64,000 nucleotides of DNA from Longitalea luteola (GTDB taxonomy: Bacteria > Bacteroidota > Bacteroidia > Chitinophagales > Chitinophagaceae): assembly GCF_017356035.1 (NCBI RefSeq), contig NZ_JAFIQX010000013.1, positions 1 to 64,000 of the forward strand, read 5' to 3'. This document shows, one piece after another, positions 1 to 64,000 of the stretch. The notes under the pieces were generated by a model, which saw nothing but the letters and a program-made list of their open reading frames with translations, did not search any database and was not told where the DNA came from. The position numbers and the translations under genes were made by a program. Each line of letters starts with the position of its first letter. The stretch's first letter is position 1.

Positions 1-2288
1 GTGCAGATTTTAATCAATGGGTTTCCGGTTCCGGTGCAACTGCAATTTTTAATAAATCGGCAAATATTGATTTCAGTGTTACCGGTATTACCTATGATGC
101 CAACGGCAATCTGCTCACCATGAATCAGAACGGCCTTAAGGGAAGCACTTCGCCTTTGATAGATCAGTTAACGTATAATTATCAGAACAATAGCAATAAG
201 CTGAGTCATGTGGCAGATGCAGCCAGCGATCCCAATACCACGCTGGGAGATTTTAGAGATGGCAGTAACGGCGCCGGAGCTGATTATAGTTACGACGTAA
301 ACGGTAACCTTATACAGGACAACAACAAGGCGATCAGTAATATAACTTACAATTACCTGAATTTACCATCTGTTGTTACTGTTGCAGGAAAAGGAACGAT
401 CACTTATACCTATGATGCTGCCGGTATTAAATTGAAAAAAGAGATCGCTGAAAACGGCCAACCCCTTAAAACCATACTTTACACAGGGGGCGCTGTTTAT
501 GAAAACGACAAACTGCAGTTCATGATGCATGAAGAGGGAAGGATAAGACCCTTGAAGGATGCTAGTGATAATATAACCGGCTTTACTTTTGATTATTTCC
601 TGAAAGATCATTTAGGTAATGTGCGCATGGTGCTTACCGAGGAACAAACTACCAATATGTATCCGGCTGCTACCATGGAAACTGCTTCAAGCGACGTGGA
701 AGAAGCACTGTATAGTAATGTAAATAACACCATTAGAAGTAATAAACCGGCTGGTTATCCGGACGATACTTCTGCCAATCCAAACGAAAAAGTAGCCAGA
801 CTCCGGGGCGACGGAAAAAAAATAGGACCTGCTATGGTGTTAAAGGTAATGGCGGGTGATAAGTTTAATGTACGGGCAAATAGCTGGTATAGATTGAATG
901 GTGCAACGCCTGGTAAACCCGTTAGTCCGCTTAATGACCTTGTAATGGCGCTTACTGCCAGCATAGGAGGAGGGCCAGGCGGTAAAATTGCCGGCCAGCA
1001 GGTAAATCCCGGAAAAATGTTTAACATTGGTGCATTAGAGTTTTTAAAAGACCAGCGTTATAATTCTTCACGGCCAAAGGCTTACCTGAACTGGATACTT
1101 TTCGACGATCAGTTAAAGTATGTAAGCGGCGGTGTTGATCAGGTAGGTAACGACCAGGAGTTGAAGAAGCATCAGTTAAGCGGAGTTCAAATTAATAAAA
1201 GTGGTTTTCTGTATATTTACGTTTCCAATGAGACTCCGAACATTGATGTGTTCTTTGATAACCTGCAGGTAACGCATATACCTGGGCCAGTATTGGAGGA
1301 AACGCATTATTATCCGTTTGGGTTGACGATGGCGGGGATAAGCTCGAAGGCATTAAATGGTGGTGGAAATGACAATAACTGCGGTTGTCCTAATAAAGTC
1401 GGTTTTAATGGTAATGAAATACAGACTAAGGAATTTAGTGATGGAAGCGGTTTAGAGGTGTATGATTTCAATGCTAGAACTTATGACCAGCAAATAGGGC
1501 GATTTGTTCAAATAGATCCTAAAGTGGAGGAAGCAGGTCAAGATGCATTAACTCCTTATCAGTTCGGCTTAAACAACCCAATACTATATAATGATCCCAA
1601 CGGCGAATGTCCAATCTGTCCATTAGTGCCGTTTATCATTAAAGCCTTTATAGCCGGCGCGGCTGTTGATGCAGGCACTCAAGTTGTCACAAATAAAATA
1701 CAAGGTCAATCATGGAGCGAATCTTTTAAAAATGTTGATTTAAGGCAGTCTGCTGTTAGTGGCGGGTTTAGTGTTCTAAGTGCAGGATCATCAAATTTTG
1801 TTGGAGGCACTAAAGCCGCAACTACTATAACGAAAGCATTTGTTCAAACTGGGTTGGAGGCTGGAGAATCAGCGGCAAATCAATATCTGCAAAATGGGAC
1901 TATAGATACAAAACAAATGTTCTCGGATGTTCTAATGGATAAGACTGCTGGAGTGTTGACAAAGAATGTTAATGCTAACACAATAAGGGGTGCAGAAAAT
2001 CAATTAGACAGGGCTCGGCGGGTGGCGGCGGGTGACCCAACAAGCGGTCCAAGACAGCAGAAGCTAATCGATGCTGGAAACAATTTAACTACGCAGCAAA
2101 CCATTAATAACACAGCGTCTGCAATAACTGGCAGTGCTTTGCAGGAGATCAGTAATGGAGTAAGGAGTTCTAATGGTAACAGTAATTCGATAAAGTCGCT
2201 ACAATTGCCCGATCTTCAAAAATTAATGACGCCTGTTATTGATAATACACGGGTTGTGACACCTTATTTTCCAAATAGATATAAATAA
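1..2288 (+). CDS. RHS repeat-associated core domain protein, 5' truncated
   Basis: This is the C-terminal part of an RHS/YD-repeat polymorphic toxin. The frame is open from base 3 with no start, so the gene begins before the window; the first in-window ATG (120) lies inside a YD repeat and is not the start. Visible parts are YD repeats (YDANGNLL, YDVNGNLI), a DHLGNVRMVL block, and the RHS core (VGFNGNEI, YDFNARTYDQQIGRF, DPNGE) ending near base 1605. The roughly 225 residues after DPNGE are the variable toxin region: a Gly/Ala-rich stretch starting CPICPLVPF, then a Gln/Asn/Ser-rich tail. I recognise no toxin fold there. Such proteins form a shell around a C-terminal toxin used against neighbouring cells. 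A small membrane-protein gene follows 15 bases later in immunity position. Confidence 0.93.
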   Translation, partial: ADFNQWVSGSGATAIFNKSANIDFSVTGITYDANGNLLTMNQNGLKGSTSPLIDQLTYNYQNNSNKLSHVADAASDPNTTLGDFRDGSNGAGADYSYDVNGNLIQDNNKAISNITYNYLNLPSVVTVAGKGTITYTYDAAGIKLKKEIAENGQPLKTILYTGGAVYENDKLQFMMHEEGRIRPLKDASDNITGFTFDYFLKDHLGNVRMVLTEEQTTNMYPAATMETASSDVEEALYSNVNNTIRSNKPAGYPDDTSANPNEKVARLRGDGKKIGPAMVLKVMAGDKFNVRANSWYRLNGATPGKPVSPLNDLVMALTASIGGGPGGKIAGQQVNPGKMFNIGALEFLKDQRYNSSRPKAYLNWILFDDQLKYVSGGVDQVGNDQELKKHQLSGVQINKSGFLYIYVSNETPNIDVFFDNLQVTHIPGPVLEETHYYPFGLTMAGISSKALNGGGNDNNCGCPNKVGFNGNEIQTKEFSDGSGLEVYDFNARTYDQQIGRFVQIDPKVEEAGQDALTPYQFGLNNPILYNDPNGECPICPLVPFIIKAFIAGAAVDAGTQVVTNKIQGQSWSESFKNVDLRQSAVSGGFSVLSAGSSNFVGGTKAATTITKAFVQTGLEAGESAANQYLQNGTIDTKQMFSDVLMDKTAGVLTKNVNANTIRGAENQLDRARRVAAGDPTSGPRQQKLIDAGNNLTTQQTINNTASAITGSALQEISNGVRSSNGNSNSIKSLQLPDLQKLMTPVIDNTRVVTPYFPNRYK

Positions 2289-2303
2289 AAAATTGTATTA
2301 GAA

Positions 2304-2705
2304 ATGAAATATTCATTTATCTGGTTAGGAGTACTTGTTTTATTAGGGGCACTATTTTTTTTAAAAGCAAAATGGGAGGTTTACAATGTAGAACGGGATG
2401 GGCAGATTGTAGAGATGGAAATTATTAAACTTCCTAATAATTGCAGCATAACCAAAAGAAAATATTATATGGATGTGACTTATCAGGGAGAGATATTTAA
2501 TAAAAGAATCCCTGTAGGTTTTTGTGATAAACACAAGATCGGCGAGTTAATTAAAATGAAGTATTCAGAAGGCTATGAGACTATATTATTTCCTGAGGAA
2601 AAAGTACTGGGTGATTTTATCGCAATAGGTATTTTTATTACTGTCAGTATTGCATCTATCTTTTATGGGATTTTTAGTAAGAAAAAACAAATTTCTAGAA
2701 GATAA
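2304..2705 (+). CDS. small two-helix membrane protein, candidate RHS immunity protein
   Basis: A 133-residue protein with an N-terminal membrane helix (about residues 4-20), a soluble beta-rich middle with Cys pairs (NNCSITKRKYY, GFCDKHKIGE), and a second helix (about 104-125) ending in a Lys/Arg tail. This TM-domain-TM layout resembles DUF3592-like proteins, but I cannot assign a family. It starts 15 bases after the RHS stop, the usual place for an immunity gene, and an inner-membrane immunity protein would suit a membrane-active toxin. The immunity role is inferred from position only. Confidence 0.7.
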   Translation: MKYSFIWLGVLVLLGALFFLKAKWEVYNVERDGQIVEMEIIKLPNNCSITKRKYYMDVTYQGEIFNKRIPVGFCDKHKIGELIKMKYSEGYETILFPEEKVLGDFIAIGIFITVSIASIFYGIFSKKKQISRR

Positions 2706-2762
2706 GTTCGTTTAAATAACTTCAGTTTGTTAACTAGGCCTTCAACTGCGGTTGAACCATGA

Positions 2763-2873
2763 ATGGGTCTCAACAGGGTGGTAGTAGGTGTCGGAGGCCA
2801 GCTTAAGGGACAGAACACCACAGTTAAAAGCATTTCGGGTTTGTGGTTTTTATGGCAGCTGAATTATAAGTAA
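2763..2873 (+). pseudogene. orphan C-terminal tip, possible RHS toxin remnant
   Basis: A 36-codon reading frame (MGLNRVVVGVGG...) ends 4 bases before the next gene. It has no recognisable ribosome binding site. Its placement directly before a small secreted-protein gene copies the toxin-tip/immunity layout seen again at 3381-3506. No family was recognised, so it could be chance coding. Confidence 0.3.
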
Positions 2874-2877
2874 TACT

Positions 2878-3303
2878 ATGGTTAAAAAGAAGTCTAGTTT
2901 TTTCATTGCACTTATCTGTCCTTTACTTACATGCGGGCATCCAGCAAGAGTTAATGACTGTAATAAAGTGAAATATGGAACTTTCTATTTTTACCCGCCA
3001 AAAACAAATGATGAATTTGTTATTATTCGCGACAAACATCTTCAGAGAGAAATAGATTATAAAACGAAGGATACAACTTTTTGGCAACTTAAGTGGAAGA
3101 ATGATTGTGAGTTTAGTTTAAGATTTATCCGGCAAAGCGGACCGATCTCTGATGACGAAAAGGCTTTTTACAATGCACATGTCAGTGTAGTGCAGATAGC
3201 GAAAGTTTCGAAAGAGTATTATGTTTTTAAAGGCGGGTTGGATTCTATAGAAAGTCGAAATGCCGTGAGCGATACGATTTGGTTCAAACCAAGAATCAAA
3301 TAA
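2878..3303 (+). CDS. small putative lipoprotein, unknown function
   Basis: A 141-residue protein with a basic N-terminus (MVKKKSS), a short hydrophobic core and a lipobox-like LLTC at about residues 16-19, so probably a lipoprotein. The mature part is polar with aromatic strands (YGTFYFYPP, TTFWQLKWKNDCEF) and ends DTIWFKPRIK. I do not recognise a named domain. Short secreted proteins of this shape occur in Bacteroidota near RHS genes. It is followed by a strong terminator and preceded by a possible toxin-tip remnant, so an immunity role is possible but unproven. Confidence 0.65.
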   Translation: MVKKKSSFFIALICPLLTCGHPARVNDCNKVKYGTFYFYPPKTNDEFVIIRDKHLQREIDYKTKDTTFWQLKWKNDCEFSLRFIRQSGPISDDEKAFYNAHVSVVQIAKVSKEYYVFKGGLDSIESRNAVSDTIWFKPRIK

Positions 3304-3315
3304 TCGATATCAAAT

Positions 3316-3349
3316 AAAAAATCGGAGCCGCTTAGCTCCGATTTTTTTT
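3316..3349 (+). terminator. intrinsic terminator
   Basis: The stem AAAATCGGAGC / GCTCCGATTTT with loop CGCTTA (3329-3334) runs into a T tract. It sits 13 bases after the stop of the small lipoprotein gene. Confidence 0.9.
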
Positions 3350-3380
3350 ATGGTGCTCCGGTACGGGCGGAAGGACTTAA

Positions 3381-3506
3381 CATGGCTCCTTTATTGGTGA
3401 TCCTCTAAACTCTATAATTACGATTCAAGGACAAAAAGTTCAATATAGTGCTTTTAAATTAGCAGATGGAACAATAGACATAGGACATATACATGGAGTT
3501 GAATAG
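3381..3506 (+). pseudogene. detached RHS-type toxin C-terminal tip
   Basis: Between an in-frame stop at 3378-3380 and the TAG at 3504-3506 the sequence encodes about 41 residues, including GDPLNSIITI and QKVQYSAFKLADGTIDIG, then HIHGVE. There is no start codon or signal. The style (Gly-Asp opening, ADGTIDIG close) is that of a polymorphic toxin tip. Its stop overlaps the start of the next gene by 14 bases, the tight coupling expected of a toxin and its immunity gene. I read it as a displaced tip whose RHS body has been lost. The coding character is seen; the toxin origin is inferred. Confidence 0.55.
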
Positions 3507-3831
3507 AAAACCAACGGTTCAAGAGCTTAAGCTTCTTGAATTATTAGTAGCTAAGTCTACTGTTTTATTGCCACCAAATTGGAAAGAAAATCTATTAGTA
3601 TGTCCAATGAAAGATGGTGGTATGGGAAGTTTATTATTATTTCCGAATAGAATGAGGAATAGTGAACGGATGATGGGTAGGCAAGTAAGTGAGATTCAGT
3701 TCACAGATCAGGATGGGGTGCAGGTAATTGCTTCATTGAATGTTGATGAGTCAGATGAGTTATTTGAACTTGATATGTGGAAAACTGATTTCAGTAAGCT
3801 TATTAAGTTTCCTGATATTGATAATGGATAA
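3493..3831 (+). CDS. DUF6984-like small protein, candidate immunity protein
   Basis: A 112-residue soluble protein without a signal peptide. It has a helical N-terminus (RKPTVQELKLLELLV), then PPNWKENLLVCPMKDGGMGSL and a short acidic C-terminal half. The pattern resembles the DUF6984 family, recalled rather than searched. The ATG lies inside the last codons of the preceding toxin-tip fragment (14-base overlap), which argues for translational coupling and an immunity role. A further orphan reading frame begins at its stop. Confidence 0.7.
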   Translation: MELNRKPTVQELKLLELLVAKSTVLLPPNWKENLLVCPMKDGGMGSLLLFPNRMRNSERMMGRQVSEIQFTDQDGVQVIASLNVDESDELFELDMWKTDFSKLIKFPDIDNG

Positions 3832-3950
3832 TATATCCAAGTATGCACTGGGGTACAATCTCAAATGGTGCAAGCGTCCGCTTACACCATTATGACCTGC
3901 AATATGGTAGAGCTGAAAATCGAGGGGCGTTACTGAATGACGTTATCTGA
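3825..3950 (+). pseudogene. second orphan tip-like fragment
   Basis: A 41-codon open stretch with protein-like composition (YPSMHWGTISNGASVRLHHY, then DLQYGRAENRGALLNDVI) overlaps the end of the DUF6984-like gene and has no good start or RBS. It may be another leftover toxin tip in the same array. It is not followed by an immunity gene on its own strand; the next gene is convergent. Confidence 0.3.
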
Positions 3951-3984
3951 CCCCTGGACATACTATAAAGGGGCCTGAATCGTA

Positions 3985-5133
3985 TCATTCCGGAGATATG
4001 CCCCCTGCTGCGCTGCAAGCTGATGCAAAGATTTTATCGGCTATTTGTATAAGCCCCCCTTGCGAGGTTTCGTCGAACTCGTTGGAGAGTAAGATGATGC
4101 CCGTTTTTGTATCGGGATAGAGAACGCAATAACTTGAGAAGCCGAACGTACCGCCCGTATGCCACAACTTATCGAACTTATTGTACACCCTGTTTATTCG
4201 CCAGAAAAAGCCAATGGCTGTACTGTCGGTATACCTTTGCGTGGGCATATGCGATAACGCAACCACTTTGTTTTCTTCCTGCAATTGCAATTTGATGTAT
4301 CGTACCATATCGGCGGTAGAAGAACGGAGGCCGCCGGATGCCTTCATCAGCGCAGGCATATACGGCATAATATTTCCTTTGACATCATGTCCTTTCGCAA
4401 GCCAGGTATTCGGTGAACGGATGAAAGCGGGCGATTGTTTCATAGACAGCGGATCCGAAATATATCGTTTGACCAGCTCCTCAAAACGCGTGTTATATAC
4501 CTTTTCCAGAATAAAACCCAGCGTCTGCGCCGCCGTATTGGAATAACGGTAATTGAAGCCGGGGATCGTATCAAGTGTTACATGATGCAGATCTCTAAGG
4601 AAAAGCGCTTTGGTATAAGCGGCGTGTAGTTTAGCGAGGAGGAAAGGAATGGAGTCTTTAGCATGCTGAAAAAGGTCAGGCCTATGCGGCAAAAACGGGG
4701 GCAGGCCGGACGTGTGACTCACAAGATGCCCGATTTTTATGGGCTGCCCCTGATACGACAGATTCGGATAGCGGCCATGCAGGTATTGCCGGATGTCATT
4801 ATCCAGTTTTATCTTTCTGTCGATTATTGCGCGGGCAAGCAGGAAACCGGTAAAGGTTTTTGAAACAGATCCTATTTCATAGATTGTTTCATGGGTTGGA
4901 AGTTTATGGGTTCCCTTCTCCAATGTGCCATAGTTGTAAAAATATGTATTGCCGTTGTTTACAATACCTATCGACAAGCCCACACGCGATGTATCCTGCA
5001 TAAAAGGCAATACGGCGTTTTGAACGATCGTATCCATCCATCCACCTAAAGTGTTATCGGTAGGTACTGCTCGCTGTGATTGGGCAAAATAAACGGTCAT
5101 TACAAATAAGGTGGCGAGCATTATTTTTTTCAT
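3985..5133 (-). CDS. secreted serine hydrolase, class C beta-lactamase family (PF00144)
   Basis: A 382-residue protein of the beta-lactamase/penicillin-binding family, which includes DD-peptidases and esterases. I chose the ATG at 5133 because it begins a clean signal peptide (MKKIMLATLFVMTVYFAQSQ); an upstream TTG at 5175 adds 14 residues that do not fit. The catalytic set is complete: SVSK (Ser89, Lys92), YSN in YRYSNTAAQ, and HTGG near residue 325. The mature protein should be periplasmic or secreted. It stands alone and converges with the RHS cluster, so nothing nearby indicates a substrate. True beta-lactamase activity is not implied; most relatives act on other esters or peptides. Confidence 0.88.
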   Translation of the reverse strand: MKKIMLATLFVMTVYFAQSQRAVPTDNTLGGWMDTIVQNAVLPFMQDTSRVGLSIGIVNNGNTYFYNYGTLEKGTHKLPTHETIYEIGSVSKTFTGFLLARAIIDRKIKLDNDIRQYLHGRYPNLSYQGQPIKIGHLVSHTSGLPPFLPHRPDLFQHAKDSIPFLLAKLHAAYTKALFLRDLHHVTLDTIPGFNYRYSNTAAQTLGFILEKVYNTRFEELVKRYISDPLSMKQSPAFIRSPNTWLAKGHDVKGNIMPYMPALMKASGGLRSSTADMVRYIKLQLQEENKVVALSHMPTQRYTDSTAIGFFWRINRVYNKFDKLWHTGGTFGFSSYCVLYPDTKTGIILLSNEFDETSQGGLIQIADKIFASACSAAGGISPE

Positions 5134-5460
5134 ACCGGTTCTTTTGACGCTTCCTTTCTTTAAAGTTAATCCCAAACTATCGGATTATATCGGAGCTATT
5201 TCAAATTAATTGTATTCAGCTAAAACAGTTCTGCCATTCTACGACAGGCTTCGTGATAGTCAATCGGCTTGATCGTGGTAAAAAATTTGAGGGAATAGCT
5301 GCGTTAACACTTATTTCGGTAATTGTGACAAATTTTGATGACGGCCAATTTTTGTATTGTGACCGACAACCTATTATACGTCAAACAAGTTTGTTAATTT
5401 TGATGAGTTGGGGCTCGGGGCCGGCTGTTTTGTATAGGCGCTGCCCTATCCATCATCGTG

Positions 5461-5892
5461 TTAATATGGCATCCTTCTCACACCCGTTATCTTGTTGTAC
5501 AGGAAATAGACTTTGAAATATCCATAAGTATCTACCCATGCTTCACTAATGATATCAAAATCCAGCGAATATTCAATCAGGTATTCAATCGGCACAAGGG
5601 GGAGCTCCAGCCAGACCGAGTTCAGCTCAAAGTCAGTAATGATGTTGTTTTCGTCCTCATTATAAAAGCCCGACTCCTGTACAAACAGCCGGATCATTCT
5701 TTTTGCCCGTTCAACCGATCCATCCAATGATTGTTCAATAAGCGCTCTGGTTTTGAGCATGTTTTCGGCACGGCCTCTTTCGCCCGGTGCTTCTGGATCA
5801 GTTCCGGCGAATCTAATAGGTATCCCGGTTCCTTTGTACTGGATTCTTGATTCCCACAGTTTTAAATCATCGTAAAATGTGAAATCTGTCAT
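5461..5892 (-). CDS. hypothetical soluble protein, 143 aa
   Basis: An acidic, soluble protein with no signal peptide or membrane segment. Recognisable only as a globular Bacteroidota protein: an N-terminal MTDFTFYDDLKLWESRIQY, a helical middle rich in Arg/Glu (RGRAENMLKTRALIEQSL), and aromatic strands near the end (WVDTYGYFKVYFLYN). I know no function. Coding is supported by its full length and normal composition; the opposite-strand frames there look like shadows. It is flanked by non-coding DNA on both sides. Confidence 0.65.
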   Translation of the reverse strand: MTDFTFYDDLKLWESRIQYKGTGIPIRFAGTDPEAPGERGRAENMLKTRALIEQSLDGSVERAKRMIRLFVQESGFYNEDENNIITDFELNSVWLELPLVPIEYLIEYSLDFDIISEAWVDTYGYFKVYFLYNKITGVRRMPY

Positions 5893-6055
5893 TTAACAGT
5901 TTTTTATTGATTTCTATTAACAACGACTAAAATAGCATCCTCAAAGCACTTGCGCAAATAAATGGGTAAGTACAAAACGGCGGATCAGGGTGGTTCATGC
6001 GTGTTTGCCAGCTGCCGATTCAAACATAATGAAAATGACGAATTGTAATTCCCAC

Positions 6056-6180
6056 TTATTGTATGTTCTTTTGGAGATCCGTAAACGTGATGCCGAATTG
6101 TTTGAAAAATTTGCGGGTGAAATTGGTAGGAGCCGTAACCCACCATATACGGTTTGGCTGATGGCAGCTTTGTGATTAAG
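6056..6180 (-). pseudogene. AraC-type helix-turn-helix remnant, frameshifted
   Basis: On the minus strand, one frame gives MVGYGSY (6146-6126) and an overlapping frame gives TNFTRKFFKQFGITFTDLQK then a stop at 6056-6058. Joined across a frameshift near 6125 they match the second helix-turn-helix of AraC proteins (GY-x-S-x-x-NF-x-R-x-F-K-x-x-FGI). No other part of a regulator is visible upstream. It may be the tail of a lost AraC regulator or HTCS that once controlled the adjacent SusC/SusD genes. Confidence 0.5.
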
Positions 6181-6325
6181 CCGGTAAGCAGGTCTCACCG
6201 ATAAGACCTTACAAGTGTCTGGTTTACGATACGGCTTTGAATTCACAAGCCCAAAGAATTCGCGCGGTAAAATTCATTTTCTTAGGTCAATGATTGTCAA
6301 ATAAAAATTCGTCTCTGGCGAAATT

Positions 6326-6381
6326 TTGAACATATTATACCAAAAATTGAACCTTTTTTTTCCCCTCCAATAATAGGTTTG
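6326..6381 (+). promoter_or_regulatory. activator site plus promoter, copy 1
   Basis: Two TTGAAC half-sites (6326-6331 and 6347-6352) are 21 bases apart on the same face of the helix. They are followed by TAGGTTTG (6374-6381), a perfect Bacteroidota -7 element. The same arrangement recurs at 6470-6525. Binding by an AraC/HTCS-type activator is inferred. Confidence 0.55.
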
Positions 6382-6469
6382 ACGCATAAATTCTGATTGC
6401 TGCTATGAGCGCCTGCTCGTAGAAGCGAAAGGCGCCCCCTGGCCGGCCGAAATTGCCCATGACCAAATT

Positions 6470-6525
6470 GTAAACCAAGAAGGTCATTTTTTGAACCTTT
6501 CCTCCCACAGTTACAGATAGATTTG
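6470..6525 (+). promoter_or_regulatory. activator site plus promoter, copy 2
   Basis: AAC cores at 6473 and 6494 are 21 bases apart. The second site (TTGAACC, 6491-6497) is followed 27 bases later by TAGATTTG (6518-6525), the same 27-base spacing as in copy 1. It is the promoter copy nearest the SusC start at 6586. Confidence 0.55.
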
Positions 6526-6585
6526 AAGAACAGCTAATTAAAGATACTAACTGGCAAATTTAACTTTCACAAAAACGATTGCAGT

Positions 6586-9500
6586 ATGAAATGTAAGTTG
6601 CTTCTCCTTACACTGATGCTATGGACTTGTAACCTGTTTGCGCAGGAACAAAAAGTATCGGGAACCGTAACTGAGAAAAGCACGGGATCAGGCCTGGCCG
6701 ATGTCTCCGTGACAATTAAAGGAACAAATATTGGTACCCGCACAAATGACAAAGGTTTCTTTTCTCTCCTGGCGCCCACAGCAGGCAACATTGAACTGGA
6801 GATCAGTTTAGTGGGTTATGGTAAAAAGCTGGTGGCCGTGCGAGGCACTGAGCCGCTGAATATTACGATTGAAAAAGAAGCGGCCAGCCTGAACGAAGTG
6901 GTTGTGATTGGGTATGGTACCGTAGAAAAAAAGAACCTGACCGGTTCTGTTGCTTCGGTGAGTGGAAAAACCATTGCAACGGCGCCGGTTCCCAATATCG
7001 CCCAGGCGATGCAGGGGAAATTACCGGGGGTTAATATTATATCACAGGATGGCCGGCCGAATGCCGATGTGGCCATCCGGGTGCGGGGCGGTGGCTCCAT
7101 CTCACAAAGCAATCAGCCCCTGGTGCTCATTGACGGAGTGCAGGGTTCTTTGAGTGACATTCCTGCCGACCAGGTGAAAAGCATCGATGTGCTGAAAGAT
7201 GCATCTTCTACTGCTATTTACGGCGCCCGCGGCGCCAATGGGGTCGTGCTTGTTACAACAAAAGGCGCCCAGGCGGGCAAAACAACCATCAGTTATAATG
7301 GCTATAATAAATGGAATACGCCAACAGGCTACCTGGAATCGCTAAACCCATACGATTATCTAAGGTATGTATGGGCCAACGCAGCCGCCAACGGCGCTGC
7401 TTTTCAAACGCCTTTTGAAAAATTGTATGGTTTGGGCGCCAATGCCGGTAACAATACAGGCGGTATTGAAAGCTACCGCAACCTGGCATCCACCGACATT
7501 CAGAAACAGGTATATAATAGTTCAATATCCCATAATCATGACCTCACTGTTACCGGCGGTACGGAAAAAACGAAAATTTATTTATCGGCCAACTACCTCG
7601 ATGAGCAGGGCATGAAGCTGAACTCTTATTTAAAACGCGCCAACCTGTCGTTCAAAGTAAGTCAAAAGCTGTTCGACAATGTTACACTCGCATTGGATAC
7701 CCGTTTTATAGATGTTAAAACCCTGGGCGATGAAGGTGTAACGAATGGCAGCGGGTCTTTACTTTCCAGTTCTTATCGTTTCCGGCCCATTGCCACTTCC
7801 GATATTTTAGGCGATGTAAATGCGCTCAGGACGGGTAATATAGAACAATATGGAAAGAATTCAATGTGGGACGAGTATAACCCGGCAGCCCGCATTGCAG
7901 ATTACAACCCGCTTTTACTTAGTCAAACCCTGCGCAGCATAGCATCCCTGAACTGGGAGGTTGTGAAAGGACTTACTTATCATACTGACCTGTTTTATCA
8001 AAAAGGATGGGATCAGCGAAAATATTGGTCGGGCGCTATTTACAACAACTATATGGATGATGTGAATGGTAGAAAGTTGTTTGCCGGTGCGGCTGATTAT
8101 CGTAAATCTGACAGCTGGCAAATGCGTTGGTCAAATACGCTCACCTATCAATTCAAGCTCGCTGATATTCACCGGTTGAATGTAATGGGCGGTTATGAAG
8201 TATTCAATACAGGCGGCACCGGTATGTCGATACAGGCAAACCGTTTCCCCGCCAATTTTGATGAGAAAACGGCTTTTGCGCAAATTAACCAGTATGACCA
8301 GACAGTTGGTTCGGCAACATTTTCTTCAAGTGTGGCCACGCCCAACCGTATCACTTCTTATTTCGGCCGGGCAAACTATTCTTTGCTCGACAAGTACCTG
8401 CTTACACTCACGTTCCGTGCCGATGGCTCTTCGAGGTTTGCGCCCAATAAACGTTGGGGGTATTTCCCGGCTGCCGCTTTTGCCTGGAAGGTATCTGACG
8501 AAGCCTTTATGAATGACATTACCTGGTTAGATCAATTAAAACTACGCCTTGCTTACGGTGAGGTTGGTAATGACGGCATTCCTGCTAATTCCTGGTCTCA
8601 GTTGTGGACCTCGGTTACTGACCAGCGAATGCAATATGCCATTAATAACCAGCGACAGTCTGCTTATGACCTGGCCACAACAACCCTGGCCAATCGCGAT
8701 CTGAAATGGGAAACAACTATTACCCGCGGCGTGGGCGTTGATTTCTCTTTATTTCAAAACCGGTTGTCAGGTACGGTTGATGCATATTGGAACTCTACCA
8801 GGGATCTGCTGATGCTGGCCACCATTCCCGGAATTACCGGTTTCACCACAACTTATCAGAACCTTGGACAAACAAGTAACAAGGGGATAGAATTATCGCT
8901 TTCCGGTACGGTGTTCGAGAACAAAGACTGGAACATTACTGTAGGCGGTAATGTCAACTTCAACAAAAGCAATGTAGACGAACTGGCTGAAAACATCTCT
9001 CTTCTTTATGGCGCAAACTGGGCCGGTAGTGCCTCTTACCCGGCTGCCGATTATACGCTGCAACAGGGACAACCGGTTGGCCTGGTTCGTGGGTTAATTT
9101 ATGATGGTGTTTATACACCTGATGATTTCCAATACAATAATGGTTTGTATACTTTAAATAAGGGGACGGCAGACCTGGGTAATTTCATTGGTGTTGTGCA
9201 TGGGCTTACAGCTAAGGACCGCCCTTCTACCCAATATGCCTATCCGGGACTTCCTAAGTTTAAAGACCTTGATGAGAACGGTATTATTGATGCCAGCGAT
9301 GTGACCGTTATTGGCAAAATGGTCCCTGTTCATACAGGAGGGTTCAATGTAAATGCTTCTTTTAAAAACATCGATTTTGGCATGTTCTTTAACTGGAGCT
9401 ATGGTAATCAGATTTACAACGCTAACAAACTGGCTTCTTTGTACGGCCCCAAAGAAGCAGGCGTTTATGAAAACAAACTGGCCATACTCAATAACTCATA

Positions 9501-9894
9501 TAAAATATACGATGTAGTGAACGGGCAGCTGCAACGGCTTTCGACCCCGGAGCAGTTAAACGCGGCTAATAGAAATTCAACATTACCTACTGCTTATAAT
9601 GAAATAGGGGTAACCTCCACCCTGGGTATTGAAGACGGTTCGTTCTTGCGCCTGAACACGCTTGTAATGGGGTATACCTTTCCAAAGCCAATAGTGTCGA
9701 AGGCGAAAATCACTAACCTTCGTGTTTATGGAAGCATCTACAATGTATTTACCATAACAGGCTATAAAGGGCTTGATCCCGAAGTAAACGTTGACGATTC
9801 GCATAACAATGCCAGGTACCCAACTACCGGGCTCGATTTTGGCGCATACCCCCGGGCACGTTCTTATGTGGTAGGAGTGAACCTTAGTTTCTAA
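6586..9894 (+). CDS. SusC/RagA family TonB-linked outer membrane protein (locus 1)
   Basis: An 1102-residue TonB-dependent transporter that carries glycan oligomers across the outer membrane. It has a signal peptide (ending NLFAQ), a CarboxypepD_reg-like domain (about 21-105), the SusC linker VVIGYGTVEKKNLTGSV, a plug with VLIDGVQ and IDVLKDASSTAIYGARGANG, and a beta-barrel ending VVGVNLSF. The SusD partner follows 18 bases after the stop. Two tandem promoter modules lie upstream. The substrate is not visible in the sequence, but a broken family-1 pectate lyase after the SusD gene suggests pectin. No regulator for this pair remains intact in the window. Confidence 0.95.
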   Translation: MKCKLLLLTLMLWTCNLFAQEQKVSGTVTEKSTGSGLADVSVTIKGTNIGTRTNDKGFFSLLAPTAGNIELEISLVGYGKKLVAVRGTEPLNITIEKEAASLNEVVVIGYGTVEKKNLTGSVASVSGKTIATAPVPNIAQAMQGKLPGVNIISQDGRPNADVAIRVRGGGSISQSNQPLVLIDGVQGSLSDIPADQVKSIDVLKDASSTAIYGARGANGVVLVTTKGAQAGKTTISYNGYNKWNTPTGYLESLNPYDYLRYVWANAAANGAAFQTPFEKLYGLGANAGNNTGGIESYRNLASTDIQKQVYNSSISHNHDLTVTGGTEKTKIYLSANYLDEQGMKLNSYLKRANLSFKVSQKLFDNVTLALDTRFIDVKTLGDEGVTNGSGSLLSSSYRFRPIATSDILGDVNALRTGNIEQYGKNSMWDEYNPAARIADYNPLLLSQTLRSIASLNWEVVKGLTYHTDLFYQKGWDQRKYWSGAIYNNYMDDVNGRKLFAGAADYRKSDSWQMRWSNTLTYQFKLADIHRLNVMGGYEVFNTGGTGMSIQANRFPANFDEKTAFAQINQYDQTVGSATFSSSVATPNRITSYFGRANYSLLDKYLLTLTFRADGSSRFAPNKRWGYFPAAAFAWKVSDEAFMNDITWLDQLKLRLAYGEVGNDGIPANSWSQLWTSVTDQRMQYAINNQRQSAYDLATTTLANRDLKWETTITRGVGVDFSLFQNRLSGTVDAYWNSTRDLLMLATIPGITGFTTTYQNLGQTSNKGIELSLSGTVFENKDWNITVGGNVNFNKSNVDELAENISLLYGANWAGSASYPAADYTLQQGQPVGLVRGLIYDGVYTPDDFQYNNGLYTLNKGTADLGNFIGVVHGLTAKDRPSTQYAYPGLPKFKDLDENGIIDASDVTVIGKMVPVHTGGFNVNASFKNIDFGMFFNWSYGNQIYNANKLASLYGPKEAGVYENKLAILNNSYKIYDVVNGQLQRLSTPEQLNAANRNSTLPTAYNEIGVTSTLGIEDGSFLRLNTLVMGYTFPKPIVSKAKITNLRVYGSIYNVFTITGYKGLDPEVNVDDSHNNARYPTTGLDFGAYPRARSYVVGVNLSF

Positions 9895-9912
9895 CGATTA
9901 AAAAGCGAAAAA

Positions 9913-11958
9913 ATGAAAAAATTAACCAACTATATACTTGGAATAACATTGTGTATTGCCAGTGCACAATGCAAAAAAGATTTCCTGGATGCCACATCAC
10001 CGTCGAATGTAGACGATAACTTCGTTACCTCCACACCTTCGGAAACATTCAAAACACTTGCGTGGTGTTATGCCAATTACCGTCAAAACTGTATAATGGG
10101 AGTTTACCGATGGAATGATCCTATAGGGTCCGATGCCGAAATGTATCCTGAAGAAAGTTCCAGTAACAATATGAATGCCATTTTACGATCTGATCTGTTA
10201 CCGATAAATGCGGTTGCAGGAGGATTCGATAATTTGTATACCACACTGGCCCGTGCAGCCAAAGTAGCTAACGTTATTGCCGCAAAACCAGAATATCAGG
10301 CCGATGCGGCCGCCGGTAAACCTACGGAATGGACACATTTATATGGTGAAGCAATGACCATAAAGGCGCTGTGCTATTTTGACCTGGTAAAACATTTTGG
10401 GGATGTGCCTTATGGCTATGAAAACAGCTATGTGGTAGATTACTCACTCACTTCACGGTTTGCCATTTACGATAGCCTGATCGCTGCTCTTAAAAATGTA
10501 GAACCCCTGATGTTTAAAATAGGAGAGGGCGGAATAACTGCCGAGCGTTTATCAAGAACGTATTGCAACGCGCTTATCGGGCAGCTGGCGCTTTTCTCAG
10601 GCGGTTTTCAAACTATACGCACTGATGTATCGAATTTATACGGCAGCGTGACTTTTACTAAAAAAGGTGCTGAAATGTATGGCTGCGTATATGCACGGCG
10701 TACCGATTATCTCGACTACTACAGAACTGCTGAACAATATTTACAGGCAGCAATTGATAATAAAGGCAGCTCCGGTTTAATTACCTCCGATGGAAGGGCC
10801 TATGCGAACAATCCGTTCCAACGGCATTTTCAGTATTTTGCCGATCTGCAGGTTAGTCCCGAGTCTTTGTTTGAAATAGGTAACATCCAGGCGGGGCAAC
10901 AGGCAACCTCCAGCGAATACCCGTATGCTTTTGGCCGGCCGTCGGATGGTGGCAGTAATAATGCCGCCCCGGCCAAAGTGTTCGCCGCTATTCGCATTAT
11001 TCCAAGCTTTTACTATAGTGAATTTGAAAACGGGGATAAACGCAGAGATGCAAGTGTAACGGTTACAGGCAGTAAAGGCGATGGAAATGAAATGATCCTT
11101 TCTTTCAAACCCGGAAATAAAAATACCGGCGGTATTGCAACAAACAAATGGGATGATAATCGCATGAACCCGCCCTATGTTACAGCGCAACGGAACTCTG
11201 GTATGAACTGGACCATGTTGCGAATGGCCGATGTAATACTGATGTTAGCCGAAGTTAAAGCTGAATTGGGCAAGGACGGGGAAGCCATTACCCTGGTGAA
11301 CCAGATACGGCAAAGAGCCTTTGGTAATGCAACCCATAATGTAAGCGGCATATCGGGCGATGCTTTGAAAGAAGCGATCTTACAGGAGCGTAAACTGGAA
11401 CTGGTAGGTGAAGGAACACGCCGCTGGGACCTGATACGTTCGGGTAAATTTCCTGAAAAGGCCTTAGCGGTTCGGCAGGAGATGACCACTATGATCAACA
11501 ACCTCCGGACAAAAGGCTACCATACCTTTGCCAACGGCAATGAAATATCCAATTATATCTGGACAAAAATGGTTCAACTAACAAACCCATTGACGTTTGA
11601 TGTAGCAGATAGCACAAACCCGGCGCTGTATCCCGGCTGGCGCGGGCAATTTAATTATAGTACAATAGATGCTATAAAAAGTAAGGTCGTTGGTACCAAC
11701 CATAACCTGGCAATAGAGGGCCTGTTTAAATATATCGATCCGGCAAGCGCCAAAGCTATTTCCCTGCAAAGCAGCGGATTTGTAAGAACCCCCTGGGGAA
11801 TTGACATTGTAAACAGCGCAACCAGCTATGACCGGAATATTCTTTCGGGGATAACTTCACCAACTGATCCGCCAAGATATTACTGGCCAATACCATTCGA
11901 AACGATCAGTAAGTCGAAAGGACAGGTCACAAACGGTTATGGCTTGCCACAATCATAA
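9913..11958 (+). CDS. SusD/RagB family glycan-binding lipoprotein (locus 1)
   Basis: A 681-residue SusD-type lid protein that pairs with the SusC just upstream. The signal ends in an SpII-type ASAQC lipobox (Cys20), so it is a surface lipoprotein. SusD features include helical TPR-like segments (YGEAMTIKALCYFDLVKHFGD, a classic SusD block), and the C-terminal block LQERKLELVGEGTRRWDLIRSG. It is longer than the common 500-600 residues, with extra sequence around residues 215-300 and 540-640. The gene ends PIPFETISKSKGQVTNGYG, as in other large SusD proteins. Confidence 0.94.
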   Translation: MKKLTNYILGITLCIASAQCKKDFLDATSPSNVDDNFVTSTPSETFKTLAWCYANYRQNCIMGVYRWNDPIGSDAEMYPEESSSNNMNAILRSDLLPINAVAGGFDNLYTTLARAAKVANVIAAKPEYQADAAAGKPTEWTHLYGEAMTIKALCYFDLVKHFGDVPYGYENSYVVDYSLTSRFAIYDSLIAALKNVEPLMFKIGEGGITAERLSRTYCNALIGQLALFSGGFQTIRTDVSNLYGSVTFTKKGAEMYGCVYARRTDYLDYYRTAEQYLQAAIDNKGSSGLITSDGRAYANNPFQRHFQYFADLQVSPESLFEIGNIQAGQQATSSEYPYAFGRPSDGGSNNAAPAKVFAAIRIIPSFYYSEFENGDKRRDASVTVTGSKGDGNEMILSFKPGNKNTGGIATNKWDDNRMNPPYVTAQRNSGMNWTMLRMADVILMLAEVKAELGKDGEAITLVNQIRQRAFGNATHNVSGISGDALKEAILQERKLELVGEGTRRWDLIRSGKFPEKALAVRQEMTTMINNLRTKGYHTFANGNEISNYIWTKMVQLTNPLTFDVADSTNPALYPGWRGQFNYSTIDAIKSKVVGTNHNLAIEGLFKYIDPASAKAISLQSSGFVRTPWGIDIVNSATSYDRNILSGITSPTDPPRYYWPIPFETISKSKGQVTNGYGLPQS

Positions 11959-11961
11959 TAA

Positions 11962-12369
11962 GGCGCCGGTGGCAATACTGTTACTGTAACTACTGCGGCC
12001 AATTTAATAACCTATGCTACTGCTGCCAGCCCTTATATAATCAGGGTTTCAGGCACGATAACGTTAAGCAGCAGACTTGATGTTGCTGCGAATAAAACCA
12101 TCGAAGGCGTTAATACCAGTTCAAAGATCAGCGGTAACATAAACATAGCAGTAAACAATGGGATTATACGAAACCTAATTATTACAAACCCATCCGGAGA
12201 TGGCATATGTATTTGGGGAGGCACCATGTGTGGGTAGATCATGTGTCATTTATTGACTGCGGGGATGGCTCTCTGCGATATTAATCACCTGGCCGACTAT
12301 GTAACTGTTTCATGTTGTAAATTCTCTTATCCTACGCAGGTTGACCATGTAGTAGAGCATTGCGATTGA
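11962..12369 (+). pseudogene. family-1 pectate lyase, frameshifted and 5' truncated
   Basis: Reading on from the SusD stop, one frame gives TVTVTTAANLITYATAASPY, a block like VSGTITLSS, then NKTIEGVNTSSKISGN, RNLIITNPSGDGICIWGG and a TAG at 12235. A second frame continues HVWVDHVSFIDCGDGSL to a stop, and a third gives ADYVTVSCCKFSYPTQ. Together this is the start of a PL1 pectate lyase parallel beta-helix. At least two frameshifts separate the pieces; the signal peptide and everything after KFSYPT are missing. The gene is dead. Its position right after SusC/SusD suggests that locus once targeted pectin. Confidence 0.85.
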
Positions 12370-12632
12370 AGAAGTCCGGATGGAAAACAGGCACTTGATT
12401 CCAATTGCGGTCGTGAGTCCTTTAATCCTGGATTGTAAATTAATGCTTTCTGCTATTCCATAGTATATGTGCTTCATTCTCAGTTACTTTATTGCGCTCT
12501 GAAATTTTTTCCGGAGCCCGCTGACTGCGCTTGCAAATTTTTCAGCTTTCTTGTCAATATTACAATTTAGGTCCTTTTTGCACAGCGTTTGTATAGTCAA
12601 AATGTAAATGAAAACAATAAAAAGGAGGTTAT

Positions 12633-13121
12633 ATGGCTAACATCATGAAAAGGAACAAAGGTAATGGTAGTGCAGTGGCTTCCAGATCCTTGATGCCTTT
12701 TGGTGGTTTAGTTGATAGCGTCTTTGGGAACACGTTGAGCCGCTTCTTTGACGATGACTTTTGGGGCTTTAATGGTTTAGTATCTTCCAGTGAGGTTCCT
12801 GTAAACATACGGGAAACTGATAAATCCTATGAAATGGAAGTGGCTGCTCCAGGTCTGAAAAAAGAAGACTTTAACGTGAATATCAGCAATAACATGCTGA
12901 CCGTATCCTTTGAGCACAAATAAGAAAACAAGGAAGAAAACAAGAGTGAAGGTTACTTAAGGCAGGAGTATCGCATGCAATCTTTCTCTCGCAGCTTTAC
13001 TCTTGATGACACCATCGACGCCGACAAGATCAGCGGCCAATATAAAGATGGTGTGCTTCACTTAAGTCTTCCTAAAAAAGAAGGCGCACAAAAAATCACC
13101 AGGAATATCGAGGTTAAGTAA
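12633..13121 (+). pseudogene. Hsp20 small heat-shock protein interrupted by an in-frame TAA
   Basis: The reading frame starts at a strong AAAGGAGG site (12621-12628) and encodes an Hsp20 N-terminus and first half of the alpha-crystallin domain (EVPVNIRETDKSYEMEVAAP, then GLKKEDFNVNISNNMLTVSF). Codon 97 is TAA (12921-12923). The same frame then continues uninterrupted to 13121 with RQEYRMQSFSRSFTLDD and DGVLHLSLPKKEGAQK, the remainder of the domain. No bases are lost: one substitution, for example GAA to TAA, explains the lesion. Total length (162 codons) is normal for the family. The 96-residue product would lack half the domain; a sequencing error or recoding are alternatives. Confidence 0.88.
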
Positions 13122-13250
13122 GCTGGCTGCTACAGTTGGTTTAAGAACGTTTTTTTAACGTATTAAGTTCACCGGAGCGTGTACTTAGGATTAGCAAAAC
13201 TGGCCTTGCTAATCAACATATTGCCGGAATATAGTGATAAAGTACTTAAA

Positions 13251-13284
13251 GGCTGCTCCAAAGAAGTTTGGAGCAGCCTTTTTT
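13251..13284 (+). terminator. intrinsic terminator after the Hsp20 gene
   Basis: A 12-base perfect stem, GGCTGCTCCAAA (13251-13262) with TTTGGAGCAGCC (13267-13278), has a 4-base loop and a T run. Confidence 0.88.
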
Positions 13285-13361
13285 AAAAAAAATCACTTGC
13301 TTAATGCCTTTCACGATTTCAAGAAAATTTATGCGTAACCTCCTTATCGGAAGAATGGATA

Positions 13362-13646
13362 TTATCCGTATCGGTGATATACGGAATCAGGCTGCTTCGT
13401 AAAGTTGCCATTTGAAACCACATCTTTTTGTGGGGCTTTACTAACTCGTTGCGCTGGCATTCTCTTTTCAATTGCCGGCTTTTTATTTGTGTTCCAGATT
13501 AAAATTTCTTTTACCGCGAGCATCGAAACGATTATAAAAGCCAACGGCATGAGTAGCATACCCAGGAACAGGGCTGCAGAGAATCCAACGGCGATTAGGA
13601 AAATTGCAAGAAATGAAAAACAGGCTTCCAGGATTCTTTTTTTCAT
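13362..13646 (-). CDS. small membrane protein, unknown function
   Basis: A 94-residue protein with a long hydrophobic N-terminal half forming one hairpin of two membrane helices (about residues 8-30 and 31-52), then a basic, Pro/Gln-rich soluble tail (KKPAIEKRMPAQRVSKAPQK). An AGAAGG ribosome site lies just before the ATG, which supports it over the opposite-strand shadow frame. No family recognised. It converges with the Hsp20 gene across that gene's terminator. Confidence 0.6.
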   Translation of the reverse strand: MKKRILEACFSFLAIFLIAVGFSAALFLGMLLMPLAFIIVSMLAVKEILIWNTNKKPAIEKRMPAQRVSKAPQKDVVSNGNFTKQPDSVYHRYG

Positions 13647-13989
13647 AACCTTCTGTTTTTTACGGTCTCATACAAACAACATTCCTGTGCCCCTTCTGCA
13701 ATTCCTGTTTGAAATTTTGGCAATCAGCAATGAAAAAATTTCGTTTGCGAATGAAAAAATTGCACTTTCTGATCAATGGTATTTCTTTTGATAACGGCGT
13801 TAAAAAAGGAGGAAGTCTATGAATTGAAGGAAGCAGGAACGTTATGCGCAATACATAATACATGCGAAGACTTAGGTAAATCCTTTGCAGACGCAGTTAG
13901 GCTAACAGTGTTTTTCCGGGCCAGAAAATGTAAGGCTTTAAGCAAATAAGCACGCTTCCATTTAGCGAAACATAAAAAAAGAAAGGATT
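13647..13989. other. intergenic region with an abortive start
   Basis: No gene is supported here. A strong GGAGGA site (13808-13813) precedes an ATG at 13819 whose third codon is TGA; the frame beyond is open for only 15 more codons, to a TAG at 13873. An AAAGGA site near 13982 serves the glycosyltransferase gene that follows. Confidence 0.5.
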
Positions 13990-15105
13990 ATGAGGATAGC
14001 ACAAGTACCACCACTTTATGAATCCGTTCCTCCAAAGCTCTACGGAGGTACAGAAAGAGTAGTATCTTACCTTACAGAAGAATTGGTAAAGCAGGGGCAT
14101 GATGTAACTCTGTTTGGAACAGAAGATTCAATGACAAAAGCAAATCTTCACGCTGTATGCAAACAGGCCACCCGGTTAAACGAAGCATGCATAGACCCCA
14201 TTGCCTGGCATATTTATCAAATGCAGATAGTAATGGAGAATGCGAATGAATTTGATATAATTCATTTTCATAATGACTATTTGCATTTTCCCCTTTCCTA
14301 CCTCAATCGGTACCGGCATGTCACCACTCTTCATGGAAGATTGGACCTGGACGATATTAAGCCGATATACCAAAAATTCTATACTATACCGGTCGTTTCC
14401 ATTTCAGACGGCCAGCGTAAACCTTTGCCGTTTGCCAACTGGGTGGGCACCGTGTATCATGGCCTCCCAAAAGAACTTTACAAATTAGGGGAAGGAAAGG
14501 GAGATTACCTGGCATTTCTTGGACGTATATCCCCTGAAAAACGTCCTGACCGTGCTATTCAAATTGCAAAACTTGCAGGCATCAAACTGAAAATAGCGGC
14601 AAAAGTGGATAATGCCGACAAAGAATATTTTGAAACGAAAATTAAGCCTTTGCTTGATCATCCATTGATTGATTTCATTGGAGAGATCGGAGAGGATAAG
14701 AAAGGTGAATTTTTAGGGAACGCAATGGCTCTGTTATTTCCAATTGACTGGCCGGAGCCTTTCGGAATGGTTATGATAGAAGCTATGGCAAATGGTACTC
14801 CTGTAATTGCATGGGATCAAGGCTCTGTTCCGGAAGTTGTAGAACATGGGAAAACCGGTTTTATTGTAAATGATATGGAACAGGCAGTTGAAGCGGTGGA
14901 AAGTATTCATAAGTTAAGCCGCCCATTGATCAGGAAAATATTTGAACATTCTTTTACCGCTTCAGTCATGGCGAATAAATATATGCAGCTCTATGAACGG
15001 ATTTGCGAAAAAAAGAAAACTCTTTCCCGCCGACCGGAAATAGATGTTCCGTTCAGGAAAGGAAAGTTTAATTCTATTGTTAAGACCGATGCTTCTTTAT
15101 CTTGA
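13990..15105 (+). CDS. family 4 glycosyltransferase (GT-B fold)
   Basis: A 371-residue cytoplasmic sugar transferase. The N-terminus shows the GT4 acceptor-domain signature (MRIAQVPPLYESVPPKLYGG) and the C-terminal half has the nucleotide-sugar domain (LAFLGRISPEKRPDRAIQIA) with the E-x7-E motif in EPFGMVMIEAMANGTPVIAW. Donor and acceptor cannot be read from sequence. It is a single gene with an AAAGGA site before the ATG. Relatives with this N-terminus often sit outside polysaccharide operons next to stress genes; here Hsp20 and DUF4136 genes flank it. Confidence 0.88.
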   Translation: MRIAQVPPLYESVPPKLYGGTERVVSYLTEELVKQGHDVTLFGTEDSMTKANLHAVCKQATRLNEACIDPIAWHIYQMQIVMENANEFDIIHFHNDYLHFPLSYLNRYRHVTTLHGRLDLDDIKPIYQKFYTIPVVSISDGQRKPLPFANWVGTVYHGLPKELYKLGEGKGDYLAFLGRISPEKRPDRAIQIAKLAGIKLKIAAKVDNADKEYFETKIKPLLDHPLIDFIGEIGEDKKGEFLGNAMALLFPIDWPEPFGMVMIEAMANGTPVIAWDQGSVPEVVEHGKTGFIVNDMEQAVEAVESIHKLSRPLIRKIFEHSFTASVMANKYMQLYERICEKKKTLSRRPEIDVPFRKGKFNSIVKTDASLS

Positions 15106-15241
15106 AGGGGAAGTTGAAAATCTGTCAACAAGATGAAATTATTTCAACAAAAAATGCTGAAAAGATGAAATAATTTCAGAAGTTTTATTTTTCAAGTTAA
15201 TGGTATCTGTTTTGATCAGGTGGATCGGGAGGAACGATATT

Positions 15242-15367
15242 ATGATGTTAAGTTATAATCAGGATCCATTTCAATCTAATTGGAAAAAACACTTTAGCAG
15301 CCTGTTTTGGCTTTTTGCCTTTTTAATAGCTTTGGCAACTGTCGTAAAAACCTTGACCGAACAATAA
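15242..15367 (+). CDS. small membrane peptide, 41 aa
   Basis: ATG ATG at 15242 follows a CGGGAGGA ribosome site (15226-15233) at good spacing. The peptide is polar at the start (MMLSYNQDPFQSNWKKHF) then has one hydrophobic helix (LFWLFAFLIALATVV) and a short tail ending KTLTEQ. The DUF4136 gene follows 26 bases later, so the two may be cotranscribed. Function unknown. Confidence 0.5.
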   Translation: MMLSYNQDPFQSNWKKHFSSLFWLFAFLIALATVVKTLTEQ

Positions 15368-15393
15368 AATCTTTACTTAAAAAGGAGGTAGCT

Positions 15394-16008
15394 ATGAAAC
15401 ATGTTCTCAGATGTTCTTTAGTGACCTTTATAAGCGTATTGATCTGCTCTTGTTCGCCTGTAGTACATGTTGAAAAAGATCCCACAGTTAATCTTGGCAG
15501 TTACAAGACTTATGCCTGGGTGGATACCAAAAGCTCAAAAGATGAGAATGGCACCAGCGCGTCGGAGTTTGCCAAACTCTCCATACAAAATGCCGTTAAT
15601 GAACAACTTCAGCACCTGGGGTGGAAACAGGTAAACGATCACCCTGATGTATTGGTAACCTATGATATTTTAGTAGAAAGGAAAGTAGAGGAAAGAAACA
15701 ATCCGGTGTTCATGCAACCGTTCACCCGCTTTTATTATAACCCTTTCTTTCACCGCTGGGCAGCTATTTATTACCCCTCACGTTTTATCGGCTATAACAC
15801 ATATACCGTGCCTGTAAGGGAGGCTACGGTTAGTATTAGTATAATGGATGCAAAAACAGATAAAAAGGTATGGCAGGGGTGGACTACCGAAGCTGTGGAC
15901 AGCAGGTTCCTTGCAAAAGATGAAGTAAGATCGAGCGTAAACAGGATCTTTAAAAGATTTGACGCAAGTGTGTTAAAAGGAGCTGAAATAGCGAGCAAAC
16001 AGGTCTAA
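15394..16008 (+). CDS. DUF4136 lipoprotein
   Basis: A 204-residue envelope lipoprotein. I chose the ATG at 15394, 5 bases after AAAGGAGG, over an upstream ATG at 15307, because it starts a signal peptide with the lipobox LICSC. The mature part opens with the DUF4136 hallmark NLGSYKTYAWVD, includes VNDHPDVLVTYDILVERKVE, an aromatic loop (RFYYNPFFHRWAAIYYPSRF), and VWQGWTTEAVD near the end. DUF4136 proteins are outer-membrane associated with no settled role. A terminator follows. Confidence 0.88.
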   Translation: MKHVLRCSLVTFISVLICSCSPVVHVEKDPTVNLGSYKTYAWVDTKSSKDENGTSASEFAKLSIQNAVNEQLQHLGWKQVNDHPDVLVTYDILVERKVEERNNPVFMQPFTRFYYNPFFHRWAAIYYPSRFIGYNTYTVPVREATVSISIMDAKTDKKVWQGWTTEAVDSRFLAKDEVRSSVNRIFKRFDASVLKGAEIASKQV

Positions 16009-16060
16009 AAAAGGTACCATATTTTTAAGCTTGTCTAACGGTAAAAAGTACAATAAAAAG

Positions 16061-16090
16061 TAGGGCTTGCATTGGCAAGCCCTATTTTTT
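16061..16090 (+). terminator. intrinsic terminator after DUF4136
   Basis: A 10-base perfect stem, TAGGGCTTGC (16061-16070) and GCAAGCCCTA (16075-16084), with loop ATTG and a six-T tail. Confidence 0.88.
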
Positions 16091-16148
16091 CATCTGTTAC
16101 TTTTTTGATTTCGGAAACGTCCGGTCTGCCTTAAAAGGCGTTTAATCT

Positions 16149-16234
16149 GGTGAGAATCAGCATCTCTGCAACATTTTTTGCCATGATCCGCAACATTTGA
16201 GGACCGTGTTTCAAACAATATCCCGGTAGTTTTA
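16149..16234 (+). promoter_or_regulatory. shared HTCS-type operator/promoter module, copy A (GH5 unit)
   Basis: Starts GGTGAGAATCA. Half-sites GCAACATTT at 16168-16176 and 16190-16198 are exactly 22 bases apart, and TAGTTTTA (16227-16234) begins 37 bases after the second. Copies B and C before the GH3 and SusC genes have identical spacing. The likely binder is the HTCS encoded in this locus. Confidence 0.75.
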
Positions 16235-16350
16235 CAGCATTCAATAAGAGAAAGATCGCCTGTTATTGAAAACAGAGGACTCGTCTGCAATACTCAATAC
16301 CAACGGCATCAAGCGTAGACAAATAGTATGTACTCATGTAAAATGTAGAT

Positions 16351-17808
16351 ATGAAACTAACCAAAACTACCCGTTTCAATGGAATCGGGCTTTTAATTAC
16401 TGCACTCATTTTTACAAGCTGTCAAAAAAAGGGAAACCCCATTGCTCCGGAGCTCTCCGCGGCTCCATCCCTGATTGATCTTCCCGCAGCTGGTGGAACG
16501 GCGGATTTGACAATTAATGGGAACGCACAGTGGAGTATCAGCAACGCTGCTTCCTGGCTGCTGTTAAACACAATATCAGGCAAAAGCGGCAGCAGTACCA
16601 TCAAATTAACCGCAGGTTTCAATGGAACAGGTGCTTCCCGTTCTACGGTATTGACGGTAAACGCTGAGAATGGACAGGCAAGAAGAGTAACGGTTTCACA
16701 AGCTGCCGGGCTCTATCCCACATATAATACCTCTCCCAGGGCGCCTGATTCAATAGGAATGAGTACCGCCGTACAATTGGCTGCTAAATTCAAATTAGGC
16801 TGGAACATTGGGAATACATTGGAAGCTATCGGCGGAGAAACGGCCTGGGGTAATCCTCACATCACTGAATCCTATGTAAAAGCTGTAAAGCAGTTAGGTT
16901 TTACTGCTATTCGCTTACCCTGTGCCTGGAATACTCATGTCGACAACAAAGCCACTGCACACATAGATCAAAACTGGATGAATAGAATAAAAGAGGTTGT
17001 CGGCTATTGTGTCAATAACGGAATGTTTGTTATGCTGAACATTCATTGGGATGGCGGCTGGCTGGAAAATAACATCACTAAAGCAAAACAGGACTCTGTC
17101 AATGCCAGGCAAAAAGCATTGTGGGAGCAGATAGCGACCGCCATGCGCGACTTTGATGAGCACCTCATGCTTGCCAGCGCTAATGAACCGGCTGCCGATA
17201 ATGCCGAGAAGATGGCTGTCTTAGCATCGTACCACCAGACATTCGTTAATGCTGTTCGTTCTACTGGTGGAAGGAACAGCCACCGCGTTCTTATTGTTCA
17301 GGGCCCAAATACAAACGCGACATTGACAGCTGACTTGATGAACACACTTCCCAACGACCCGGTGGCCAACCGCCTGATGGTTGAAGTGCATAACTATTTG
17401 CCATCGCAGTTCTGTTTTCTGAACGAAGACGTGAGCTGGGGTAAAATGGCTTACTACTGGGGCAGCGGTTATCATTCAACCGTTGAGCCTGACCGTAACG
17501 CTACGTACGGAGAAGAGAACGACCACATTGCTGACTTCAATAAAATGAAAACAAAATTTGTTGATAAAGGGATCCCGGTTCTGATGGGTGAGTATGGCGC
17601 TTACAGGCGGGATGCTTCCGCTCATGTTCCCAAAGAGCTGGCCCTGCATAATGCCTCGGTGGACTATTGGATAACCTTTGTAACAAAACAGGCACTGGCT
17701 CATGGTGTAAAACCTTTCTGGTGGGATACAGGCGGCGCTTTGGATAGAAAAACCAACACAGTAAAGGATCAGCGTACAATTGATGCGCTATTGGCAGGTG
17801 CGAAATAG
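16351..17808 (+). CDS. BACON-domain GH5 endo-glucanase, lipoprotein (probable xyloglucanase)
   Basis: A 485-residue enzyme expected to cut beta-1,4-glucan backbones at the cell surface. The signal ends with lipobox FTSC (about residue 25). A BACON-like domain (about 35-125; ITSGGG-type strands, WSISNAASWLLLN, VTVSQAAG) precedes the GH5 barrel. Barrel hallmarks are GWNIGNTLEAIGGETAWGNP, a His in NIHWDGGW, the acid/base Glu in ANEP (about 278) and the nucleophile Glu in MGEYGA (about 413). The opening GWNIGNTLEA fits subfamily GH5_4, which includes the surface endo-xyloglucanase of known xyloglucan loci; subfamily is recalled, not computed. GH74 follows 34 bases later. Confidence 0.88.
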   Translation: MKLTKTTRFNGIGLLITALIFTSCQKKGNPIAPELSAAPSLIDLPAAGGTADLTINGNAQWSISNAASWLLLNTISGKSGSSTIKLTAGFNGTGASRSTVLTVNAENGQARRVTVSQAAGLYPTYNTSPRAPDSIGMSTAVQLAAKFKLGWNIGNTLEAIGGETAWGNPHITESYVKAVKQLGFTAIRLPCAWNTHVDNKATAHIDQNWMNRIKEVVGYCVNNGMFVMLNIHWDGGWLENNITKAKQDSVNARQKALWEQIATAMRDFDEHLMLASANEPAADNAEKMAVLASYHQTFVNAVRSTGGRNSHRVLIVQGPNTNATLTADLMNTLPNDPVANRLMVEVHNYLPSQFCFLNEDVSWGKMAYYWGSGYHSTVEPDRNATYGEENDHIADFNKMKTKFVDKGIPVLMGEYGAYRRDASAHVPKELALHNASVDYWITFVTKQALAHGVKPFWWDTGGALDRKTNTVKDQRTIDALLAGAK

Positions 17809-17842
17809 ATGTTTTTTGATTTAATTAAACGATTGAAACTTT

Positions 17843-20560
17843 ATGAAAAAAAATCTACTGAAACCATTTAAGCAAAAGGGCACACTACTTTTTGTTTGCG
17901 GACTTATTATGTCCTTTGAGATCTTCTCGCAAACAACAGCCAGCTATACATGGAAGAACGTAGCTATTGGTGGTGGCGGTTTTGTTTCCGCTATTATCCC
18001 AAGTAAGACGCAGCAAAACCTGGTATATGCGCGAACGGATGTAGGGGGCGCTTACAGATGGGATACTTCAACCAACAGTTGGATCCCGCTGACAGACTGG
18101 GTAGCTGACGATCAGGTGGGCTATCTGGGCGTTGAATCACTGGCGCTGGATCCTAATAACCCCGGCAGATTATATATGCTTGTAGGCATCGGTTATTTTA
18201 ATAATGGTAGAACAGCCATTCTTCGATCTACAGACTATGGCAACACATTTACCATCACAGATGTTACCACTCAATTCAGGGCGCATGGCAATGGTATGGG
18301 GCGGCAAACCGGTGAAAAGCTGGTAGTGGACCCCAACAACAGCAACATTCTCTACTGCGGCACGCGATGGAATGGGTTATTCAGAAGTATCGATGCTGGC
18401 GCCACCTGGAGCAGGTTGAGCGCCCTTGATGTAATTACAACCCCTAATGAAAACGGGATAAGCTTTGTGGTTTTAGACGGAAGCAGTGTTTCAGGCGGTG
18501 CTACCCAAAGGATCATTGTAGGCGTTTCGCGCAGCGGAAGCACAAACCTGTACCGAAGTGATAATGGCGGACAATCATTTTCTGCTGTTTCTGGTGCTAC
18601 CACCACCTATATGCCGCATCGCGCTGCTTTGGCCGGTAACGGGAACCTATATGTTACGTATGGCAACGGTGCAGGGCCGCATGGTCATTGGTCACAACCA
18701 GAGCCAATGGACAATGGAGCGATCTGGAGGTACAATATTTCCACAGGTGCATGGACAAACATTACACCTGCTGGTTTCAACAGGGCATTCGGAGGCATCA
18801 GCGTTGACCCTAATAATCCTAACCGGATGGTGGCCACTACCATCAATACCTATATGAATCAAAATGGTCCCTGGGGTGACAGGATCTTCCTGAGCACTAA
18901 CGGTGGTTCAAGTTGGGTGGATGTCGTAGACCGCGGATTTACGCTTGATCCCAATGGTGTGACATGGGTCGCCGGCCACGCTATACATTGGGCGGGCTCA
19001 ATAGAATTCGACCCCTTCAATACGGAAAGAGTTTGGGTCACTTCGGGTAATGGTGTGTTTGTAAATGATAACATCAGCTCCAGTGGTACCTGGCGATTTA
19101 CAGTAAGCGGGCTTGAAGAAACGGTGCCGCTGGGTTTGGAAAGTATCCGAAATGGCCCTGTCATTTCTGTTATTGGCGACTATGACGGATTCAGGCACAC
19201 GAACCTTGAGCAATACGCACCGATCCATAATCCACAAATGGGCACCACTACCGGATTGGCAATAGCTGCTCAAAACACCAGCAAAATTGTCCGGGTCGGA
19301 AACTTCATGTATTATTCCAATGATATGGGATTAACATGGACTCAAAGTAATATGAATGGCATTAAAGGACAAGTGGCACTATCAGCTAATGGTACAATCA
19401 TTTTACATTGCCCGGCGGAATCTACTGTCACATACCGCTCAACTAATAATGGATCTTCGTGGTCTGCAGTGAGTGGTTTAAGTGTTGATGAAGCACGACC
19501 GGTTGGCGATCCGGTCAATTCAGATAAATTTTATGCATACAATCCTGCAAATGGAGCGGTAATGGTGAGCACCGACGGCGGCTTGTCGTTTTCTCAGGCA
19601 GGGTCAGTTTCAAGCTGGGGCTCCAAAGTCATCAGGCTAACGCCCGGCATGGAAGGTCATGTTTGGATAGCTTTGAACAATGGAGGCCTGGCACGTTCGA
19701 GCAATTCCGGGCAATCATTTTCAACCATAACTGGTGTGAGTTATTGTGGAGCGGTTGGTTTTGGTGTCGCCGCGCCAGGAGCGAATTATCCGACGATTTA
19801 CATTTGGGGCACCGTCAACAATGTCACAGGTGTTCATCGCTCAACAGATCAGGGTACTTCGTGGGTGCGAGTCAATGACGATGCGCATGAATATGGCGGC
19901 CCGGCAAATGGACAATTTGTGCAGGGAGATATGAATGTCTTTGGAAGAGTTTATATGAGTACTGCTGGTAGAGGTATTGTTTATGGAGAACCTGCCTGTA
20001 CGCATACCACAATCACTCCGTATGTACAGCTTAATGGCGGAGCCTGGCAGCAGACAGCCAATGCTACTGTAGCTGCAGGTAGCAGCGTACAATTTGGTCC
20101 ACAGCCTTTGCAGGGTGGATCGTGGAAATGGAACGGACCTAATAATTTCAGTGCTGTTACGCGCGAAGTGATCATTTCAAATATCCAGGTTAACCAGGCA
20201 GGGAACTATGTGGCGACCTACACCAATAGCGGCGGATGCCAAAGCACGCAGATCTTTAACTTAACGGTGACCGGTTCCATACTGAGACAATACTGGACAG
20301 GAATCAGCGGAACTGCCATTAATGTTGGTGTTGGTTTATATCCGAATCCTGCCAGTAAGGGAAAGTTCACGATCCTTCTTCCCGAGGTTACAGAAAATGC
20401 GGTCGTGCGAATTTATGATAACCAGGGCAGAATGCTTTATGAAAAAGTTGCTAAAAGCAATAACAGGATAGAGGTCGATGCGCGGTTGAAGGCAGGATTT
20501 TATCTTGTTAAAGTAAAGTCGAAAGCATTTAGTTTCACCAGGAAGCTCATCGTTAAATAA
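17843..20560 (+). CDS. GH74 xyloglucanase with type IX secretion tail
   Basis: A 905-residue secreted enzyme. After a signal peptide (ending EIFSQ) come two seven-bladed propellers rich in BNR-like turns (STDYGNTF, STNGGSSW, STDGGLSF). The GH74 hallmark VYARTDVGGAYRWD places one catalytic Asp near residue 65; the other is probably in GDYDGFRH near 446. An Ig-like domain (about 715-810; NQAGNYVATYTNSGGC) and a Por-secretion tail (NPASKGKF to RKLIVK) end the protein, so it should leave by the type IX system and be attached to the surface. GH74 enzymes are nearly all specific for xyloglucan, the best substrate clue for this locus. Confidence 0.92.
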   Translation: MKKNLLKPFKQKGTLLFVCGLIMSFEIFSQTTASYTWKNVAIGGGGFVSAIIPSKTQQNLVYARTDVGGAYRWDTSTNSWIPLTDWVADDQVGYLGVESLALDPNNPGRLYMLVGIGYFNNGRTAILRSTDYGNTFTITDVTTQFRAHGNGMGRQTGEKLVVDPNNSNILYCGTRWNGLFRSIDAGATWSRLSALDVITTPNENGISFVVLDGSSVSGGATQRIIVGVSRSGSTNLYRSDNGGQSFSAVSGATTTYMPHRAALAGNGNLYVTYGNGAGPHGHWSQPEPMDNGAIWRYNISTGAWTNITPAGFNRAFGGISVDPNNPNRMVATTINTYMNQNGPWGDRIFLSTNGGSSWVDVVDRGFTLDPNGVTWVAGHAIHWAGSIEFDPFNTERVWVTSGNGVFVNDNISSSGTWRFTVSGLEETVPLGLESIRNGPVISVIGDYDGFRHTNLEQYAPIHNPQMGTTTGLAIAAQNTSKIVRVGNFMYYSNDMGLTWTQSNMNGIKGQVALSANGTIILHCPAESTVTYRSTNNGSSWSAVSGLSVDEARPVGDPVNSDKFYAYNPANGAVMVSTDGGLSFSQAGSVSSWGSKVIRLTPGMEGHVWIALNNGGLARSSNSGQSFSTITGVSYCGAVGFGVAAPGANYPTIYIWGTVNNVTGVHRSTDQGTSWVRVNDDAHEYGGPANGQFVQGDMNVFGRVYMSTAGRGIVYGEPACTHTTITPYVQLNGGAWQQTANATVAAGSSVQFGPQPLQGGSWKWNGPNNFSAVTREVIISNIQVNQAGNYVATYTNSGGCQSTQIFNLTVTGSILRQYWTGISGTAINVGVGLYPNPASKGKFTILLPEVTENAVVRIYDNQGRMLYEKVAKSNNRIEVDARLKAGFYLVKVKSKAFSFTRKLIVK

Positions 20561-20577
20561 CAGATCTTTCACCAGTT

Positions 20578-20608
20578 ATTGTGAATGCTTCGCTGCAGCA
20601 TTCACAAT
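20578..20608 (+). terminator. hairpin between GH74 and GH97 genes
   Basis: A 12-base perfect stem, ATTGTGAATGCT (20578-20589) and AGCATTCACAAT (20597-20608), with a 7-base loop and an A/T-rich but not T-only tail. It may end some GH74 transcripts or stabilise their 3' end. Confidence 0.55.
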
Positions 20609-20630
20609 TTATTAATCATATACTTTGAAA

Positions 20631-22574
20631 ATGAGTTTAAAAAATGCAATTCTTTCAATTTGGCTCTTCATTGGAACATTTGATCAGTTACAGGCACAGC
20701 AGGTTGCTCAATTACAAAGTCCCGACAAGTCCATTGCGCTACAGGTATTTTTATCAGCTTCAGGTGAAATTCAGTACAGGGTACAACGATCCGGCGTAAA
20801 TGTCATTCATCTTTCGGCTTTAGGCGTAATGATGAAGGGGCATGATTTTACCCAAGGCATGAAGCTGGTCAGTACATCAAAACCGGAACGTGTAGCAGAT
20901 CACTACAAAACGAAGAATGCAAAAAAAAGCAGCATCGTTTACCAGGCCAATCAATTGGTGTTGACTTTTGCCAATGTGGAAGAGAGAAAAATGGACATCA
21001 TTTTCCGGTTATCCAATGACGGGGCGGCTTTCCGCTATTCTTTCCCCTGGATAAACGATCATGAAACGATCGTTAAAGAACTTTCCTCATTTGCATTTGA
21101 CAAAGGAACAAGGGCCTGGTTGCAACCCATGAGTGAAGCAAAAACAGGTTGGCAGCAATGTCATCCGTCTTATGAAGAACATTATTTGCAGGATATTTCT
21201 GTTGGCGCCGTATCACCGTTAAAGTCGGGTTGGGTGTACCCGGCTTTGTTTAAAACAAATGATACATGGGTGTTGATCACGGAAGCAGCACTTGATGGTA
21301 CTTATTGCGGCACAAGATTGATCAATGATTCTGCCTCGGCTGTTTATACGATCGGCTTTGCCGATCCCAGAGAAGTGTTTACAGGCGGTGGCTATTTGCC
21401 GGAAAGCAATAAGCCATGGCTTACACCCTGGCGTATTATAACAATGGGAAGTTTGAAAACAATTGCAGAATCAACATTGGGTACCGATCTGGCGCCGGCT
21501 TCCCTGTTAAAGGATGCTTCTTTTGTTAAACCCGGAAAAGCCAGTTGGAGCTGGATCAATAGCAAGGATGACAGCATCACTTTCAATGAGCAAAAAAAAT
21601 ACATAGACTATGCCTGTGACATGCACTGGCGGTATTGCCTCATAGATGCAGACTGGGATACCAGGATCGGATATGATAAAATAGCTGAACTGGCAGCGTA
21701 TGCAAAACAAAAAAATGTTGGATTGATCTTATGGTACAATTCTGCAGGTGACTGGAACACGATTGCCTATCATCCTAAAGATAAATTGCTTACAAAGGAG
21801 GGAAGGGAAAAAGAATTCAGCCGTTTGCAGGCATTCGGCATTAAAGGCGTAAAGATCGATTTCTTTGGCGGAGATGGCCGGAGCATGATCCAATACTACA
21901 TCGACATTTTGCATGATGCCGCAAAATATAAGCTGCTGGTAAACTTTCACGGCGCTACATTGCCAAGGGGCTGGCAAAGAACATACCCTCATCTCATGAC
22001 AGCGGAAGCAATTTACGGAATGGAGATGGTGACATTTGATCAGGGTGCAGCCGATAAGCAGGCAAACCATTGTACTATGTTGCCCTTCACCAGGAACGCA
22101 TTCGACCCGATGGATTTCACTCCAATGAATCTTACGGGGCTTACAACGTCTAATTGCATCAGAAGAACCACACCCGCCTTTGAACTGGCCCTTGCGGTAT
22201 TGTTCCTCTCGGGCATACAACATTATGCCCAGGCGCCGGAAGGAATGGTGCAGGTACCCAATGATGTGAAAGCGTTTTTAAGAGGGCTTCCAGACAGCTG
22301 GGACGATGTAAAATTTGTGGACGGTTATCCTGGAAAATACGCTGTCATCGCCCGGCGAAGCGGTAACCGGTGGTTCATCGCGGGCATTAATGGAGATAAA
22401 AATGAGAAGAAAGTAAAAATTGACCTGGCCACATTTAAGAAAAGCAAGGTAACGTTGTTCACAGATGGAACCGGGAGTGAATTGTTTTCAAAGGCAGTTC
22501 TTAATGCTGCAAAGCAGAAAAAATGTGATATTACGTTGAATGCAAATGGTGGCTTTGTAATGGTGCTTGAATGA
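20631..22574 (+). CDS. GH97 family glycosidase, retaining type (probable alpha-galactosidase)
   Basis: A 647-residue periplasmic enzyme. I use the ATG at 20631; a TTG two codons earlier is also possible. The signal ends LQAQQ. An N-terminal beta-sandwich (about 25-285) holds FRLSNDGAAFRYSF, then a barrel with WRYCLIDADWD. GVKIDFF puts Asp at residue 410, the nucleophile position of retaining GH97 enzymes (alpha-galactosidase type); inverting alpha-glucosidases such as SusB lack it. The acid/base candidate is Glu459 in MTAEAIYG. A C-terminal beta domain closes the protein. In this locus it may remove an alpha-linked sugar from xyloglucan fragments; activity toward alpha-xylose is not known for the family. 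Confidence 0.88.
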   Translation: MSLKNAILSIWLFIGTFDQLQAQQVAQLQSPDKSIALQVFLSASGEIQYRVQRSGVNVIHLSALGVMMKGHDFTQGMKLVSTSKPERVADHYKTKNAKKSSIVYQANQLVLTFANVEERKMDIIFRLSNDGAAFRYSFPWINDHETIVKELSSFAFDKGTRAWLQPMSEAKTGWQQCHPSYEEHYLQDISVGAVSPLKSGWVYPALFKTNDTWVLITEAALDGTYCGTRLINDSASAVYTIGFADPREVFTGGGYLPESNKPWLTPWRIITMGSLKTIAESTLGTDLAPASLLKDASFVKPGKASWSWINSKDDSITFNEQKKYIDYACDMHWRYCLIDADWDTRIGYDKIAELAAYAKQKNVGLILWYNSAGDWNTIAYHPKDKLLTKEGREKEFSRLQAFGIKGVKIDFFGGDGRSMIQYYIDILHDAAKYKLLVNFHGATLPRGWQRTYPHLMTAEAIYGMEMVTFDQGAADKQANHCTMLPFTRNAFDPMDFTPMNLTGLTTSNCIRRTTPAFELALAVLFLSGIQHYAQAPEGMVQVPNDVKAFLRGLPDSWDDVKFVDGYPGKYAVIARRSGNRWFIAGINGDKNEKKVKIDLATFKKSKVTLFTDGTGSELFSKAVLNAAKQKKCDITLNANGGFVMVLE

Positions 22575-22784
22575 TTTATAGTGCCGGGGAAAAAGATCGT
22601 TGGTGCCAAAGACAATCATGTAATAGGACGAAGCATAAAAGTGTTCTGGTCGTTAATTTCTATGTAAAGCTGCCTCCTGGTGAATCGGGAGGCAGCCTGG
22701 TGAGCAACGCCGATAGAGCAAAAACGTAAAAGTAACGGGCAGGGCTGATTAATTAAAAAAATCGGCCTGTTCGCGCTCCATTTG

Positions 22785-22858
22785 TTAACTTAATGCGCGA
22801 TTTTGCAGGAATGTACTCAGCGCTTTTGCGCTGACAATGCAAAATCTCCCTAAGTTAA
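22785..22858 (+). promoter_or_regulatory. nested inverted repeat in the HTCS leader
   Basis: Three nested stems share one axis: TTAACTTA/TAAGTTAA (22785-22792, 22851-22858), GATTTTGCA/TGCAAAATC (22799-22807, 22838-22846) and TCAGCGC/GCGCTGA (22817-22823, 22828-22834) with loop TTTT. The structure ends 10 bases before the HTCS ATG. It could be an operator or an RNA fold limiting HTCS expression. Confidence 0.55.
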
Positions 22859-22868
22859 ACTTGTTGCG

Positions 22869-25800
22869 ATGCGTCTTCTTATTCCGATTGCTTTGCTGTT
22901 TTTATGGCTCGCTGTTTTTCCTCAAAGTGAGCGTTATAAATTTTCCAAACTAGATATTTTCTCCGGCCTGTCGCATAACCAGGTAAATGCCATTCTGAAA
23001 GATTCAGACGGTTTTTTATGGTTTGGCACACTGGCTGGCCTCAACAGGTACGATGGATATTCTTTTAAAACGTTTAGTAAAAAGTATAACGACAGCTTGT
23101 CGTTGTATGATAATAATATTCTCTCATTGTATCAATTACCCGGCGGAAAAATATGGGTGATGACCAGAAGCGGACCATCTATATATAATTCGCAAACCGA
23201 AAATTTTGACGCTGATTACAATAAATATTTGAGCACACTTGGTTTGCCTTCCGGCTCCATTGTCAGGATCGTAAAAGGAAATAACGGAAGGTACTGGTTT
23301 TTGTACGACAACCGCGATCTATACTTCTATTCAGCAGTAGAAAAAAGAGCGCAACGTTTCATGTTCAACCTTCCTGGAAAAATTACCGCTGTTCAGGAAA
23401 CAAAAGACGGAAAGCTATGGCTCCTGTGTGAAAATGGATTGCTGCAACAGTATGACATAAAAGAAAACATAATTGTTTTTTCCAGCACTGCGGTGCAGGC
23501 ATTGAACAAAGGGAACATCCACAATAGTATTTTTGTAGACAGCGACGGAGACGTTTGGCTATGGCATTATAATTATGGAGTGCTGCTTTTCCATCCGCAG
23601 AACAATTCGGTCAGGGCATTTAACGAAAAAACTTTTTCCTCGAGGTTGCCTTCAAACCTGGTGAGTGAGATCGTTCAGGACGATGAGGGTTTGATCTGGG
23701 TGGCGGCAGACCATGGCGGTATTGTGCTGATCAACAAAAAAAGTAACTTCCATACCAGTTATCTGACGAACGATGCCAAAGATCCCCAAACGCTTAGCCA
23801 TAATAGTATCACCGCAATGTATAAAGATAATAATGGAATTATCTGGCTGGGGACTTACAAGCAGGGAGTTAACTATTTCAATGGCAACATAATAAAATTC
23901 CCACATTATTATCATCAGTCATCGAATCCCCGGAGCCTTCAGTACGATGATGTAAACCGCTTTGTAGAAGACAAACAGGGAAATATCTGGATTGGGACCA
24001 ACGGCGGGGGATTGATCTGGTTCAACAGAAAGAACAATACCTTCAAGCAATACCTGCACGACCCAAACGATCCGGGCAGCCTGAGCAGTAATGTAATTGT
24101 AAGCTTGTGCCTAGATCATGAAGGCATCCTGTGGATTGGAACTTACTTCGGCGGGCTCAACAGGTTCGACGGAAAGACATTCACCCGCTACCGCCATAGT
24201 GAAGGCGACACTTCAAGTCTGGCAGACGATAAGGTGTGGGAAATTTTTGAAGACAGGGAACAACGATTATGGATAGGTACTTTGGGGGGCGGTATAGACC
24301 TTCTCGATAAAAAGACAAACCGGTTTATACATTACCGGTTTAAAGAAGGCGACCAAAGCCTCAATTATATCTCGGCCATTGCTGAAGATCGGGCAGGTAA
24401 TTTGTGGATAGGCACCGTTTTCGGTATTGTCGTTTTTGAAAAGAATAAGACTGCACCTGTTTTTTACCGGCAAACAAACAATAAAAGTAGTTTAAGCAAT
24501 AATAATGTTATCTGTTTTTTAGAAGACAGCAAGGGCAGAATGTGGATAGGCACCAGGGAAGGATTGAACCTTTTTGATGAGCACACAAAAAGTTTTCAAA
24601 CATTCACTACAACAGACGGCCTTCCCGATAATATGATCCTGAATTTGCTGGAAGACAACCGCCAGACATTCTGGATCTCAACGCCCAAAGGATTATGTAA
24701 TGCTATCCCCCGTGAAACTGAAAACGGTACTCGCTTTGCCATCATCAATTATGATGAAGTAAATAACCTGCAAAACCGGGAATTCAATGAAAATGCAGCA
24801 TTCAAAACGCGTAGGGGGGAGTTGATCTTCGGAGGACCTTCCGGTTTTAACATCATCGATCCAACTCTGATTCAGCGATCGGCGCATCGGCCGAAAGTTC
24901 TTTTCACCGGTTTTCACCTGATGAATAAGAACATTGAGCCAGGTGAGCTGGTGAATGACCGTGTTCTGCTCAAACAGTCTATATCACATGTGCAAAGTAT
25001 CGATCTCAAGTATATAGAAAATGTCTTCTCTATTGAATTCACCTCGCTCGATTTTGCGCATGGCGCCAGGGAAAAATACGCTTACAGGATGGAAGGGTTT
25101 AATGCCGAATGGTTGTACGCCGATGGAAACCAGCGGCGGGCCACGTATACAAACCTTAGTCCCGGTCGTTATACTTTTAAAGTAAAAGCGCTAAGCAGAG
25201 ATGGTTTGTGGAGTGATATAAGAACCTTGCAGATCAATATTCAGCCGCCATTCTGGCGAACACCCTTTGCATATCTTATTTACACCCTGATGGCTGCTGG
25301 TTTATTTTTACTTGCCCGCCGCATTACCCTGGAAAGGATACATATGCGGTATGAAGTAGTGCAACAACGCAGGGAAGCGGAAAGAGCGCATGCCATGGAG
25401 CAGTTAAAAACAAAATTCTTTACGAATGTAAGTCATGAGTTTCGCACACCCCTAAGTTTGATCATTGCTCCGTTAGACAGGATCATTAAGCATACGAATG
25501 ATGAAGAACAGAAAAAGCAGTTGAGCCTTGTTCAACGTAATGCAAAACGTTTATTGAACCTGGTAAACCAGTTACTCGATTTCAGGAAAATGGAGGTACA
25601 GGAGGTAAAACTGCATCCGTCCATTGGCGACATTGTGCGATTCAGTAAAGACATAAGCCAGTCGTTTATGGATATTGCAGAAAAAAAGGGTATTCAATTT
25701 ACCTTCTCGACGAATATTGACAGCCTTCAAATTTACTTCGACAGGGATAAGATAGAGAAGATCCTGTTCAATCTGCTTTCCAACGCCTTTAAATATACGC

Positions 25801-26954
25801 ACGATAATGGAATGGTGCATGTAGGATTGACGTACAACCCGCCTGCAAATAATGAAGGTGACGGGGCTTTTGCTATAGAAGTAAAAGACACGGGCATTGG
25901 AATTCCAGCAGACCAGCACGAAAAGATCTTTGAAAGGTTTTTTCAAACAGATACGCCGGAAAGCATGGTAAACCAGGGAACGGGCATCGGTCTGGCCATT
26001 ACTAAAGAATTCGTAAAACTGCACAATGGGATCATTACCGTAAAAAGCGAACCAGACAAAGGCTCCTGTTTCACCGTGTTATTGCCCGCGAAAACAATAT
26101 ATGAATCATCAACGCGCGTCCTGAACACAGTACTGGCAGAAGAGGCGGAACAGGTAATGCTGGAGGAAAGCCAGAAAAGCGGAAAGAAAAAGACTATTGT
26201 AATTGTCGAAGACAATGAAGATCTGCGTTTTTATTTAAAAGACAATCTGCAGGCACAATACCATATCGTAGAAGCCACGAATGGCAAAGAAGGATGGGAA
26301 AAAATAAAGCAGCTGAATCCCGACCTGGTCGTGAGTGATATTATGATGCCTTTAATGGATGGCGTTGAACTGGCGCGGAAAATCAAAGCCGAAACGCTTA
26401 CAGCGCATATTCCCGTGATTCTGCTAACAGCCATGGGAAGCGAGGACAAACAACTGGAGGGTTTGAAGGCAGGCGTGAATGATTACATTACCAAGCCATT
26501 TACCTTTGAAATACTCGCATCCCGCATCAGGAACCTGCTGGCCCAGCAGAAGCTGCTGCAGAAAAGGTTTCAGAAGCAGATCGAGGTTAACCCGTCGGAA
26601 TTAACAGTAACATCTGTTGATGAAAAATTCCTGCAGCAGGCGCTGGAGGTTGTTGAAAGACACCTCGATGATCCCGAATTTTCTGTGGAAGATTTTAGCC
26701 GGGAGATGTTTATGAACCGGGTCACCCTGTACAGGAAGATCCATTCACTTACCGCCAAATCACCCCTGGAGTTTATCCGGTCTATCCGGCTGAAAAGAGC
26801 TGCACAATTGCTGGAAAAAAGCGGCATGGCGGTGGCCCAGGTTGCTTATGAGGTAGGATTCAATAACCCGAAGCTCTTCACCAAATTTTTTAAAGAAGAG
26901 TTTGGTGTTACGCCCTCGCAATATGTCGCCAGTAAAAAAGATAAAAACGGTTAA
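22869..26954 (+). CDS. hybrid two-component system sensor/regulator (HTCS)
   Basis: A 1361-residue one-protein signalling system spanning the inner membrane. After a signal peptide come two propellers of Reg_prop repeats (IWIGT, LWIGT motifs), a Y_Y_Y domain (about 705-790), and a membrane helix (about 800-820). The kinase has phospho-acceptor His856 in FFTNVSHEFRTPLS and an ATPase domain (NLLSNAFKYT, DTGIGIP, GTGIGLAI). A receiver carries Asp1157 in VVSDIMMPLMDG. An AraC helix-turn-helix pair ends it (VAYEVGFNNPKLFTKFFKEE). The periplasmic propellers would bind a glycan fragment. Three identical-geometry modules upstream of GH5, GH3 and SusC are its likely targets. Confidence 0.95.
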   Translation: MRLLIPIALLFLWLAVFPQSERYKFSKLDIFSGLSHNQVNAILKDSDGFLWFGTLAGLNRYDGYSFKTFSKKYNDSLSLYDNNILSLYQLPGGKIWVMTRSGPSIYNSQTENFDADYNKYLSTLGLPSGSIVRIVKGNNGRYWFLYDNRDLYFYSAVEKRAQRFMFNLPGKITAVQETKDGKLWLLCENGLLQQYDIKENIIVFSSTAVQALNKGNIHNSIFVDSDGDVWLWHYNYGVLLFHPQNNSVRAFNEKTFSSRLPSNLVSEIVQDDEGLIWVAADHGGIVLINKKSNFHTSYLTNDAKDPQTLSHNSITAMYKDNNGIIWLGTYKQGVNYFNGNIIKFPHYYHQSSNPRSLQYDDVNRFVEDKQGNIWIGTNGGGLIWFNRKNNTFKQYLHDPNDPGSLSSNVIVSLCLDHEGILWIGTYFGGLNRFDGKTFTRYRHSEGDTSSLADDKVWEIFEDREQRLWIGTLGGGIDLLDKKTNRFIHYRFKEGDQSLNYISAIAEDRAGNLWIGTVFGIVVFEKNKTAPVFYRQTNNKSSLSNNNVICFLEDSKGRMWIGTREGLNLFDEHTKSFQTFTTTDGLPDNMILNLLEDNRQTFWISTPKGLCNAIPRETENGTRFAIINYDEVNNLQNREFNENAAFKTRRGELIFGGPSGFNIIDPTLIQRSAHRPKVLFTGFHLMNKNIEPGELVNDRVLLKQSISHVQSIDLKYIENVFSIEFTSLDFAHGAREKYAYRMEGFNAEWLYADGNQRRATYTNLSPGRYTFKVKALSRDGLWSDIRTLQINIQPPFWRTPFAYLIYTLMAAGLFLLARRITLERIHMRYEVVQQRREAERAHAMEQLKTKFFTNVSHEFRTPLSLIIAPLDRIIKHTNDEEQKKQLSLVQRNAKRLLNLVNQLLDFRKMEVQEVKLHPSIGDIVRFSKDISQSFMDIAEKKGIQFTFSTNIDSLQIYFDRDKIEKILFNLLSNAFKYTHDNGMVHVGLTYNPPANNEGDGAFAIEVKDTGIGIPADQHEKIFERFFQTDTPESMVNQGTGIGLAITKEFVKLHNGIITVKSEPDKGSCFTVLLPAKTIYESSTRVLNTVLAEEAEQVMLEESQKSGKKKTIVIVEDNEDLRFYLKDNLQAQYHIVEATNGKEGWEKIKQLNPDLVVSDIMMPLMDGVELARKIKAETLTAHIPVILLTAMGSEDKQLEGLKAGVNDYITKPFTFEILASRIRNLLAQQKLLQKRFQKQIEVNPSELTVTSVDEKFLQQALEVVERHLDDPEFSVEDFSREMFMNRVTLYRKIHSLTAKSPLEFIRSIRLKRAAQLLEKSGMAVAQVAYEVGFNNPKLFTKFFKEEFGVTPSQYVASKKDKNG

Positions 26955-26976
26955 GGCACGCTGGTAGAATAGATGT

Positions 26977-27061
26977 GGTGAAAATCAATTTCTTGTAACA
27001 AATCATACCCAATTATGAAACATTCGGCTCCCCTGGTTGAAACAGGGTGGTGATAGTTTTA
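26977..27061 (+). promoter_or_regulatory. shared HTCS-type operator/promoter module, copy B (GH3 unit)
   Basis: Starts GGTGAAAATCA. Half-sites GTAACAAAT (26995-27003) and GAAACATTC (27017-27025) are 22 bases apart; TAGTTTTA (27054-27061) starts 37 bases after the second. Same spacing as copies A and C. The GH3 start is 27 bases downstream of the element. Confidence 0.75.
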
Positions 27062-27087
27062 CAGCTCAATAACCATTTTATTGCTGT

Positions 27088-29307
27088 ATGAAGATTCGAT
27101 CCTTGGCTGCTCCTTTCCGGAGTTCTTCCCGGAACAATGTTTTATTTCTTTCTACCGTCTTTTTATTCATGGCGTATGCAACCGATGCACAACATTCGGC
27201 TAAGGGCGATATGGCCACTGAACAAAAGATCCATGCGCTGATCAGCGAAATGACTTTGCCGGAAAAGGTAAGCCTGCTGCATGGAAATTCGAAGTTTAAT
27301 GTGTCAGGCATAAAAAGACTCGGCATTCCTGAGTGGGCGCTGAGCGACGGGCCACATGGTGTGCGGGCTGAAGTTAACAGGCATGATTGGGCTTATGCCG
27401 GGTGGACAAATGATTTTGCCACCTGTTTTCCGCCCGGAACAGCATTGGCAGCTACCTGGAATCCGGCGTTGGCCTATAAGCAGGGACTGGTGCTTGGTGA
27501 AGAAGCCCGTTTTCGCAAAAAAGATATTTTACTTGGGCCCGGCGTCAACATCATCCGTTCACCATTGTGTGGCCGGAACTTTGAGTACATAAGTGAAGAT
27601 CCTTTGCTTGTTTCAAAAATGGCCGTTGCCTATATCAAAGCGCTGCAATCAAAAGACGTGGCGGCCAGCGTAAAACACTGGCTGGCCAATAACCAGGAAG
27701 AACACCGCGACTCCATTGACGTAACCATGAGCGAAAGGGCTTTACGCGAGATTTATTTACCTGCCTTTAAAGCATCTGTTATGGAAGGTGGCGCCTATAC
27801 GGTGATGGCAGCTTACAACCGGTTCAGAGGCGAGTGGTGCTCAGAAAATAATTATTTGAACCGGGAGATACTTAGAAAAGAGTTTGGATTCAAAGGGGTA
27901 TTAATGACCGATTGGTCTGCTGCCCATACAACGGTAAAAGCGGCTTTAACAGGGCTCGACCTGGAAATGGGCACCGATAAAAAAGATTACAACGAATGGT
28001 ATTTCGCTGATCCTTTAATAAAAGCAGTGGAAGAAGGGAAAGTACCCATGTCGGTAGTTGATGAAAAAGTGGCGAATGTATTGCGCGTCATGTTCAATAC
28101 AAAGATCTTCGATGAAAAGAGACGCGAACAAGGCAGGATGAATACCCCTGAACATCAGCAGGCTGCCTATAATGCAGCTGCCGAGGCGGCGGTGTTGCTG
28201 CAGAATAATGGAAACCTGCTTCCCCTGCATTTTGATAAAATACAATCAATTGCTGTCATAGGTGACAATGCCACCCGTAAACATTGCAGCGGCGGGCTCA
28301 GTTCAGAAGTAAAGGCCCTGTATGAAATTACTCCCCTGCAGGCCCTGCAGCAAAAGTTTGGCGCCCGGGTAAAAATCAATTATGCGCGGGGGTACGAAAA
28401 GCAATCCACATTCAGGGAAGGCAATAACTCAGGCCAGTCCGGTTCATTGAATGTGAACTGGAAACTGATCGATGAGGCGGTAGCAGTGGCCAGGGAATCG
28501 GATGTGGTGCTCATCTTCGGTGGCCTAAACCATGATTTTGATACCGAGTCTGCAGATAAGCAAAATATGGATCTGCCGTACGGCCAGGAGATTTTAATCC
28601 AGGAAGTGGCGAAAGCTAATCCGAAAACAGTGGTCGTTATTATTGCCGGCTCTCCGGTACAACTGGCAGGCATTGTTCATCGCGTGCCAGCTATTGTATG
28701 GTCCTGGTTTGGTGGTATGGAAGCAGGAAATGCCGTGGTGGATGTGCTGAGTGGCAAAATAAATCCTTCTGGTAAGCTTCCGTTCACACTGCCCGTGTCA
28801 CTGGCGCAATCACCTGCCCATGCGCTGGGTAATTTTCCCGGCAGCGATCTGAAAGTGAATTATGAAGAAGATATCCTGGTAGGCTACCGGTGGTTTGATA
28901 CGAAGAAGATCCAGCCGCAGTTCCCTTTTGGTTACGGGCTTTCCTATACGAACTTCTCCATCAGCCAGTTTTCAACTGACAAAACAGGTTATGGAAAAAA
29001 TGAAACTATCCAGGCGAAATTCACCATCAGGAATACGGGAAGCGTTTACGGCGCTGAAGTGGTGCAGTTATACGTAAGCGACCCGCTTTGTTCCGTATTG
29101 CGTCCTGAAAAAGAGTTGAAAGCTTTTCAAAAGATTTTTTTGAAGCCCGGTGAAACAAAGACCGTAGAAATGCCCGTGAAAGTGGCCGATCTGGCATTTT
29201 ATGACGAATCAAAAAAAGCATGGAACACGGAAGCCGGCGATTACATCCTGCAGTTAGGTAATTCATCGCGCACTATTTTTCAAAAGGTAAAAATTTCAGT
29301 TAAGTAA
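27088..29307 (+). CDS. GH3 beta-glycosidase (beta-glucosidase or beta-xylosidase)
   Basis: A 739-residue periplasmic exo-glycosidase. Signal peptide, though with a long basic start (MKIRSLAAPFRSSSRNN) before the hydrophobic core ending TDAQH. GH3 hallmarks: LSDGPHGVRAE, KHWLANNQEEHRDSID, and nucleophile Asp275 in LMTDWSAAH. The second alpha/beta domain and the C-terminal fibronectin-like domain (FTIRNTGSVYGAEVVQLYVS) are present. In a xyloglucan locus it would release glucose from the backbone end after side chains are cut. It opens a four-gene operon: GH3, esterase (12 bases), GH2 (14 bases), GH29 (111 bases). Specificity cannot be read directly. Confidence 0.93.
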   Translation: MKIRSLAAPFRSSSRNNVLFLSTVFLFMAYATDAQHSAKGDMATEQKIHALISEMTLPEKVSLLHGNSKFNVSGIKRLGIPEWALSDGPHGVRAEVNRHDWAYAGWTNDFATCFPPGTALAATWNPALAYKQGLVLGEEARFRKKDILLGPGVNIIRSPLCGRNFEYISEDPLLVSKMAVAYIKALQSKDVAASVKHWLANNQEEHRDSIDVTMSERALREIYLPAFKASVMEGGAYTVMAAYNRFRGEWCSENNYLNREILRKEFGFKGVLMTDWSAAHTTVKAALTGLDLEMGTDKKDYNEWYFADPLIKAVEEGKVPMSVVDEKVANVLRVMFNTKIFDEKRREQGRMNTPEHQQAAYNAAAEAAVLLQNNGNLLPLHFDKIQSIAVIGDNATRKHCSGGLSSEVKALYEITPLQALQQKFGARVKINYARGYEKQSTFREGNNSGQSGSLNVNWKLIDEAVAVARESDVVLIFGGLNHDFDTESADKQNMDLPYGQEILIQEVAKANPKTVVVIIAGSPVQLAGIVHRVPAIVWSWFGGMEAGNAVVDVLSGKINPSGKLPFTLPVSLAQSPAHALGNFPGSDLKVNYEEDILVGYRWFDTKKIQPQFPFGYGLSYTNFSISQFSTDKTGYGKNETIQAKFTIRNTGSVYGAEVVQLYVSDPLCSVLRPEKELKAFQKIFLKPGETKTVEMPVKVADLAFYDESKKAWNTEAGDYILQLGNSSRTIFQKVKISVK

Positions 29308-29319
29308 GATCATCATTCA

Positions 29320-31281
29320 ATGAACACGAATAAGGCAACCCGTATATCATTTTTTATAGGATCCATAATTTTATTCAGCGCTCATTGTTATGCTCAAATC
29401 GGTTTACCAAAAGTATTTGCTGACAGTATGGTGCTGCAAAGAGAGATGGAAATTCCTGTTTGGGGTAAGGCGGCGCCGGGATCACGGATAACGGGTGAGC
29501 TTGGAACGGTGCATACAAGCGCAACAGCCGGCAAAGATGGCAAATGGACGCTTCGTTTTCCGAAGTTTACAGCCGGTGGTCCTTACACGCTCAGGATAGA
29601 GGAAGCGGGAAAACCAAATACCGCCATTGAACTGAAAGGCATACTTATCGGAGATGTATGGCTGGCGTCGGGTCAATCGAATATGGAATGGCAGGTGCAG
29701 CAGGCCGGGGATGCACGCCGGGAAATTGAAAATGCCAATTTTCCCCAAATACGTTTTCTGGTTGTTAAGCAAGACAAAAAATTATCGCCCCAATCGGATA
29801 TCAGGGCCGGTAAATGGAAGATCTGTGATACTGCAACTGTAAAGGAGTTCTCGGCCGTTGCTTATTATTTTGCGCGTAAACTGCACAGTGATCATCATAT
29901 TCCGGTTGGCATAATTCAAAGCACCTGGGGTGGAACGCCGGTGGAGGCGTGGACGAGCCGAGACATGTTGCTTAGATCGTCCATTACCAGGGTACGGACA
30001 CTCAGCAACGATACCCTTGGTTTTGGTCAGGAAGCGCTTGTCGCGGATAGTTTGAACTGGGTACGCATTTGGAATATAGTTTATAATCCGCAGAATAATG
30101 CTGATAAGATCTTTCCGGCTCAGGGCTATAACGATGCTGGCTGGACAAATATTGAAATGCCCAATGTGCTAAGGGATTTCGGAATAGGTCATTATGAAGG
30201 AATGGTCTGGCTGCGAAAAAAGTTATCATTGCCTGAATCCTTTGCGGGAAAAGTGCTGACGCTGAACCTGGGCCATCCGGAGATGAACTATTCTCTGTAT
30301 TTCAATGGGCAGGAGATCTGTAAGAACATCTGGAGTGCCAGCCCCACCCACGTTTATACGATACCGGCATATTTAGTGCAGCGTGGAGAGAATACTATTG
30401 CTGTGCGGGTGGCCATGTTATGGGGCGGTGGCGGTTTGAATCCTCCGGCTGATGACCTTTATATTACCGATGGTGCTTCTACCATCTCTTTAGCCGGGAA
30501 CTGGTTATATAAGAAAGACCTTGAAACGTCTTTTCCGAAAATACGCAATTATCAACATTATCCCTCCGTACTCTTTAATGCAATGATCAACCCGCTTATT
30601 CCTTATTGCATCAAAGGATTTATCTGGTACCAGGGCGAAGCGAACGCAGCAGCGGCTTACAATTATCGAACGTTATTTCCCATGCTGATCAAAGACTGGC
30701 GGCAACGCTGGCAGCAGGGCAATATTCCATTTCTGTTTGTTCAGTTAGCCAATTACATGAAAACAAAGCCGCTTCCTGCGGAAAGTGAATGGGCCGAATT
30801 GCGCGAAGCCCAAACATTGACATTATCACAGGCCAGCACAGGCATGGCCTGCACCATAGATATTGGAGATGCAAATGATATTCATCCAAAAAATAAGCAG
30901 GAGGTGGGCCGCCGGCTGGCATTAATTGCCAATAGAATGGTGTACAAACAAGCCGTCATTGCATCCGGTCCGGCGTATGCAGGTTATCGGAAAGAAGGGG
31001 ACCGTGTCCGCATCCATTTTACCAACGCCGGTTCGGGCCTTTCAACGAAAGATGGAAAAGAAGTAACGGGTTTTGCCATTGCGGGTAAAGACAAAAGATT
31101 TTACTGGGCAAAAGCGATTATTGAAGGAAATCATGTGATCGTTTTTTCCAATGAAGTCACAGAACCGGTAGCCGTGCGTTATGCCTGGGCCGACAATCCT
31201 GAATGTAACCTGGTAAATTCAGAAGGGTTGCCTGCCATTCCGTTCAGAACGGATACATGGAAGGGAATTACTCAGAAATAA
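29320..31281 (+). CDS. sialate O-acetylesterase-family carbohydrate esterase
   Basis: A 653-residue SGNH-type esterase that removes O-acetyl groups from sugars. The signal ends CYAQ. After LPKVFADSMVLQREMEIPVW comes the nucleophile block SGQSNMEW (Ser near 120). An inserted galactose-binding-like domain (about 250-400; LSLPESFAGKVLTLNLGHPE) splits the catalytic fold, which resumes with GFIWYQGEANA and ends with the Asp/His block DANDIHP (His near 522). The family name reflects homology; here acetylated xyloglucan or another acetylated glycan is the likelier substrate, inferred from context. Confidence 0.9.
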   Translation: MNTNKATRISFFIGSIILFSAHCYAQIGLPKVFADSMVLQREMEIPVWGKAAPGSRITGELGTVHTSATAGKDGKWTLRFPKFTAGGPYTLRIEEAGKPNTAIELKGILIGDVWLASGQSNMEWQVQQAGDARREIENANFPQIRFLVVKQDKKLSPQSDIRAGKWKICDTATVKEFSAVAYYFARKLHSDHHIPVGIIQSTWGGTPVEAWTSRDMLLRSSITRVRTLSNDTLGFGQEALVADSLNWVRIWNIVYNPQNNADKIFPAQGYNDAGWTNIEMPNVLRDFGIGHYEGMVWLRKKLSLPESFAGKVLTLNLGHPEMNYSLYFNGQEICKNIWSASPTHVYTIPAYLVQRGENTIAVRVAMLWGGGGLNPPADDLYITDGASTISLAGNWLYKKDLETSFPKIRNYQHYPSVLFNAMINPLIPYCIKGFIWYQGEANAAAAYNYRTLFPMLIKDWRQRWQQGNIPFLFVQLANYMKTKPLPAESEWAELREAQTLTLSQASTGMACTIDIGDANDIHPKNKQEVGRRLALIANRMVYKQAVIASGPAYAGYRKEGDRVRIHFTNAGSGLSTKDGKEVTGFAIAGKDKRFYWAKAIIEGNHVIVFSNEVTEPVAVRYAWADNPECNLVNSEGLPAIPFRTDTWKGITQK

Positions 31282-31295
31282 ATAAGATTTTTAAA

Positions 31296-33098
31296 ATGAA
31301 TAGAAACGAAAAAACGAAACAATGGGTATTGGCACTTTTATTCATTTTTTTTATCGTCGGGATTGTCAGCGCCCAGAACGCAATGACAAACATCCAATCC
31401 AGAAGGTTAACGAGTTTAAATGGCGAATGGAGGGTTCTTATAGACCCCGTTGGTAGTGGTCAATGGCAGCAGGTTTGGTTAGAAAAACAACCGCAAAAGA
31501 AAACTGACTTTTATGAGTATTCGTTTCAAGGCGCCCCCGTATTGAAAGTGCCCGGTGACTTTAATTCCCAGTTGTGTGAATTGACTTATTATGAAGGTAT
31601 AGTCTGGTACAAAAAAGAATTTAATTATACGGTTCAGATGGGAAGGAGGCTGTTTCTCCATTTCGGGGCTATTAATTATTGGGCTGATGTGTATTTGAAC
31701 GGTGAAAAAATAGGAAGCCATGAAGGTGGATTTACGCCTTTTCAGTTGGAGATTACCGGCAAAGTAAAGGCAGGGCCAAATGCCATAATTGTCAAAGTAA
31801 ATAATATGCGTCATAAGACCGGGCTGCCGGGCCTGGGGTACGATTGGTTAAACTATGGTGGCATAACACGTGAAGTTGATTTGATCGAAACCGGCAGCAC
31901 GTATATTGAGGATTATAGCATTCAATTAAAAAAAGGCAGTTTAAATACTGTCTTGGGTTGGGTTCAATTAAATGGAAATCAACCGGTACAAAATATTAAC
32001 ATAAGAATTCCTGAACTAAACATCTGTTATAAAGCAGGGGCTGATAAGGATGGTCTGGCAAACGTGGAATTTTCGTCCACTTTTAAGCTATGGTCTCCTG
32101 ACACTCCTAAACGCTATGAGGTTATAATCGAAAGTGAAACGGATACGGTTGTAGATCATATTGGGTTCAGGTGTATTGAAGTGAAAGGAAGTAAAATAGT
32201 ACTAAACGGAAAGCAGGTCTTTTTGAAAGCGGTAAACATTCACGAAGAAAATCCATTTAAAGGCGCTCGTGCATATTCAGGAAATGATGCTAAATTATTA
32301 CTGAATGCGGCTAAAGAGCTGGGATGTAATCTTGTTCGGCTGGCACACTATCCGCACAATGAGCGTATGGTCAAAGAAGCAGAAACTATGGGCCTGATGG
32401 TATGGAGCGAAATTCCGGTATACCAGCATATTGAATTTGCTGACACTTCGGTTGCACGTAAAATGGAGATAATGCTTAAAGGGATGGTACGCAGGGATAG
32501 AAATCGCTGTGCGATCGTTATTTGGAGCCTGTCCAACGAAACCTATCCGGGAACTCCGGGCCGGGATAAAGCGCTTGTTGAACTTACAAAAAAATGCAAA
32601 GCCATTGATTCTGCAAGATTGATTACGCATGTTATAAACACCCAGCGATACGAACACAATACTTTCCATGTGTGGGATACGCTTCACCGGCATGCTGATA
32701 TTATTTCCATCAATGAATATATTGGATGGTATATTCCCTGGCAGGGTTTGCCTTCGGCCACAAAATGGGAATTGGTCTGCCCCGAAAAACCGGTATTTAT
32801 TGCTGAGTTTGGCGGTGAAGCGTTGTCTGGCAATCAGCAGAAGCCAACGGATGAAGCTGCTTTTTGGACCGAAGCGTACCAGGCAAAAATATATACCAGC
32901 CAAATTGAAATGTTCCATACGGTTCCCAACTTATGCGGAGTATGTCCCTGGCTATTGTTTGACTATCGGTCACCGGGAAGAATGCATCCTGTTTATCAGA
33001 AAGGTTATAACCGGAAAGGGTTGTTGTCCGATAAAGGTGAAAAGAAGAAGGCCTGGTACATAATGAAAGCCTATTATAAAGGCGATGCTCAAAAATAG
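31296..33098 (+). CDS. GH2 beta-galactosidase/beta-glucuronidase family enzyme
   Basis: A 600-residue glycosidase. I use the ATG at 31296, which starts the signal peptide (core LALLFIFFIVGIVSAQ) after the upstream stop; the earlier ATG at 31257 overlaps the esterase gene and adds an odd tail. The order is sugar-binding domain (YYEGIVWYKKEF, FGAINYWADVYLNG), Ig-like domain, then TIM barrel with acid/base Glu415 in WSLSNETYPG and nucleophile Glu504 in FIAEFGGEA. It is shorter than LacZ-type enzymes, like many Bacteroidota GH2. Removal of beta-galactose from xyloglucan side chains would fit. Confidence 0.9.
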   Translation: MNRNEKTKQWVLALLFIFFIVGIVSAQNAMTNIQSRRLTSLNGEWRVLIDPVGSGQWQQVWLEKQPQKKTDFYEYSFQGAPVLKVPGDFNSQLCELTYYEGIVWYKKEFNYTVQMGRRLFLHFGAINYWADVYLNGEKIGSHEGGFTPFQLEITGKVKAGPNAIIVKVNNMRHKTGLPGLGYDWLNYGGITREVDLIETGSTYIEDYSIQLKKGSLNTVLGWVQLNGNQPVQNINIRIPELNICYKAGADKDGLANVEFSSTFKLWSPDTPKRYEVIIESETDTVVDHIGFRCIEVKGSKIVLNGKQVFLKAVNIHEENPFKGARAYSGNDAKLLLNAAKELGCNLVRLAHYPHNERMVKEAETMGLMVWSEIPVYQHIEFADTSVARKMEIMLKGMVRRDRNRCAIVIWSLSNETYPGTPGRDKALVELTKKCKAIDSARLITHVINTQRYEHNTFHVWDTLHRHADIISINEYIGWYIPWQGLPSATKWELVCPEKPVFIAEFGGEALSGNQQKPTDEAAFWTEAYQAKIYTSQIEMFHTVPNLCGVCPWLLFDYRSPGRMHPVYQKGYNRKGLLSDKGEKKKAWYIMKAYYKGDAQK

Positions 33099-33209
33099 CA
33101 CGGTAAGGCCGGGATCCGGTTCGATTAAAAGGAAATTTTCTTTAAACGATCATCCCGGTGCTGTAAGAGAGCAGTATCTTCATTTTTATAAAACGCACAA
33201 CCAGCACAT

Positions 33210-34871
33210 ATGAAAAGAAGAACATTGATAAAAGGAATGGCCGCCACTTTGCCATCATTATGGTTATCGCGGGCATTGGGTAACCAGTTTTTCGAGGACC
33301 CTTTCGGGGGTGAACTTATGGCAAACGGGCCATTCAAACCTACCTGGGAATCGTTGCAGAATTATAAAACACCTGAGTGGTTCCGTGATGCCAAGTTCGG
33401 CATGTGGGCGCACTGGGGGCCACAATGCCAACCTGAAGCGGGCGACTGGTATGCAAGAGGCATGTACCAGGAAGGATCATGGCAATATAAGGTTCATCTG
33501 CAAAAATATGGTCATCCTTCAAAGTTTGGATTTAAAGACGTGATCAACGAATGGAAAGCAGCCAATTGGGATCCGGAAGAATTAGTGCGTTTGTATAAGA
33601 GTGCTGGTGCGCAGTATTTTATGGCCATGGCCAATCACCACGACAATTTTGATCTGTACGATAGCAGGTATCAGAAGCATTGGAACGCCACCAAAATCGG
33701 CCCTAAGAAGGATCTGATTGGTGGTTGGGCAAAAGCAGCCAGAAACAATGGACTTCCGTTTGGCGTGAGTGTTCATGCATCCCACGCATGGCGCTGGTAT
33801 GAAGTAGCGCAACAGGCCGATAAAACAGGCCCGCTTGCAGGTATTCCGTATGACGGAAAACTTACCAGGGCAGATGGCAAAGGAAAATGGTGGGAAGGAT
33901 TAAACCCGCAGGAGTTATATGCACAGGACCATCCTTTGAGCGAGGAGAGTGTAGATGATCATTCCATTCACAAACAATGGAATTGGGGCAATGGAGCTTA
34001 TCCGCCCAGTAAAGCCTACATTGAAAAGTTTTACAATAGAACAATTGATCTCATAAACAAGTATGATCCCGATGTATTGTATTTCGATGATTCGCAATTG
34101 CCTTTATGGCCAGTAAGTGATGCAGGTTTGCGCATTGCAGCTCATTTGTATAATAAAAGCATTAAGGAACATGGGGAACTTCGCGCAGTGATCAATGGAA
34201 AGATTTTGGATGAGAACCAACGCAAGGCCATGGTATGGGACATTGAAAGAGGGCAGGCCAATGAGATCCAGCCGCTTCCCTGGCAAACGGATACCTGCAT
34301 CGGCAACTGGCATTATGATCGTGGATTGTATGAACGCGATGGGTATAAGACCGCAAAGACGGTAATCCAAACCCTGGTAGATATTGTGAGCAAGAATGGC
34401 AATTTAATGTTGAACATACCGGTACGAGGTGACGGAACCATCGATGAAAAAGCAAGAAGAATTGTGGAGGAAACTGGCAAATGGATGAAAGTAAACAGCG
34501 AAAGTATTTATGGTACAAGACCCTGGAAAATATTTGGTGAAGGGCCGGCACAGGAGGCGGCAGCCAAATTGAGTGCACAGGGTTTTAATGAAGGAAAAGG
34601 AAAGCCGTTCACCCATGAAGACATTCGCTATAATACAAAAGGCGATGTACTTTATGCCACTGCCATGGGCTGGCCACGGGACGGGAAGCTTGTTATAAAA
34701 AGCCTGGCAAAGAACAGTCGGCATCTTCCGCAGGAAATTCAAAAAGTGGAATTGTTAACGACAAAGCAATCATTGCCTTTCGAAAGAACGGAAGACGCCT
34801 TGATGGTTACCCTGCCGGAAAGGACTTCGGAGGAGTTGACGTATGCAAATGTTATAAAGGTTCTTACATAG
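33210..34871 (+). CDS. GH29 alpha-L-fucosidase
   Basis: A 553-residue enzyme with a twin-arginine-like start (MKRRTLIKGMAATLPSLWLS). The GH29 hallmark is WFRDAKFGMWAHWGPQCQPE and the nucleophile Asp is one of the pair in VLYFDDSQ (293-294). An early HH block (ANHHDNFDLYDS) and LDIVSKNGNLMLNIPVRGDG close the barrel, followed by a short C-terminal beta domain. It would remove terminal fucose from fucosylated xyloglucan. It closes the GH3 operon and is followed by a strong terminator. The FDD in place of the more usual FDG is a minor variation. Confidence 0.9.
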   Translation: MKRRTLIKGMAATLPSLWLSRALGNQFFEDPFGGELMANGPFKPTWESLQNYKTPEWFRDAKFGMWAHWGPQCQPEAGDWYARGMYQEGSWQYKVHLQKYGHPSKFGFKDVINEWKAANWDPEELVRLYKSAGAQYFMAMANHHDNFDLYDSRYQKHWNATKIGPKKDLIGGWAKAARNNGLPFGVSVHASHAWRWYEVAQQADKTGPLAGIPYDGKLTRADGKGKWWEGLNPQELYAQDHPLSEESVDDHSIHKQWNWGNGAYPPSKAYIEKFYNRTIDLINKYDPDVLYFDDSQLPLWPVSDAGLRIAAHLYNKSIKEHGELRAVINGKILDENQRKAMVWDIERGQANEIQPLPWQTDTCIGNWHYDRGLYERDGYKTAKTVIQTLVDIVSKNGNLMLNIPVRGDGTIDEKARRIVEETGKWMKVNSESIYGTRPWKIFGEGPAQEAAAKLSAQGFNEGKGKPFTHEDIRYNTKGDVLYATAMGWPRDGKLVIKSLAKNSRHLPQEIQKVELLTTKQSLPFERTEDALMVTLPERTSEELTYANVIKVLT

Positions 34872-34906
34872 GCCTGAAAGGGGCTTTTATGAAAAACGGG
34901 CGCTTG

Positions 34907-34948
34907 GCAAACAGGCAGGTCACAAGGGTGGCCTGCCTGTTTGCTTTT
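34907..34948 (+). terminator. intrinsic terminator after GH29
   Basis: A 13-base perfect stem, GCAAACAGGCAGG (34907-34919) and CCTGCCTGTTTGC (34932-34944), followed by TTTT. It separates the GH3-GH29 operon from the SusC promoter. Confidence 0.85.
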
Positions 34949-34973
34949 ACCATCAGGTCTTCGCTTTCCATAC

Positions 34974-35059
34974 TGGTGAAAATCATTTGCTTGCAACATT
35001 TGCTGCCATAATCTGCAACAATCGGGGCCCCTGGGTTGAACAACCGGGCGATAGCTTTA
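34974..35059 (+). promoter_or_regulatory. shared HTCS-type operator/promoter module, copy C (SusC unit)
   Basis: Starts GGTGAAAATCA. Half-sites GCAACATTT (34993-35001) and GCAACAATC (35015-35023) are 22 bases apart; TAGCTTTA (35052-35059) starts 37 bases after the second. Same spacing as copies A and B. The SusC ATG is about 170 bases further on, so this unit has the longest leader of the three. Confidence 0.75.
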
Positions 35060-35228
35060 TGGAACATCGCCGACCGGCAATGAGACTGCTTGGCGTTGCT
35101 GATAAGTCGTGATTTTTATTTGCCGATGCCATTACATTGAACATTTATACCGGCACAGATGGGTAAGCGACCCTAAAGTATGATGGAAAACAGCTAACGA
35201 TTAAATGTTGTCAAGTAAACATTTACAT

Positions 35229-38200
35229 ATGAAACTAACCAAAACGATTCGCTTGCGAAAATTGCTGCTATGGGCTTCCTGTTGCCTGATCATATTGAAC
35301 AGCCAGGCCCAGGAAGGAGGCGGCCTCAAAAAGATCACCGGAAAAATAGTCGCATCCGGCGGCAACACGCCTGTTCAGGATGCCACCATTTTTATTGCGG
35401 CAACAAATTCCAGTGCCACATCCGATCAAAATGGCTTCTTTACCATTGAAGCAAAAGAAGGAGATATATTGATCATTAGCATGATCGGCTATGTGAAGAA
35501 AGAAATCAAGGTAGGTAAAAAGAATACCGTGGAAGTGAAACTGGAACAAAATGTATTGAAGCTCGATGATGTGGTGGTCATCGGTTACGGAAAAACAAAA
35601 CGGAAAGACGTTACCGGCGCCATATCTTCTGTTACCGGGGAGGAGATAAGGAAAGTACAGCCTGTTACCCTCGATCAGGCGCTGCAGGGAAAGGTTCCGG
35701 GCGCTGTGGTACAACAGGTATCAGGGCAACCCGGCGGTGCAGTCTCCATTCAAATCCGCGGATTGTCTTCGTTTGGGAATAATCCACCCCTGTATGTAAT
35801 AGATGGGGTCATTATCGGTGGAACCGGTGTCAGTGGCAGCGGCAGCAATCCGTTGGCCAGCATCAATCCTTCTGAAGTTGAATCGATCGACGTGTTAAAA
35901 GATGCTTCCGCTACAGCGATCTACGGTTCACAGGCCACCAACGGCGTCATTATTATAACTACCAAAAGAGGACAGGCAGGCCCGCCGAAAATAACCTATG
36001 ATGTGTATGCCGGTCAGCAGCAATTGCCCAAAGATTATGCGACCATGAACCTGCGGGAATATGCGCAGTTCATGAACGAGAAATCGGCGGTCATAGGCTA
36101 TGACCTCCGGCCGCAATTTACCAATCCCCAATACCTCGGCGAAGGCACCAACTGGCAGAAGGTTTTGTTCAGGAACGCCCCTATGCAAAATCATAACGTT
36201 ACGGTAGCTGGTGGCGATAACAGAACGCAGTACCTGCTGTCCGGTTCTTATTTTCAGCAGGAGGGTATTGCGCTCGGATCGAATTTCACCCGTGCATCTG
36301 TTCGGTTAAACCTGGATAATAAAACCACCAACTGGCTCAAAACCGGCATCAGCCTCCAGTTGGCCCGCATTGGTGAAAAGGTGAACAGTACCAACTCGAA
36401 CGTTATTCAAACTGCCCTGAGGCAAACGCCCGACGTAAATGTGCAGAACGCCGATGGAAGCTGGGGTGGCAATGATCCGAATATATACGGTGCGTATGCC
36501 CAGAACCCCTATGCCATAGCGCTTATTATAAAGGACCAGAAAAAGCGGAGCCAGATCTTTGGAAATGCCTATGCGGAAATAACATTTACGCGCGATCTAA
36601 CGCTTAGGAACGAAGCATCGGGCAGTTTTGATTTTGGAACGCAGGACCATTTCACGCCCACCTATACCATGGGCAATGTTGTTAATAAAGTGAATTCCTC
36701 TACCTATAACTATGGGCAGAACTACTACACTACGCTCAGGAACTATTTAACCTTTTCCCGATTGTTTGCCACTAAGTATTATATAAACGCCTTGTTGGGG
36801 CATGAAGCACAGTTAAGCACATTCGAAAATGTTTCTGCTACCCGGAAGAACTTCCCTTCGAACAATGTACAGGCGATTAACAGCGGTGATGCCACCACGG
36901 CAACGAATACAGGCGACAAAGGGCAAAACGCCCAGGAGTCGTATTTCGGGCGGCTTAATTTCACTTATAACGACAGGTACCTGCTTACAGGTAATATCCG
37001 CTACGATGGCTCATCGAAATTTGCACCGGGCAACCGCTGGGTAGCTACATGGTCTGGCGCCCTTGCCTGGAAGATCAACAACGAAGATTTCTTCAAACAG
37101 GTAACTGCTGTAAATGAACTGAAGCTGCGGGCAGGGTATGGGCTTACCAATAACCAGAATATTGCCGATAACAGCTACGTGGCTTCGTTGAATACCATTT
37201 CCACCGGTTTGTCAGGTATTGCCCAGCTTGCGGCAAATTTACCTAACCCAATGGTACAATGGGAGAAAACAAAATATGCCAACATTGGTCTTGATGGTGC
37301 ATTCTTTAACTGGAGGATCAGTTTTTCAGTTGACTATTACGACCGCCAAACGGATGGCCTTTTATTAAGCCTGCCCCTGCCATTATATTCCGGCACCGTT
37401 CCTTCTACCGGCTGGACGCCCGGTGCGCTGGCTGCTCCTTACAAGAACATAGCTGCTGTCAGCAACAAGGGGTTTGATCTGCGGATCAGTTCTGTGAATG
37501 TAAGGAACAACCATTTTACCTGGAAAACAGATGTCACCGTATCGCACAACAACAATAAGATACTGGCGCTTAATGCCGAGGGGGCGGCATTGTATGGTTA
37601 TTATGGCACTACGATCGCTGCGAAATCAGTGGTAGGCCGTTCCATAGGTGAATTCTGGGGATATCAGACAGACGGGCTGTTCACCGGCGCTGAAGACTTT
37701 AAAACCCATCCTGCCATTCCGGTAAACCCTGCTACCGGTGTAAAAATACCTATAACGCCTACTACAGGTGGTGTTTGGGTAGGTGATGTAAAATTCCGCG
37801 ACCTGAACGGAGATACGGTCATCGATCAGCGCGACCAAACTTATTTAGGTTCTCCTATTCCAAGGTTTCAGTTAGGGTTTAATAATACGTTCTCGTATAA
37901 GAATTTTGATCTCAATCTTTTCTTTAGCGCCAATATCGGCAATAAAGTGTTGAACACATTACGCATCACGGGCGATAACCCCAATCAGAACTTCGGTTAT
38001 TTTAAATCTGTGCTCGATTATGCGCGGTTGGAAATGGTTGATCCGAACGGGTCGGCAAACGATGTGAATAATGTATATGTAGCGAATCCCTCAACAAAGA
38101 TCGTAAGAATAAGCCAGAGCAGCGGCAATGATAACGAGCGTATATCTGACCGGTACATTGAAGATGGCGCATTCGTGCGGTGTAAAAATATTGCACTGGG

Positions 38201-38411
38201 CTATACATTACCCGGTAAACTTCTTGAAAAAGTGCATTTACATTCTTTAAGGGTATACATAAATGTCACCAATGCTTTCATTATTACCAGGTATAAAGGA
38301 ATGGACCCGGAAATAGGTTCCTGGAACCCGCTGCTCGCCGGTGTAGACAACGGGTTTTATCCACAGCCGCGTGTATTTACAATAGGAGCCAACCTTGCCT
38401 TAACCAAGTAA
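35229..38411 (+). CDS. SusC/RagA family TonB-linked outer membrane protein (xyloglucan-type locus)
   Basis: A 1060-residue importer for the oligosaccharides made by the surface enzymes. I use the ATG at 35229 (MKLTKTIRLRKLLLWASCC), which begins the signal peptide; an in-frame ATG eight codons earlier only lengthens it. Parts: CarboxypepD_reg-like domain, DDVVVIGYGKTKRKDVTGAI, plug with LYVIDGVIIGG and SIDVLKDASATAIYGSQATNG, then the barrel ending FTIGANLALTK. SusD follows 11 bases after the stop. Operator copy C lies upstream. Confidence 0.95.
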   Translation: MKLTKTIRLRKLLLWASCCLIILNSQAQEGGGLKKITGKIVASGGNTPVQDATIFIAATNSSATSDQNGFFTIEAKEGDILIISMIGYVKKEIKVGKKNTVEVKLEQNVLKLDDVVVIGYGKTKRKDVTGAISSVTGEEIRKVQPVTLDQALQGKVPGAVVQQVSGQPGGAVSIQIRGLSSFGNNPPLYVIDGVIIGGTGVSGSGSNPLASINPSEVESIDVLKDASATAIYGSQATNGVIIITTKRGQAGPPKITYDVYAGQQQLPKDYATMNLREYAQFMNEKSAVIGYDLRPQFTNPQYLGEGTNWQKVLFRNAPMQNHNVTVAGGDNRTQYLLSGSYFQQEGIALGSNFTRASVRLNLDNKTTNWLKTGISLQLARIGEKVNSTNSNVIQTALRQTPDVNVQNADGSWGGNDPNIYGAYAQNPYAIALIIKDQKKRSQIFGNAYAEITFTRDLTLRNEASGSFDFGTQDHFTPTYTMGNVVNKVNSSTYNYGQNYYTTLRNYLTFSRLFATKYYINALLGHEAQLSTFENVSATRKNFPSNNVQAINSGDATTATNTGDKGQNAQESYFGRLNFTYNDRYLLTGNIRYDGSSKFAPGNRWVATWSGALAWKINNEDFFKQVTAVNELKLRAGYGLTNNQNIADNSYVASLNTISTGLSGIAQLAANLPNPMVQWEKTKYANIGLDGAFFNWRISFSVDYYDRQTDGLLLSLPLPLYSGTVPSTGWTPGALAAPYKNIAAVSNKGFDLRISSVNVRNNHFTWKTDVTVSHNNNKILALNAEGAALYGYYGTTIAAKSVVGRSIGEFWGYQTDGLFTGAEDFKTHPAIPVNPATGVKIPITPTTGGVWVGDVKFRDLNGDTVIDQRDQTYLGSPIPRFQLGFNNTFSYKNFDLNLFFSANIGNKVLNTLRITGDNPNQNFGYFKSVLDYARLEMVDPNGSANDVNNVYVANPSTKIVRISQSSGNDNERISDRYIEDGAFVRCKNIALGYTLPGKLLEKVHLHSLRVYINVTNAFIITRYKGMDPEIGSWNPLLAGVDNGFYPQPRVFTIGANLALTK

Positions 38412-38422
38412 ATAAGATCAAT

Positions 38423-39994
38423 ATGAAATCAACATATAAACTGTTTATTCCGCTGTTCTTTGTGCTGGCATGTTCTGTGAGTTGCCGCAAAAGCTTTCTC
38501 GACCGCCCGTCTTTATCACAGGTTACATCGGATAATTTTTATAAAACCACTGCAGACCTACGGCTGGCAACAGCTGGTTTGTATGGCGGCCCTATCTGGT
38601 TCGACTGGATTTATTTTCCTTACCTCGGCATGGGCGACATATTAAGCGGTAATCTCCTGCAACCTTACAATGCCGATCTGGTACAGTTTACTACTTTTTC
38701 AATTACAGGCGACAACAGCCAGCTTGCCAATACATGGCGTGGTTTTTTCAAGATCGTGGCGCAATCCAATGTTACCATCAACGCCATCAATGCAAAAGCG
38801 CCTTCCACCATTCCTGCAAAAGATGTGAATGCGGCGCTGGCAGAAGCGAGGTTCATCAGGGCTACCGCCTATTTTCATTTGGTGCAGTTATGGGGTGCCG
38901 TACCGCTGATAGAAGACAACACCAAATTGATAGATTCTCCATTGGTACGACGTAATACGGTGCCTGATGTATATAAGTTTATTGCTTCCGATCTGACCTT
39001 TGCAGCACAGCATCTTCCGGCTTCAGATGCGCCAGGAAGAGTAACTACCTGGTCGGCCCAGGGCATGTTAAGCAAAGTGTATTTAACCTGGGCTGGTCTT
39101 AACCAGAATATGACCCGTAACCAGGCATTGTTAGACAGCGCTAAATTGTATGCGGGCAATGTGTGCAATAAAAGCGGCTTATCACTGTTGCCGAGTTATT
39201 ATAATTTGTTCAGGACCCAGTACAATGATAATCCCGAATCCTTATTTGCATTGCAATGGCCGGCTGGGGTGGGCTATGCATATGGCAATGCGCTACAGGC
39301 GCAATTTGCGCCCAGCGGCGACCTGGTAACCGGCGGTGGCGGCTGGGGCGGTGCTATCGGCCCCACATACGATTTGTATACCCTTTATACTTCGCAGGAT
39401 TCCATACGCCGCAAAGCTTCATTTATGCTCACCGGTGATTTTTATCCTGAACTCAATGCAGCCGCAGGAGGGTATAAAGCTACAGGATGCAATCTTAAAA
39501 AACATATTGTAGGCACCGCCGCCGATAACAATTCTCCTACTATGGATCTATGGTCATCTATCGAGCATAATGCCATATTGCGTTTAGCCGATGTGTATCT
39601 GATATATGCAGAAGCTGTTTTGGGTAACAATACTTCTACAACAGATGCCGAGGCCCTCAAGTTCTTCAATAAAGTAAGAACAAGGGCCGGTATAGATCCT
39701 GCACCGTTGATCACTGCGGATACCCTGTTCAGGGAAAGAAGGATTGAACTCGTTTATGAAAGCCAGTTCTGGTTCGATTTGGTGAGACTTTCATATTATA
39801 ACCCGCAAAAAGCGATCGAGTCTATAAATAACCAGAAACGGCAATTGTTTACCTACAGCAATGGCATTGCTACACCTACGCCATATAATGTAGCCATTAC
39901 TCCTGCCACTGTAAACACATTTACATTGCCCTTGCCCGCTACGGAGCTAACGGCGAATCCCAGATTGGCAGAGCCGCCGGTAGCGTATTATTAA
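38423..39994 (+). CDS. SusD/RagB family glycan-binding lipoprotein (xyloglucan-type locus)
   Basis: A 523-residue surface lipoprotein that forms the lid of the SusC pore. Lipobox VSC (Cys20 or Cys22 region: ACSVSCRKSFLDRPS). SusD blocks are visible: ALAEARFIRATAYFHLVQLWGAVPL, and near the end LFRERRIELVYESQFWFDLVRLS. Length is usual for the family. It is followed by a perfect hairpin and then the SGBP gene, a typical SusC-SusD-SGBP order. Confidence 0.95.
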   Translation: MKSTYKLFIPLFFVLACSVSCRKSFLDRPSLSQVTSDNFYKTTADLRLATAGLYGGPIWFDWIYFPYLGMGDILSGNLLQPYNADLVQFTTFSITGDNSQLANTWRGFFKIVAQSNVTINAINAKAPSTIPAKDVNAALAEARFIRATAYFHLVQLWGAVPLIEDNTKLIDSPLVRRNTVPDVYKFIASDLTFAAQHLPASDAPGRVTTWSAQGMLSKVYLTWAGLNQNMTRNQALLDSAKLYAGNVCNKSGLSLLPSYYNLFRTQYNDNPESLFALQWPAGVGYAYGNALQAQFAPSGDLVTGGGGWGGAIGPTYDLYTLYTSQDSIRRKASFMLTGDFYPELNAAAGGYKATGCNLKKHIVGTAADNNSPTMDLWSSIEHNAILRLADVYLIYAEAVLGNNTSTTDAEALKFFNKVRTRAGIDPAPLITADTLFRERRIELVYESQFWFDLVRLSYYNPQKAIESINNQKRQLFTYSNGIATPTPYNVAITPATVNTFTLPLPATELTANPRLAEPPVAYY

Positions 39995-39999
39995 GCAGG

Positions 40000-40037
40000 G
40001 TGCCACACCTCTTTTTCGTGGAGTACAGGTGTGGCAC
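40000..40037 (+). terminator. hairpin between SusD and SGBP genes
   Basis: An 11-base perfect stem, GTGCCACACCT (40000-40010) and AGGTGTGGCAC (40027-40037), with a 16-base loop and no T run. It more likely tunes mRNA stability between SusD and SGBP than stops transcription. Confidence 0.5.
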
Positions 40038-40074
40038 ACCTAGGTCAGTTTTCCACCAAACAAAAAAGATAATA

Positions 40075-41280
40075 ATGAAAAAGATATTATATAGATCTGT
40101 TCACTGCTGCTTATTGCTGTGCCTGATCATGGCATCGCTGCCCGGGTGCAAAAAAGAAACCTCGAACGCCCCGGTAATAACAGGTGTACGCAATTTTGCA
40201 CTCGCTCCCGGCGACTCCATAGTCAACAGCCTGATACCCGGGCAATGGATCGTATTGCTTGGGCACAATTTAAAAGGAGCCACACAAATATATTTCAATG
40301 GCGTGGTCACATCGTTCAACAGTGCCCTGTTTTCCGATACCAGTGCCGCTGTACAGGTGCCTTCGGTGATCCCTTTTCCTTCCATTGCTGCTGATCAGCT
40401 CAATACTATACGGTATATTACCCCTCACGGATCAACGACGTTTACATTCAATATAGTAGCGCCGCCACCCACAATTGAAAGCGTTTCAAACGAAAATGCC
40501 CAGGCTGGTGATTCCGTTCGGGTATATGGCCTGAATTTCTTTTTCATAAAAAACATCACATTCGCCGGTTCGCCCGTAACCAGTTGGAAAGAAGCCGATG
40601 ACGGTACTTCCTTTGGGTTCGTTGTTCCTTCACTTAGCCAAAGTGCCCCGTTGGTGATCACAACCGAATCAGGCACTGCCGCTACTGTATATAATATGAA
40701 CGATGTCACCACCGGCGCCCTTTGCAATTTTGATGATGTGAATACTTATAGCTGGGGAGCTACGGGTACCAGTAACAGCAATTCGCTTTTTTCCGGTAAC
40801 AGAGGCTACTATGCGATTTTACAAAACGGTAATTTAAATGCGAACGAATGGTCGTGGTGGAATACCGGCCGAAGCATCAACACCAATGGAGTTCAATGGG
40901 TTCCGGCTGATAGTTTGAATGTGCCTATAGGGGATTATGCATTGAAGTTTGAAGTGAACGCACCTGCTCCGTGGAACGGAGGATCGATCTATGTCGTAAA
41001 AGATTATAGTACAGGTTACGTAGGACGTTATGAACCCTGGAAAGATGCAGACGGAAATACATCCAACTATTCAACTGCAGGCTGGCGAACAGTTACCATC
41101 CCATTGTCGATGTTTCTTAAGAATAATGGCACCGGCACCGCAGCCTCTTCATTAACGGAACTATTAGGCAGTTCCGGTTCCGGTAGTGTGAATATTTGGC
41201 TTATCAATAATTCGCCGGCGCCCACAGCCACCGGAACTAGTTTGGCTTTTGACAATATCCGGGTAGTAAAGATCAGGTAA
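40075..41280 (+). CDS. IPT/TIG-domain surface glycan-binding lipoprotein (SGBP-B type)
   Basis: A 401-residue non-catalytic binding protein. I use the ATG at 40075 (MKKILYRSVHCCLLLCLIMA) because the longer frame from 40000 runs back into the hairpin. Lipobox SLPGC. Two IPT/TIG-like Ig domains (about 30-125, 125-210; VYGLNFFFIKNITFAGSPVT) are followed by a C-terminal beta-sandwich rich in Trp (ANEWSWWNTGRSI, AGWRTVTIPLSMF, LAFDNIRVVKIR). This order matches the SGBP-B proteins that bind xyloglucan next to SusC/SusD. The match is recalled, not searched. Confidence 0.85.
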   Translation: MKKILYRSVHCCLLLCLIMASLPGCKKETSNAPVITGVRNFALAPGDSIVNSLIPGQWIVLLGHNLKGATQIYFNGVVTSFNSALFSDTSAAVQVPSVIPFPSIAADQLNTIRYITPHGSTTFTFNIVAPPPTIESVSNENAQAGDSVRVYGLNFFFIKNITFAGSPVTSWKEADDGTSFGFVVPSLSQSAPLVITTESGTAATVYNMNDVTTGALCNFDDVNTYSWGATGTSNSNSLFSGNRGYYAILQNGNLNANEWSWWNTGRSINTNGVQWVPADSLNVPIGDYALKFEVNAPAPWNGGSIYVVKDYSTGYVGRYEPWKDADGNTSNYSTAGWRTVTIPLSMFLKNNGTGTAASSLTELLGSSGSGSVNIWLINNSPAPTATGTSLAFDNIRVVKIR

Positions 41281-41331
41281 TATAAAGACTCAATTTTTAA
41301 AAACTGTGAATGCTGAACTAAAGGAGATCAT

Positions 41332-41360
41332 AAAGCGTCCCTGCAGATAGGGACGCTTTT
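41332..41360 (+). terminator. intrinsic terminator after SGBP
   Basis: An 11-base stem, AAAGCGTCCCT (41332-41342) and AGGGACGCTTT (41349-41359), with a 6-base loop and a short T tail. The GH39 start is only 41 bases further on, so GH39 may be expressed at a lower level by read-through. Confidence 0.75.
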
Positions 41361-41400
41361 AATAATTCAGCGTTTGCAATAGAAGATTCAAAGGTTTTAT

Positions 41401-42996
41401 ATGAAACAGAACAGGATCATTTTATTTGTGCTTACCAGCCTGGCCGCAAGTTGTGCTTTCGCTCAAAACAGACCGGGCAAAAAGGTGGGAATATCCGAAA
41501 GGCGTATCAATATTGATTTCAACCGGCAGAAAGGATTATTGAATACAATGTTCAATGAATGTGTGGGCGCCGGCAGAGCTAATGAAGGATTGCGGGCCGA
41601 CTGGCAGCAGCAACTGGCTTATGTGAAAAAAGAATGTGGGTTCAGGTACATCCGGATGCACGGGCTGTTAACAGACGACATGGCTGTGTATAAAGAAGAT
41701 AAAAATGGCAATCCCGAATACAATTTTATGTATATCGATGTCCTGTTCGATTTCCTGCAAAGTATAGGCATGAAACCGTTTGTAGAACTTGGCTTTATGC
41801 CAGGGGCGCTTGCCAGCGGTAATCAAACCATTTTCTGGTGGCGGGGAAATGTAACACCGCCTAAAGATTATGAAAAATGGGCTGGCCTGGTGCGTGCCCT
41901 TACGCAACATTTTACTGAACGTTATGGCGCCGAAGAAGTAAAGACCTGGTACTTCGAAGTTTGGAACGAACCCAATCTTTCACCCGGATTCTGGGCTGGA
42001 ACGCAGGAAGATTATTTCAAATTATATAAATACACGGCGCAGGCCATTAAAAATGTGAACAGCGAATATCGGGTTGGTGGCCCGGGAACTGCCGGCGCCG
42101 CCTGGGAACCCGAATTGATAGCCTATTGCCATAAGAATAAGGTGCCCCTGGATTTTATAAGTACGCATGCCTACGGCGTGAAACAGGGGTACCTTGATGA
42201 GTTTGGTAACTCAGGTACGGTGCTCGATAAAAATCCCATGAGCGTAAGTGGTGAGGTGCTTCAGTCGCGAAAAGAGATCACTGGTTCGGCAATGCCGCAG
42301 CTGGAATTGCATTACACTGAATGGAGTGCATCTTATACGCCCGCTGATCCTATTCATGACAGCTACCACGAAGCAGCTTATGTGCTGCAAAAGCTGAAAC
42401 AGGTTGGTAACGCAGCTAATTCCATGTCGTATTGGGTGTTCACCGATATTTTTGAAGAAGCCGGACCTCGATTTACCCCTTTTCATGGCGGGTTTGGCAT
42501 GTTGACCATCCAGGGTATTAACAAGCCTGTATTCTATGCTTACCAGTTCCTGAACCGGTTGGGAAATATTGAATTGCTGAATACTGATTCTGCCTCCTGG
42601 GTGTGCAAAGATGCATCGGGAAATATGCAAATGCTGGTTTGGGATTTCACCAACACACATCCGGGTGATTCAGTACATAACCAGGATTATTACATTCGCG
42701 ACCTGCCGGCAACATCTAAAGGAAAATTAAAGATCAATTTCGCAAATGTGCCCGGCGGCATGTATTCGCTTGAAGTGTATAAAGTGGGGTACAGAAGCAA
42801 TGATGTATATTCTTCTTATTTGTCTATGGGAAGGCCCTCACAACTTAACAGGCAACAGGTGGATCAACTAAAGAAACAAAACGATGGATCTCCAATATCC
42901 AGAGAGATTATTTCAGTAAAAAGCGGAATGCCTCTTTTGAAAGAGCTGGAGTTGCGGGAAAACGATGTTTATTTTCTCAATTTAGTTAAACTGTAG
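41401..42996 (+). CDS. GH39 family glycosidase (beta-xylosidase type)
   Basis: A 531-residue periplasmic enzyme with a signal ending CAFAQ. The barrel shows GFRYIRMHGLLTDDM, the acid/base Glu190 in WYFEVWNEPNL, and the nucleophile Glu307 in LHYTEWSAS, both GH39 hallmarks. A short beta-sandwich follows. GH39 holds beta-xylosidases and related enzymes; in this locus it may remove beta-xylose or another pentose, or its substrate may be a co-occurring xylan. It is the last gene of the locus on this strand. Confidence 0.85.
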   Translation: MKQNRIILFVLTSLAASCAFAQNRPGKKVGISERRINIDFNRQKGLLNTMFNECVGAGRANEGLRADWQQQLAYVKKECGFRYIRMHGLLTDDMAVYKEDKNGNPEYNFMYIDVLFDFLQSIGMKPFVELGFMPGALASGNQTIFWWRGNVTPPKDYEKWAGLVRALTQHFTERYGAEEVKTWYFEVWNEPNLSPGFWAGTQEDYFKLYKYTAQAIKNVNSEYRVGGPGTAGAAWEPELIAYCHKNKVPLDFISTHAYGVKQGYLDEFGNSGTVLDKNPMSVSGEVLQSRKEITGSAMPQLELHYTEWSASYTPADPIHDSYHEAAYVLQKLKQVGNAANSMSYWVFTDIFEEAGPRFTPFHGGFGMLTIQGINKPVFYAYQFLNRLGNIELLNTDSASWVCKDASGNMQMLVWDFTNTHPGDSVHNQDYYIRDLPATSKGKLKINFANVPGGMYSLEVYKVGYRSNDVYSSYLSMGRPSQLNRQQVDQLKKQNDGSPISREIISVKSGMPLLKELELRENDVYFLNLVKL

Positions 42997-43114
42997 AATG
43001 CGGCTGATTGCATGACGTCGGGGTATTGTGGCGTCTCGGTCGGCAGCAGTTTAAACAATTAATAAATTGAAAGTAATTGCCGTTGATATGTGCTGCACGC
43101 AGGAAGTAATGTCA

Positions 43115-43134
43115 AAAGCCCCTTTCGGGGCTTT
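43115..43134 (-). terminator. hairpin terminator after the RRM gene
   Basis: Stem AAAGCCCC / GGGGCTTT with a 4-base loop sits 20 bases past the RRM stop. On the minus strand the stem runs into TTTTG. It may serve both strands. Confidence 0.65.
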
Positions 43135-43153
43135 GATCTGCAGTCGAAATGAA

Positions 43154-43468
43154 TTAGTATCTATTCTTATTATAACTATTTCCATTGTTAAAACCGCTTC
43201 TTCCACTGCCACGAGATGATCTTTCTTCTCTTGGTTTGGCAACAGATACACTGATTGTTCTGTTCTCCACTGTTGCCCCATCAAGTTCTGCAATGGCTTT
43301 TTTTGAAGCCGTTTCATCCGCCATTTCAACAAAGCCGAAACCTCTTGATCTCCCGGTTTCTCTATCTGTGATAACTTTGGCAGAAGTAACCTCTCCATAC
43401 GGAGCGAAAAAATCTTTTAAGTCTTCATCTTGTACGTTGAAGCTTAAATTTGAAACATAAATGTTCAT
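43154..43468 (-). CDS. RRM-type RNA-binding protein
   Basis: A 104-residue protein with one RNA-recognition motif (about residues 1-80): RNP2 is IYVSNL and RNP1 is RGFGFVEM. The tail is Arg/Ser/Gly/Asn-rich (PREERSSRGSGRSGFNNGNS). Bacteria use such single-RRM proteins in cold response and RNA handling. It is a stand-alone gene with a long A/T-rich upstream region, as is common for cold-inducible RRM genes; no specific regulatory site was seen. Confidence 0.93.
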   Translation of the reverse strand: MNIYVSNLSFNVQDEDLKDFFAPYGEVTSAKVITDRETGRSRGFGFVEMADETASKKAIAELDGATVENRTISVSVAKPREERSSRGSGRSGFNNGNSYNKNRY

Positions 43469-43609
43469 TTGAAAAAAATTAATTGATAAAAAATTTCGAG
43501 GAAGGCATGCAGTAAGAAACTAACTAAAATGCAGATAAACTAGGCAATGTAATTAATGAATACTAATGCGAGGCTCAAATTAACATACCAAAGGTAAGAT
43601 AAATATTTT

Positions 43610-43662
43610 AGATAAAAAAAAAGAAAAGGCCTGCTCTTGTTCGTGTAACCAGGCAGGCCTTT
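43610..43662 (-). terminator. intrinsic terminator of the 82-residue gene
   Basis: Stem AAAGGCCTGC (43625-43634) with GCAGGCCTTT (43653-43662). On the minus strand it is followed by a long T-rich tract (the A run at 43612-43628 on the plus strand). Confidence 0.75.
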
Positions 43663-43676
43663 GCTTTTTAACCTAA

Positions 43677-43925
43677 TCAGTTGATTAAATCACTTATTGG
43701 AATGGCTTCCAGATAATGGCTTATTGCATTTGTATCGGGCAGTACCCGATACTCTTCGATGGCCTTGTTAGCCAAGTTGCAATAAGCTTCAATGTAATAA
43801 TTGTCAAGTTGAAAGAGAAAAATAGTAACATCCGGGTAGGTTCTTTGAGCCAATGCAACTGCATTATTCATTACAGTGCTTTTTTTATCCTCCTCATTTA
43901 ACAAAATAAATTCAGAAAGCTTCAT
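43677..43925 (-). CDS. conserved small protein, unknown function
   Basis: An 82-residue soluble protein starting MKLSEFILLNEEDKKSTVMN and containing VTIFLFQLDNYYIEAYCNL and NKAIEEYRVLP. It resembles a short protein widespread in Chitinophagaceae-like genomes (recalled), for which no function is known. It has its own terminator. A TATATTTG promoter element lies on the minus strand at 44124-44117, giving a leader of about 190 bases. Confidence 0.7.
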   Translation of the reverse strand: MKLSEFILLNEEDKKSTVMNNAVALAQRTYPDVTIFLFQLDNYYIEAYCNLANKAIEEYRVLPDTNAISHYLEAIPISDLIN

Positions 43926-44116
43926 AATGTTAATTTTAAAAGTTAACTAACAAAGACTTGCTTAAACTTTAACAAAACTGATGAACGAGAATAAATCCGT
44001 AAAACGATAACTATTACTGACAAAAAGCAAAAAAATCGAGATGCAAAAACTGGCAACTAAAAAAAGTAATACGTCAGTGAGAAAAGAGGCTGATTGACGC
44101 AAAAATCGGAACATTG

Positions 44117-44124
44117 CAAATATA
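44117..44124 (-). promoter_or_regulatory. -7 promoter element TATATTTG
   Basis: A perfect match to the Bacteroidota -7 consensus TAnnTTTG, read on the minus strand toward the 82-residue gene. No clear -33 element was identified. Confidence 0.5.
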
Positions 44125-44156
44125 GTAAATTCAATCTTTTACACAATCAATCAGGT

Positions 44157-44164
44157 ATATTTGT
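44157..44164 (+). promoter_or_regulatory. -7 promoter element TATATTTG
   Basis: A perfect TAnnTTTG match facing the HAD hydrolase gene, 213 bases before its start. It is 33 bases from the divergent copy. Confidence 0.5.
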
Positions 44165-44376
44165 GACCGATCTTTTTCAGTCTTACAGAATAACGGTCAT
44201 TTGTTATTCTTTATTTTAACTTGATCAAAATGGTCGGGGCGCCGGACCTGCAATTGAACCCTGAAATGATCTTGCGCAAAGCCAGCCTGCTGCAAATGCC
44301 GTTTGAGATCTGGTTCTTTTTCGACGTTTTTATTTTTCTTTGTACAAGCATCTTGTAGAAGTAAACGGCAGATACT

Positions 44377-45024
44377 ATGTCAAAGTTCAAAGCGTTCATT
44401 TTTGACCTCGACGGCACAATTGCCAATACATTACCGTTATGCATCCAGGCTTTTCGAAAGGCTATCAGTCCCCTGGCACAGCGAACGATCACCGACGAGG
44501 AAATTGTGGCAACTTTCGGTCCGTCAGAAGAGGGTACAATCAGCGCATTGGTCCCTGATCAATATGATCAGGCATTGTCCAGTTATTTGGTACACTATGA
44601 GCAGCTACATCATCAATGTTCAAGACCTTTCGAGGGAATGGCGGAGTCGCTGGAGGAACTTCGAAATAACAACGTGCGATTAGCGATGGTTACAGGAAAG
44701 GGACCCCGTAGCACTGAGATTTCTCTTCGACAGTTTGGCCTCGGGGCCTGTTTTGAGTATGTAAAAACGGGCTCTGCCGCTGGACCAATAAAGCACCAAT
44801 GCATCGATACGCTGTTGTCTTACTGGACAGACATCAAAAAAGAACAGGTTATTTATGTCGGCGATGCACCGAGCGATATCGTTGCATGCCGACTTGTTGG
44901 CATTCCCATAGCCGCCGCGGCCTGGGCGCCTACTGCGAGGCCTGAAGCCCTTTTGCCCCTCGCTCCCGATTTTATTTTTTATGATGTAAAAACGTTTAGG
45001 GATTGGGCCATCTCTGTTATATAG
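44377..45024 (+). CDS. HAD-superfamily phosphatase, phosphoglycolate phosphatase-like
   Basis: A 215-residue cytoplasmic phosphatase of the HAD family. Motif I is FDLDGTIANT (residues 9-18), motif II is the Thr in AMVTGKGP, and motif III/IV is VIYVGDAPSDI with the Lys at IKHQC. The helical cap follows motif I. Relatives act on phosphoglycolate, pyrophosphate or sugar phosphates; the substrate cannot be told. It is a single gene with a promoter-like TATATTTG 213 bases upstream. Confidence 0.88.
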   Translation: MSKFKAFIFDLDGTIANTLPLCIQAFRKAISPLAQRTITDEEIVATFGPSEEGTISALVPDQYDQALSSYLVHYEQLHHQCSRPFEGMAESLEELRNNNVRLAMVTGKGPRSTEISLRQFGLGACFEYVKTGSAAGPIKHQCIDTLLSYWTDIKKEQVIYVGDAPSDIVACRLVGIPIAAAAWAPTARPEALLPLAPDFIFYDVKTFRDWAISVI

Positions 45025-45107
45025 AAGCGGATTACGCCATTTAAAATTGTTTTTCTTCCATTGAGTTTGCAAATAACGCCAGTTGCCTGAACGCAATACC
45101 GAATAAA

Positions 45108-45141
45108 ATAAGGTAGTAGCCTGAGACCGGTACTACCTTAT
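45108..45141 (-). terminator. terminator of the metal-uptake type operon
   Basis: An 11-base perfect stem, ATAAGGTAGTA (45108-45118) and TACTACCTTAT (45131-45141). On the minus strand it runs into TTTTATT, 67 bases past the last gene of the operon. Confidence 0.7.
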
Positions 45142-45207
45142 CGATGCGATACTTGAAATATCCCATTTTATACGTTGTATTATCATACACGGCACTGGTT
45201 AAAGGCG

Positions 45208-45678
45208 TTATATGATCTTGATACTCAATCCTTTGATGGATTGCCAACCTTCTTTATCGGTGACCCGAATGGAAAAATGATAGTCGCCGGGATCTACGTC
45301 CGCCGGTACCTGGATTTGCTGATTAAGATCGTAGGTTTTCAGGCCGGCCGGGATATCATACGTCCTGATCAACAGAAAAGGCTTTACTGCCGTTTTTTTA
45401 GGTTCCAGGTTACAGGGCTCAATAACGGTGCTGTGCGAATGGTGATCGAAATTGTGGTGTATATCCACGCTCGAAGACCCCAACTCACGGTTGTCTGAAA
45501 AGCGCACCCGGTAGGTGAATGTTTCTCCGCGTTTGATTTCACTACATTGCTGCGGAAAGGTATTAGCCGAAATATCAATGGCAGGGTATTCGGTATCGGG
45601 CTCCTCATTAGCGTCTTTACTACAGCCAGCTATTGTCATGGCCACCAGCATACCTATCAGTGTCAATTGCTTTTTCAT
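45208..45678 (-). CDS. DUF4625 lipoprotein with His cluster
   Basis: A 156-residue lipoprotein: signal with lipobox IAGC (Cys19), then one beta-sandwich DUF4625 domain (RGETFTYRVRFSDNRELGSS through DYHFSIRVTDKEGWQS). A striking cluster, DIHHNFDHHSHS (about residues 77-88), offers several metal ligands. It is the last gene of a minus-strand operon headed by a Cys-rich membrane protein and a TonB receptor. A periplasmic or surface metal-binding role is inferred from the His cluster and neighbours. Confidence 0.8.
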   Translation of the reverse strand: MKKQLTLIGMLVAMTIAGCSKDANEEPDTEYPAIDISANTFPQQCSEIKRGETFTYRVRFSDNRELGSSSVDIHHNFDHHSHSTVIEPCNLEPKKTAVKPFLLIRTYDIPAGLKTYDLNQQIQVPADVDPGDYHFSIRVTDKEGWQSIKGLSIKII

Positions 45679-45761
45679 TAGATTCCTTGTTAAAAGAGGA
45701 CAATAACTGTCCGGAGACAGCCCGCACAGTTATTTGTCCTGTTAGAGAATTACTGTCCTGC

Positions 45762-46760
45762 TTATTCAGCATGTATTTCAAATTTCAATTCCAGCTCGTT
45801 GGTGCCGGCAAAGGCGGTGGCATAATCAGTGCGGTTCCAGTCTAGCCTGGTAATTGTAGGTTTCACGCCTGGATTCACTTTTCTCATGACGAAGGTTACA
45901 TCCTTGGCAGCCTTGTTATCGATGCCTGCGATAAAATAGGAGATAACGCCAGTTGTTTTGGTTGCGCCGCCAGTTACTGCTGTTCCGTCTGCATATGTCG
46001 TTTCACGTGTTTGAAAAATAGCACCAGTCTCACCAGTGGTATTGGGATTCAGTACGAAATTGCCGCCGATCAAAAAAGCTTTATAATTTTCCGCAGTGGC
46101 AGCGTTGGCTATGAACTTATTTTGAGTTTCGTTGCCACTCGCATCGTAAGTTTTCAGAGCGACCTTATAAATGCCAGTTGCCTCCAAATGTAAATGGCCA
46201 TTGGCGATGATAGTGCCTTTGTCATCAAAAGTTACCGTATCTGAGGATCCATCGATGGCAGTACCCAATCCGTGAAAATGATCCCCGTGTGCTTCCAGTC
46301 CTTCACCAGTTACTTTCGTGAAGACGAGGGCCGCGCTGGGGTTTTGCTTTTCGATTATAAGCTCGGATTCTACGATTGTAACCTGTCCTGCCTTATCGGT
46401 TACTTTTATGAATATTCGATAAGCGCCGGGCGCTACCGTGGCCGGAATATCGATGTGCTCATGAAGATTGGCATTTTTTGTTCCTGTAATACCTTCTGTA
46501 AAAGCTTCACTGAACTGCCAGCCACCAGCACTGGTAGATGTGATCTCCACCACTACATTTTCGAGCGTACCTGCCGCGGCCAAGTCGGCTTCGAGGTGGA
46601 GATCAGAGCCGGCGAACGCCTTTTTACTGTTTGCGGTTCCTATTTCAAGGTTGTCGATGGTGGGCTTGGCCACGATGTCCTTGTCTTTTTTACAACCTAT
46701 CACCCCGGCTACTACCAGGAATACGAGGCAAAGAATGCGTAAAAACTGAGTACTTTTCAT
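45762..46760 (-). CDS. DUF4625-domain lipoprotein with HGDHFHG motif
   Basis: A 332-residue lipoprotein with lipobox VIGC (Cys23). A DUF4625-type domain (about 35-135; HEHIDIPATVAPGAYRIFIKV) is followed by a second half with HGDHFHGLG (near 155) and GHLHLEATG (near 188), both His-rich. It ends with a strand-rich domain. It lies between a TonB receptor gene (68 bases upstream) and a smaller DUF4625 gene. I infer a surface metal-capture protein that hands its ligand to the receptor; the metal is unknown. Confidence 0.8.
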   Translation of the reverse strand: MKSTQFLRILCLVFLVVAGVIGCKKDKDIVAKPTIDNLEIGTANSKKAFAGSDLHLEADLAAAGTLENVVVEITSTSAGGWQFSEAFTEGITGTKNANLHEHIDIPATVAPGAYRIFIKVTDKAGQVTIVESELIIEKQNPSAALVFTKVTGEGLEAHGDHFHGLGTAIDGSSDTVTFDDKGTIIANGHLHLEATGIYKVALKTYDASGNETQNKFIANAATAENYKAFLIGGNFVLNPNTTGETGAIFQTRETTYADGTAVTGGATKTTGVISYFIAGIDNKAAKDVTFVMRKVNPGVKPTITRLDWNRTDYATAFAGTNELELKFEIHAE

Positions 46761-46828
46761 AATTGACTTGTTTAGTTAATTGTATTGATTGTTTTGAAAA
46801 TATTTATTCGGCTATGCCTTCATTGTTG

Positions 46829-49276
46829 TTATTCGCTGCTATTACCGGACGAGCGTATGCGAAAAGGGATTTTTAGTGATAATATGATGTTTCGTCCCGC
46901 TTCCGGCAGTTCGATGAGCCTGTAAAAGCTGGTATGATTAAGATAGCGCGTGTTGAAAAGGTTTTGCGCCTGCAGGCTGACCATCAACGGTTGTTTGCCT
47001 GCTGTTAAGCGTGTGCCGGCCTGTACGTTGACCACCTGGTAGCCAGGTGTTTTCTTTTCCGGAGGCACGATATTGTTTTGTGGTGCAGTTAATCGGTAGT
47101 CGACGGAGAAATAAGTGCCAGTGACACCATTGCGCAATGTCGGCGACCAGGAAAGGTTAAGCAGGCCCGACGGCGGGGGAGAGAAGGGAAGAGTGTAACC
47201 TTTCTTGTTCCCCGATAGCTGTTCTGCATACAGGTATTCGCCAAGCAGGCCCACACGCAATGCTGGTAATATGTTGTAGTTGATCTCTACTTCACCGCCG
47301 TATCGCATCACGCGGCTTTGCGCATACTCGAAGACCTGATTGCCAGCACCATAAAAATAGTCGTATTGCGAGGTTGGGTTGAGATATATATAATTGGGAA
47401 AATAGTTATAGAATGGACTCAGTTTCACTGACCAGCGGCGCGCCTTCCAGGCAAGACTGAAATCAGCTTGATACGATTGTTCCGGGTCTAAGGAGGCGTT
47501 GCCCTTTTCATAACTGAAGTAATGATAGTTGACACCGTTTGCACCCAGTTCCTTGGCGATGGGTATGCGGAAGCTTTTTCCTATGTTGGCTTTCAATTCG
47601 AATTGTTCCAGGTTGTAGTTTATACCTGCCGACCATACGAGGCTGTTGAATTTGCGGGTGAGCGGGGCAGCCCTGACGAGGTATTCAGTATCGGGGCCAT
47701 CGCCGGAAGGGAACCAATCACGGTACTCCTGCAGGCGGATCTGTCCATGGTCGTAGCGCACTGCGCCGTGTAATATTACCCGGTCGTTCATGCTATATTT
47801 GTCATAGGCAAATGCGCCCAGTGTGCTTTGCCTGAAAGCTGGCACCAGGAAAGTCCATCCTGCTATGGTATTTTGCTGGTGTTCGCCATTGACCCCTATT
47901 TTCAGGCTGTGTTTTCCCAAGCTTATCTCATCACGGAAATTAATGGAATATACATGCTTGTCAAAAGCGCGCTCCAGGTAATTTGATACGCCCAATGTAT
48001 CCGGACAGGAAGGAGGCATATAGCCATGATTCACATATTGGCTGTACTCTTTTCGTTTATTGTGTTGGTAGCCGATTTCTGCCTCCCAGGAATGTACACC
48101 TTTGGTATAACTGCTCCGGTTGATGACTTTAAAATGATTGACCTGTTGCCGTGGCATCAGGATATCTCTCGATGATGCATCGTGCATGGCGGCGTCCACT
48201 CGCCGTGGCTCGAGTCCATGGGCGTTGGCAAAAAAGCCGCTTTTACTATAGGTATTGCTGATATAAAACGTAGTTCGCGATTTATCGCTTACATAGCCAG
48301 TGTTCAGATGAAGGCCTGTCTCCCTTCCGGCAGTGTTCCTTAATTTGTTTTGGTGAAGTGCCACCCCGTAATCGTATACGAACACACTATCAGCAGGTAC
48401 TTTGTAATCGCCATAGTTTTGGTAGGTAAAGCGTGCATCGAAAAACAGACGTTGGTTTCTGCCGTACAGGTTGGTGGAGGTGCCGTATAAGTTGTTGTTC
48501 GTCTTGCCTAAAATATCTACCGATCCTCCAAAGGTTTGCAAAGGCGGTGGCGGGGCAGGTTTTAGGTCAATAGCGCCACCAACGGCATCAGAGCCGTATA
48601 CAAACGATGCGGCGCCTTTTATCAATTCCACTTCATTGGCTGCGAATTGATCGATCTCCAGACCATGGTCGGCGCCCCATTGCTGGCCTTCGTGTTTGAC
48701 GCCTTTATCTATTACCACCACCCGGTTAAAGCCGAGGCCCCTGATCAATGGTTTCGATTGCCCCGAGCCGATACCAATTGTCTTAATGCCCGGAAGGCGG
48801 GAGAGTGTCTGCATCAGGCTGCCGCCCAGGTGACGCTGGATAAAGTTCTTGTTAACGATGTCGATGGTCAGGGCCTCCGTTTGGCGGCGTTCTTCCTCAT
48901 GCCGGTCTTTTACGATCACTTCTTCGAGTAATTGGCCGATGGGATGCAGAACTATGCGAATAGATTTGAACTGGTTACCGGCGGCATAGGTTTTCGTGAA
49001 CATGCTATATCCTTCTTTGGAGGCTGTAAGCGTATAAGTGCCTGCCTTTGCGATGACGAATACAAAGTGGCCGCTGCTGTCGGAAAGGCGGAGAATATTT
49101 CCCGGCTGCAGCGACAATTGCACGCCAGGTATCGGTTTGCGCTGTTCATCGACGACCACCCCTGGTAGCTGGTGCTCCTGAGCAAGGACCGTTTGTGCCA
49201 AACTTGCTAATAATAGAATATGAATAACCGTCCACACGACACGTGAATGCCTTTTGCGAAAGTTGAGTTCCGACAT
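46829..49276 (-). CDS. TonB-dependent receptor, probable metal uptake
   Basis: An 815-residue outer-membrane receptor. Signal peptide (ending QTVLAQ), CarboxypepD_reg-like domain (about 34-110), then a plug with IKTIGIGSGQSKPLIRGLGF, VIDKGVKHEGQQWGADHGLE and ELIKGAASFVYGSDAVGG, and a 22-strand barrel ending ILSLKIPFRIRS. It is not SusC-type: it lacks the long SusC plug insert and has no SusD. The plug resembles zinc- or other metal-type receptors (recalled). Flanking His- and Cys-rich proteins support metal import. Confidence 0.9.
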   Translation of the reverse strand: MSELNFRKRHSRVVWTVIHILLLASLAQTVLAQEHQLPGVVVDEQRKPIPGVQLSLQPGNILRLSDSSGHFVFVIAKAGTYTLTASKEGYSMFTKTYAAGNQFKSIRIVLHPIGQLLEEVIVKDRHEEERRQTEALTIDIVNKNFIQRHLGGSLMQTLSRLPGIKTIGIGSGQSKPLIRGLGFNRVVVIDKGVKHEGQQWGADHGLEIDQFAANEVELIKGAASFVYGSDAVGGAIDLKPAPPPPLQTFGGSVDILGKTNNNLYGTSTNLYGRNQRLFFDARFTYQNYGDYKVPADSVFVYDYGVALHQNKLRNTAGRETGLHLNTGYVSDKSRTTFYISNTYSKSGFFANAHGLEPRRVDAAMHDASSRDILMPRQQVNHFKVINRSSYTKGVHSWEAEIGYQHNKRKEYSQYVNHGYMPPSCPDTLGVSNYLERAFDKHVYSINFRDEISLGKHSLKIGVNGEHQQNTIAGWTFLVPAFRQSTLGAFAYDKYSMNDRVILHGAVRYDHGQIRLQEYRDWFPSGDGPDTEYLVRAAPLTRKFNSLVWSAGINYNLEQFELKANIGKSFRIPIAKELGANGVNYHYFSYEKGNASLDPEQSYQADFSLAWKARRWSVKLSPFYNYFPNYIYLNPTSQYDYFYGAGNQVFEYAQSRVMRYGGEVEINYNILPALRVGLLGEYLYAEQLSGNKKGYTLPFSPPPSGLLNLSWSPTLRNGVTGTYFSVDYRLTAPQNNIVPPEKKTPGYQVVNVQAGTRLTAGKQPLMVSLQAQNLFNTRYLNHTSFYRLIELPEAGRNIILSLKIPFRIRSSGNSSE

Positions 49277-49364
49277 GCTGTCTTATAGTTTAATGAAATC
49301 GGTGATGGTCCTGTTTACATTTATGCAGGCTTATCTCTCTCAGGCAGTGCTGGGAAAAAGGTAT

Positions 49365-49490
49365 TCACAGATTGGCACCTGGCTCTTTGGGTTGCCGCCG
49401 AATGCGTGAAGTTGTCACAGCCAATACCGGGATAAAAGCCATTAATAACATCGCAAAAGCAATAGCCTGAGCTAGGTTGTGTTGCTTCAT
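49365..49490 (-). CDS. possible small membrane peptide, 41 aa
   Basis: A short frame with one hydrophobic helix (LAQAIAFAMLLMAFIPVLAV) and a basic tail (TSRIRRQPKEPGANL). It sits between the Cys-rich membrane protein and the TonB receptor in the same direction. No clear ribosome site was seen, so it is uncertain. Confidence 0.35.
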   Translation of the reverse strand: MKQHNLAQAIAFAMLLMAFIPVLAVTTSRIRRQPKEPGANL

Positions 49491-49545
49491 AGCGTGTTAA
49501 CAGGATAAACTGCCATTGAGGAACAGTTTTGTAAACTGGCGGTTG

Positions 49546-49863
49546 CTACAATAATGCGGGTGGTCCCCGGTCGGAAAAGCTGAGGCCTATTGAAGAGGTG
49601 AAATTGTTGGGGGAGTAAGTGAAGGCTTTGTGAATGCTGAAGGATATCGGGTCTATGGAAGGTGCTGTTATCGTGAGGTCAACATCTTGTGTGAAATGAA
49701 ATTCGCAAATGGCACACTCGGTGTGGTTGCTTAATTTATCTAACTGGCTTGCAATTTTGACCTCATCTTCCTCGCTGCAGGTGTGAAAGAATTTCACGCC
49801 CGTAACCATCAGTAATAAAGCGGCCAGTAATCCGGCTATAAATTGCTTTTTTATGATGGTCAT
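49546..49863 (-). CDS. Cys-rich single-helix membrane protein, start of metal-type operon
   Basis: A 105-residue protein. I use the ATG at 49863; a longer frame from 49917 would include the promoter element TATATTTG. One N-terminal helix (FIAGLLAALLLMVTGVKFF) is followed by HTCSEEDE and then HTECAICEFHFTQD, giving four Cys/His groups that could bind metal, and a C-terminal DRGPPALL. Short proteins of this shape sit beside metal-type TonB receptors in Bacteroidota (recalled). It heads the operon. Confidence 0.72.
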   Translation of the reverse strand: MTIIKKQFIAGLLAALLLMVTGVKFFHTCSEEDEVKIASQLDKLSNHTECAICEFHFTQDVDLTITAPSIDPISFSIHKAFTYSPNNFTSSIGLSFSDRGPPALL

Positions 49864-49876
49864 ATCTTTCACGATG

Positions 49877-49884
49877 CAAATATA
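49877..49884 (-). promoter_or_regulatory. -7 promoter element TATATTTG
   Basis: A perfect TAnnTTTG on the minus strand, 13 bases before the ATG at 49863. It fixes the start of the metal-type operon with a very short leader and argues against the longer reading frame. Confidence 0.6.
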
Positions 49885-49929
49885 GGGATATAAATCGAAA
49901 ATGAATCGTTGTTGCAAATTGTCTCCTTA

Positions 49930-50133
49930 TTAGAATTTTGTTTTATTTGAGCTGTTTATTCTTTCAATAGTAGCTTTTATTCTCTGCTCATCAACCTGCT
50001 GGAATTTGCCTGTTTCCGCTTAAGCGCCATCGAAAGTGGCGTCGATTTTGGTCACAATATCAGGAGGTAGAGGATAGTAATTTTCGACAGGTAATAGTTG
50101 CTTCGCCTCATCGGTCTTTTCTTCAGTGCTCAA
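49930..50133 (-). pseudogene. gene remnant with internal stop
   Basis: A 68-codon minus-strand frame with protein-like composition (PVENYYPLPPDIVTKIDATF, then a TAA, then ETGKFQQVDEQRIKATIERI) lacks a start and is broken once. No family recognised. It may be the tail of a lost gene; chance is possible. Confidence 0.3.
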
Positions 50134-50221
50134 TTAATATACCTTCTTGCCAGGGAATAAAAATACCCGAATGTGCATGCCGCCTTACCTATAAACGGCT
50201 TCCAGGAGCATGTAATTGAAA

Positions 50222-50243
50222 AAGGCAGCCGCAACGCTGCCTT
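50222..50243 (-). terminator. intrinsic terminator of the M57 protease gene
   Basis: Stem AAGGCAGC (50222-50229) and GCTGCCTT (50236-50243); on the minus strand it is followed by TTTTT. It lies 30 bases after the protease stop. Confidence 0.8.
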
Positions 50244-50273
50244 GTTCAGTTATGTGAGAGGGAAGGAACTTCC

Positions 50274-51044
50274 TTATTGCGGATACAGGATTTGCGTAGC
50301 CAGCACATCAGCTGAAGTAAATCCATTCCAGGGAAGAACAAATGAGTTCATCACTGAATTAGGATCTGAAGTGGGCGTACCCGGAATGTGTATGCCCGAA
50401 GTTTGGTTGGTGTGGTGGAACCCAATGGTGTGACCAAACTCGTGAGTAATGGCAAACAATTTTTGGCTGGCTGCCAGACTGTTGTAATTTGAATTGATCT
50501 CAACGCTTACACCAGGCCGGCCACTGGAAGAAGGCAGATAAGCCCTGGCAATCCAATTGGCAGCCTCGTAACCCATAAATACCCGGCAATGCGCACCTGA
50601 CTGACTGGATACGATAGACATGCCCAATCTCGATGATGGAACCGCGTTCCAGTTATTTACAGCACCCTGGATCGCAGTTCTCCAATTTGATGGAACGGCA
50701 GGATCGATGTAAATCGTAATGTTGCTGTTGTACGAATTGCTAACGATATAAGTGTGCCGGCGCTGTTCTGTTGCGGCGGTCTTCCAGTCGGCAATCCGTT
50801 GTTGTAACTCAGGAAAACTTAAAATAATGTCTTTTTCTACAATAACCCGGTCGTTCTCGAATACGATCTGCTGTTTGTCAAATCCCTGGCTGGCAAGATA
50901 ACTGATAATTTCTTCCGTGTTCTCCTGGTAGGCGGGCTCTTCAGTGTTTACAGATTTTTTAGAACAGGCAGCGATCAATAGTAAAGTTGCGGCAAGAAAA
51001 AGGATAGAACCGGCTTTCAATTCTCTCATGTGATTTGTGATCAT
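50274..51044 (-). CDS. M57-family zinc metalloprotease, lipoprotein
   Basis: A 256-residue secreted protease. Signal with lipobox AAC (Cys27 region, LLLIAACSKKS). The catalytic zinc site is HEFGHTIGFHH near residue 201, matching H-E-x-x-H-x5-H of the M57 group, with a downstream SVMNSF turn that supplies the Met-turn. An N-terminal helical propeptide-like part (about 35-90) contains ISYLASQGFDKQQIVFENDR. The start could be the ATG at 51044 or at 51029. It is a single gene with its own terminator. Confidence 0.9.
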   Translation of the reverse strand: MITNHMRELKAGSILFLAATLLLIAACSKKSVNTEEPAYQENTEEIISYLASQGFDKQQIVFENDRVIVEKDIILSFPELQQRIADWKTAATEQRRHTYIVSNSYNSNITIYIDPAVPSNWRTAIQGAVNNWNAVPSSRLGMSIVSSQSGAHCRVFMGYEAANWIARAYLPSSSGRPGVSVEINSNYNSLAASQKLFAITHEFGHTIGFHHTNQTSGIHIPGTPTSDPNSVMNSFVLPWNGFTSADVLATQILYPQ

Positions 51045-51349
51045 ACTGTAAGGTTTTAAATGGTTGGCAATACATTAAAATTACCAATTTTAATGCGCAA
51101 GCCATTCACAGTATTTCACACATTTCTAAATCTTTTTTAACAGATTTTCACTTCTCGGGTACTAGTTAACGTGCATGTTGAAACGCCGATGCCTTCACTC
51201 GATGCAAAACATTGTTCCTGCAGGTTGCTGATGGTTGTGAAAGCGCCTTTGGGGTATTGTTTTAACCATTTCTTCCCATAACCGATCAGCAAAAATCGTT
51301 GAAAGCTGTGTTATGTCAGTATCAGTATATTGTCAATGCCAATCACTTG
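51045..51349. other. intergenic region with a possible gene remnant
   Basis: No complete gene is visible. On the minus strand 51310-51137 is open between stops for 57 codons with coding-like text (FLLIGYGKKWLKQYPKGAFT, then NLQEQCFASSEG) but has no start codon or RBS. I read it as a remnant at most. Confidence 0.4.
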
Positions 51350-51625
51350 CTAATTGTATAAATAGACCCCGCGCAACCAGTTAAAAACTGACAATTCACT
51401 TTTTACTTCCAGTGGTAATTGGGTTGAAATCAGTTCTTCAATTCTTGCACCGTCGGTAAAAGTTAATTTACCAAGCGATTTACCAAAGTGATTAATAATG
51501 AACAGAACCTGGTAACCGTTGAAACGGTCAAAGATCCGCCGGTCGGGTTCATTGTTCTGTATGGAGTGGTTCAATCCACTTGTCCACTCATAGCTGTGAC
51601 GTAAATGTTCTTTTAAAAATTTCAT
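51350..51625 (-). CDS. hypothetical soluble protein, 91 aa
   Basis: A small basic-to-neutral protein (MKFLKEHLRHSYEWTSGLNH) with a mixed alpha/beta pattern (YQVLFIINHFGKSLGKLTF) and no signal or membrane segment. No family recognised. It is isolated and divergent from the histidine kinase gene. Coding is supported by composition only. Confidence 0.5.
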   Translation of the reverse strand: MKFLKEHLRHSYEWTSGLNHSIQNNEPDRRIFDRFNGYQVLFIINHFGKSLGKLTFTDGARIEELISTQLPLEVKSELSVFNWLRGVYLYN

Positions 51626-51947
51626 TAGCCATCGTTTAAAAGGTTGTCAATTTACATGCATTACAGTTGTTGCTGCATGACAGGATATTGTTTACCCGGT
51701 TAAAGGAACGGTAATTACTGATTGTATGTATAGATAACTCGCTCAGAAGCAGCTTATAATCTTGCCTTACTAAGTGTTATGCAGATCCAAAACAGATGCA
51801 GGGAGGAAAATTAGCGTTTAAAAATACGAATAATAAATTGGATCAATATTTTAATGTGCCAGCGCGCCCTGGCATAAGATTTTCTGTATTAGTCGATTAT
51901 TCAAAAAATGCCTTCGTACATAATCAATTAATAAACAGCAGCGATAC
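51626..51947. other. intergenic region before the histidine kinase
   Basis: No supported gene. A plus-strand frame here has no signature and overlaps the kinase start. I see no clear TAnnTTTG element and no terminator. Confidence 0.4.
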
Positions 51948-53906
51948 ATGTCCAATCAGGCAGATGCTAGTTTGCGTTCCCATATTGGTATTCAGAGCGA
52001 ATTCGCAGACTTAGCGGTTCTTATTAATTCCATTCCGGCTTTGGTTGCATATATAGATTGCAACATGGTGCTGCAATTTTGCAATCGGCCTTTTACCGAT
52101 TGGTTTAACGTAGAAGATGTAGCTGGGGAAAAATTTCCACTAATTGTTGGCTCAGAGATATTTGACCAGGTACAACGCCATATGGGAAAAGTACTGGTGG
52201 GCCAAACTGCGCATTTTCAAATTACGGTTAACACGAAAAGGGGTCTTCAATACCTGGAGGCTACGATTTCTCCGTATTTTGAACAACGAAGACGGGTAAA
52301 AGGCTTTATTTTTCACTGCTCCGACGTTACGGAAAAGAACAGGACCGAAATAGCCCTTAAAGATTATTTCGAAAATGCCTCCATCTGCCTGCATTGGGTG
52401 AATGCCGACGGTATCATTATTTGGGCAAACCAGGCAGAACTCAGGCTGTTAGGTTATACAGAAGAAGAATACATTGGGCGTCACATCTCAGAATTTCATG
52501 CCAATAAGACTGCCATTGAAGATATCATGAGGCGTTTGACCAATAAGCAGCGGATCGTGAATTATGATGCCGAACTTGTATGTAAAGATGGCTCCATAAG
52601 ACAGGTGACTATAAACTCTTCGGCTTTATGGGAGGGTGAAAAATTCGTTCATACGCGATGCTTTACCATAGATGTAACTGAACAGCGACTTGCCGAGAAA
52701 GTTGTCAGGGAAAGCGAAGAACGCTTCAGGCAGATGGCAAGCCTTGTTCCGCTGGTGATCTGGACTACCGATGAAAAGGGCGATTGCAACTTTTTGAGTT
52801 CGAAATGGCAGCAGTTGACCGGCAGATCCATCCAGGAGGGCCTTAAAAGTTTATGGTTCAATTTTATTCATCCCGATGACCGGGATAATGTTATCACTGC
52901 ATGGACGAGTTGTTTTGATGCCCGGAAACCTTTTGAAGGAAAATTCAGACTTTTAAGCGCATCCGGAAACTACATTGTTGCCTATGCGAACGCGAGTCCT
53001 ATATATGATACCGGTAAAGAACTTACAGGCTATATCGGAATACTTCAGGATATTTCGGCTGAAGAGCAAATAAAGTATTCACTGGAAAAAATTGTCTTGG
53101 ATAGAACGGAAGACCTCAGGAAAAGAAACGCAGCACTCAGGCAGGCGGAAACCGTGTTGATGCAGAAAAATGAGGAACTTGAAAAGATCAACAACCAGCT
53201 GTCCTCCTTTGCACATATTGCCAGTCATGATCTGCAGGAGCCGTTACGCAAAATTCAGATAAATTTCGACAGGCTTATTGCCATTGAAGGTGATAAGTTT
53301 TCAGAAAATGGCAGGAATATCTACCATCGTATTACAGATGCAACAAGTCAGATGAGAAACCTGATCCAGGATTTGTTGACTTATGCCCGGAGTAATGACA
53401 ATGAAGCGAAGCTCGAAGAAGTTGACCTGAATGTAATTCTTGAAGAAACTATCAATGCGCTCGAGTTAAAGATCAGGGAAAAGAATGCAACGATCGAGCT
53501 TGCAGAGTTGCCTACCCTGAATGTTGTAAAGTTCCAGTTTCGCCAATTATTTTTAAACTTACTGAGTAACGCACTAAAATTTGCTAAGTCAGGTGAAGAT
53601 CCACACATTGTGATAAGCAGTGAATTGGTTACAGGTAACATTTTGCCGGGTAGGCCCCGTGAAGTCAATAAGGCCTATTATCACCTTAGCGTATCAGATA
53701 ACGGGATCGGGTTTGAGCCTGAGCAGTGTGAGAAAATTTTTGATATGTTTTATAGATTACATGAACGCTCGAAATATGAAGGTACCGGCCTTGGCCTGGC
53801 AATCTGTAAGACAATAGTAGAAAATCACAAGGGAGTGATAACTGCGGAAGGCAGACAAAATGAAGGAGCAGTTTTTCACATATATTTGCCCGCTGAAGAA
53901 CGTTGA
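51948..53906 (+). CDS. soluble multi-PAS sensor histidine kinase
   Basis: A 652-residue kinase with no signal peptide or membrane helix, so cytoplasmic. It has three PAS domains (about 20-135, 135-255, 260-385; the second with ENASICLHWVNADGIIIWAN, the third with WTTDEKGDCNFLS), a coiled-coil linker, a phospho-acceptor His427 in HIASHDLQEPLRKI, and an ATPase domain (NLLSNALKFA, DNGIGFEPEQ, EGTGLGLAI). A MEDS-domain gene follows 68 bases later. There is no receiver or regulator beside it, so its target is unknown. A light, redox or gas ligand for the PAS domains cannot be inferred. Confidence 0.92.
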   Translation: MSNQADASLRSHIGIQSEFADLAVLINSIPALVAYIDCNMVLQFCNRPFTDWFNVEDVAGEKFPLIVGSEIFDQVQRHMGKVLVGQTAHFQITVNTKRGLQYLEATISPYFEQRRRVKGFIFHCSDVTEKNRTEIALKDYFENASICLHWVNADGIIIWANQAELRLLGYTEEEYIGRHISEFHANKTAIEDIMRRLTNKQRIVNYDAELVCKDGSIRQVTINSSALWEGEKFVHTRCFTIDVTEQRLAEKVVRESEERFRQMASLVPLVIWTTDEKGDCNFLSSKWQQLTGRSIQEGLKSLWFNFIHPDDRDNVITAWTSCFDARKPFEGKFRLLSASGNYIVAYANASPIYDTGKELTGYIGILQDISAEEQIKYSLEKIVLDRTEDLRKRNAALRQAETVLMQKNEELEKINNQLSSFAHIASHDLQEPLRKIQINFDRLIAIEGDKFSENGRNIYHRITDATSQMRNLIQDLLTYARSNDNEAKLEEVDLNVILEETINALELKIREKNATIELAELPTLNVVKFQFRQLFLNLLSNALKFAKSGEDPHIVISSELVTGNILPGRPREVNKAYYHLSVSDNGIGFEPEQCEKIFDMFYRLHERSKYEGTGLGLAICKTIVENHKGVITAEGRQNEGAVFHIYLPAEER

Positions 53907-53974
53907 AGTGTATTGACAAACTGATCAGGCTGGAGAAATAAAAATTATATCAATCATTTTGAAAAGGTAAGCTA

Positions 53975-54625
53975 ATGTATTCGCTGAAAATTAATAACGG
54001 TGGATGGGCCAAAAGTTCGAGTGACGTTTTCTGGGGCGAGATCGCGCCATGTGAGCATATTGTTCAGATCTATGAGAATGATGAAAGTTTCCTTGACCTT
54101 CTCACAGGTTTTGTGAGTGGCGGCATCAATGCCGGGGAATGTGCTGTGGTTATTGCGACTACTGCTCATTTAAAAGCTTTGGATGAGCGACTCGCTGCTG
54201 CAGGCTACGCTGTTCCTTCTTTGATCTCCGAAACTCAATACATTCCACTCGATGCAGAAGAAACTTTGTCTAAATTCATGGTAAATGACTGGCCTGACGA
54301 ATATCTTTTCCATAAGGTTATAAGTGAAGTAATAGTGAAGGCAAAAGGAAACAACCGTAATGTTCGGGCATTTGGTGAGATGGTCGCCATCTTATGGGCT
54401 AAAGGACAGGTTGGCGCCACGGTAAGGCTGGAACATCTTTGGAACAAATTCTGCGAAAATGAAGCTTTCTGTTTGTTTTGTGCATATCCCGAAAGTGGTT
54501 TTACCCAGGACGCTGCAGAATCGGTCATGCATATTTGTAGCGCCCATACGAAAATGATCACAGGTGCCGGGAAAGGCAATGCCGATGTTTTTTACAAAGT
54601 AGTTGAACAAAAAAGAGCAAACTGA
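53975..54625 (+). CDS. MEDS-domain (DcmR-like sensory) protein
   Basis: A 216-residue cytoplasmic protein made almost wholly of a MEDS domain, an RecA/KaiC-like sensory module. Visible hallmarks: HIVQIYENDESFLDLLTGFV at the start, AGECAVVIATTAHLKAL, RAFGEMVAILWAKG, and ENEAFCLFCAYPESGF. It lacks the DNA-binding or kinase part that some MEDS proteins have. Its place after the PAS kinase suggests a partner that senses a metabolite and modulates the kinase; this is inference. Confidence 0.87.
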   Translation: MYSLKINNGGWAKSSSDVFWGEIAPCEHIVQIYENDESFLDLLTGFVSGGINAGECAVVIATTAHLKALDERLAAAGYAVPSLISETQYIPLDAEETLSKFMVNDWPDEYLFHKVISEVIVKAKGNNRNVRAFGEMVAILWAKGQVGATVRLEHLWNKFCENEAFCLFCAYPESGFTQDAAESVMHICSAHTKMITGAGKGNADVFYKVVEQKRAN

Positions 54626-54654
54626 TTGGTGGCCGGAGCTGTGGCTGAACTGCA

Positions 54655-55521
54655 TTAATTGCCGATGTTCATTCTGAATTCTTTAGGGGTCATCTTCTTA
54701 ATATCTTTGAATGTTTTATTGAAGTTTGCAGGATTATTAAAACCTGAGTGGTAGCAGACGTCTGAGATGTTAAGATTTTCATTACACAATAACTTGGTGG
54801 CATGGCCTATTCTTACCTCATTGACAAAGTGTGTAAACGTTTTTTTGGTTCTTGACTTAAAATACCTGCAAAATGCAGTAGGTGTCATGTTAATGAGCGC
54901 CGCTGCTTCTTCAAGGAAAATGTTTTCAGTAAAGTTCTCCATTACATATTGATACACCTTATCAATTCGCCGTGCATCCTTTTGATTGTACGAATTTATG
55001 TAACCCGGTGAAGCGAGGCAGGTGTATTCTTCTGTTTCTGATAGTAAATCAATAATAGACAATATTTCAATAATGCACTTGAGGCCCTTCAGTTCGGGTA
55101 ATCTCATAATGCTTGATATAACCCGTTGTTTTGTTTCTCCTGATATCTTCAGCCCGTGGCTACTTTTTTTAAACAATTCCTTTACCTTAAAGAGCTCGGC
55201 GAAGTTCAACAGCTTTTCATTGAGCCACTCGGGGCTGAAGTAGACAACAATGGCCTTCACTTCCTGTACGCTGCCTTGTTCATAATACGCTTTCTCATTA
55301 TACCATACGTGAGGCAGGTTCGGACCTAATAAAACCAGATCGCCATCGTGAAAACTTTCAACGTTATCTCCAACGATCCTGTAGCCATTACTTTTCAAAA
55401 CCAGCACCAGTTCATATGAGTTATGAAAATGAAAGGGATTGTCGAGTTTGTGGGTATTAAGAACTTTGACATCAACAGTGCACTTTAGATCCAGATTGTT
55501 TTCTATTAACAGTGGTTTCAT
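54655..55521 (-). CDS. AraC-family regulator with cupin sensor domain
   Basis: A 288-residue transcription regulator. The N-terminal cupin (FHFHNSYELVLVLKSNGYRI, then GDLVLLGPNLPHVWYN) has the usual His/Glu set. The C-terminal AraC domain has two helix-turn-helix motifs (LEEAAALINMTPTAFCRYFK; CYHSGFNNPANFNKTFKDIK, ending MTPKEFRM). It is divergent from the third SusC/SusD locus, 235 bases away, so it probably controls that locus in response to a sugar or sugar acid. Confidence 0.92.
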   Translation of the reverse strand: MKPLLIENNLDLKCTVDVKVLNTHKLDNPFHFHNSYELVLVLKSNGYRIVGDNVESFHDGDLVLLGPNLPHVWYNEKAYYEQGSVQEVKAIVVYFSPEWLNEKLLNFAELFKVKELFKKSSHGLKISGETKQRVISSIMRLPELKGLKCIIEILSIIDLLSETEEYTCLASPGYINSYNQKDARRIDKVYQYVMENFTENIFLEEAAALINMTPTAFCRYFKSRTKKTFTHFVNEVRIGHATKLLCNENLNISDVCYHSGFNNPANFNKTFKDIKKMTPKEFRMNIGN

Positions 55522-55756
55522 CTTGAAACTGTTTTAGACTGAATGATGTATGTGTATGCTGAACAACGGGTAAAATGCTTCAATACGCAGCAATGAAATT
55601 ACCAAATACTTTCAAAGGGCGCTTTTATTTGGGTAAAAAACTTTAACAATCGGGCAAATTACGCCCAGAAATTGCTCGTCCATTTCTTCAACTTTACTTC
55701 AACAAATGTACATGCTCCTTCTTTTAATTGTCAGGTAACCAAACAAACTGAGCGAA

Positions 55757-58700
55757 ATGGGAAAGAAATATTTATTCCAGATCCAGCATCTTTCCGGCTT
55801 GTGGAAGACCGGAAATCTGCCGGATGATGCCGAAAGCGCATCCCGTAGTTGTAAAAAAAATGACTTCGTCTTCAGGACCTTTTTTCCCCTGATCGTTATC
55901 CTGCTGGCAACTGTATGTGCCAATGGTCAGGCAACAGTTACCGGAACTGTAAAGGACAACGGCGGAGCTGCTGTGACGGGTGTTAGTGTCACACTGAAAG
56001 GTCAGCAAACGACGGCAGCAACAGGACCTGACGGAAAGTATTCCATCCAGGTACCGAATTCAAAAGCTGTTCTCATCTTTTCCAGTATGGGATTTGTAAG
56101 TCAGGAGATCAGTGTTAATGGAAGAACGACCATTGATATAGTGTTGGAGCGGGAGGTTAAGTCCTTAGATAACATTGTGGTCATTGGATACGGAAAACAA
56201 AAACGCGTGAATTTAACAGGTGCTGTCAGTTCCGTTGACATGAGACAACGGGAGAACCGGCCAATCACAAATGCCAGTCAGGCGCTTCAGGGGGTAAGTG
56301 GATTGTGGGTGAATCAAACCGGCGGTAAACCAGGGCAGGATGAAGCTGCCATAAAGATCAGGGGTGTTGGTACTACAAATAATAGTAATCCGCTGGTATT
56401 GGTAGATGGCGTAGAATTCGATATGAATGAAATTAACCCTGCTACCATTGAAAGTATCAGCGTTTTAAAAGATGCTTCGGCTGCCATATATGGATCGAGG
56501 GCTGCCAACGGGGTTATTTTGGTAACCACGAAAGCGGGCAAGGCTGGGAAGACGCAGGTGAATTACGGTTTTTCACACGGCATTCAAAATGTAACCTATT
56601 TGCCAGATGCTGTCTGGGACCCCATTCAATACATGGAGTTGAAAAACCAGGCATCGTTGAACGAAGGCAGAGCCATACTATTTTCTGCAGCGCAGATCAA
56701 TGAATATAAGGCAGGGATGACGACCAATCCCATTGCATATCCTGCTATTGACTGGCTTGAAGAGGTTACAAAAAAGGGATATCTGCAACAACATAATCTT
56801 CGTTTTTCCGGCGGATCGGAAAAAATGGTGTACAGCCTGTCGCTTGGTTTCATGGACCAGGACGGTATTTTCGTGGCAGCAAACCATGCTAACCGCTACT
56901 CTATAGACCTTAACGTTTCCGCTAATATTACTTCGCGCATAAAGATCGGAGGCACTATCAAATACAACCACAGAAAATTCAATGAACCGTCTGGTGGAAC
57001 ATCGTATTTTACGAACAGGTGGATGCGCAGCCTCCCGGTATTTGGAGCCTACCTGGAAGACGGCCGGTACGCGTCGCACACACTGTTAAATACCGGGCAA
57101 AACATTTCAGCAAATCCTTATATGATGTTGAAGGAAGGAACTTACACCACAACTGTAAAGGCCATCTTCACCAAGATATATGCAGATATAAAGCTGCCGT
57201 TTGATCTCAATTACAATTTTAATATAGGGGTTAACAATGCTATTGCTTCCAGGAATCAGTTCTTTCCTCACATGATCTCATACCATGCACTCACAAACGC
57301 GCCGAATATTGTAAATAATAATCCATACGCGTTCAGGAATCTAATTGATAATCTGAATTTTTCTGCTTTTCATACGCTTGGCTGGGAAACGACCTCTGAT
57401 AACAAAAGCCGTTTCAGCGCTATGGTGGGAAGCAGCTATTCAAGATTCGACTCAAGTATGTTTTCTTCGCAGATCCATGGCTTCCTGGACAACTCATTAA
57501 CAGATATATCTGCCGGCTCAATAAACCCCCAGGTAAGCGGAAGAACCGTTGAAGACATTTTGCAATCTTATTTCTCCCGGGTGGAGTATTCATTCAGAGA
57601 AAAGTATTTATTAGATGCTACGCTTCGGTACGATGGATCTTCACGATTTAAACAGGGAAAGAAATGGGGATTGTTTTATGGACTATCCGGTGGATGGCGT
57701 ATAGACAAAGAAGCGTTTTTTTCGGGTGCGAACCTGAATTTCATCAACCTGTTAAAACTAAGAGCTTCATACGGTAAGCTGGGAAACCAGGCAGTTGCCT
57801 TGTATAGTTACCTGAATTCGGTAAACCTGGGCAATGACTATTCCTTCAATAACAGCATCTCTACCGGCGCCGCTGTCACGAAGTACAATGAACCGGAGAT
57901 CACCTGGGAAACCACCCATACCTATGACGCCGGGTTAGACATCGCCGTATGGTCTAACAGGATCAACCTGTCGGTAGATGTTTTCAGAAAGAGAACGTCG
58001 AACATTCTGCGGCCCGTTAGTCTTCCGTCCCAGGTAGGCGGTTTGGCGGGCCCCACAAGAAATGTAGGCACCGTTGACAATACGGGCGTCGACATAAGCT
58101 TAAGCCATCGTAACCGGTACGGCGATTTCGATATTGAACTGGCAGCGGAATACGGGTTCGTAAAAAATAAAGTGGTGGATTTTAACGGGGAAAAGATCAT
58201 CGGCACAAGACGGATCTCGGCAGAAGGCTATCCGTTAGACGCATACTATTTATACGAGGCCGAAGGAATTTATCAGGATCAGCGTGAAATTGACAACAGT
58301 GCAAAAATCAGTAATGCAGTCAGGCCAGGTTATATAAGATACAAAGATCAGAACAATGATGGCAGAATAAATGGTGATGACAGGATCATTACAGGCAGCT
58401 CCATTCCCACATCAAATTACAGCTTTACCATAAACGTGGGTTATAAAAGATTTAGCCTGAATACCTTTTTCCAGGGCGTTTCGGGCATACATCTTTATCC
58501 CACTTTGAACCTTGCATACCCTTTCAATAACGGCGCCGGAGTAACGAAAGAATGGGTAACGGACAGCTGGACGCCGTCGAACCCGGGTGCGCGGCTGCCG
58601 ATTCTCACGACAACGCTCGCGACTGAAAACTTTCAGCCGTCTACTTTCTGGCTCGAGGATGCGTCGTACCTGAGATTGAAAAATATTCAGTTGAAATACG

Positions 58701-58885
58701 AGATGCCCGCACGATTGATTTCAAAGGCAGCATTGACGGGCCTTACATTTTTTGTTAGTGGTGAAAACCTATTGACATTTTCCCAATTCGAAAAGTTTGA
58801 TCCCGAGAAGAATGTCACTTTAGACACTTTCTATGAGTATCCATCGGTAAAAACGGTCAGTTTTGGATTAAATGCAACTTTTTAG
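55757..58885 (+). CDS. SusC/RagA family TonB-linked outer membrane protein (locus 3)
   Basis: A 1042-residue outer-membrane importer. It starts with an unusually long polar N-region (about 35 residues) before the signal core FFPLIVILLATVCANGQ; no later ATG gives a better start. Then come a CarboxypepD_reg-like domain, NIVVIGYGKQKRVNLTGAV, a plug with LVLVDGVEFDMN and SISVLKDASAAIYGSRAANG, and a barrel ending VSFGLNATF. SusD follows 24 bases after the stop. The neighbouring enzymes point to a uronate- or sugar-acid-containing substrate. Confidence 0.95.
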   Translation: MGKKYLFQIQHLSGLWKTGNLPDDAESASRSCKKNDFVFRTFFPLIVILLATVCANGQATVTGTVKDNGGAAVTGVSVTLKGQQTTAATGPDGKYSIQVPNSKAVLIFSSMGFVSQEISVNGRTTIDIVLEREVKSLDNIVVIGYGKQKRVNLTGAVSSVDMRQRENRPITNASQALQGVSGLWVNQTGGKPGQDEAAIKIRGVGTTNNSNPLVLVDGVEFDMNEINPATIESISVLKDASAAIYGSRAANGVILVTTKAGKAGKTQVNYGFSHGIQNVTYLPDAVWDPIQYMELKNQASLNEGRAILFSAAQINEYKAGMTTNPIAYPAIDWLEEVTKKGYLQQHNLRFSGGSEKMVYSLSLGFMDQDGIFVAANHANRYSIDLNVSANITSRIKIGGTIKYNHRKFNEPSGGTSYFTNRWMRSLPVFGAYLEDGRYASHTLLNTGQNISANPYMMLKEGTYTTTVKAIFTKIYADIKLPFDLNYNFNIGVNNAIASRNQFFPHMISYHALTNAPNIVNNNPYAFRNLIDNLNFSAFHTLGWETTSDNKSRFSAMVGSSYSRFDSSMFSSQIHGFLDNSLTDISAGSINPQVSGRTVEDILQSYFSRVEYSFREKYLLDATLRYDGSSRFKQGKKWGLFYGLSGGWRIDKEAFFSGANLNFINLLKLRASYGKLGNQAVALYSYLNSVNLGNDYSFNNSISTGAAVTKYNEPEITWETTHTYDAGLDIAVWSNRINLSVDVFRKRTSNILRPVSLPSQVGGLAGPTRNVGTVDNTGVDISLSHRNRYGDFDIELAAEYGFVKNKVVDFNGEKIIGTRRISAEGYPLDAYYLYEAEGIYQDQREIDNSAKISNAVRPGYIRYKDQNNDGRINGDDRIITGSSIPTSNYSFTINVGYKRFSLNTFFQGVSGIHLYPTLNLAYPFNNGAGVTKEWVTDSWTPSNPGARLPILTTTLATENFQPSTFWLEDASYLRLKNIQLKYEMPARLISKAALTGLTFFVSGENLLTFSQFEKFDPEKNVTLDTFYEYPSVKTVSFGLNATF

Positions 58886-58909
58886 GTGAAACAATTTAAA
58901 AAAGACAAG

Positions 58910-60463
58910 ATGAAAAGCTTATATATACTTTGCTTCGTGTCGTTGTTATGTTCCTGTTCTAAAAAAGCGTTAGAAACAACACCCACCGACCGATATACAG
59001 AAGAAACGTTCTGGGTCTCCGAAAGGAATGCTGTTGCTGCACTCAGCGGCTGTTATGCGGTGATGACTGAAAACGGGATCTTCGGCGGAGATGCTACCCC
59101 TTTGTGGGAAGAAACCGTTACACCCAATGCCTATAATTACATTGACGAGATGGGTTTCAATGCAATTGCTTCAGGAACGCACACGGCAGTTAATTCTTTA
59201 ATTATCTATCATCGCTGGAACGATGCTTACAGGGGAATTGGCCGCTGCAATACATTGATAAGCAAAATTACAGAGATCTCTATGAACGACAATCTGAGGA
59301 ACCGGATGATTGCGGAAGCCAAATTCCTCAGAGCGCTTTACTATACTGTTCTGGAAACTTATTATGGAGGCGTTCCCTTAATACTGGATCCACCCGATCC
59401 CAGGGCACATGGAAGTTTACCAAGAAATTCAAGAGAAGAAGTGGTAACCCAGATCTTGAAAGACATAGACGAGGCTGCTTCCGTTTTACCTGTTACTTAT
59501 CCGGCTGCCGATAAGGGGAGAGCGACAAAAGGCGCAGCGCTCGGCTTAAAAGCCCGCATACTATTATTTGAAGCAAGTCCATTGATAAATACCACGAACG
59601 ACATTAATAAACATACAGCAGCTGTCAATGCAGCAAAAGCTGTTATGGATCTTGCTCCATCAGCTAAATACGATCTGTTCCCCAATTACAGGCAGCTCCT
59701 TTTCCCTGCAAATGAAAATAATCCGGAAGTAGTTTTCGATGTGCAATTCAAAGCACCAGAGCTTACCGGCAATTCCTTCGACCTCATAGGCAGGCAGTTC
59801 AATACGAACGCGCCTTTGCAGGACCTGGTAACATCGTATGATATGGCAGATGGCCTGCCGGCAGATAAATCACCTTTATTTGATCCTAACGACATCTACA
59901 AGAACCGGGATCCGCGATTCTATCAGACCATCGTATTTCCCGGAGATACTTTTATGGGGAACCTGGTCACGCACCTTGCTCCATTTACACAAACCGGTTA
60001 TGCGCTTAAAAAATACACTGTTTATGACAAGGAACCCACCACCAATCTGATTGGTGGGCTGCAGTCGCCGACAAACTACGTAGTGATCCGTTATGCCGAC
60101 ATCCTGTTAATGTATGCAGAAGCGCGAAACGAGGCCGTGGGGCCTGATCAGTCTGTTTATGATGCGGTAAACCGTGTACGTGCCCGTGCGCAGATGCCAG
60201 ATCTGCCAGCCGGACTAAGTAAGGCGGAAATGCGTGAAGCGATCAGGAAAGAACGAAGGATAGAATTTGCCGGCGAGGGATTTTATTATAATGATATCAG
60301 AAGATGGAAGACCGCTGAACATGTGATGAATGCAACCATATACGACTCTGAAAATAACGTGATACAAAAAAGGACTTTCAATCCGGCAAGAGATTATTGG
60401 TGGCCAATTCCACAAGCAGAAAGAGATCTGAACCCGGAACTAACACAAAATTCGTTATATTAA
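58910..60463 (+). CDS. SusD/RagB family glycan-binding lipoprotein (locus 3)
   Basis: A 517-residue SusD-type lid protein. I use the ATG at 58910 (MKSLYILCFVSLLCSCSKKA); a GTG at 58886 directly after the SusC stop would add eight polar residues and is less likely. Lipobox LLCSC. SusD blocks: MIAEAKFLRALYYTVLETYY, RYADILLMYAEARNEAVG and KERRIEFAGEGFYYNDIRRW. The TIM-barrel isomerase gene follows 34 bases later in the same direction. Confidence 0.95.
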   Translation: MKSLYILCFVSLLCSCSKKALETTPTDRYTEETFWVSERNAVAALSGCYAVMTENGIFGGDATPLWEETVTPNAYNYIDEMGFNAIASGTHTAVNSLIIYHRWNDAYRGIGRCNTLISKITEISMNDNLRNRMIAEAKFLRALYYTVLETYYGGVPLILDPPDPRAHGSLPRNSREEVVTQILKDIDEAASVLPVTYPAADKGRATKGAALGLKARILLFEASPLINTTNDINKHTAAVNAAKAVMDLAPSAKYDLFPNYRQLLFPANENNPEVVFDVQFKAPELTGNSFDLIGRQFNTNAPLQDLVTSYDMADGLPADKSPLFDPNDIYKNRDPRFYQTIVFPGDTFMGNLVTHLAPFTQTGYALKKYTVYDKEPTTNLIGGLQSPTNYVVIRYADILLMYAEARNEAVGPDQSVYDAVNRVRARAQMPDLPAGLSKAEMREAIRKERRIEFAGEGFYYNDIRRWKTAEHVMNATIYDSENNVIQKRTFNPARDYWWPIPQAERDLNPELTQNSLY

Positions 60464-60497
60464 TGCGTGAAAATTTTAAATAATACATCACATAAAC

Positions 60498-61463
60498 ATG
60501 AGGAAAATAAAGTTTGCTGCCGTCCTGAGCAAGCCGTTGTGCCATGCTGTATTTGTCCTTTCTCTGTTACCTGTTATAGCAGGCTGCGGCACAGCCAATG
60601 CTACAAAGAGTGCCGGTGCCAAAGTTCATCCTGAGAACTGGAAGCTTGGTTCATCAACTTCATTAATACCAGTTTTGAAGCCGGAAGTAATAAAGGAAGT
60701 CAGGGAAAGCGGAATTCATTTTATCGAGATCGGTTGGAAGGATCACAACCTCGAAGGAAGCACATTCGCCGACAGGATGGATTACGCAAAAAGCGTGTTC
60801 GCGCAAGCCTCGGCTGAGGGTATAACTATCTGGTCTACCCATGTGCCTTATGGAAAGAATTTCGACATATCAAATCCCGATGCCGCAGCGCGAAAAAACA
60901 CAGTGGCTTTAGTTAAGGAATATATCGATCTGGCCATTGAGATGAGGGCAAAGCAAATTGTTTTGCATCCGTCTGAACCTTTGGAAGAAAGCACTCGGGC
61001 ACAGCGCATCATTAACTGCCGCGAATCTTTGCAGGAGCTTGCCGCGTATACAAAAGGGAAAGGTATAGCCCTGGCAATGGAATGCCTTCCGCCTAATTTT
61101 CTGGGAAGATCATCAAATGAAATGCTCGTTATTCTGGATGGCATTGAAGGCGTAGGCGTTTGTTTTGATTCCAACCATCTCTACCCCGAAAAGCCGGAGG
61201 AATTCGTCAGGAAAGTAGGAAAAAGGATCAGGACGGTGCACATCGCCGATTTTGATGGTAAAGTGCAGAAACACTGGATGCCGGGCAGAGGGGCCGTTGA
61301 CTGGAACAAAGTTATTGACGCCCTTGCTGATATCGGGTATTCAGGGCCGTTCATGTATGAAGTGGTAAGGAGGGACAAGGAGACGCACACTTTTAAAGAC
61401 CTCAAAGCAAACTTCGACTCTTTAAGAACGGCATGGTCAAACAGCAAAACCAGCAGGCGGTGA
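60498..61463 (+). CDS. exported sugar isomerase/epimerase-like TIM-barrel protein
   Basis: A 321-residue lipoprotein (lipobox IAGC, Cys30 region) of the xylose isomerase-like/AP endonuclease 2 fold. Candidate metal ligands are the Glu in LAMECLPPN, the Asp/His in VCFDSNHLYP, the His in TVHIADFDG and the Glu in MYEVVRR. HPSEPLEESTRAQR lies over the substrate pocket. Export of such a fold is a feature of Bacteroidota sugar-acid loci. The actual reaction (isomerase, epimerase, or a 3-keto-sugar step) is unknown. It follows SusD by 34 bases. Confidence 0.85.
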   Translation: MRKIKFAAVLSKPLCHAVFVLSLLPVIAGCGTANATKSAGAKVHPENWKLGSSTSLIPVLKPEVIKEVRESGIHFIEIGWKDHNLEGSTFADRMDYAKSVFAQASAEGITIWSTHVPYGKNFDISNPDAAARKNTVALVKEYIDLAIEMRAKQIVLHPSEPLEESTRAQRIINCRESLQELAAYTKGKGIALAMECLPPNFLGRSSNEMLVILDGIEGVGVCFDSNHLYPEKPEEFVRKVGKRIRTVHIADFDGKVQKHWMPGRGAVDWNKVIDALADIGYSGPFMYEVVRRDKETHTFKDLKANFDSLRTAWSNSKTSRR

Positions 61464-61514
61464 GCAGTGTGTTCCCTGTTAAATTTAATTGTCAGTACTT
61501 CTTAAAAATCACAA

Positions 61515-62240
61515 ATGGAAAAGAACAATAGCAATTTGGTTATATCGAAAGCCTTATGGAAGGATGATAATGAATTATTTCAGATAGCCCGAAGAGAGTT
61601 ATATACGGCGGTGATCGGTGATATTATGGACCAGATCGGATTGCTGCACCAGTTTTTGCCACCGCAGGTGCAACCACTGGAAAAAAATATGTATGTAATT
61701 GGCCGGGCCATGACGGTTTTGGAAGCTGATGTCATTGAAGACAAGCTTCAGCAGGGAAATAATCCCGTTCTTAAACAGTCATTCGGATTGATGCTGGATG
61801 CGCTGGATGACCTGAAAAAAAATGAAGTATATATCTGCAGTGGGGCGTCTCCTTCGTACGCACTATGGGGTGAACTGATGTCGGCCCGGGCAAAAAAATT
61901 AGGCGCGAATGGCGCGGTGGTAAATGGATATTCAAGGGATACAAAGGGAATTATAGCCATGGATTTTCCCACTTTTTCATTTGGCCGTTATGCACAGGAC
62001 CAGGCGCCGAGGGGAAAGGTGGTGGATTTCAGAGTGCCAATAAAACTCGGAGATGTGGTTGTTGCCCCAGGCGATATTGTCATAGGTGATATCGATGGCG
62101 TTTGTATTGTGCCGGCCAATGCTGTAGAGGAAGTGTTTCGCCTGGCTATTAAGAAAGCAAGAGGAGAAAAAATGGTATACAGTAAGATAGTGGAGGGAAT
62201 GAGCGCCAGGGAAGCATTTTACACCTATGGCATTTTATAA
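61515..62240 (+). CDS. RraA-family protein (aldolase or decarboxylase type)
   Basis: A 241-residue cytoplasmic protein. RraA hallmarks are GDIMDQIG near the start, GANGAVVNGYSRDTKGI with the Arg-Asp pair, and the closing GDVVVAPGDIVIGDIDGVCI. The family includes 4-hydroxy-4-methyl-2-oxoglutarate aldolases and oxaloacetate decarboxylases, and the RNase E inhibitor for which it is named. In this operon a retro-aldol step on a keto-acid sugar fits best. The gene is 51 bases after the isomerase and 14 before the SDR. Confidence 0.88.
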   Translation: MEKNNSNLVISKALWKDDNELFQIARRELYTAVIGDIMDQIGLLHQFLPPQVQPLEKNMYVIGRAMTVLEADVIEDKLQQGNNPVLKQSFGLMLDALDDLKKNEVYICSGASPSYALWGELMSARAKKLGANGAVVNGYSRDTKGIIAMDFPTFSFGRYAQDQAPRGKVVDFRVPIKLGDVVVAPGDIVIGDIDGVCIVPANAVEEVFRLAIKKARGEKMVYSKIVEGMSAREAFYTYGIL

Positions 62241-62254
62241 TAATAGTATAACGT

Positions 62255-63031
62255 ATGAACCTTGCAGGAAAGAATATACTGGTTACAGGTGGCGGCGGTT
62301 TCGGTGTGGGCGAAGGCATTTGCAGAGTGCTTTTATCAAATGGGGCTACGGTGATCATCAACGAGCGGGATGGTACTAACGCAGCAATGGCCGGCAAGAA
62401 ATTTCCGGAAGCCCTCACTATTGTTGCCGACGTTAGTAAGCCTTCTGAAGTAGAAGCAATGTTTCAGCAGCTCAGCAAAAAAGTGCGGGTACTCCATGGT
62501 TTGGTCAATAATGCAGGCGTTGGGCTGAATAAACCAGCTCATGAAGCAACAGAGCAGGAATTTGGGGAGTTGTACGATGTGGATATGAAAGGCGTGTGGT
62601 TGATGTCGAAGTTCTTTGTGAATCAGCTGCTGAAGAATGGCAGTAAGGGAAATATTGTAAATATTTCGTCGGTCCATGCACATGCTACCATTTCCGGCTA
62701 TGCTTTATACGCAAGTGCCAAATCCGCAGTGGAAGGCTTTACCAGGGGAATGGCAGTAGAACTGGGTAAGTATGATATCCGGGTAAATGCAGTGGCGCCG
62801 GGGTATGTTCACGCACAGCAAAACTATGCGCTGATCAGCAAGTTTACAGATGATCCTGAACAATGGGTTGAAGATCTTATCTCAAAAGAACAGGTACTGC
62901 ACAAAAGAATAGAACCGGATGATTGCGGGAATGCAGTCGCCTTCCTGCTTTCCGATGCCAGTAGTTGTGTGACTGGACAAACGCTGTACGTAGATGGCGG
63001 AAATACGATCAAATTGTTTGGCTCTATTTAA
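62255..63031 (+). CDS. short-chain dehydrogenase/reductase
   Basis: A 258-residue NAD(P)-dependent oxidoreductase. The cofactor site is VTGGGGFGVGEGI (residues 9-21), NNAG is near residue 85, and the catalytic set is Ser in NISSVHAH and Tyr-x3-Lys in YASAKSAVEG. The C-terminal CVTGQTLYVDGG is typical of the sugar-alcohol/gluconate group. The cofactor strand ends with INERD, which leans to NAD. It likely oxidises or reduces a sugar-acid intermediate made or used by the neighbours. Confidence 0.92.
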   Translation: MNLAGKNILVTGGGGFGVGEGICRVLLSNGATVIINERDGTNAAMAGKKFPEALTIVADVSKPSEVEAMFQQLSKKVRVLHGLVNNAGVGLNKPAHEATEQEFGELYDVDMKGVWLMSKFFVNQLLKNGSKGNIVNISSVHAHATISGYALYASAKSAVEGFTRGMAVELGKYDIRVNAVAPGYVHAQQNYALISKFTDDPEQWVEDLISKEQVLHKRIEPDDCGNAVAFLLSDASSCVTGQTLYVDGGNTIKLFGSI

Positions 63032-63038
63032 TATTACC

Positions 63039-64000
63039 ATGAAAATTTCACGAATCACCTGGTATGAAGTAATCGTACCTGCCCATAAAGGATCTATTAA
63101 TAGCAAAGAGATCAACAAACCACTGCATAAATTGCCCGTAGGAGCAAAGGAGGGATGGAGCCTGCAATTTGACGAGCTTCCAAAGCTGATAATAAAACTT
63201 GAGCTGGATTCAGGTATCATTGGCTGGGGCGAATGTTACCGCGGGCACAATGCCGCTGTCGTTGAAGACATCATTAACGTTCTACTCGGAAGAGATCTAC
63301 GCAGTCTTACTTTACAGAAATTACCATTTGTTTTTTGCAGGGAATATGATGGCTTTGAATGCGCCATCTGGGATGCCTATGCAAAAGCGCATAACATGCG
63401 GGTGGTAGACCTGTTGGGAGGCCCGGTGAGAGACAAAGTGAAAGTTGGCGCGTGGTCGGGGCACAGATCGATAGCTGAGGTAGGGGACCTGGTAAAAAAC
63501 TTTTCGGCAGCCGGATATGACTGTATAAAATTTAAATGTGATCTGGACGACAATGTTGTTGCCTGGTGCGAAGTGATCGCCGCAGAAGCACCGCGCATGC
63601 AGGTTATCCTGGATCCGAATGAAAGATGGGAATTTGGTTTTGAGGCACGTCGCAGAATGCATGCCCTGCAAAGAACAGGTAATGTTCTGTGCCTGGAAGA
63701 CCCTATTCCCCGATGGAAATTAGCCGAATTTGCTGCCCTCAGATCAATTGGTTCAATTCCCATTGTGCTGCATGTTTCTCTGCCTTATATCCTGCATGGG
63801 CAGCGTATCCAGGATGCCGTAAGAGCGATTCAACTCGATGCGGTAGATGGTTTCAATTTCAACGCCGGTTTGGCAGACTTTCAACGGTTAGACCACATTG
63901 CTGCAGCCGCTCAACTGCCCTGCTGGCATGGCTCTGAAATAGACCTTGGTATACTGGAAGCGATGTACGTGCATAGTTCCGCTGCTGCTGCCTCCTGTGT
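63039..64000 (+). CDS. enolase-superfamily protein (mandelate racemase/muconate lactonizing type), 3' truncated
   Basis: The frame from ATG 63039, 7 bases after the SDR stop, stays open to the window end (320 codons seen). It starts MKISRITWYEVIVPAHKG and shows the N-terminal cap (GWGECYRGHNAAVVEDI), a Lys-x-Lys motif in CIKFKCDLDDN, metal ligands Asp in ILDPNERW and Glu in CLEDPIP, and LDAVDGFNFNAGL later. These fit a sugar-acid dehydratase or a cycloisomerase. The Ser/Val-rich LHVSLP after the metal sites replaces the more common DES-type ligand, so the third metal ligand should be checked. Confidence 0.85.
   Translation, partial: MKISRITWYEVIVPAHKGSINSKEINKPLHKLPVGAKEGWSLQFDELPKLIIKLELDSGIIGWGECYRGHNAAVVEDIINVLLGRDLRSLTLQKLPFVFCREYDGFECAIWDAYAKAHNMRVVDLLGGPVRDKVKVGAWSGHRSIAEVGDLVKNFSAAGYDCIKFKCDLDDNVVAWCEVIAAEAPRMQVILDPNERWEFGFEARRRMHALQRTGNVLCLEDPIPRWKLAEFAALRSIGSIPIVLHVSLPYILHGQRIQDAVRAIQLDAVDGFNFNAGLADFQRLDHIAAAAQLPCWHGSEIDLGILEAMYVHSSAAAASC

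Follow-up and report, generated by a model that had tools for sequence, protein, structure and literature searches.

Hybrid two-component system proteins (HTCSs) control glycan-use genes in Bacteroidota, and the locus described here raises the question of whether three similar upstream sequences, each heading a gene unit beside an HTCS gene, are operators, and which regulator reads them. The locus lies in the window, the whole stretch of Longitalea luteola DNA that was analysed (64,000 nucleotides). By gene content at the level of Pfam domains it looks like a xyloglucan utilization locus, encoding a GH5-type endoglucanase, SusC/D, a xyloglucan-binding SGBP and an HTCS that unites a sensor propeller, a histidine kinase, a receiver and an AraC-type HTH in one chain (Table 1). 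The BNR/sortilin-type protein is one that we take to be a GH74 enzyme. No GH31 alpha-xylosidase gene was found in the window, and there are four GH31 places elsewhere in the genome. A further SusC-type TonB-dependent receptor at 55757 of the window is preceded, at 51948-55521, by a PAS histidine kinase, a protein with a MEDS domain and a regulator of AraC type. As argued below, the three upstream sequences, here called modules, are very probably operator-promoters of one xyloglucan-type regulon, with the HTCS of the locus as their predicted binder.

Table 1. Features of the glycan locus, numbered from the first letter of the window.
Feature	Position	Strand	Details
Terminator-like stem upstream of module 1	16061-16090	- in the scan (16084-16061)	T run on the + side
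Module 1, before GH5	16149-16240	+	GGTGAGAATCA 16149-16159; half-sites 16168-16176 and 16190-16198; -7-like TAGTTTTA 16227-16234
GH5 with BACON domain	16351-17808	+	Pfam
BNR/sortilin-type protein with Por secretion tail	17843-20560	+	Pfam
GH97	20625-22574	+	Pfam
HTCS, 1361 aa	22869-26954	+	Reg_prop propeller, Y_Y_Y, HisKA, HATPase_c, Response_reg, HTH_18; predicted module binder
Codons of HTCS residues 1283 (Asn) to 1285 (Val)	26715-26723	+	Covary with half-site letters
Module 2, before GH3	26977-27065	+	GGTGAAAATCA 26977-26987; half-sites 26995-27003 (GTAACAAAT) and 27017-27025 (GAAACATTC); TAGTTTTA 27054-27061
Unit after module 2: GH3, SASA esterase, GH2, GH29 alpha-L-fucosidase	27088-34871	+	Pfam
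Inverted repeat of 17 nt, then four T, between GH29 and module 3	34907-34944	+	Possible terminator; absent from the terminator scan list
Module 3, before SusC	34975-35062	+	GGTGAAAATCA 34975-34985; half-sites 34993-35001 and 35015-35023; TAGCTTTA 35052-35059
Unit after module 3: SusC, SusD, SGBP-B with xyloglucan-binding domain PF18329, GH39	35205-42996	+	

Alignment of the three modules shows a shared start, GGTGAnAATCA, at 16149, 26977 and 34975; an earlier note on this DNA had placed the first two correctly and the third one base too early, at 34974. Its description of the geometry is borne out by the alignment, in which the two half-sites are 22 bp apart in modules 1, 2 and 3 and the element TAGYTTTA invariably stands 37 bases from where the second GCAACATTT-like half-site begins, and the domain annotation of the downstream genes agrees with its placing of the modules before GH5, GH3 and SusC. 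In module 1 one extra base separates GGTGAnAATCA from the first half-site, giving AACA offsets of +22/+44, with +21/+43 in modules 2 and 3, and because of this base a fixed-spacing pattern matches modules 2 and 3 only. The half-sites read GCAACATTT/GCAACATTT in module 1, GCAACATTT/GCAACAATC in module 3 (0 and 2 mismatches to GCAACATTT) and GTAACAAAT/GAAACATTC in module 2 (3 and 2 mismatches), the last of which begins after a gap of about 24 bp from the HTCS stop codon. A third AACA occurs 22 bp past the second in all three window modules; as only 8 of 79 scored modules carry AACA at that place, it was not kept as a defining part. Terminator-like sites are barely more numerous in the stretch than in shuffled sequence (24 versus 20.1).

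Chance does not account for these modules. The exact pattern GCAACATTT-N13-GCAACATTT occurs once in the window, at module 1, and not at all in 100 shuffles. With a matrix trained on 22 relatives and without window sequence, modules 1, 2 and 3 score 48.4, 74.7 and 68.5 bits, whereas the maximum of the same matrix over 1,724,100 reversed or complemented control positions is -11.1, which places the modules beyond chance. A scan of the window's own genome, a check that the earlier note had proposed, likewise put the motif above random rates: with a sequence-only model of 37 rows (R1), three of them the window modules, five matches in 7.3 Mb reached E<=1e-10 and the next best had E=0.145, when 150 of 2799 first-look candidates were scored. 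The five are the three window modules, one on contig C43 (96327-96416) and one on contig C39 (455602-455670). An own-genome pattern with TAGNTTTA set three bases beyond its true place gave no match. That the three modules arose through copying of whole upstream regions was rejected by inspection, given that their spacers differ and that relatives share the pattern.

In order to see how far the arrangement is conserved, we scanned other genomes for the HTCS and found 77 loci, 35 of them close (61-80% identity), mostly in Niastella, Chitinophaga and related genera. In 23 of these 35 a pair of AACA with 22-bp spacing occurs within 700 bp after the HTCS, and the matrix adds ten more, so that a module follows the HTCS, within about 500 bp, in 33; the matrix scan found none after the HTCS in the remaining two (L020, L025). 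In the HTCS-adjacent modules of relatives TAG lies at a distance of 35 from the second AACA in 22 of 23 cases and of 34 in one. The match rate in overlapping draws of genomes was 34/394 at E<=1e-3 and 21/394 at E<=1e-6 for the family, 33/79 at E<=1e-6 for the genus labelled G006, and 12/396 at E<=1e-5 for the order, all 12 belonging to the family of the window; family and genus draws together hold 51 distinct genomes at E<=1e-6, three of them in both. One relative (L028) has tandem modules at 14122 and 14425 after a single HTCS, the second reading GTATCA/GAATCA. In the first 12 bases of the modules an upstream element, TGAAAATCA (TGA-N3-TCA), scores above 8 in 36 of the 44 modules next to an HTCS and in 26 of the remaining 71, and TGATATTCA is seen there in three loci (L008, L010, L031). 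Reading TGAAAATCA as an extra half-site in the 22-bp register was rejected, because its start lies 15 bp ahead of TGCAACA in half-site 1.

The genes behind the modules are also alike across genomes. Early in the 2.5 kb that follow each module, 59 of 115 unique modules, both numbers including the window's own three, have DNA that matches window proteins, best to SusC in 27 cases, GH5 in 11, GH3 in 9, the GH74-like protein in 6, GH97 in 3, GH2 in 2 and GH39 in 1; 56 modules have no such match. Some of the matches are weak, and many of the stretches are short. Five further downstream proteins that were scanned comprise four of GH31 (L102, L010, L013, L021) and one GH29-like (L103). In the window's own genome one of the four GH31 genes likewise follows a module: the C43 module precedes genes for GH31, SusC and SusD and lies next to another HTCS, 50% identical to that of the window, and the C43 GH31 shares 79% identity with the GH31 of L013. 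The operator reading, which the earlier note proposed with the HTCS as binder, is supported, since the modules follow HTCS orthologues (33/35) and precede like genes in other genomes, and the two direct sites 22 bp apart, conserved at PUL genes in related loci, are traits of a direct-repeat HTCS operator.

If these are operators, the HTCS encoded among them is probably the protein that reads them, a prediction made because the letters of the half-sites vary together with the HTH1 recognition helix of the HTCS next to them. Another AraC-type regulator could be the binder, with the HTCS gene merely near, a candidate being the HTH_18 protein at 54655-55521 (- strand) of the same window, and the HTCS query does match the genome at 164 places, which include some AraC-type domains. 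We consider this very improbable: that regulator is about 20 kb away, 33 of the 35 close loci have a module after the HTCS gene, and the module letters go with the helix of the adjacent HTCS.

The DNA-binding domain of the HTCS was modelled at a pLDDT of 92.8, with a fold that matches AraC-family proteins (1bl0, MarA bound to DNA; 1d5y; 7w5w), and its best sequence match among solved chains is 12aw_A, a hybrid two-component system protein. In the model residue 1283, the Asn of the recognition-helix stretch FMNRVTLYRK, is the N-cap just before helix 38-49, the HTH1 recognition helix, and residue 1285 is the second residue of that helix. Helix 3 of MarA touches bases through Trp42, Gln45 and Arg46 (PMC3315485), and residue 1285 appears to align with Trp42, as read from the alignment ranges.

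To relate helix and half-site we used 49 HTCS-module pairs, 43 with the HTCS just upstream (22 with Asn, 18 with Ser and 3 with Asp at residue 1283) and six found later; rows were limited to modules with an HTCS just upstream, and the second module after the L028 HTCS and modules with a low upstream HTCS-model score (28, 34) were left out of the 43. With Asn1283, position 2 of the half-site is C in 38 of 44, A in 4 and T in 2; with Ser it is never C (0/48; A 26, T 22), and with Asp it is always C (6/6). Residue 1283 ranks first among 383 variable columns for position 2, whether half-site 1, half-site 2 or both are taken (49 rows). Thinning at 90% identity leaves 37 rows and 373 columns, and 1283 again leads; with the 13 rows left at 80% residue 1298 comes first and 1283 second, and at 70% the three rows left are not usable. 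Residue 1285 comes first for position 4 of half-site 1 in 49 and 37 rows and not in 13. For position 4 of half-site 2 it is not first, other columns leading, and eight Ser-Val rows (five early, three later) read GAATCA at half-site 2, with T at position 4 despite Val1285. Rows with Asp-Arg-Ser have GCATCA or GCACCA, and the sole Asn-Arg-Ala row has GCACC. The six pairs added after the rule was seen all fit it, and all are Ser-type. Within the 24 Ser-type pairs the two half-sites differ, for at position 2 the second half-site has A in all 24 and the first has T in 22.

These observations suggest a recognition code for HTCSs of this clade, in which base 2 of GCAACA is set by the helix N-cap (Asn, Ser or Asp) and base 4 is biased by the residue two places later (Val, Ala or Ser), a proposal that we judge to have an even chance of being correct. 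The covariation might instead reflect shared ancestry only, without contact between residue 1283 and base 2. On the tree the Asn/Ser independent contrasts are few, two supported and five in all, none opposed, which is not significant; a single clade with weak support takes in 14 of the 18 Ser rows and leaves L035, L029, L102 and L132 outside, the last three on long branches; and another column ranks first at 80% thinning. Ancestry is, however, common to all columns, yet it is 1283 that ranks first of 383 and of 373, while 1285 leads for position 4 of half-site 1 and both residues start the recognition helix, and we consider ancestry alone an improbable explanation. If the code is true, it may serve to separate the regulons of paralogues, and mixed operators could join two regulons.

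Module 2 may be such an operator, for it carries Ser-type letters (GTAACA/GAAACA) though the HTCS upstream of it has Asn. Modules 1 and 3 could then be read by the local HTCS and module 2 also, or mainly, by the C43 paralogue, whose helix, HMSRVALYKK, is Ser-type and whose own module before GH31, SusC and SusD has the half-sites ATAACA/GAAACA. Four Asn-type HTCSs of relatives (L002, L003, L021, L030) have one non-C half-site as well, which argues that module 2 may show ordinary slack, and we regard a role of the paralogue at module 2 as rather unlikely. In another relative, L236, a module with one C has a Ser-type HTCS in its neighbourhood, though not upstream. The C39 module, as in L103, is of the GCATCA type and stands before a GH29-like frame covering only part of its profile. 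None of the eight HTCS-type proteins examined in the window's own genome, that of the window included, has an Asp-Arg-Ser helix, so the C39 module is perhaps a relic.

With the locus HTCS as predicted binder, we propose the following course. Judging by domain order and the HTCS literature, a glycan fragment sensed in the periplasm would lead to phosphorylation of the receiver domain. Two AraC-type DNA-binding domains would then sit on the direct repeat, one per 22-bp unit and on the same face of the helix. The first HTH would read TTTGCAACATTT in each unit, lying on GCAACA, and the second would probably read a CC pair 11-13 bp after the AACA start, which is conserved in each unit across 79 well-scored modules. 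The sigma-ABfr consensus is TAnnTTTG at -7 with TTTG near -33 (PMC7366714); the -7-like TAGYTTTA stands at a fixed distance, but its final base is A, not G. TTTG was found in none of the 79 modules at offsets 53-57, the place expected for -33, and TTG occurs at offset 57 in seven; in F. johnsoniae a -33 motif was likewise not found (PMC7366714). Since TTTG cannot be recognised at -33 and the unit nearer the promoter stops at about the place of such an element, bound HTCS may stand in for the -33 contact and probably helps RNA polymerase onto the -7-like element directly.

MarA, SoxS and Rob are known for the layout of their boxes and for binding them as monomers, unlike the present case, in which units stand in tandem and the receiver domain is part of the same chain. 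Like them, the HTCS has a two-HTH domain, and in those proteins it is helix 3 that reads the more conserved bases (PMC3315485).

The earlier note held that few HTCS operators had been described at this detail, which is only partly right. A study of 36 HTCSs of B. thetaiotaomicron predicted direct-repeat motifs with an average spacing of 21 bp for 16 of them, the other 20 having no known operator there (PMC3878776), and response-regulator fragments of two HTCSs were assayed by gel shift with PUL promoters (PMC11253607); given these motifs and gel shifts, direct-repeat HTCS operators are already known as a kind, and the residue-base covariation is the added, testable part. The modules resemble the B. 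thetaiotaomicron operators in having two conserved direct sites upstream of PUL genes near the HTCS gene, and in that motif similarity follows HTH similarity. They differ in belonging to another Bacteroidota family and a xyloglucan-type locus, in the fixed 22 bp, the fixed distance to a -7-like element and the extra TGAAAATCA, and in covariation at the level of residues, for which the relevant passages of that study give no rule (PMC3878776). Among openly licensed PMC papers we found no report of a xyloglucan HTCS operator or of an HTCS residue-base code. With the module in 51 genomes and a candidate residue-to-base rule, the regulons of these HTCSs become predictable and the rule testable.

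The xyloglucan locus of F. johnsoniae, for which an HTCS is named in a figure legend, is similar in its GH5 endoxyloglucanase, SusC/SusD-type transporter and auxiliary enzymes (PMC11892949); unlike it, the system described here has its module-bearing GH31 gene on another contig (C43), beside the second HTCS. Within the locus, a 17-mer, ATGAAACTAACCAAAAC, starts the GH5 gene (16351-16367) and recurs at 35229-35245, where it stands at an ATG in frame with SusC, 24 bases from the start of that frame. Allowing at most one mismatch, these are its only two places in the genome, and both genes follow a module.
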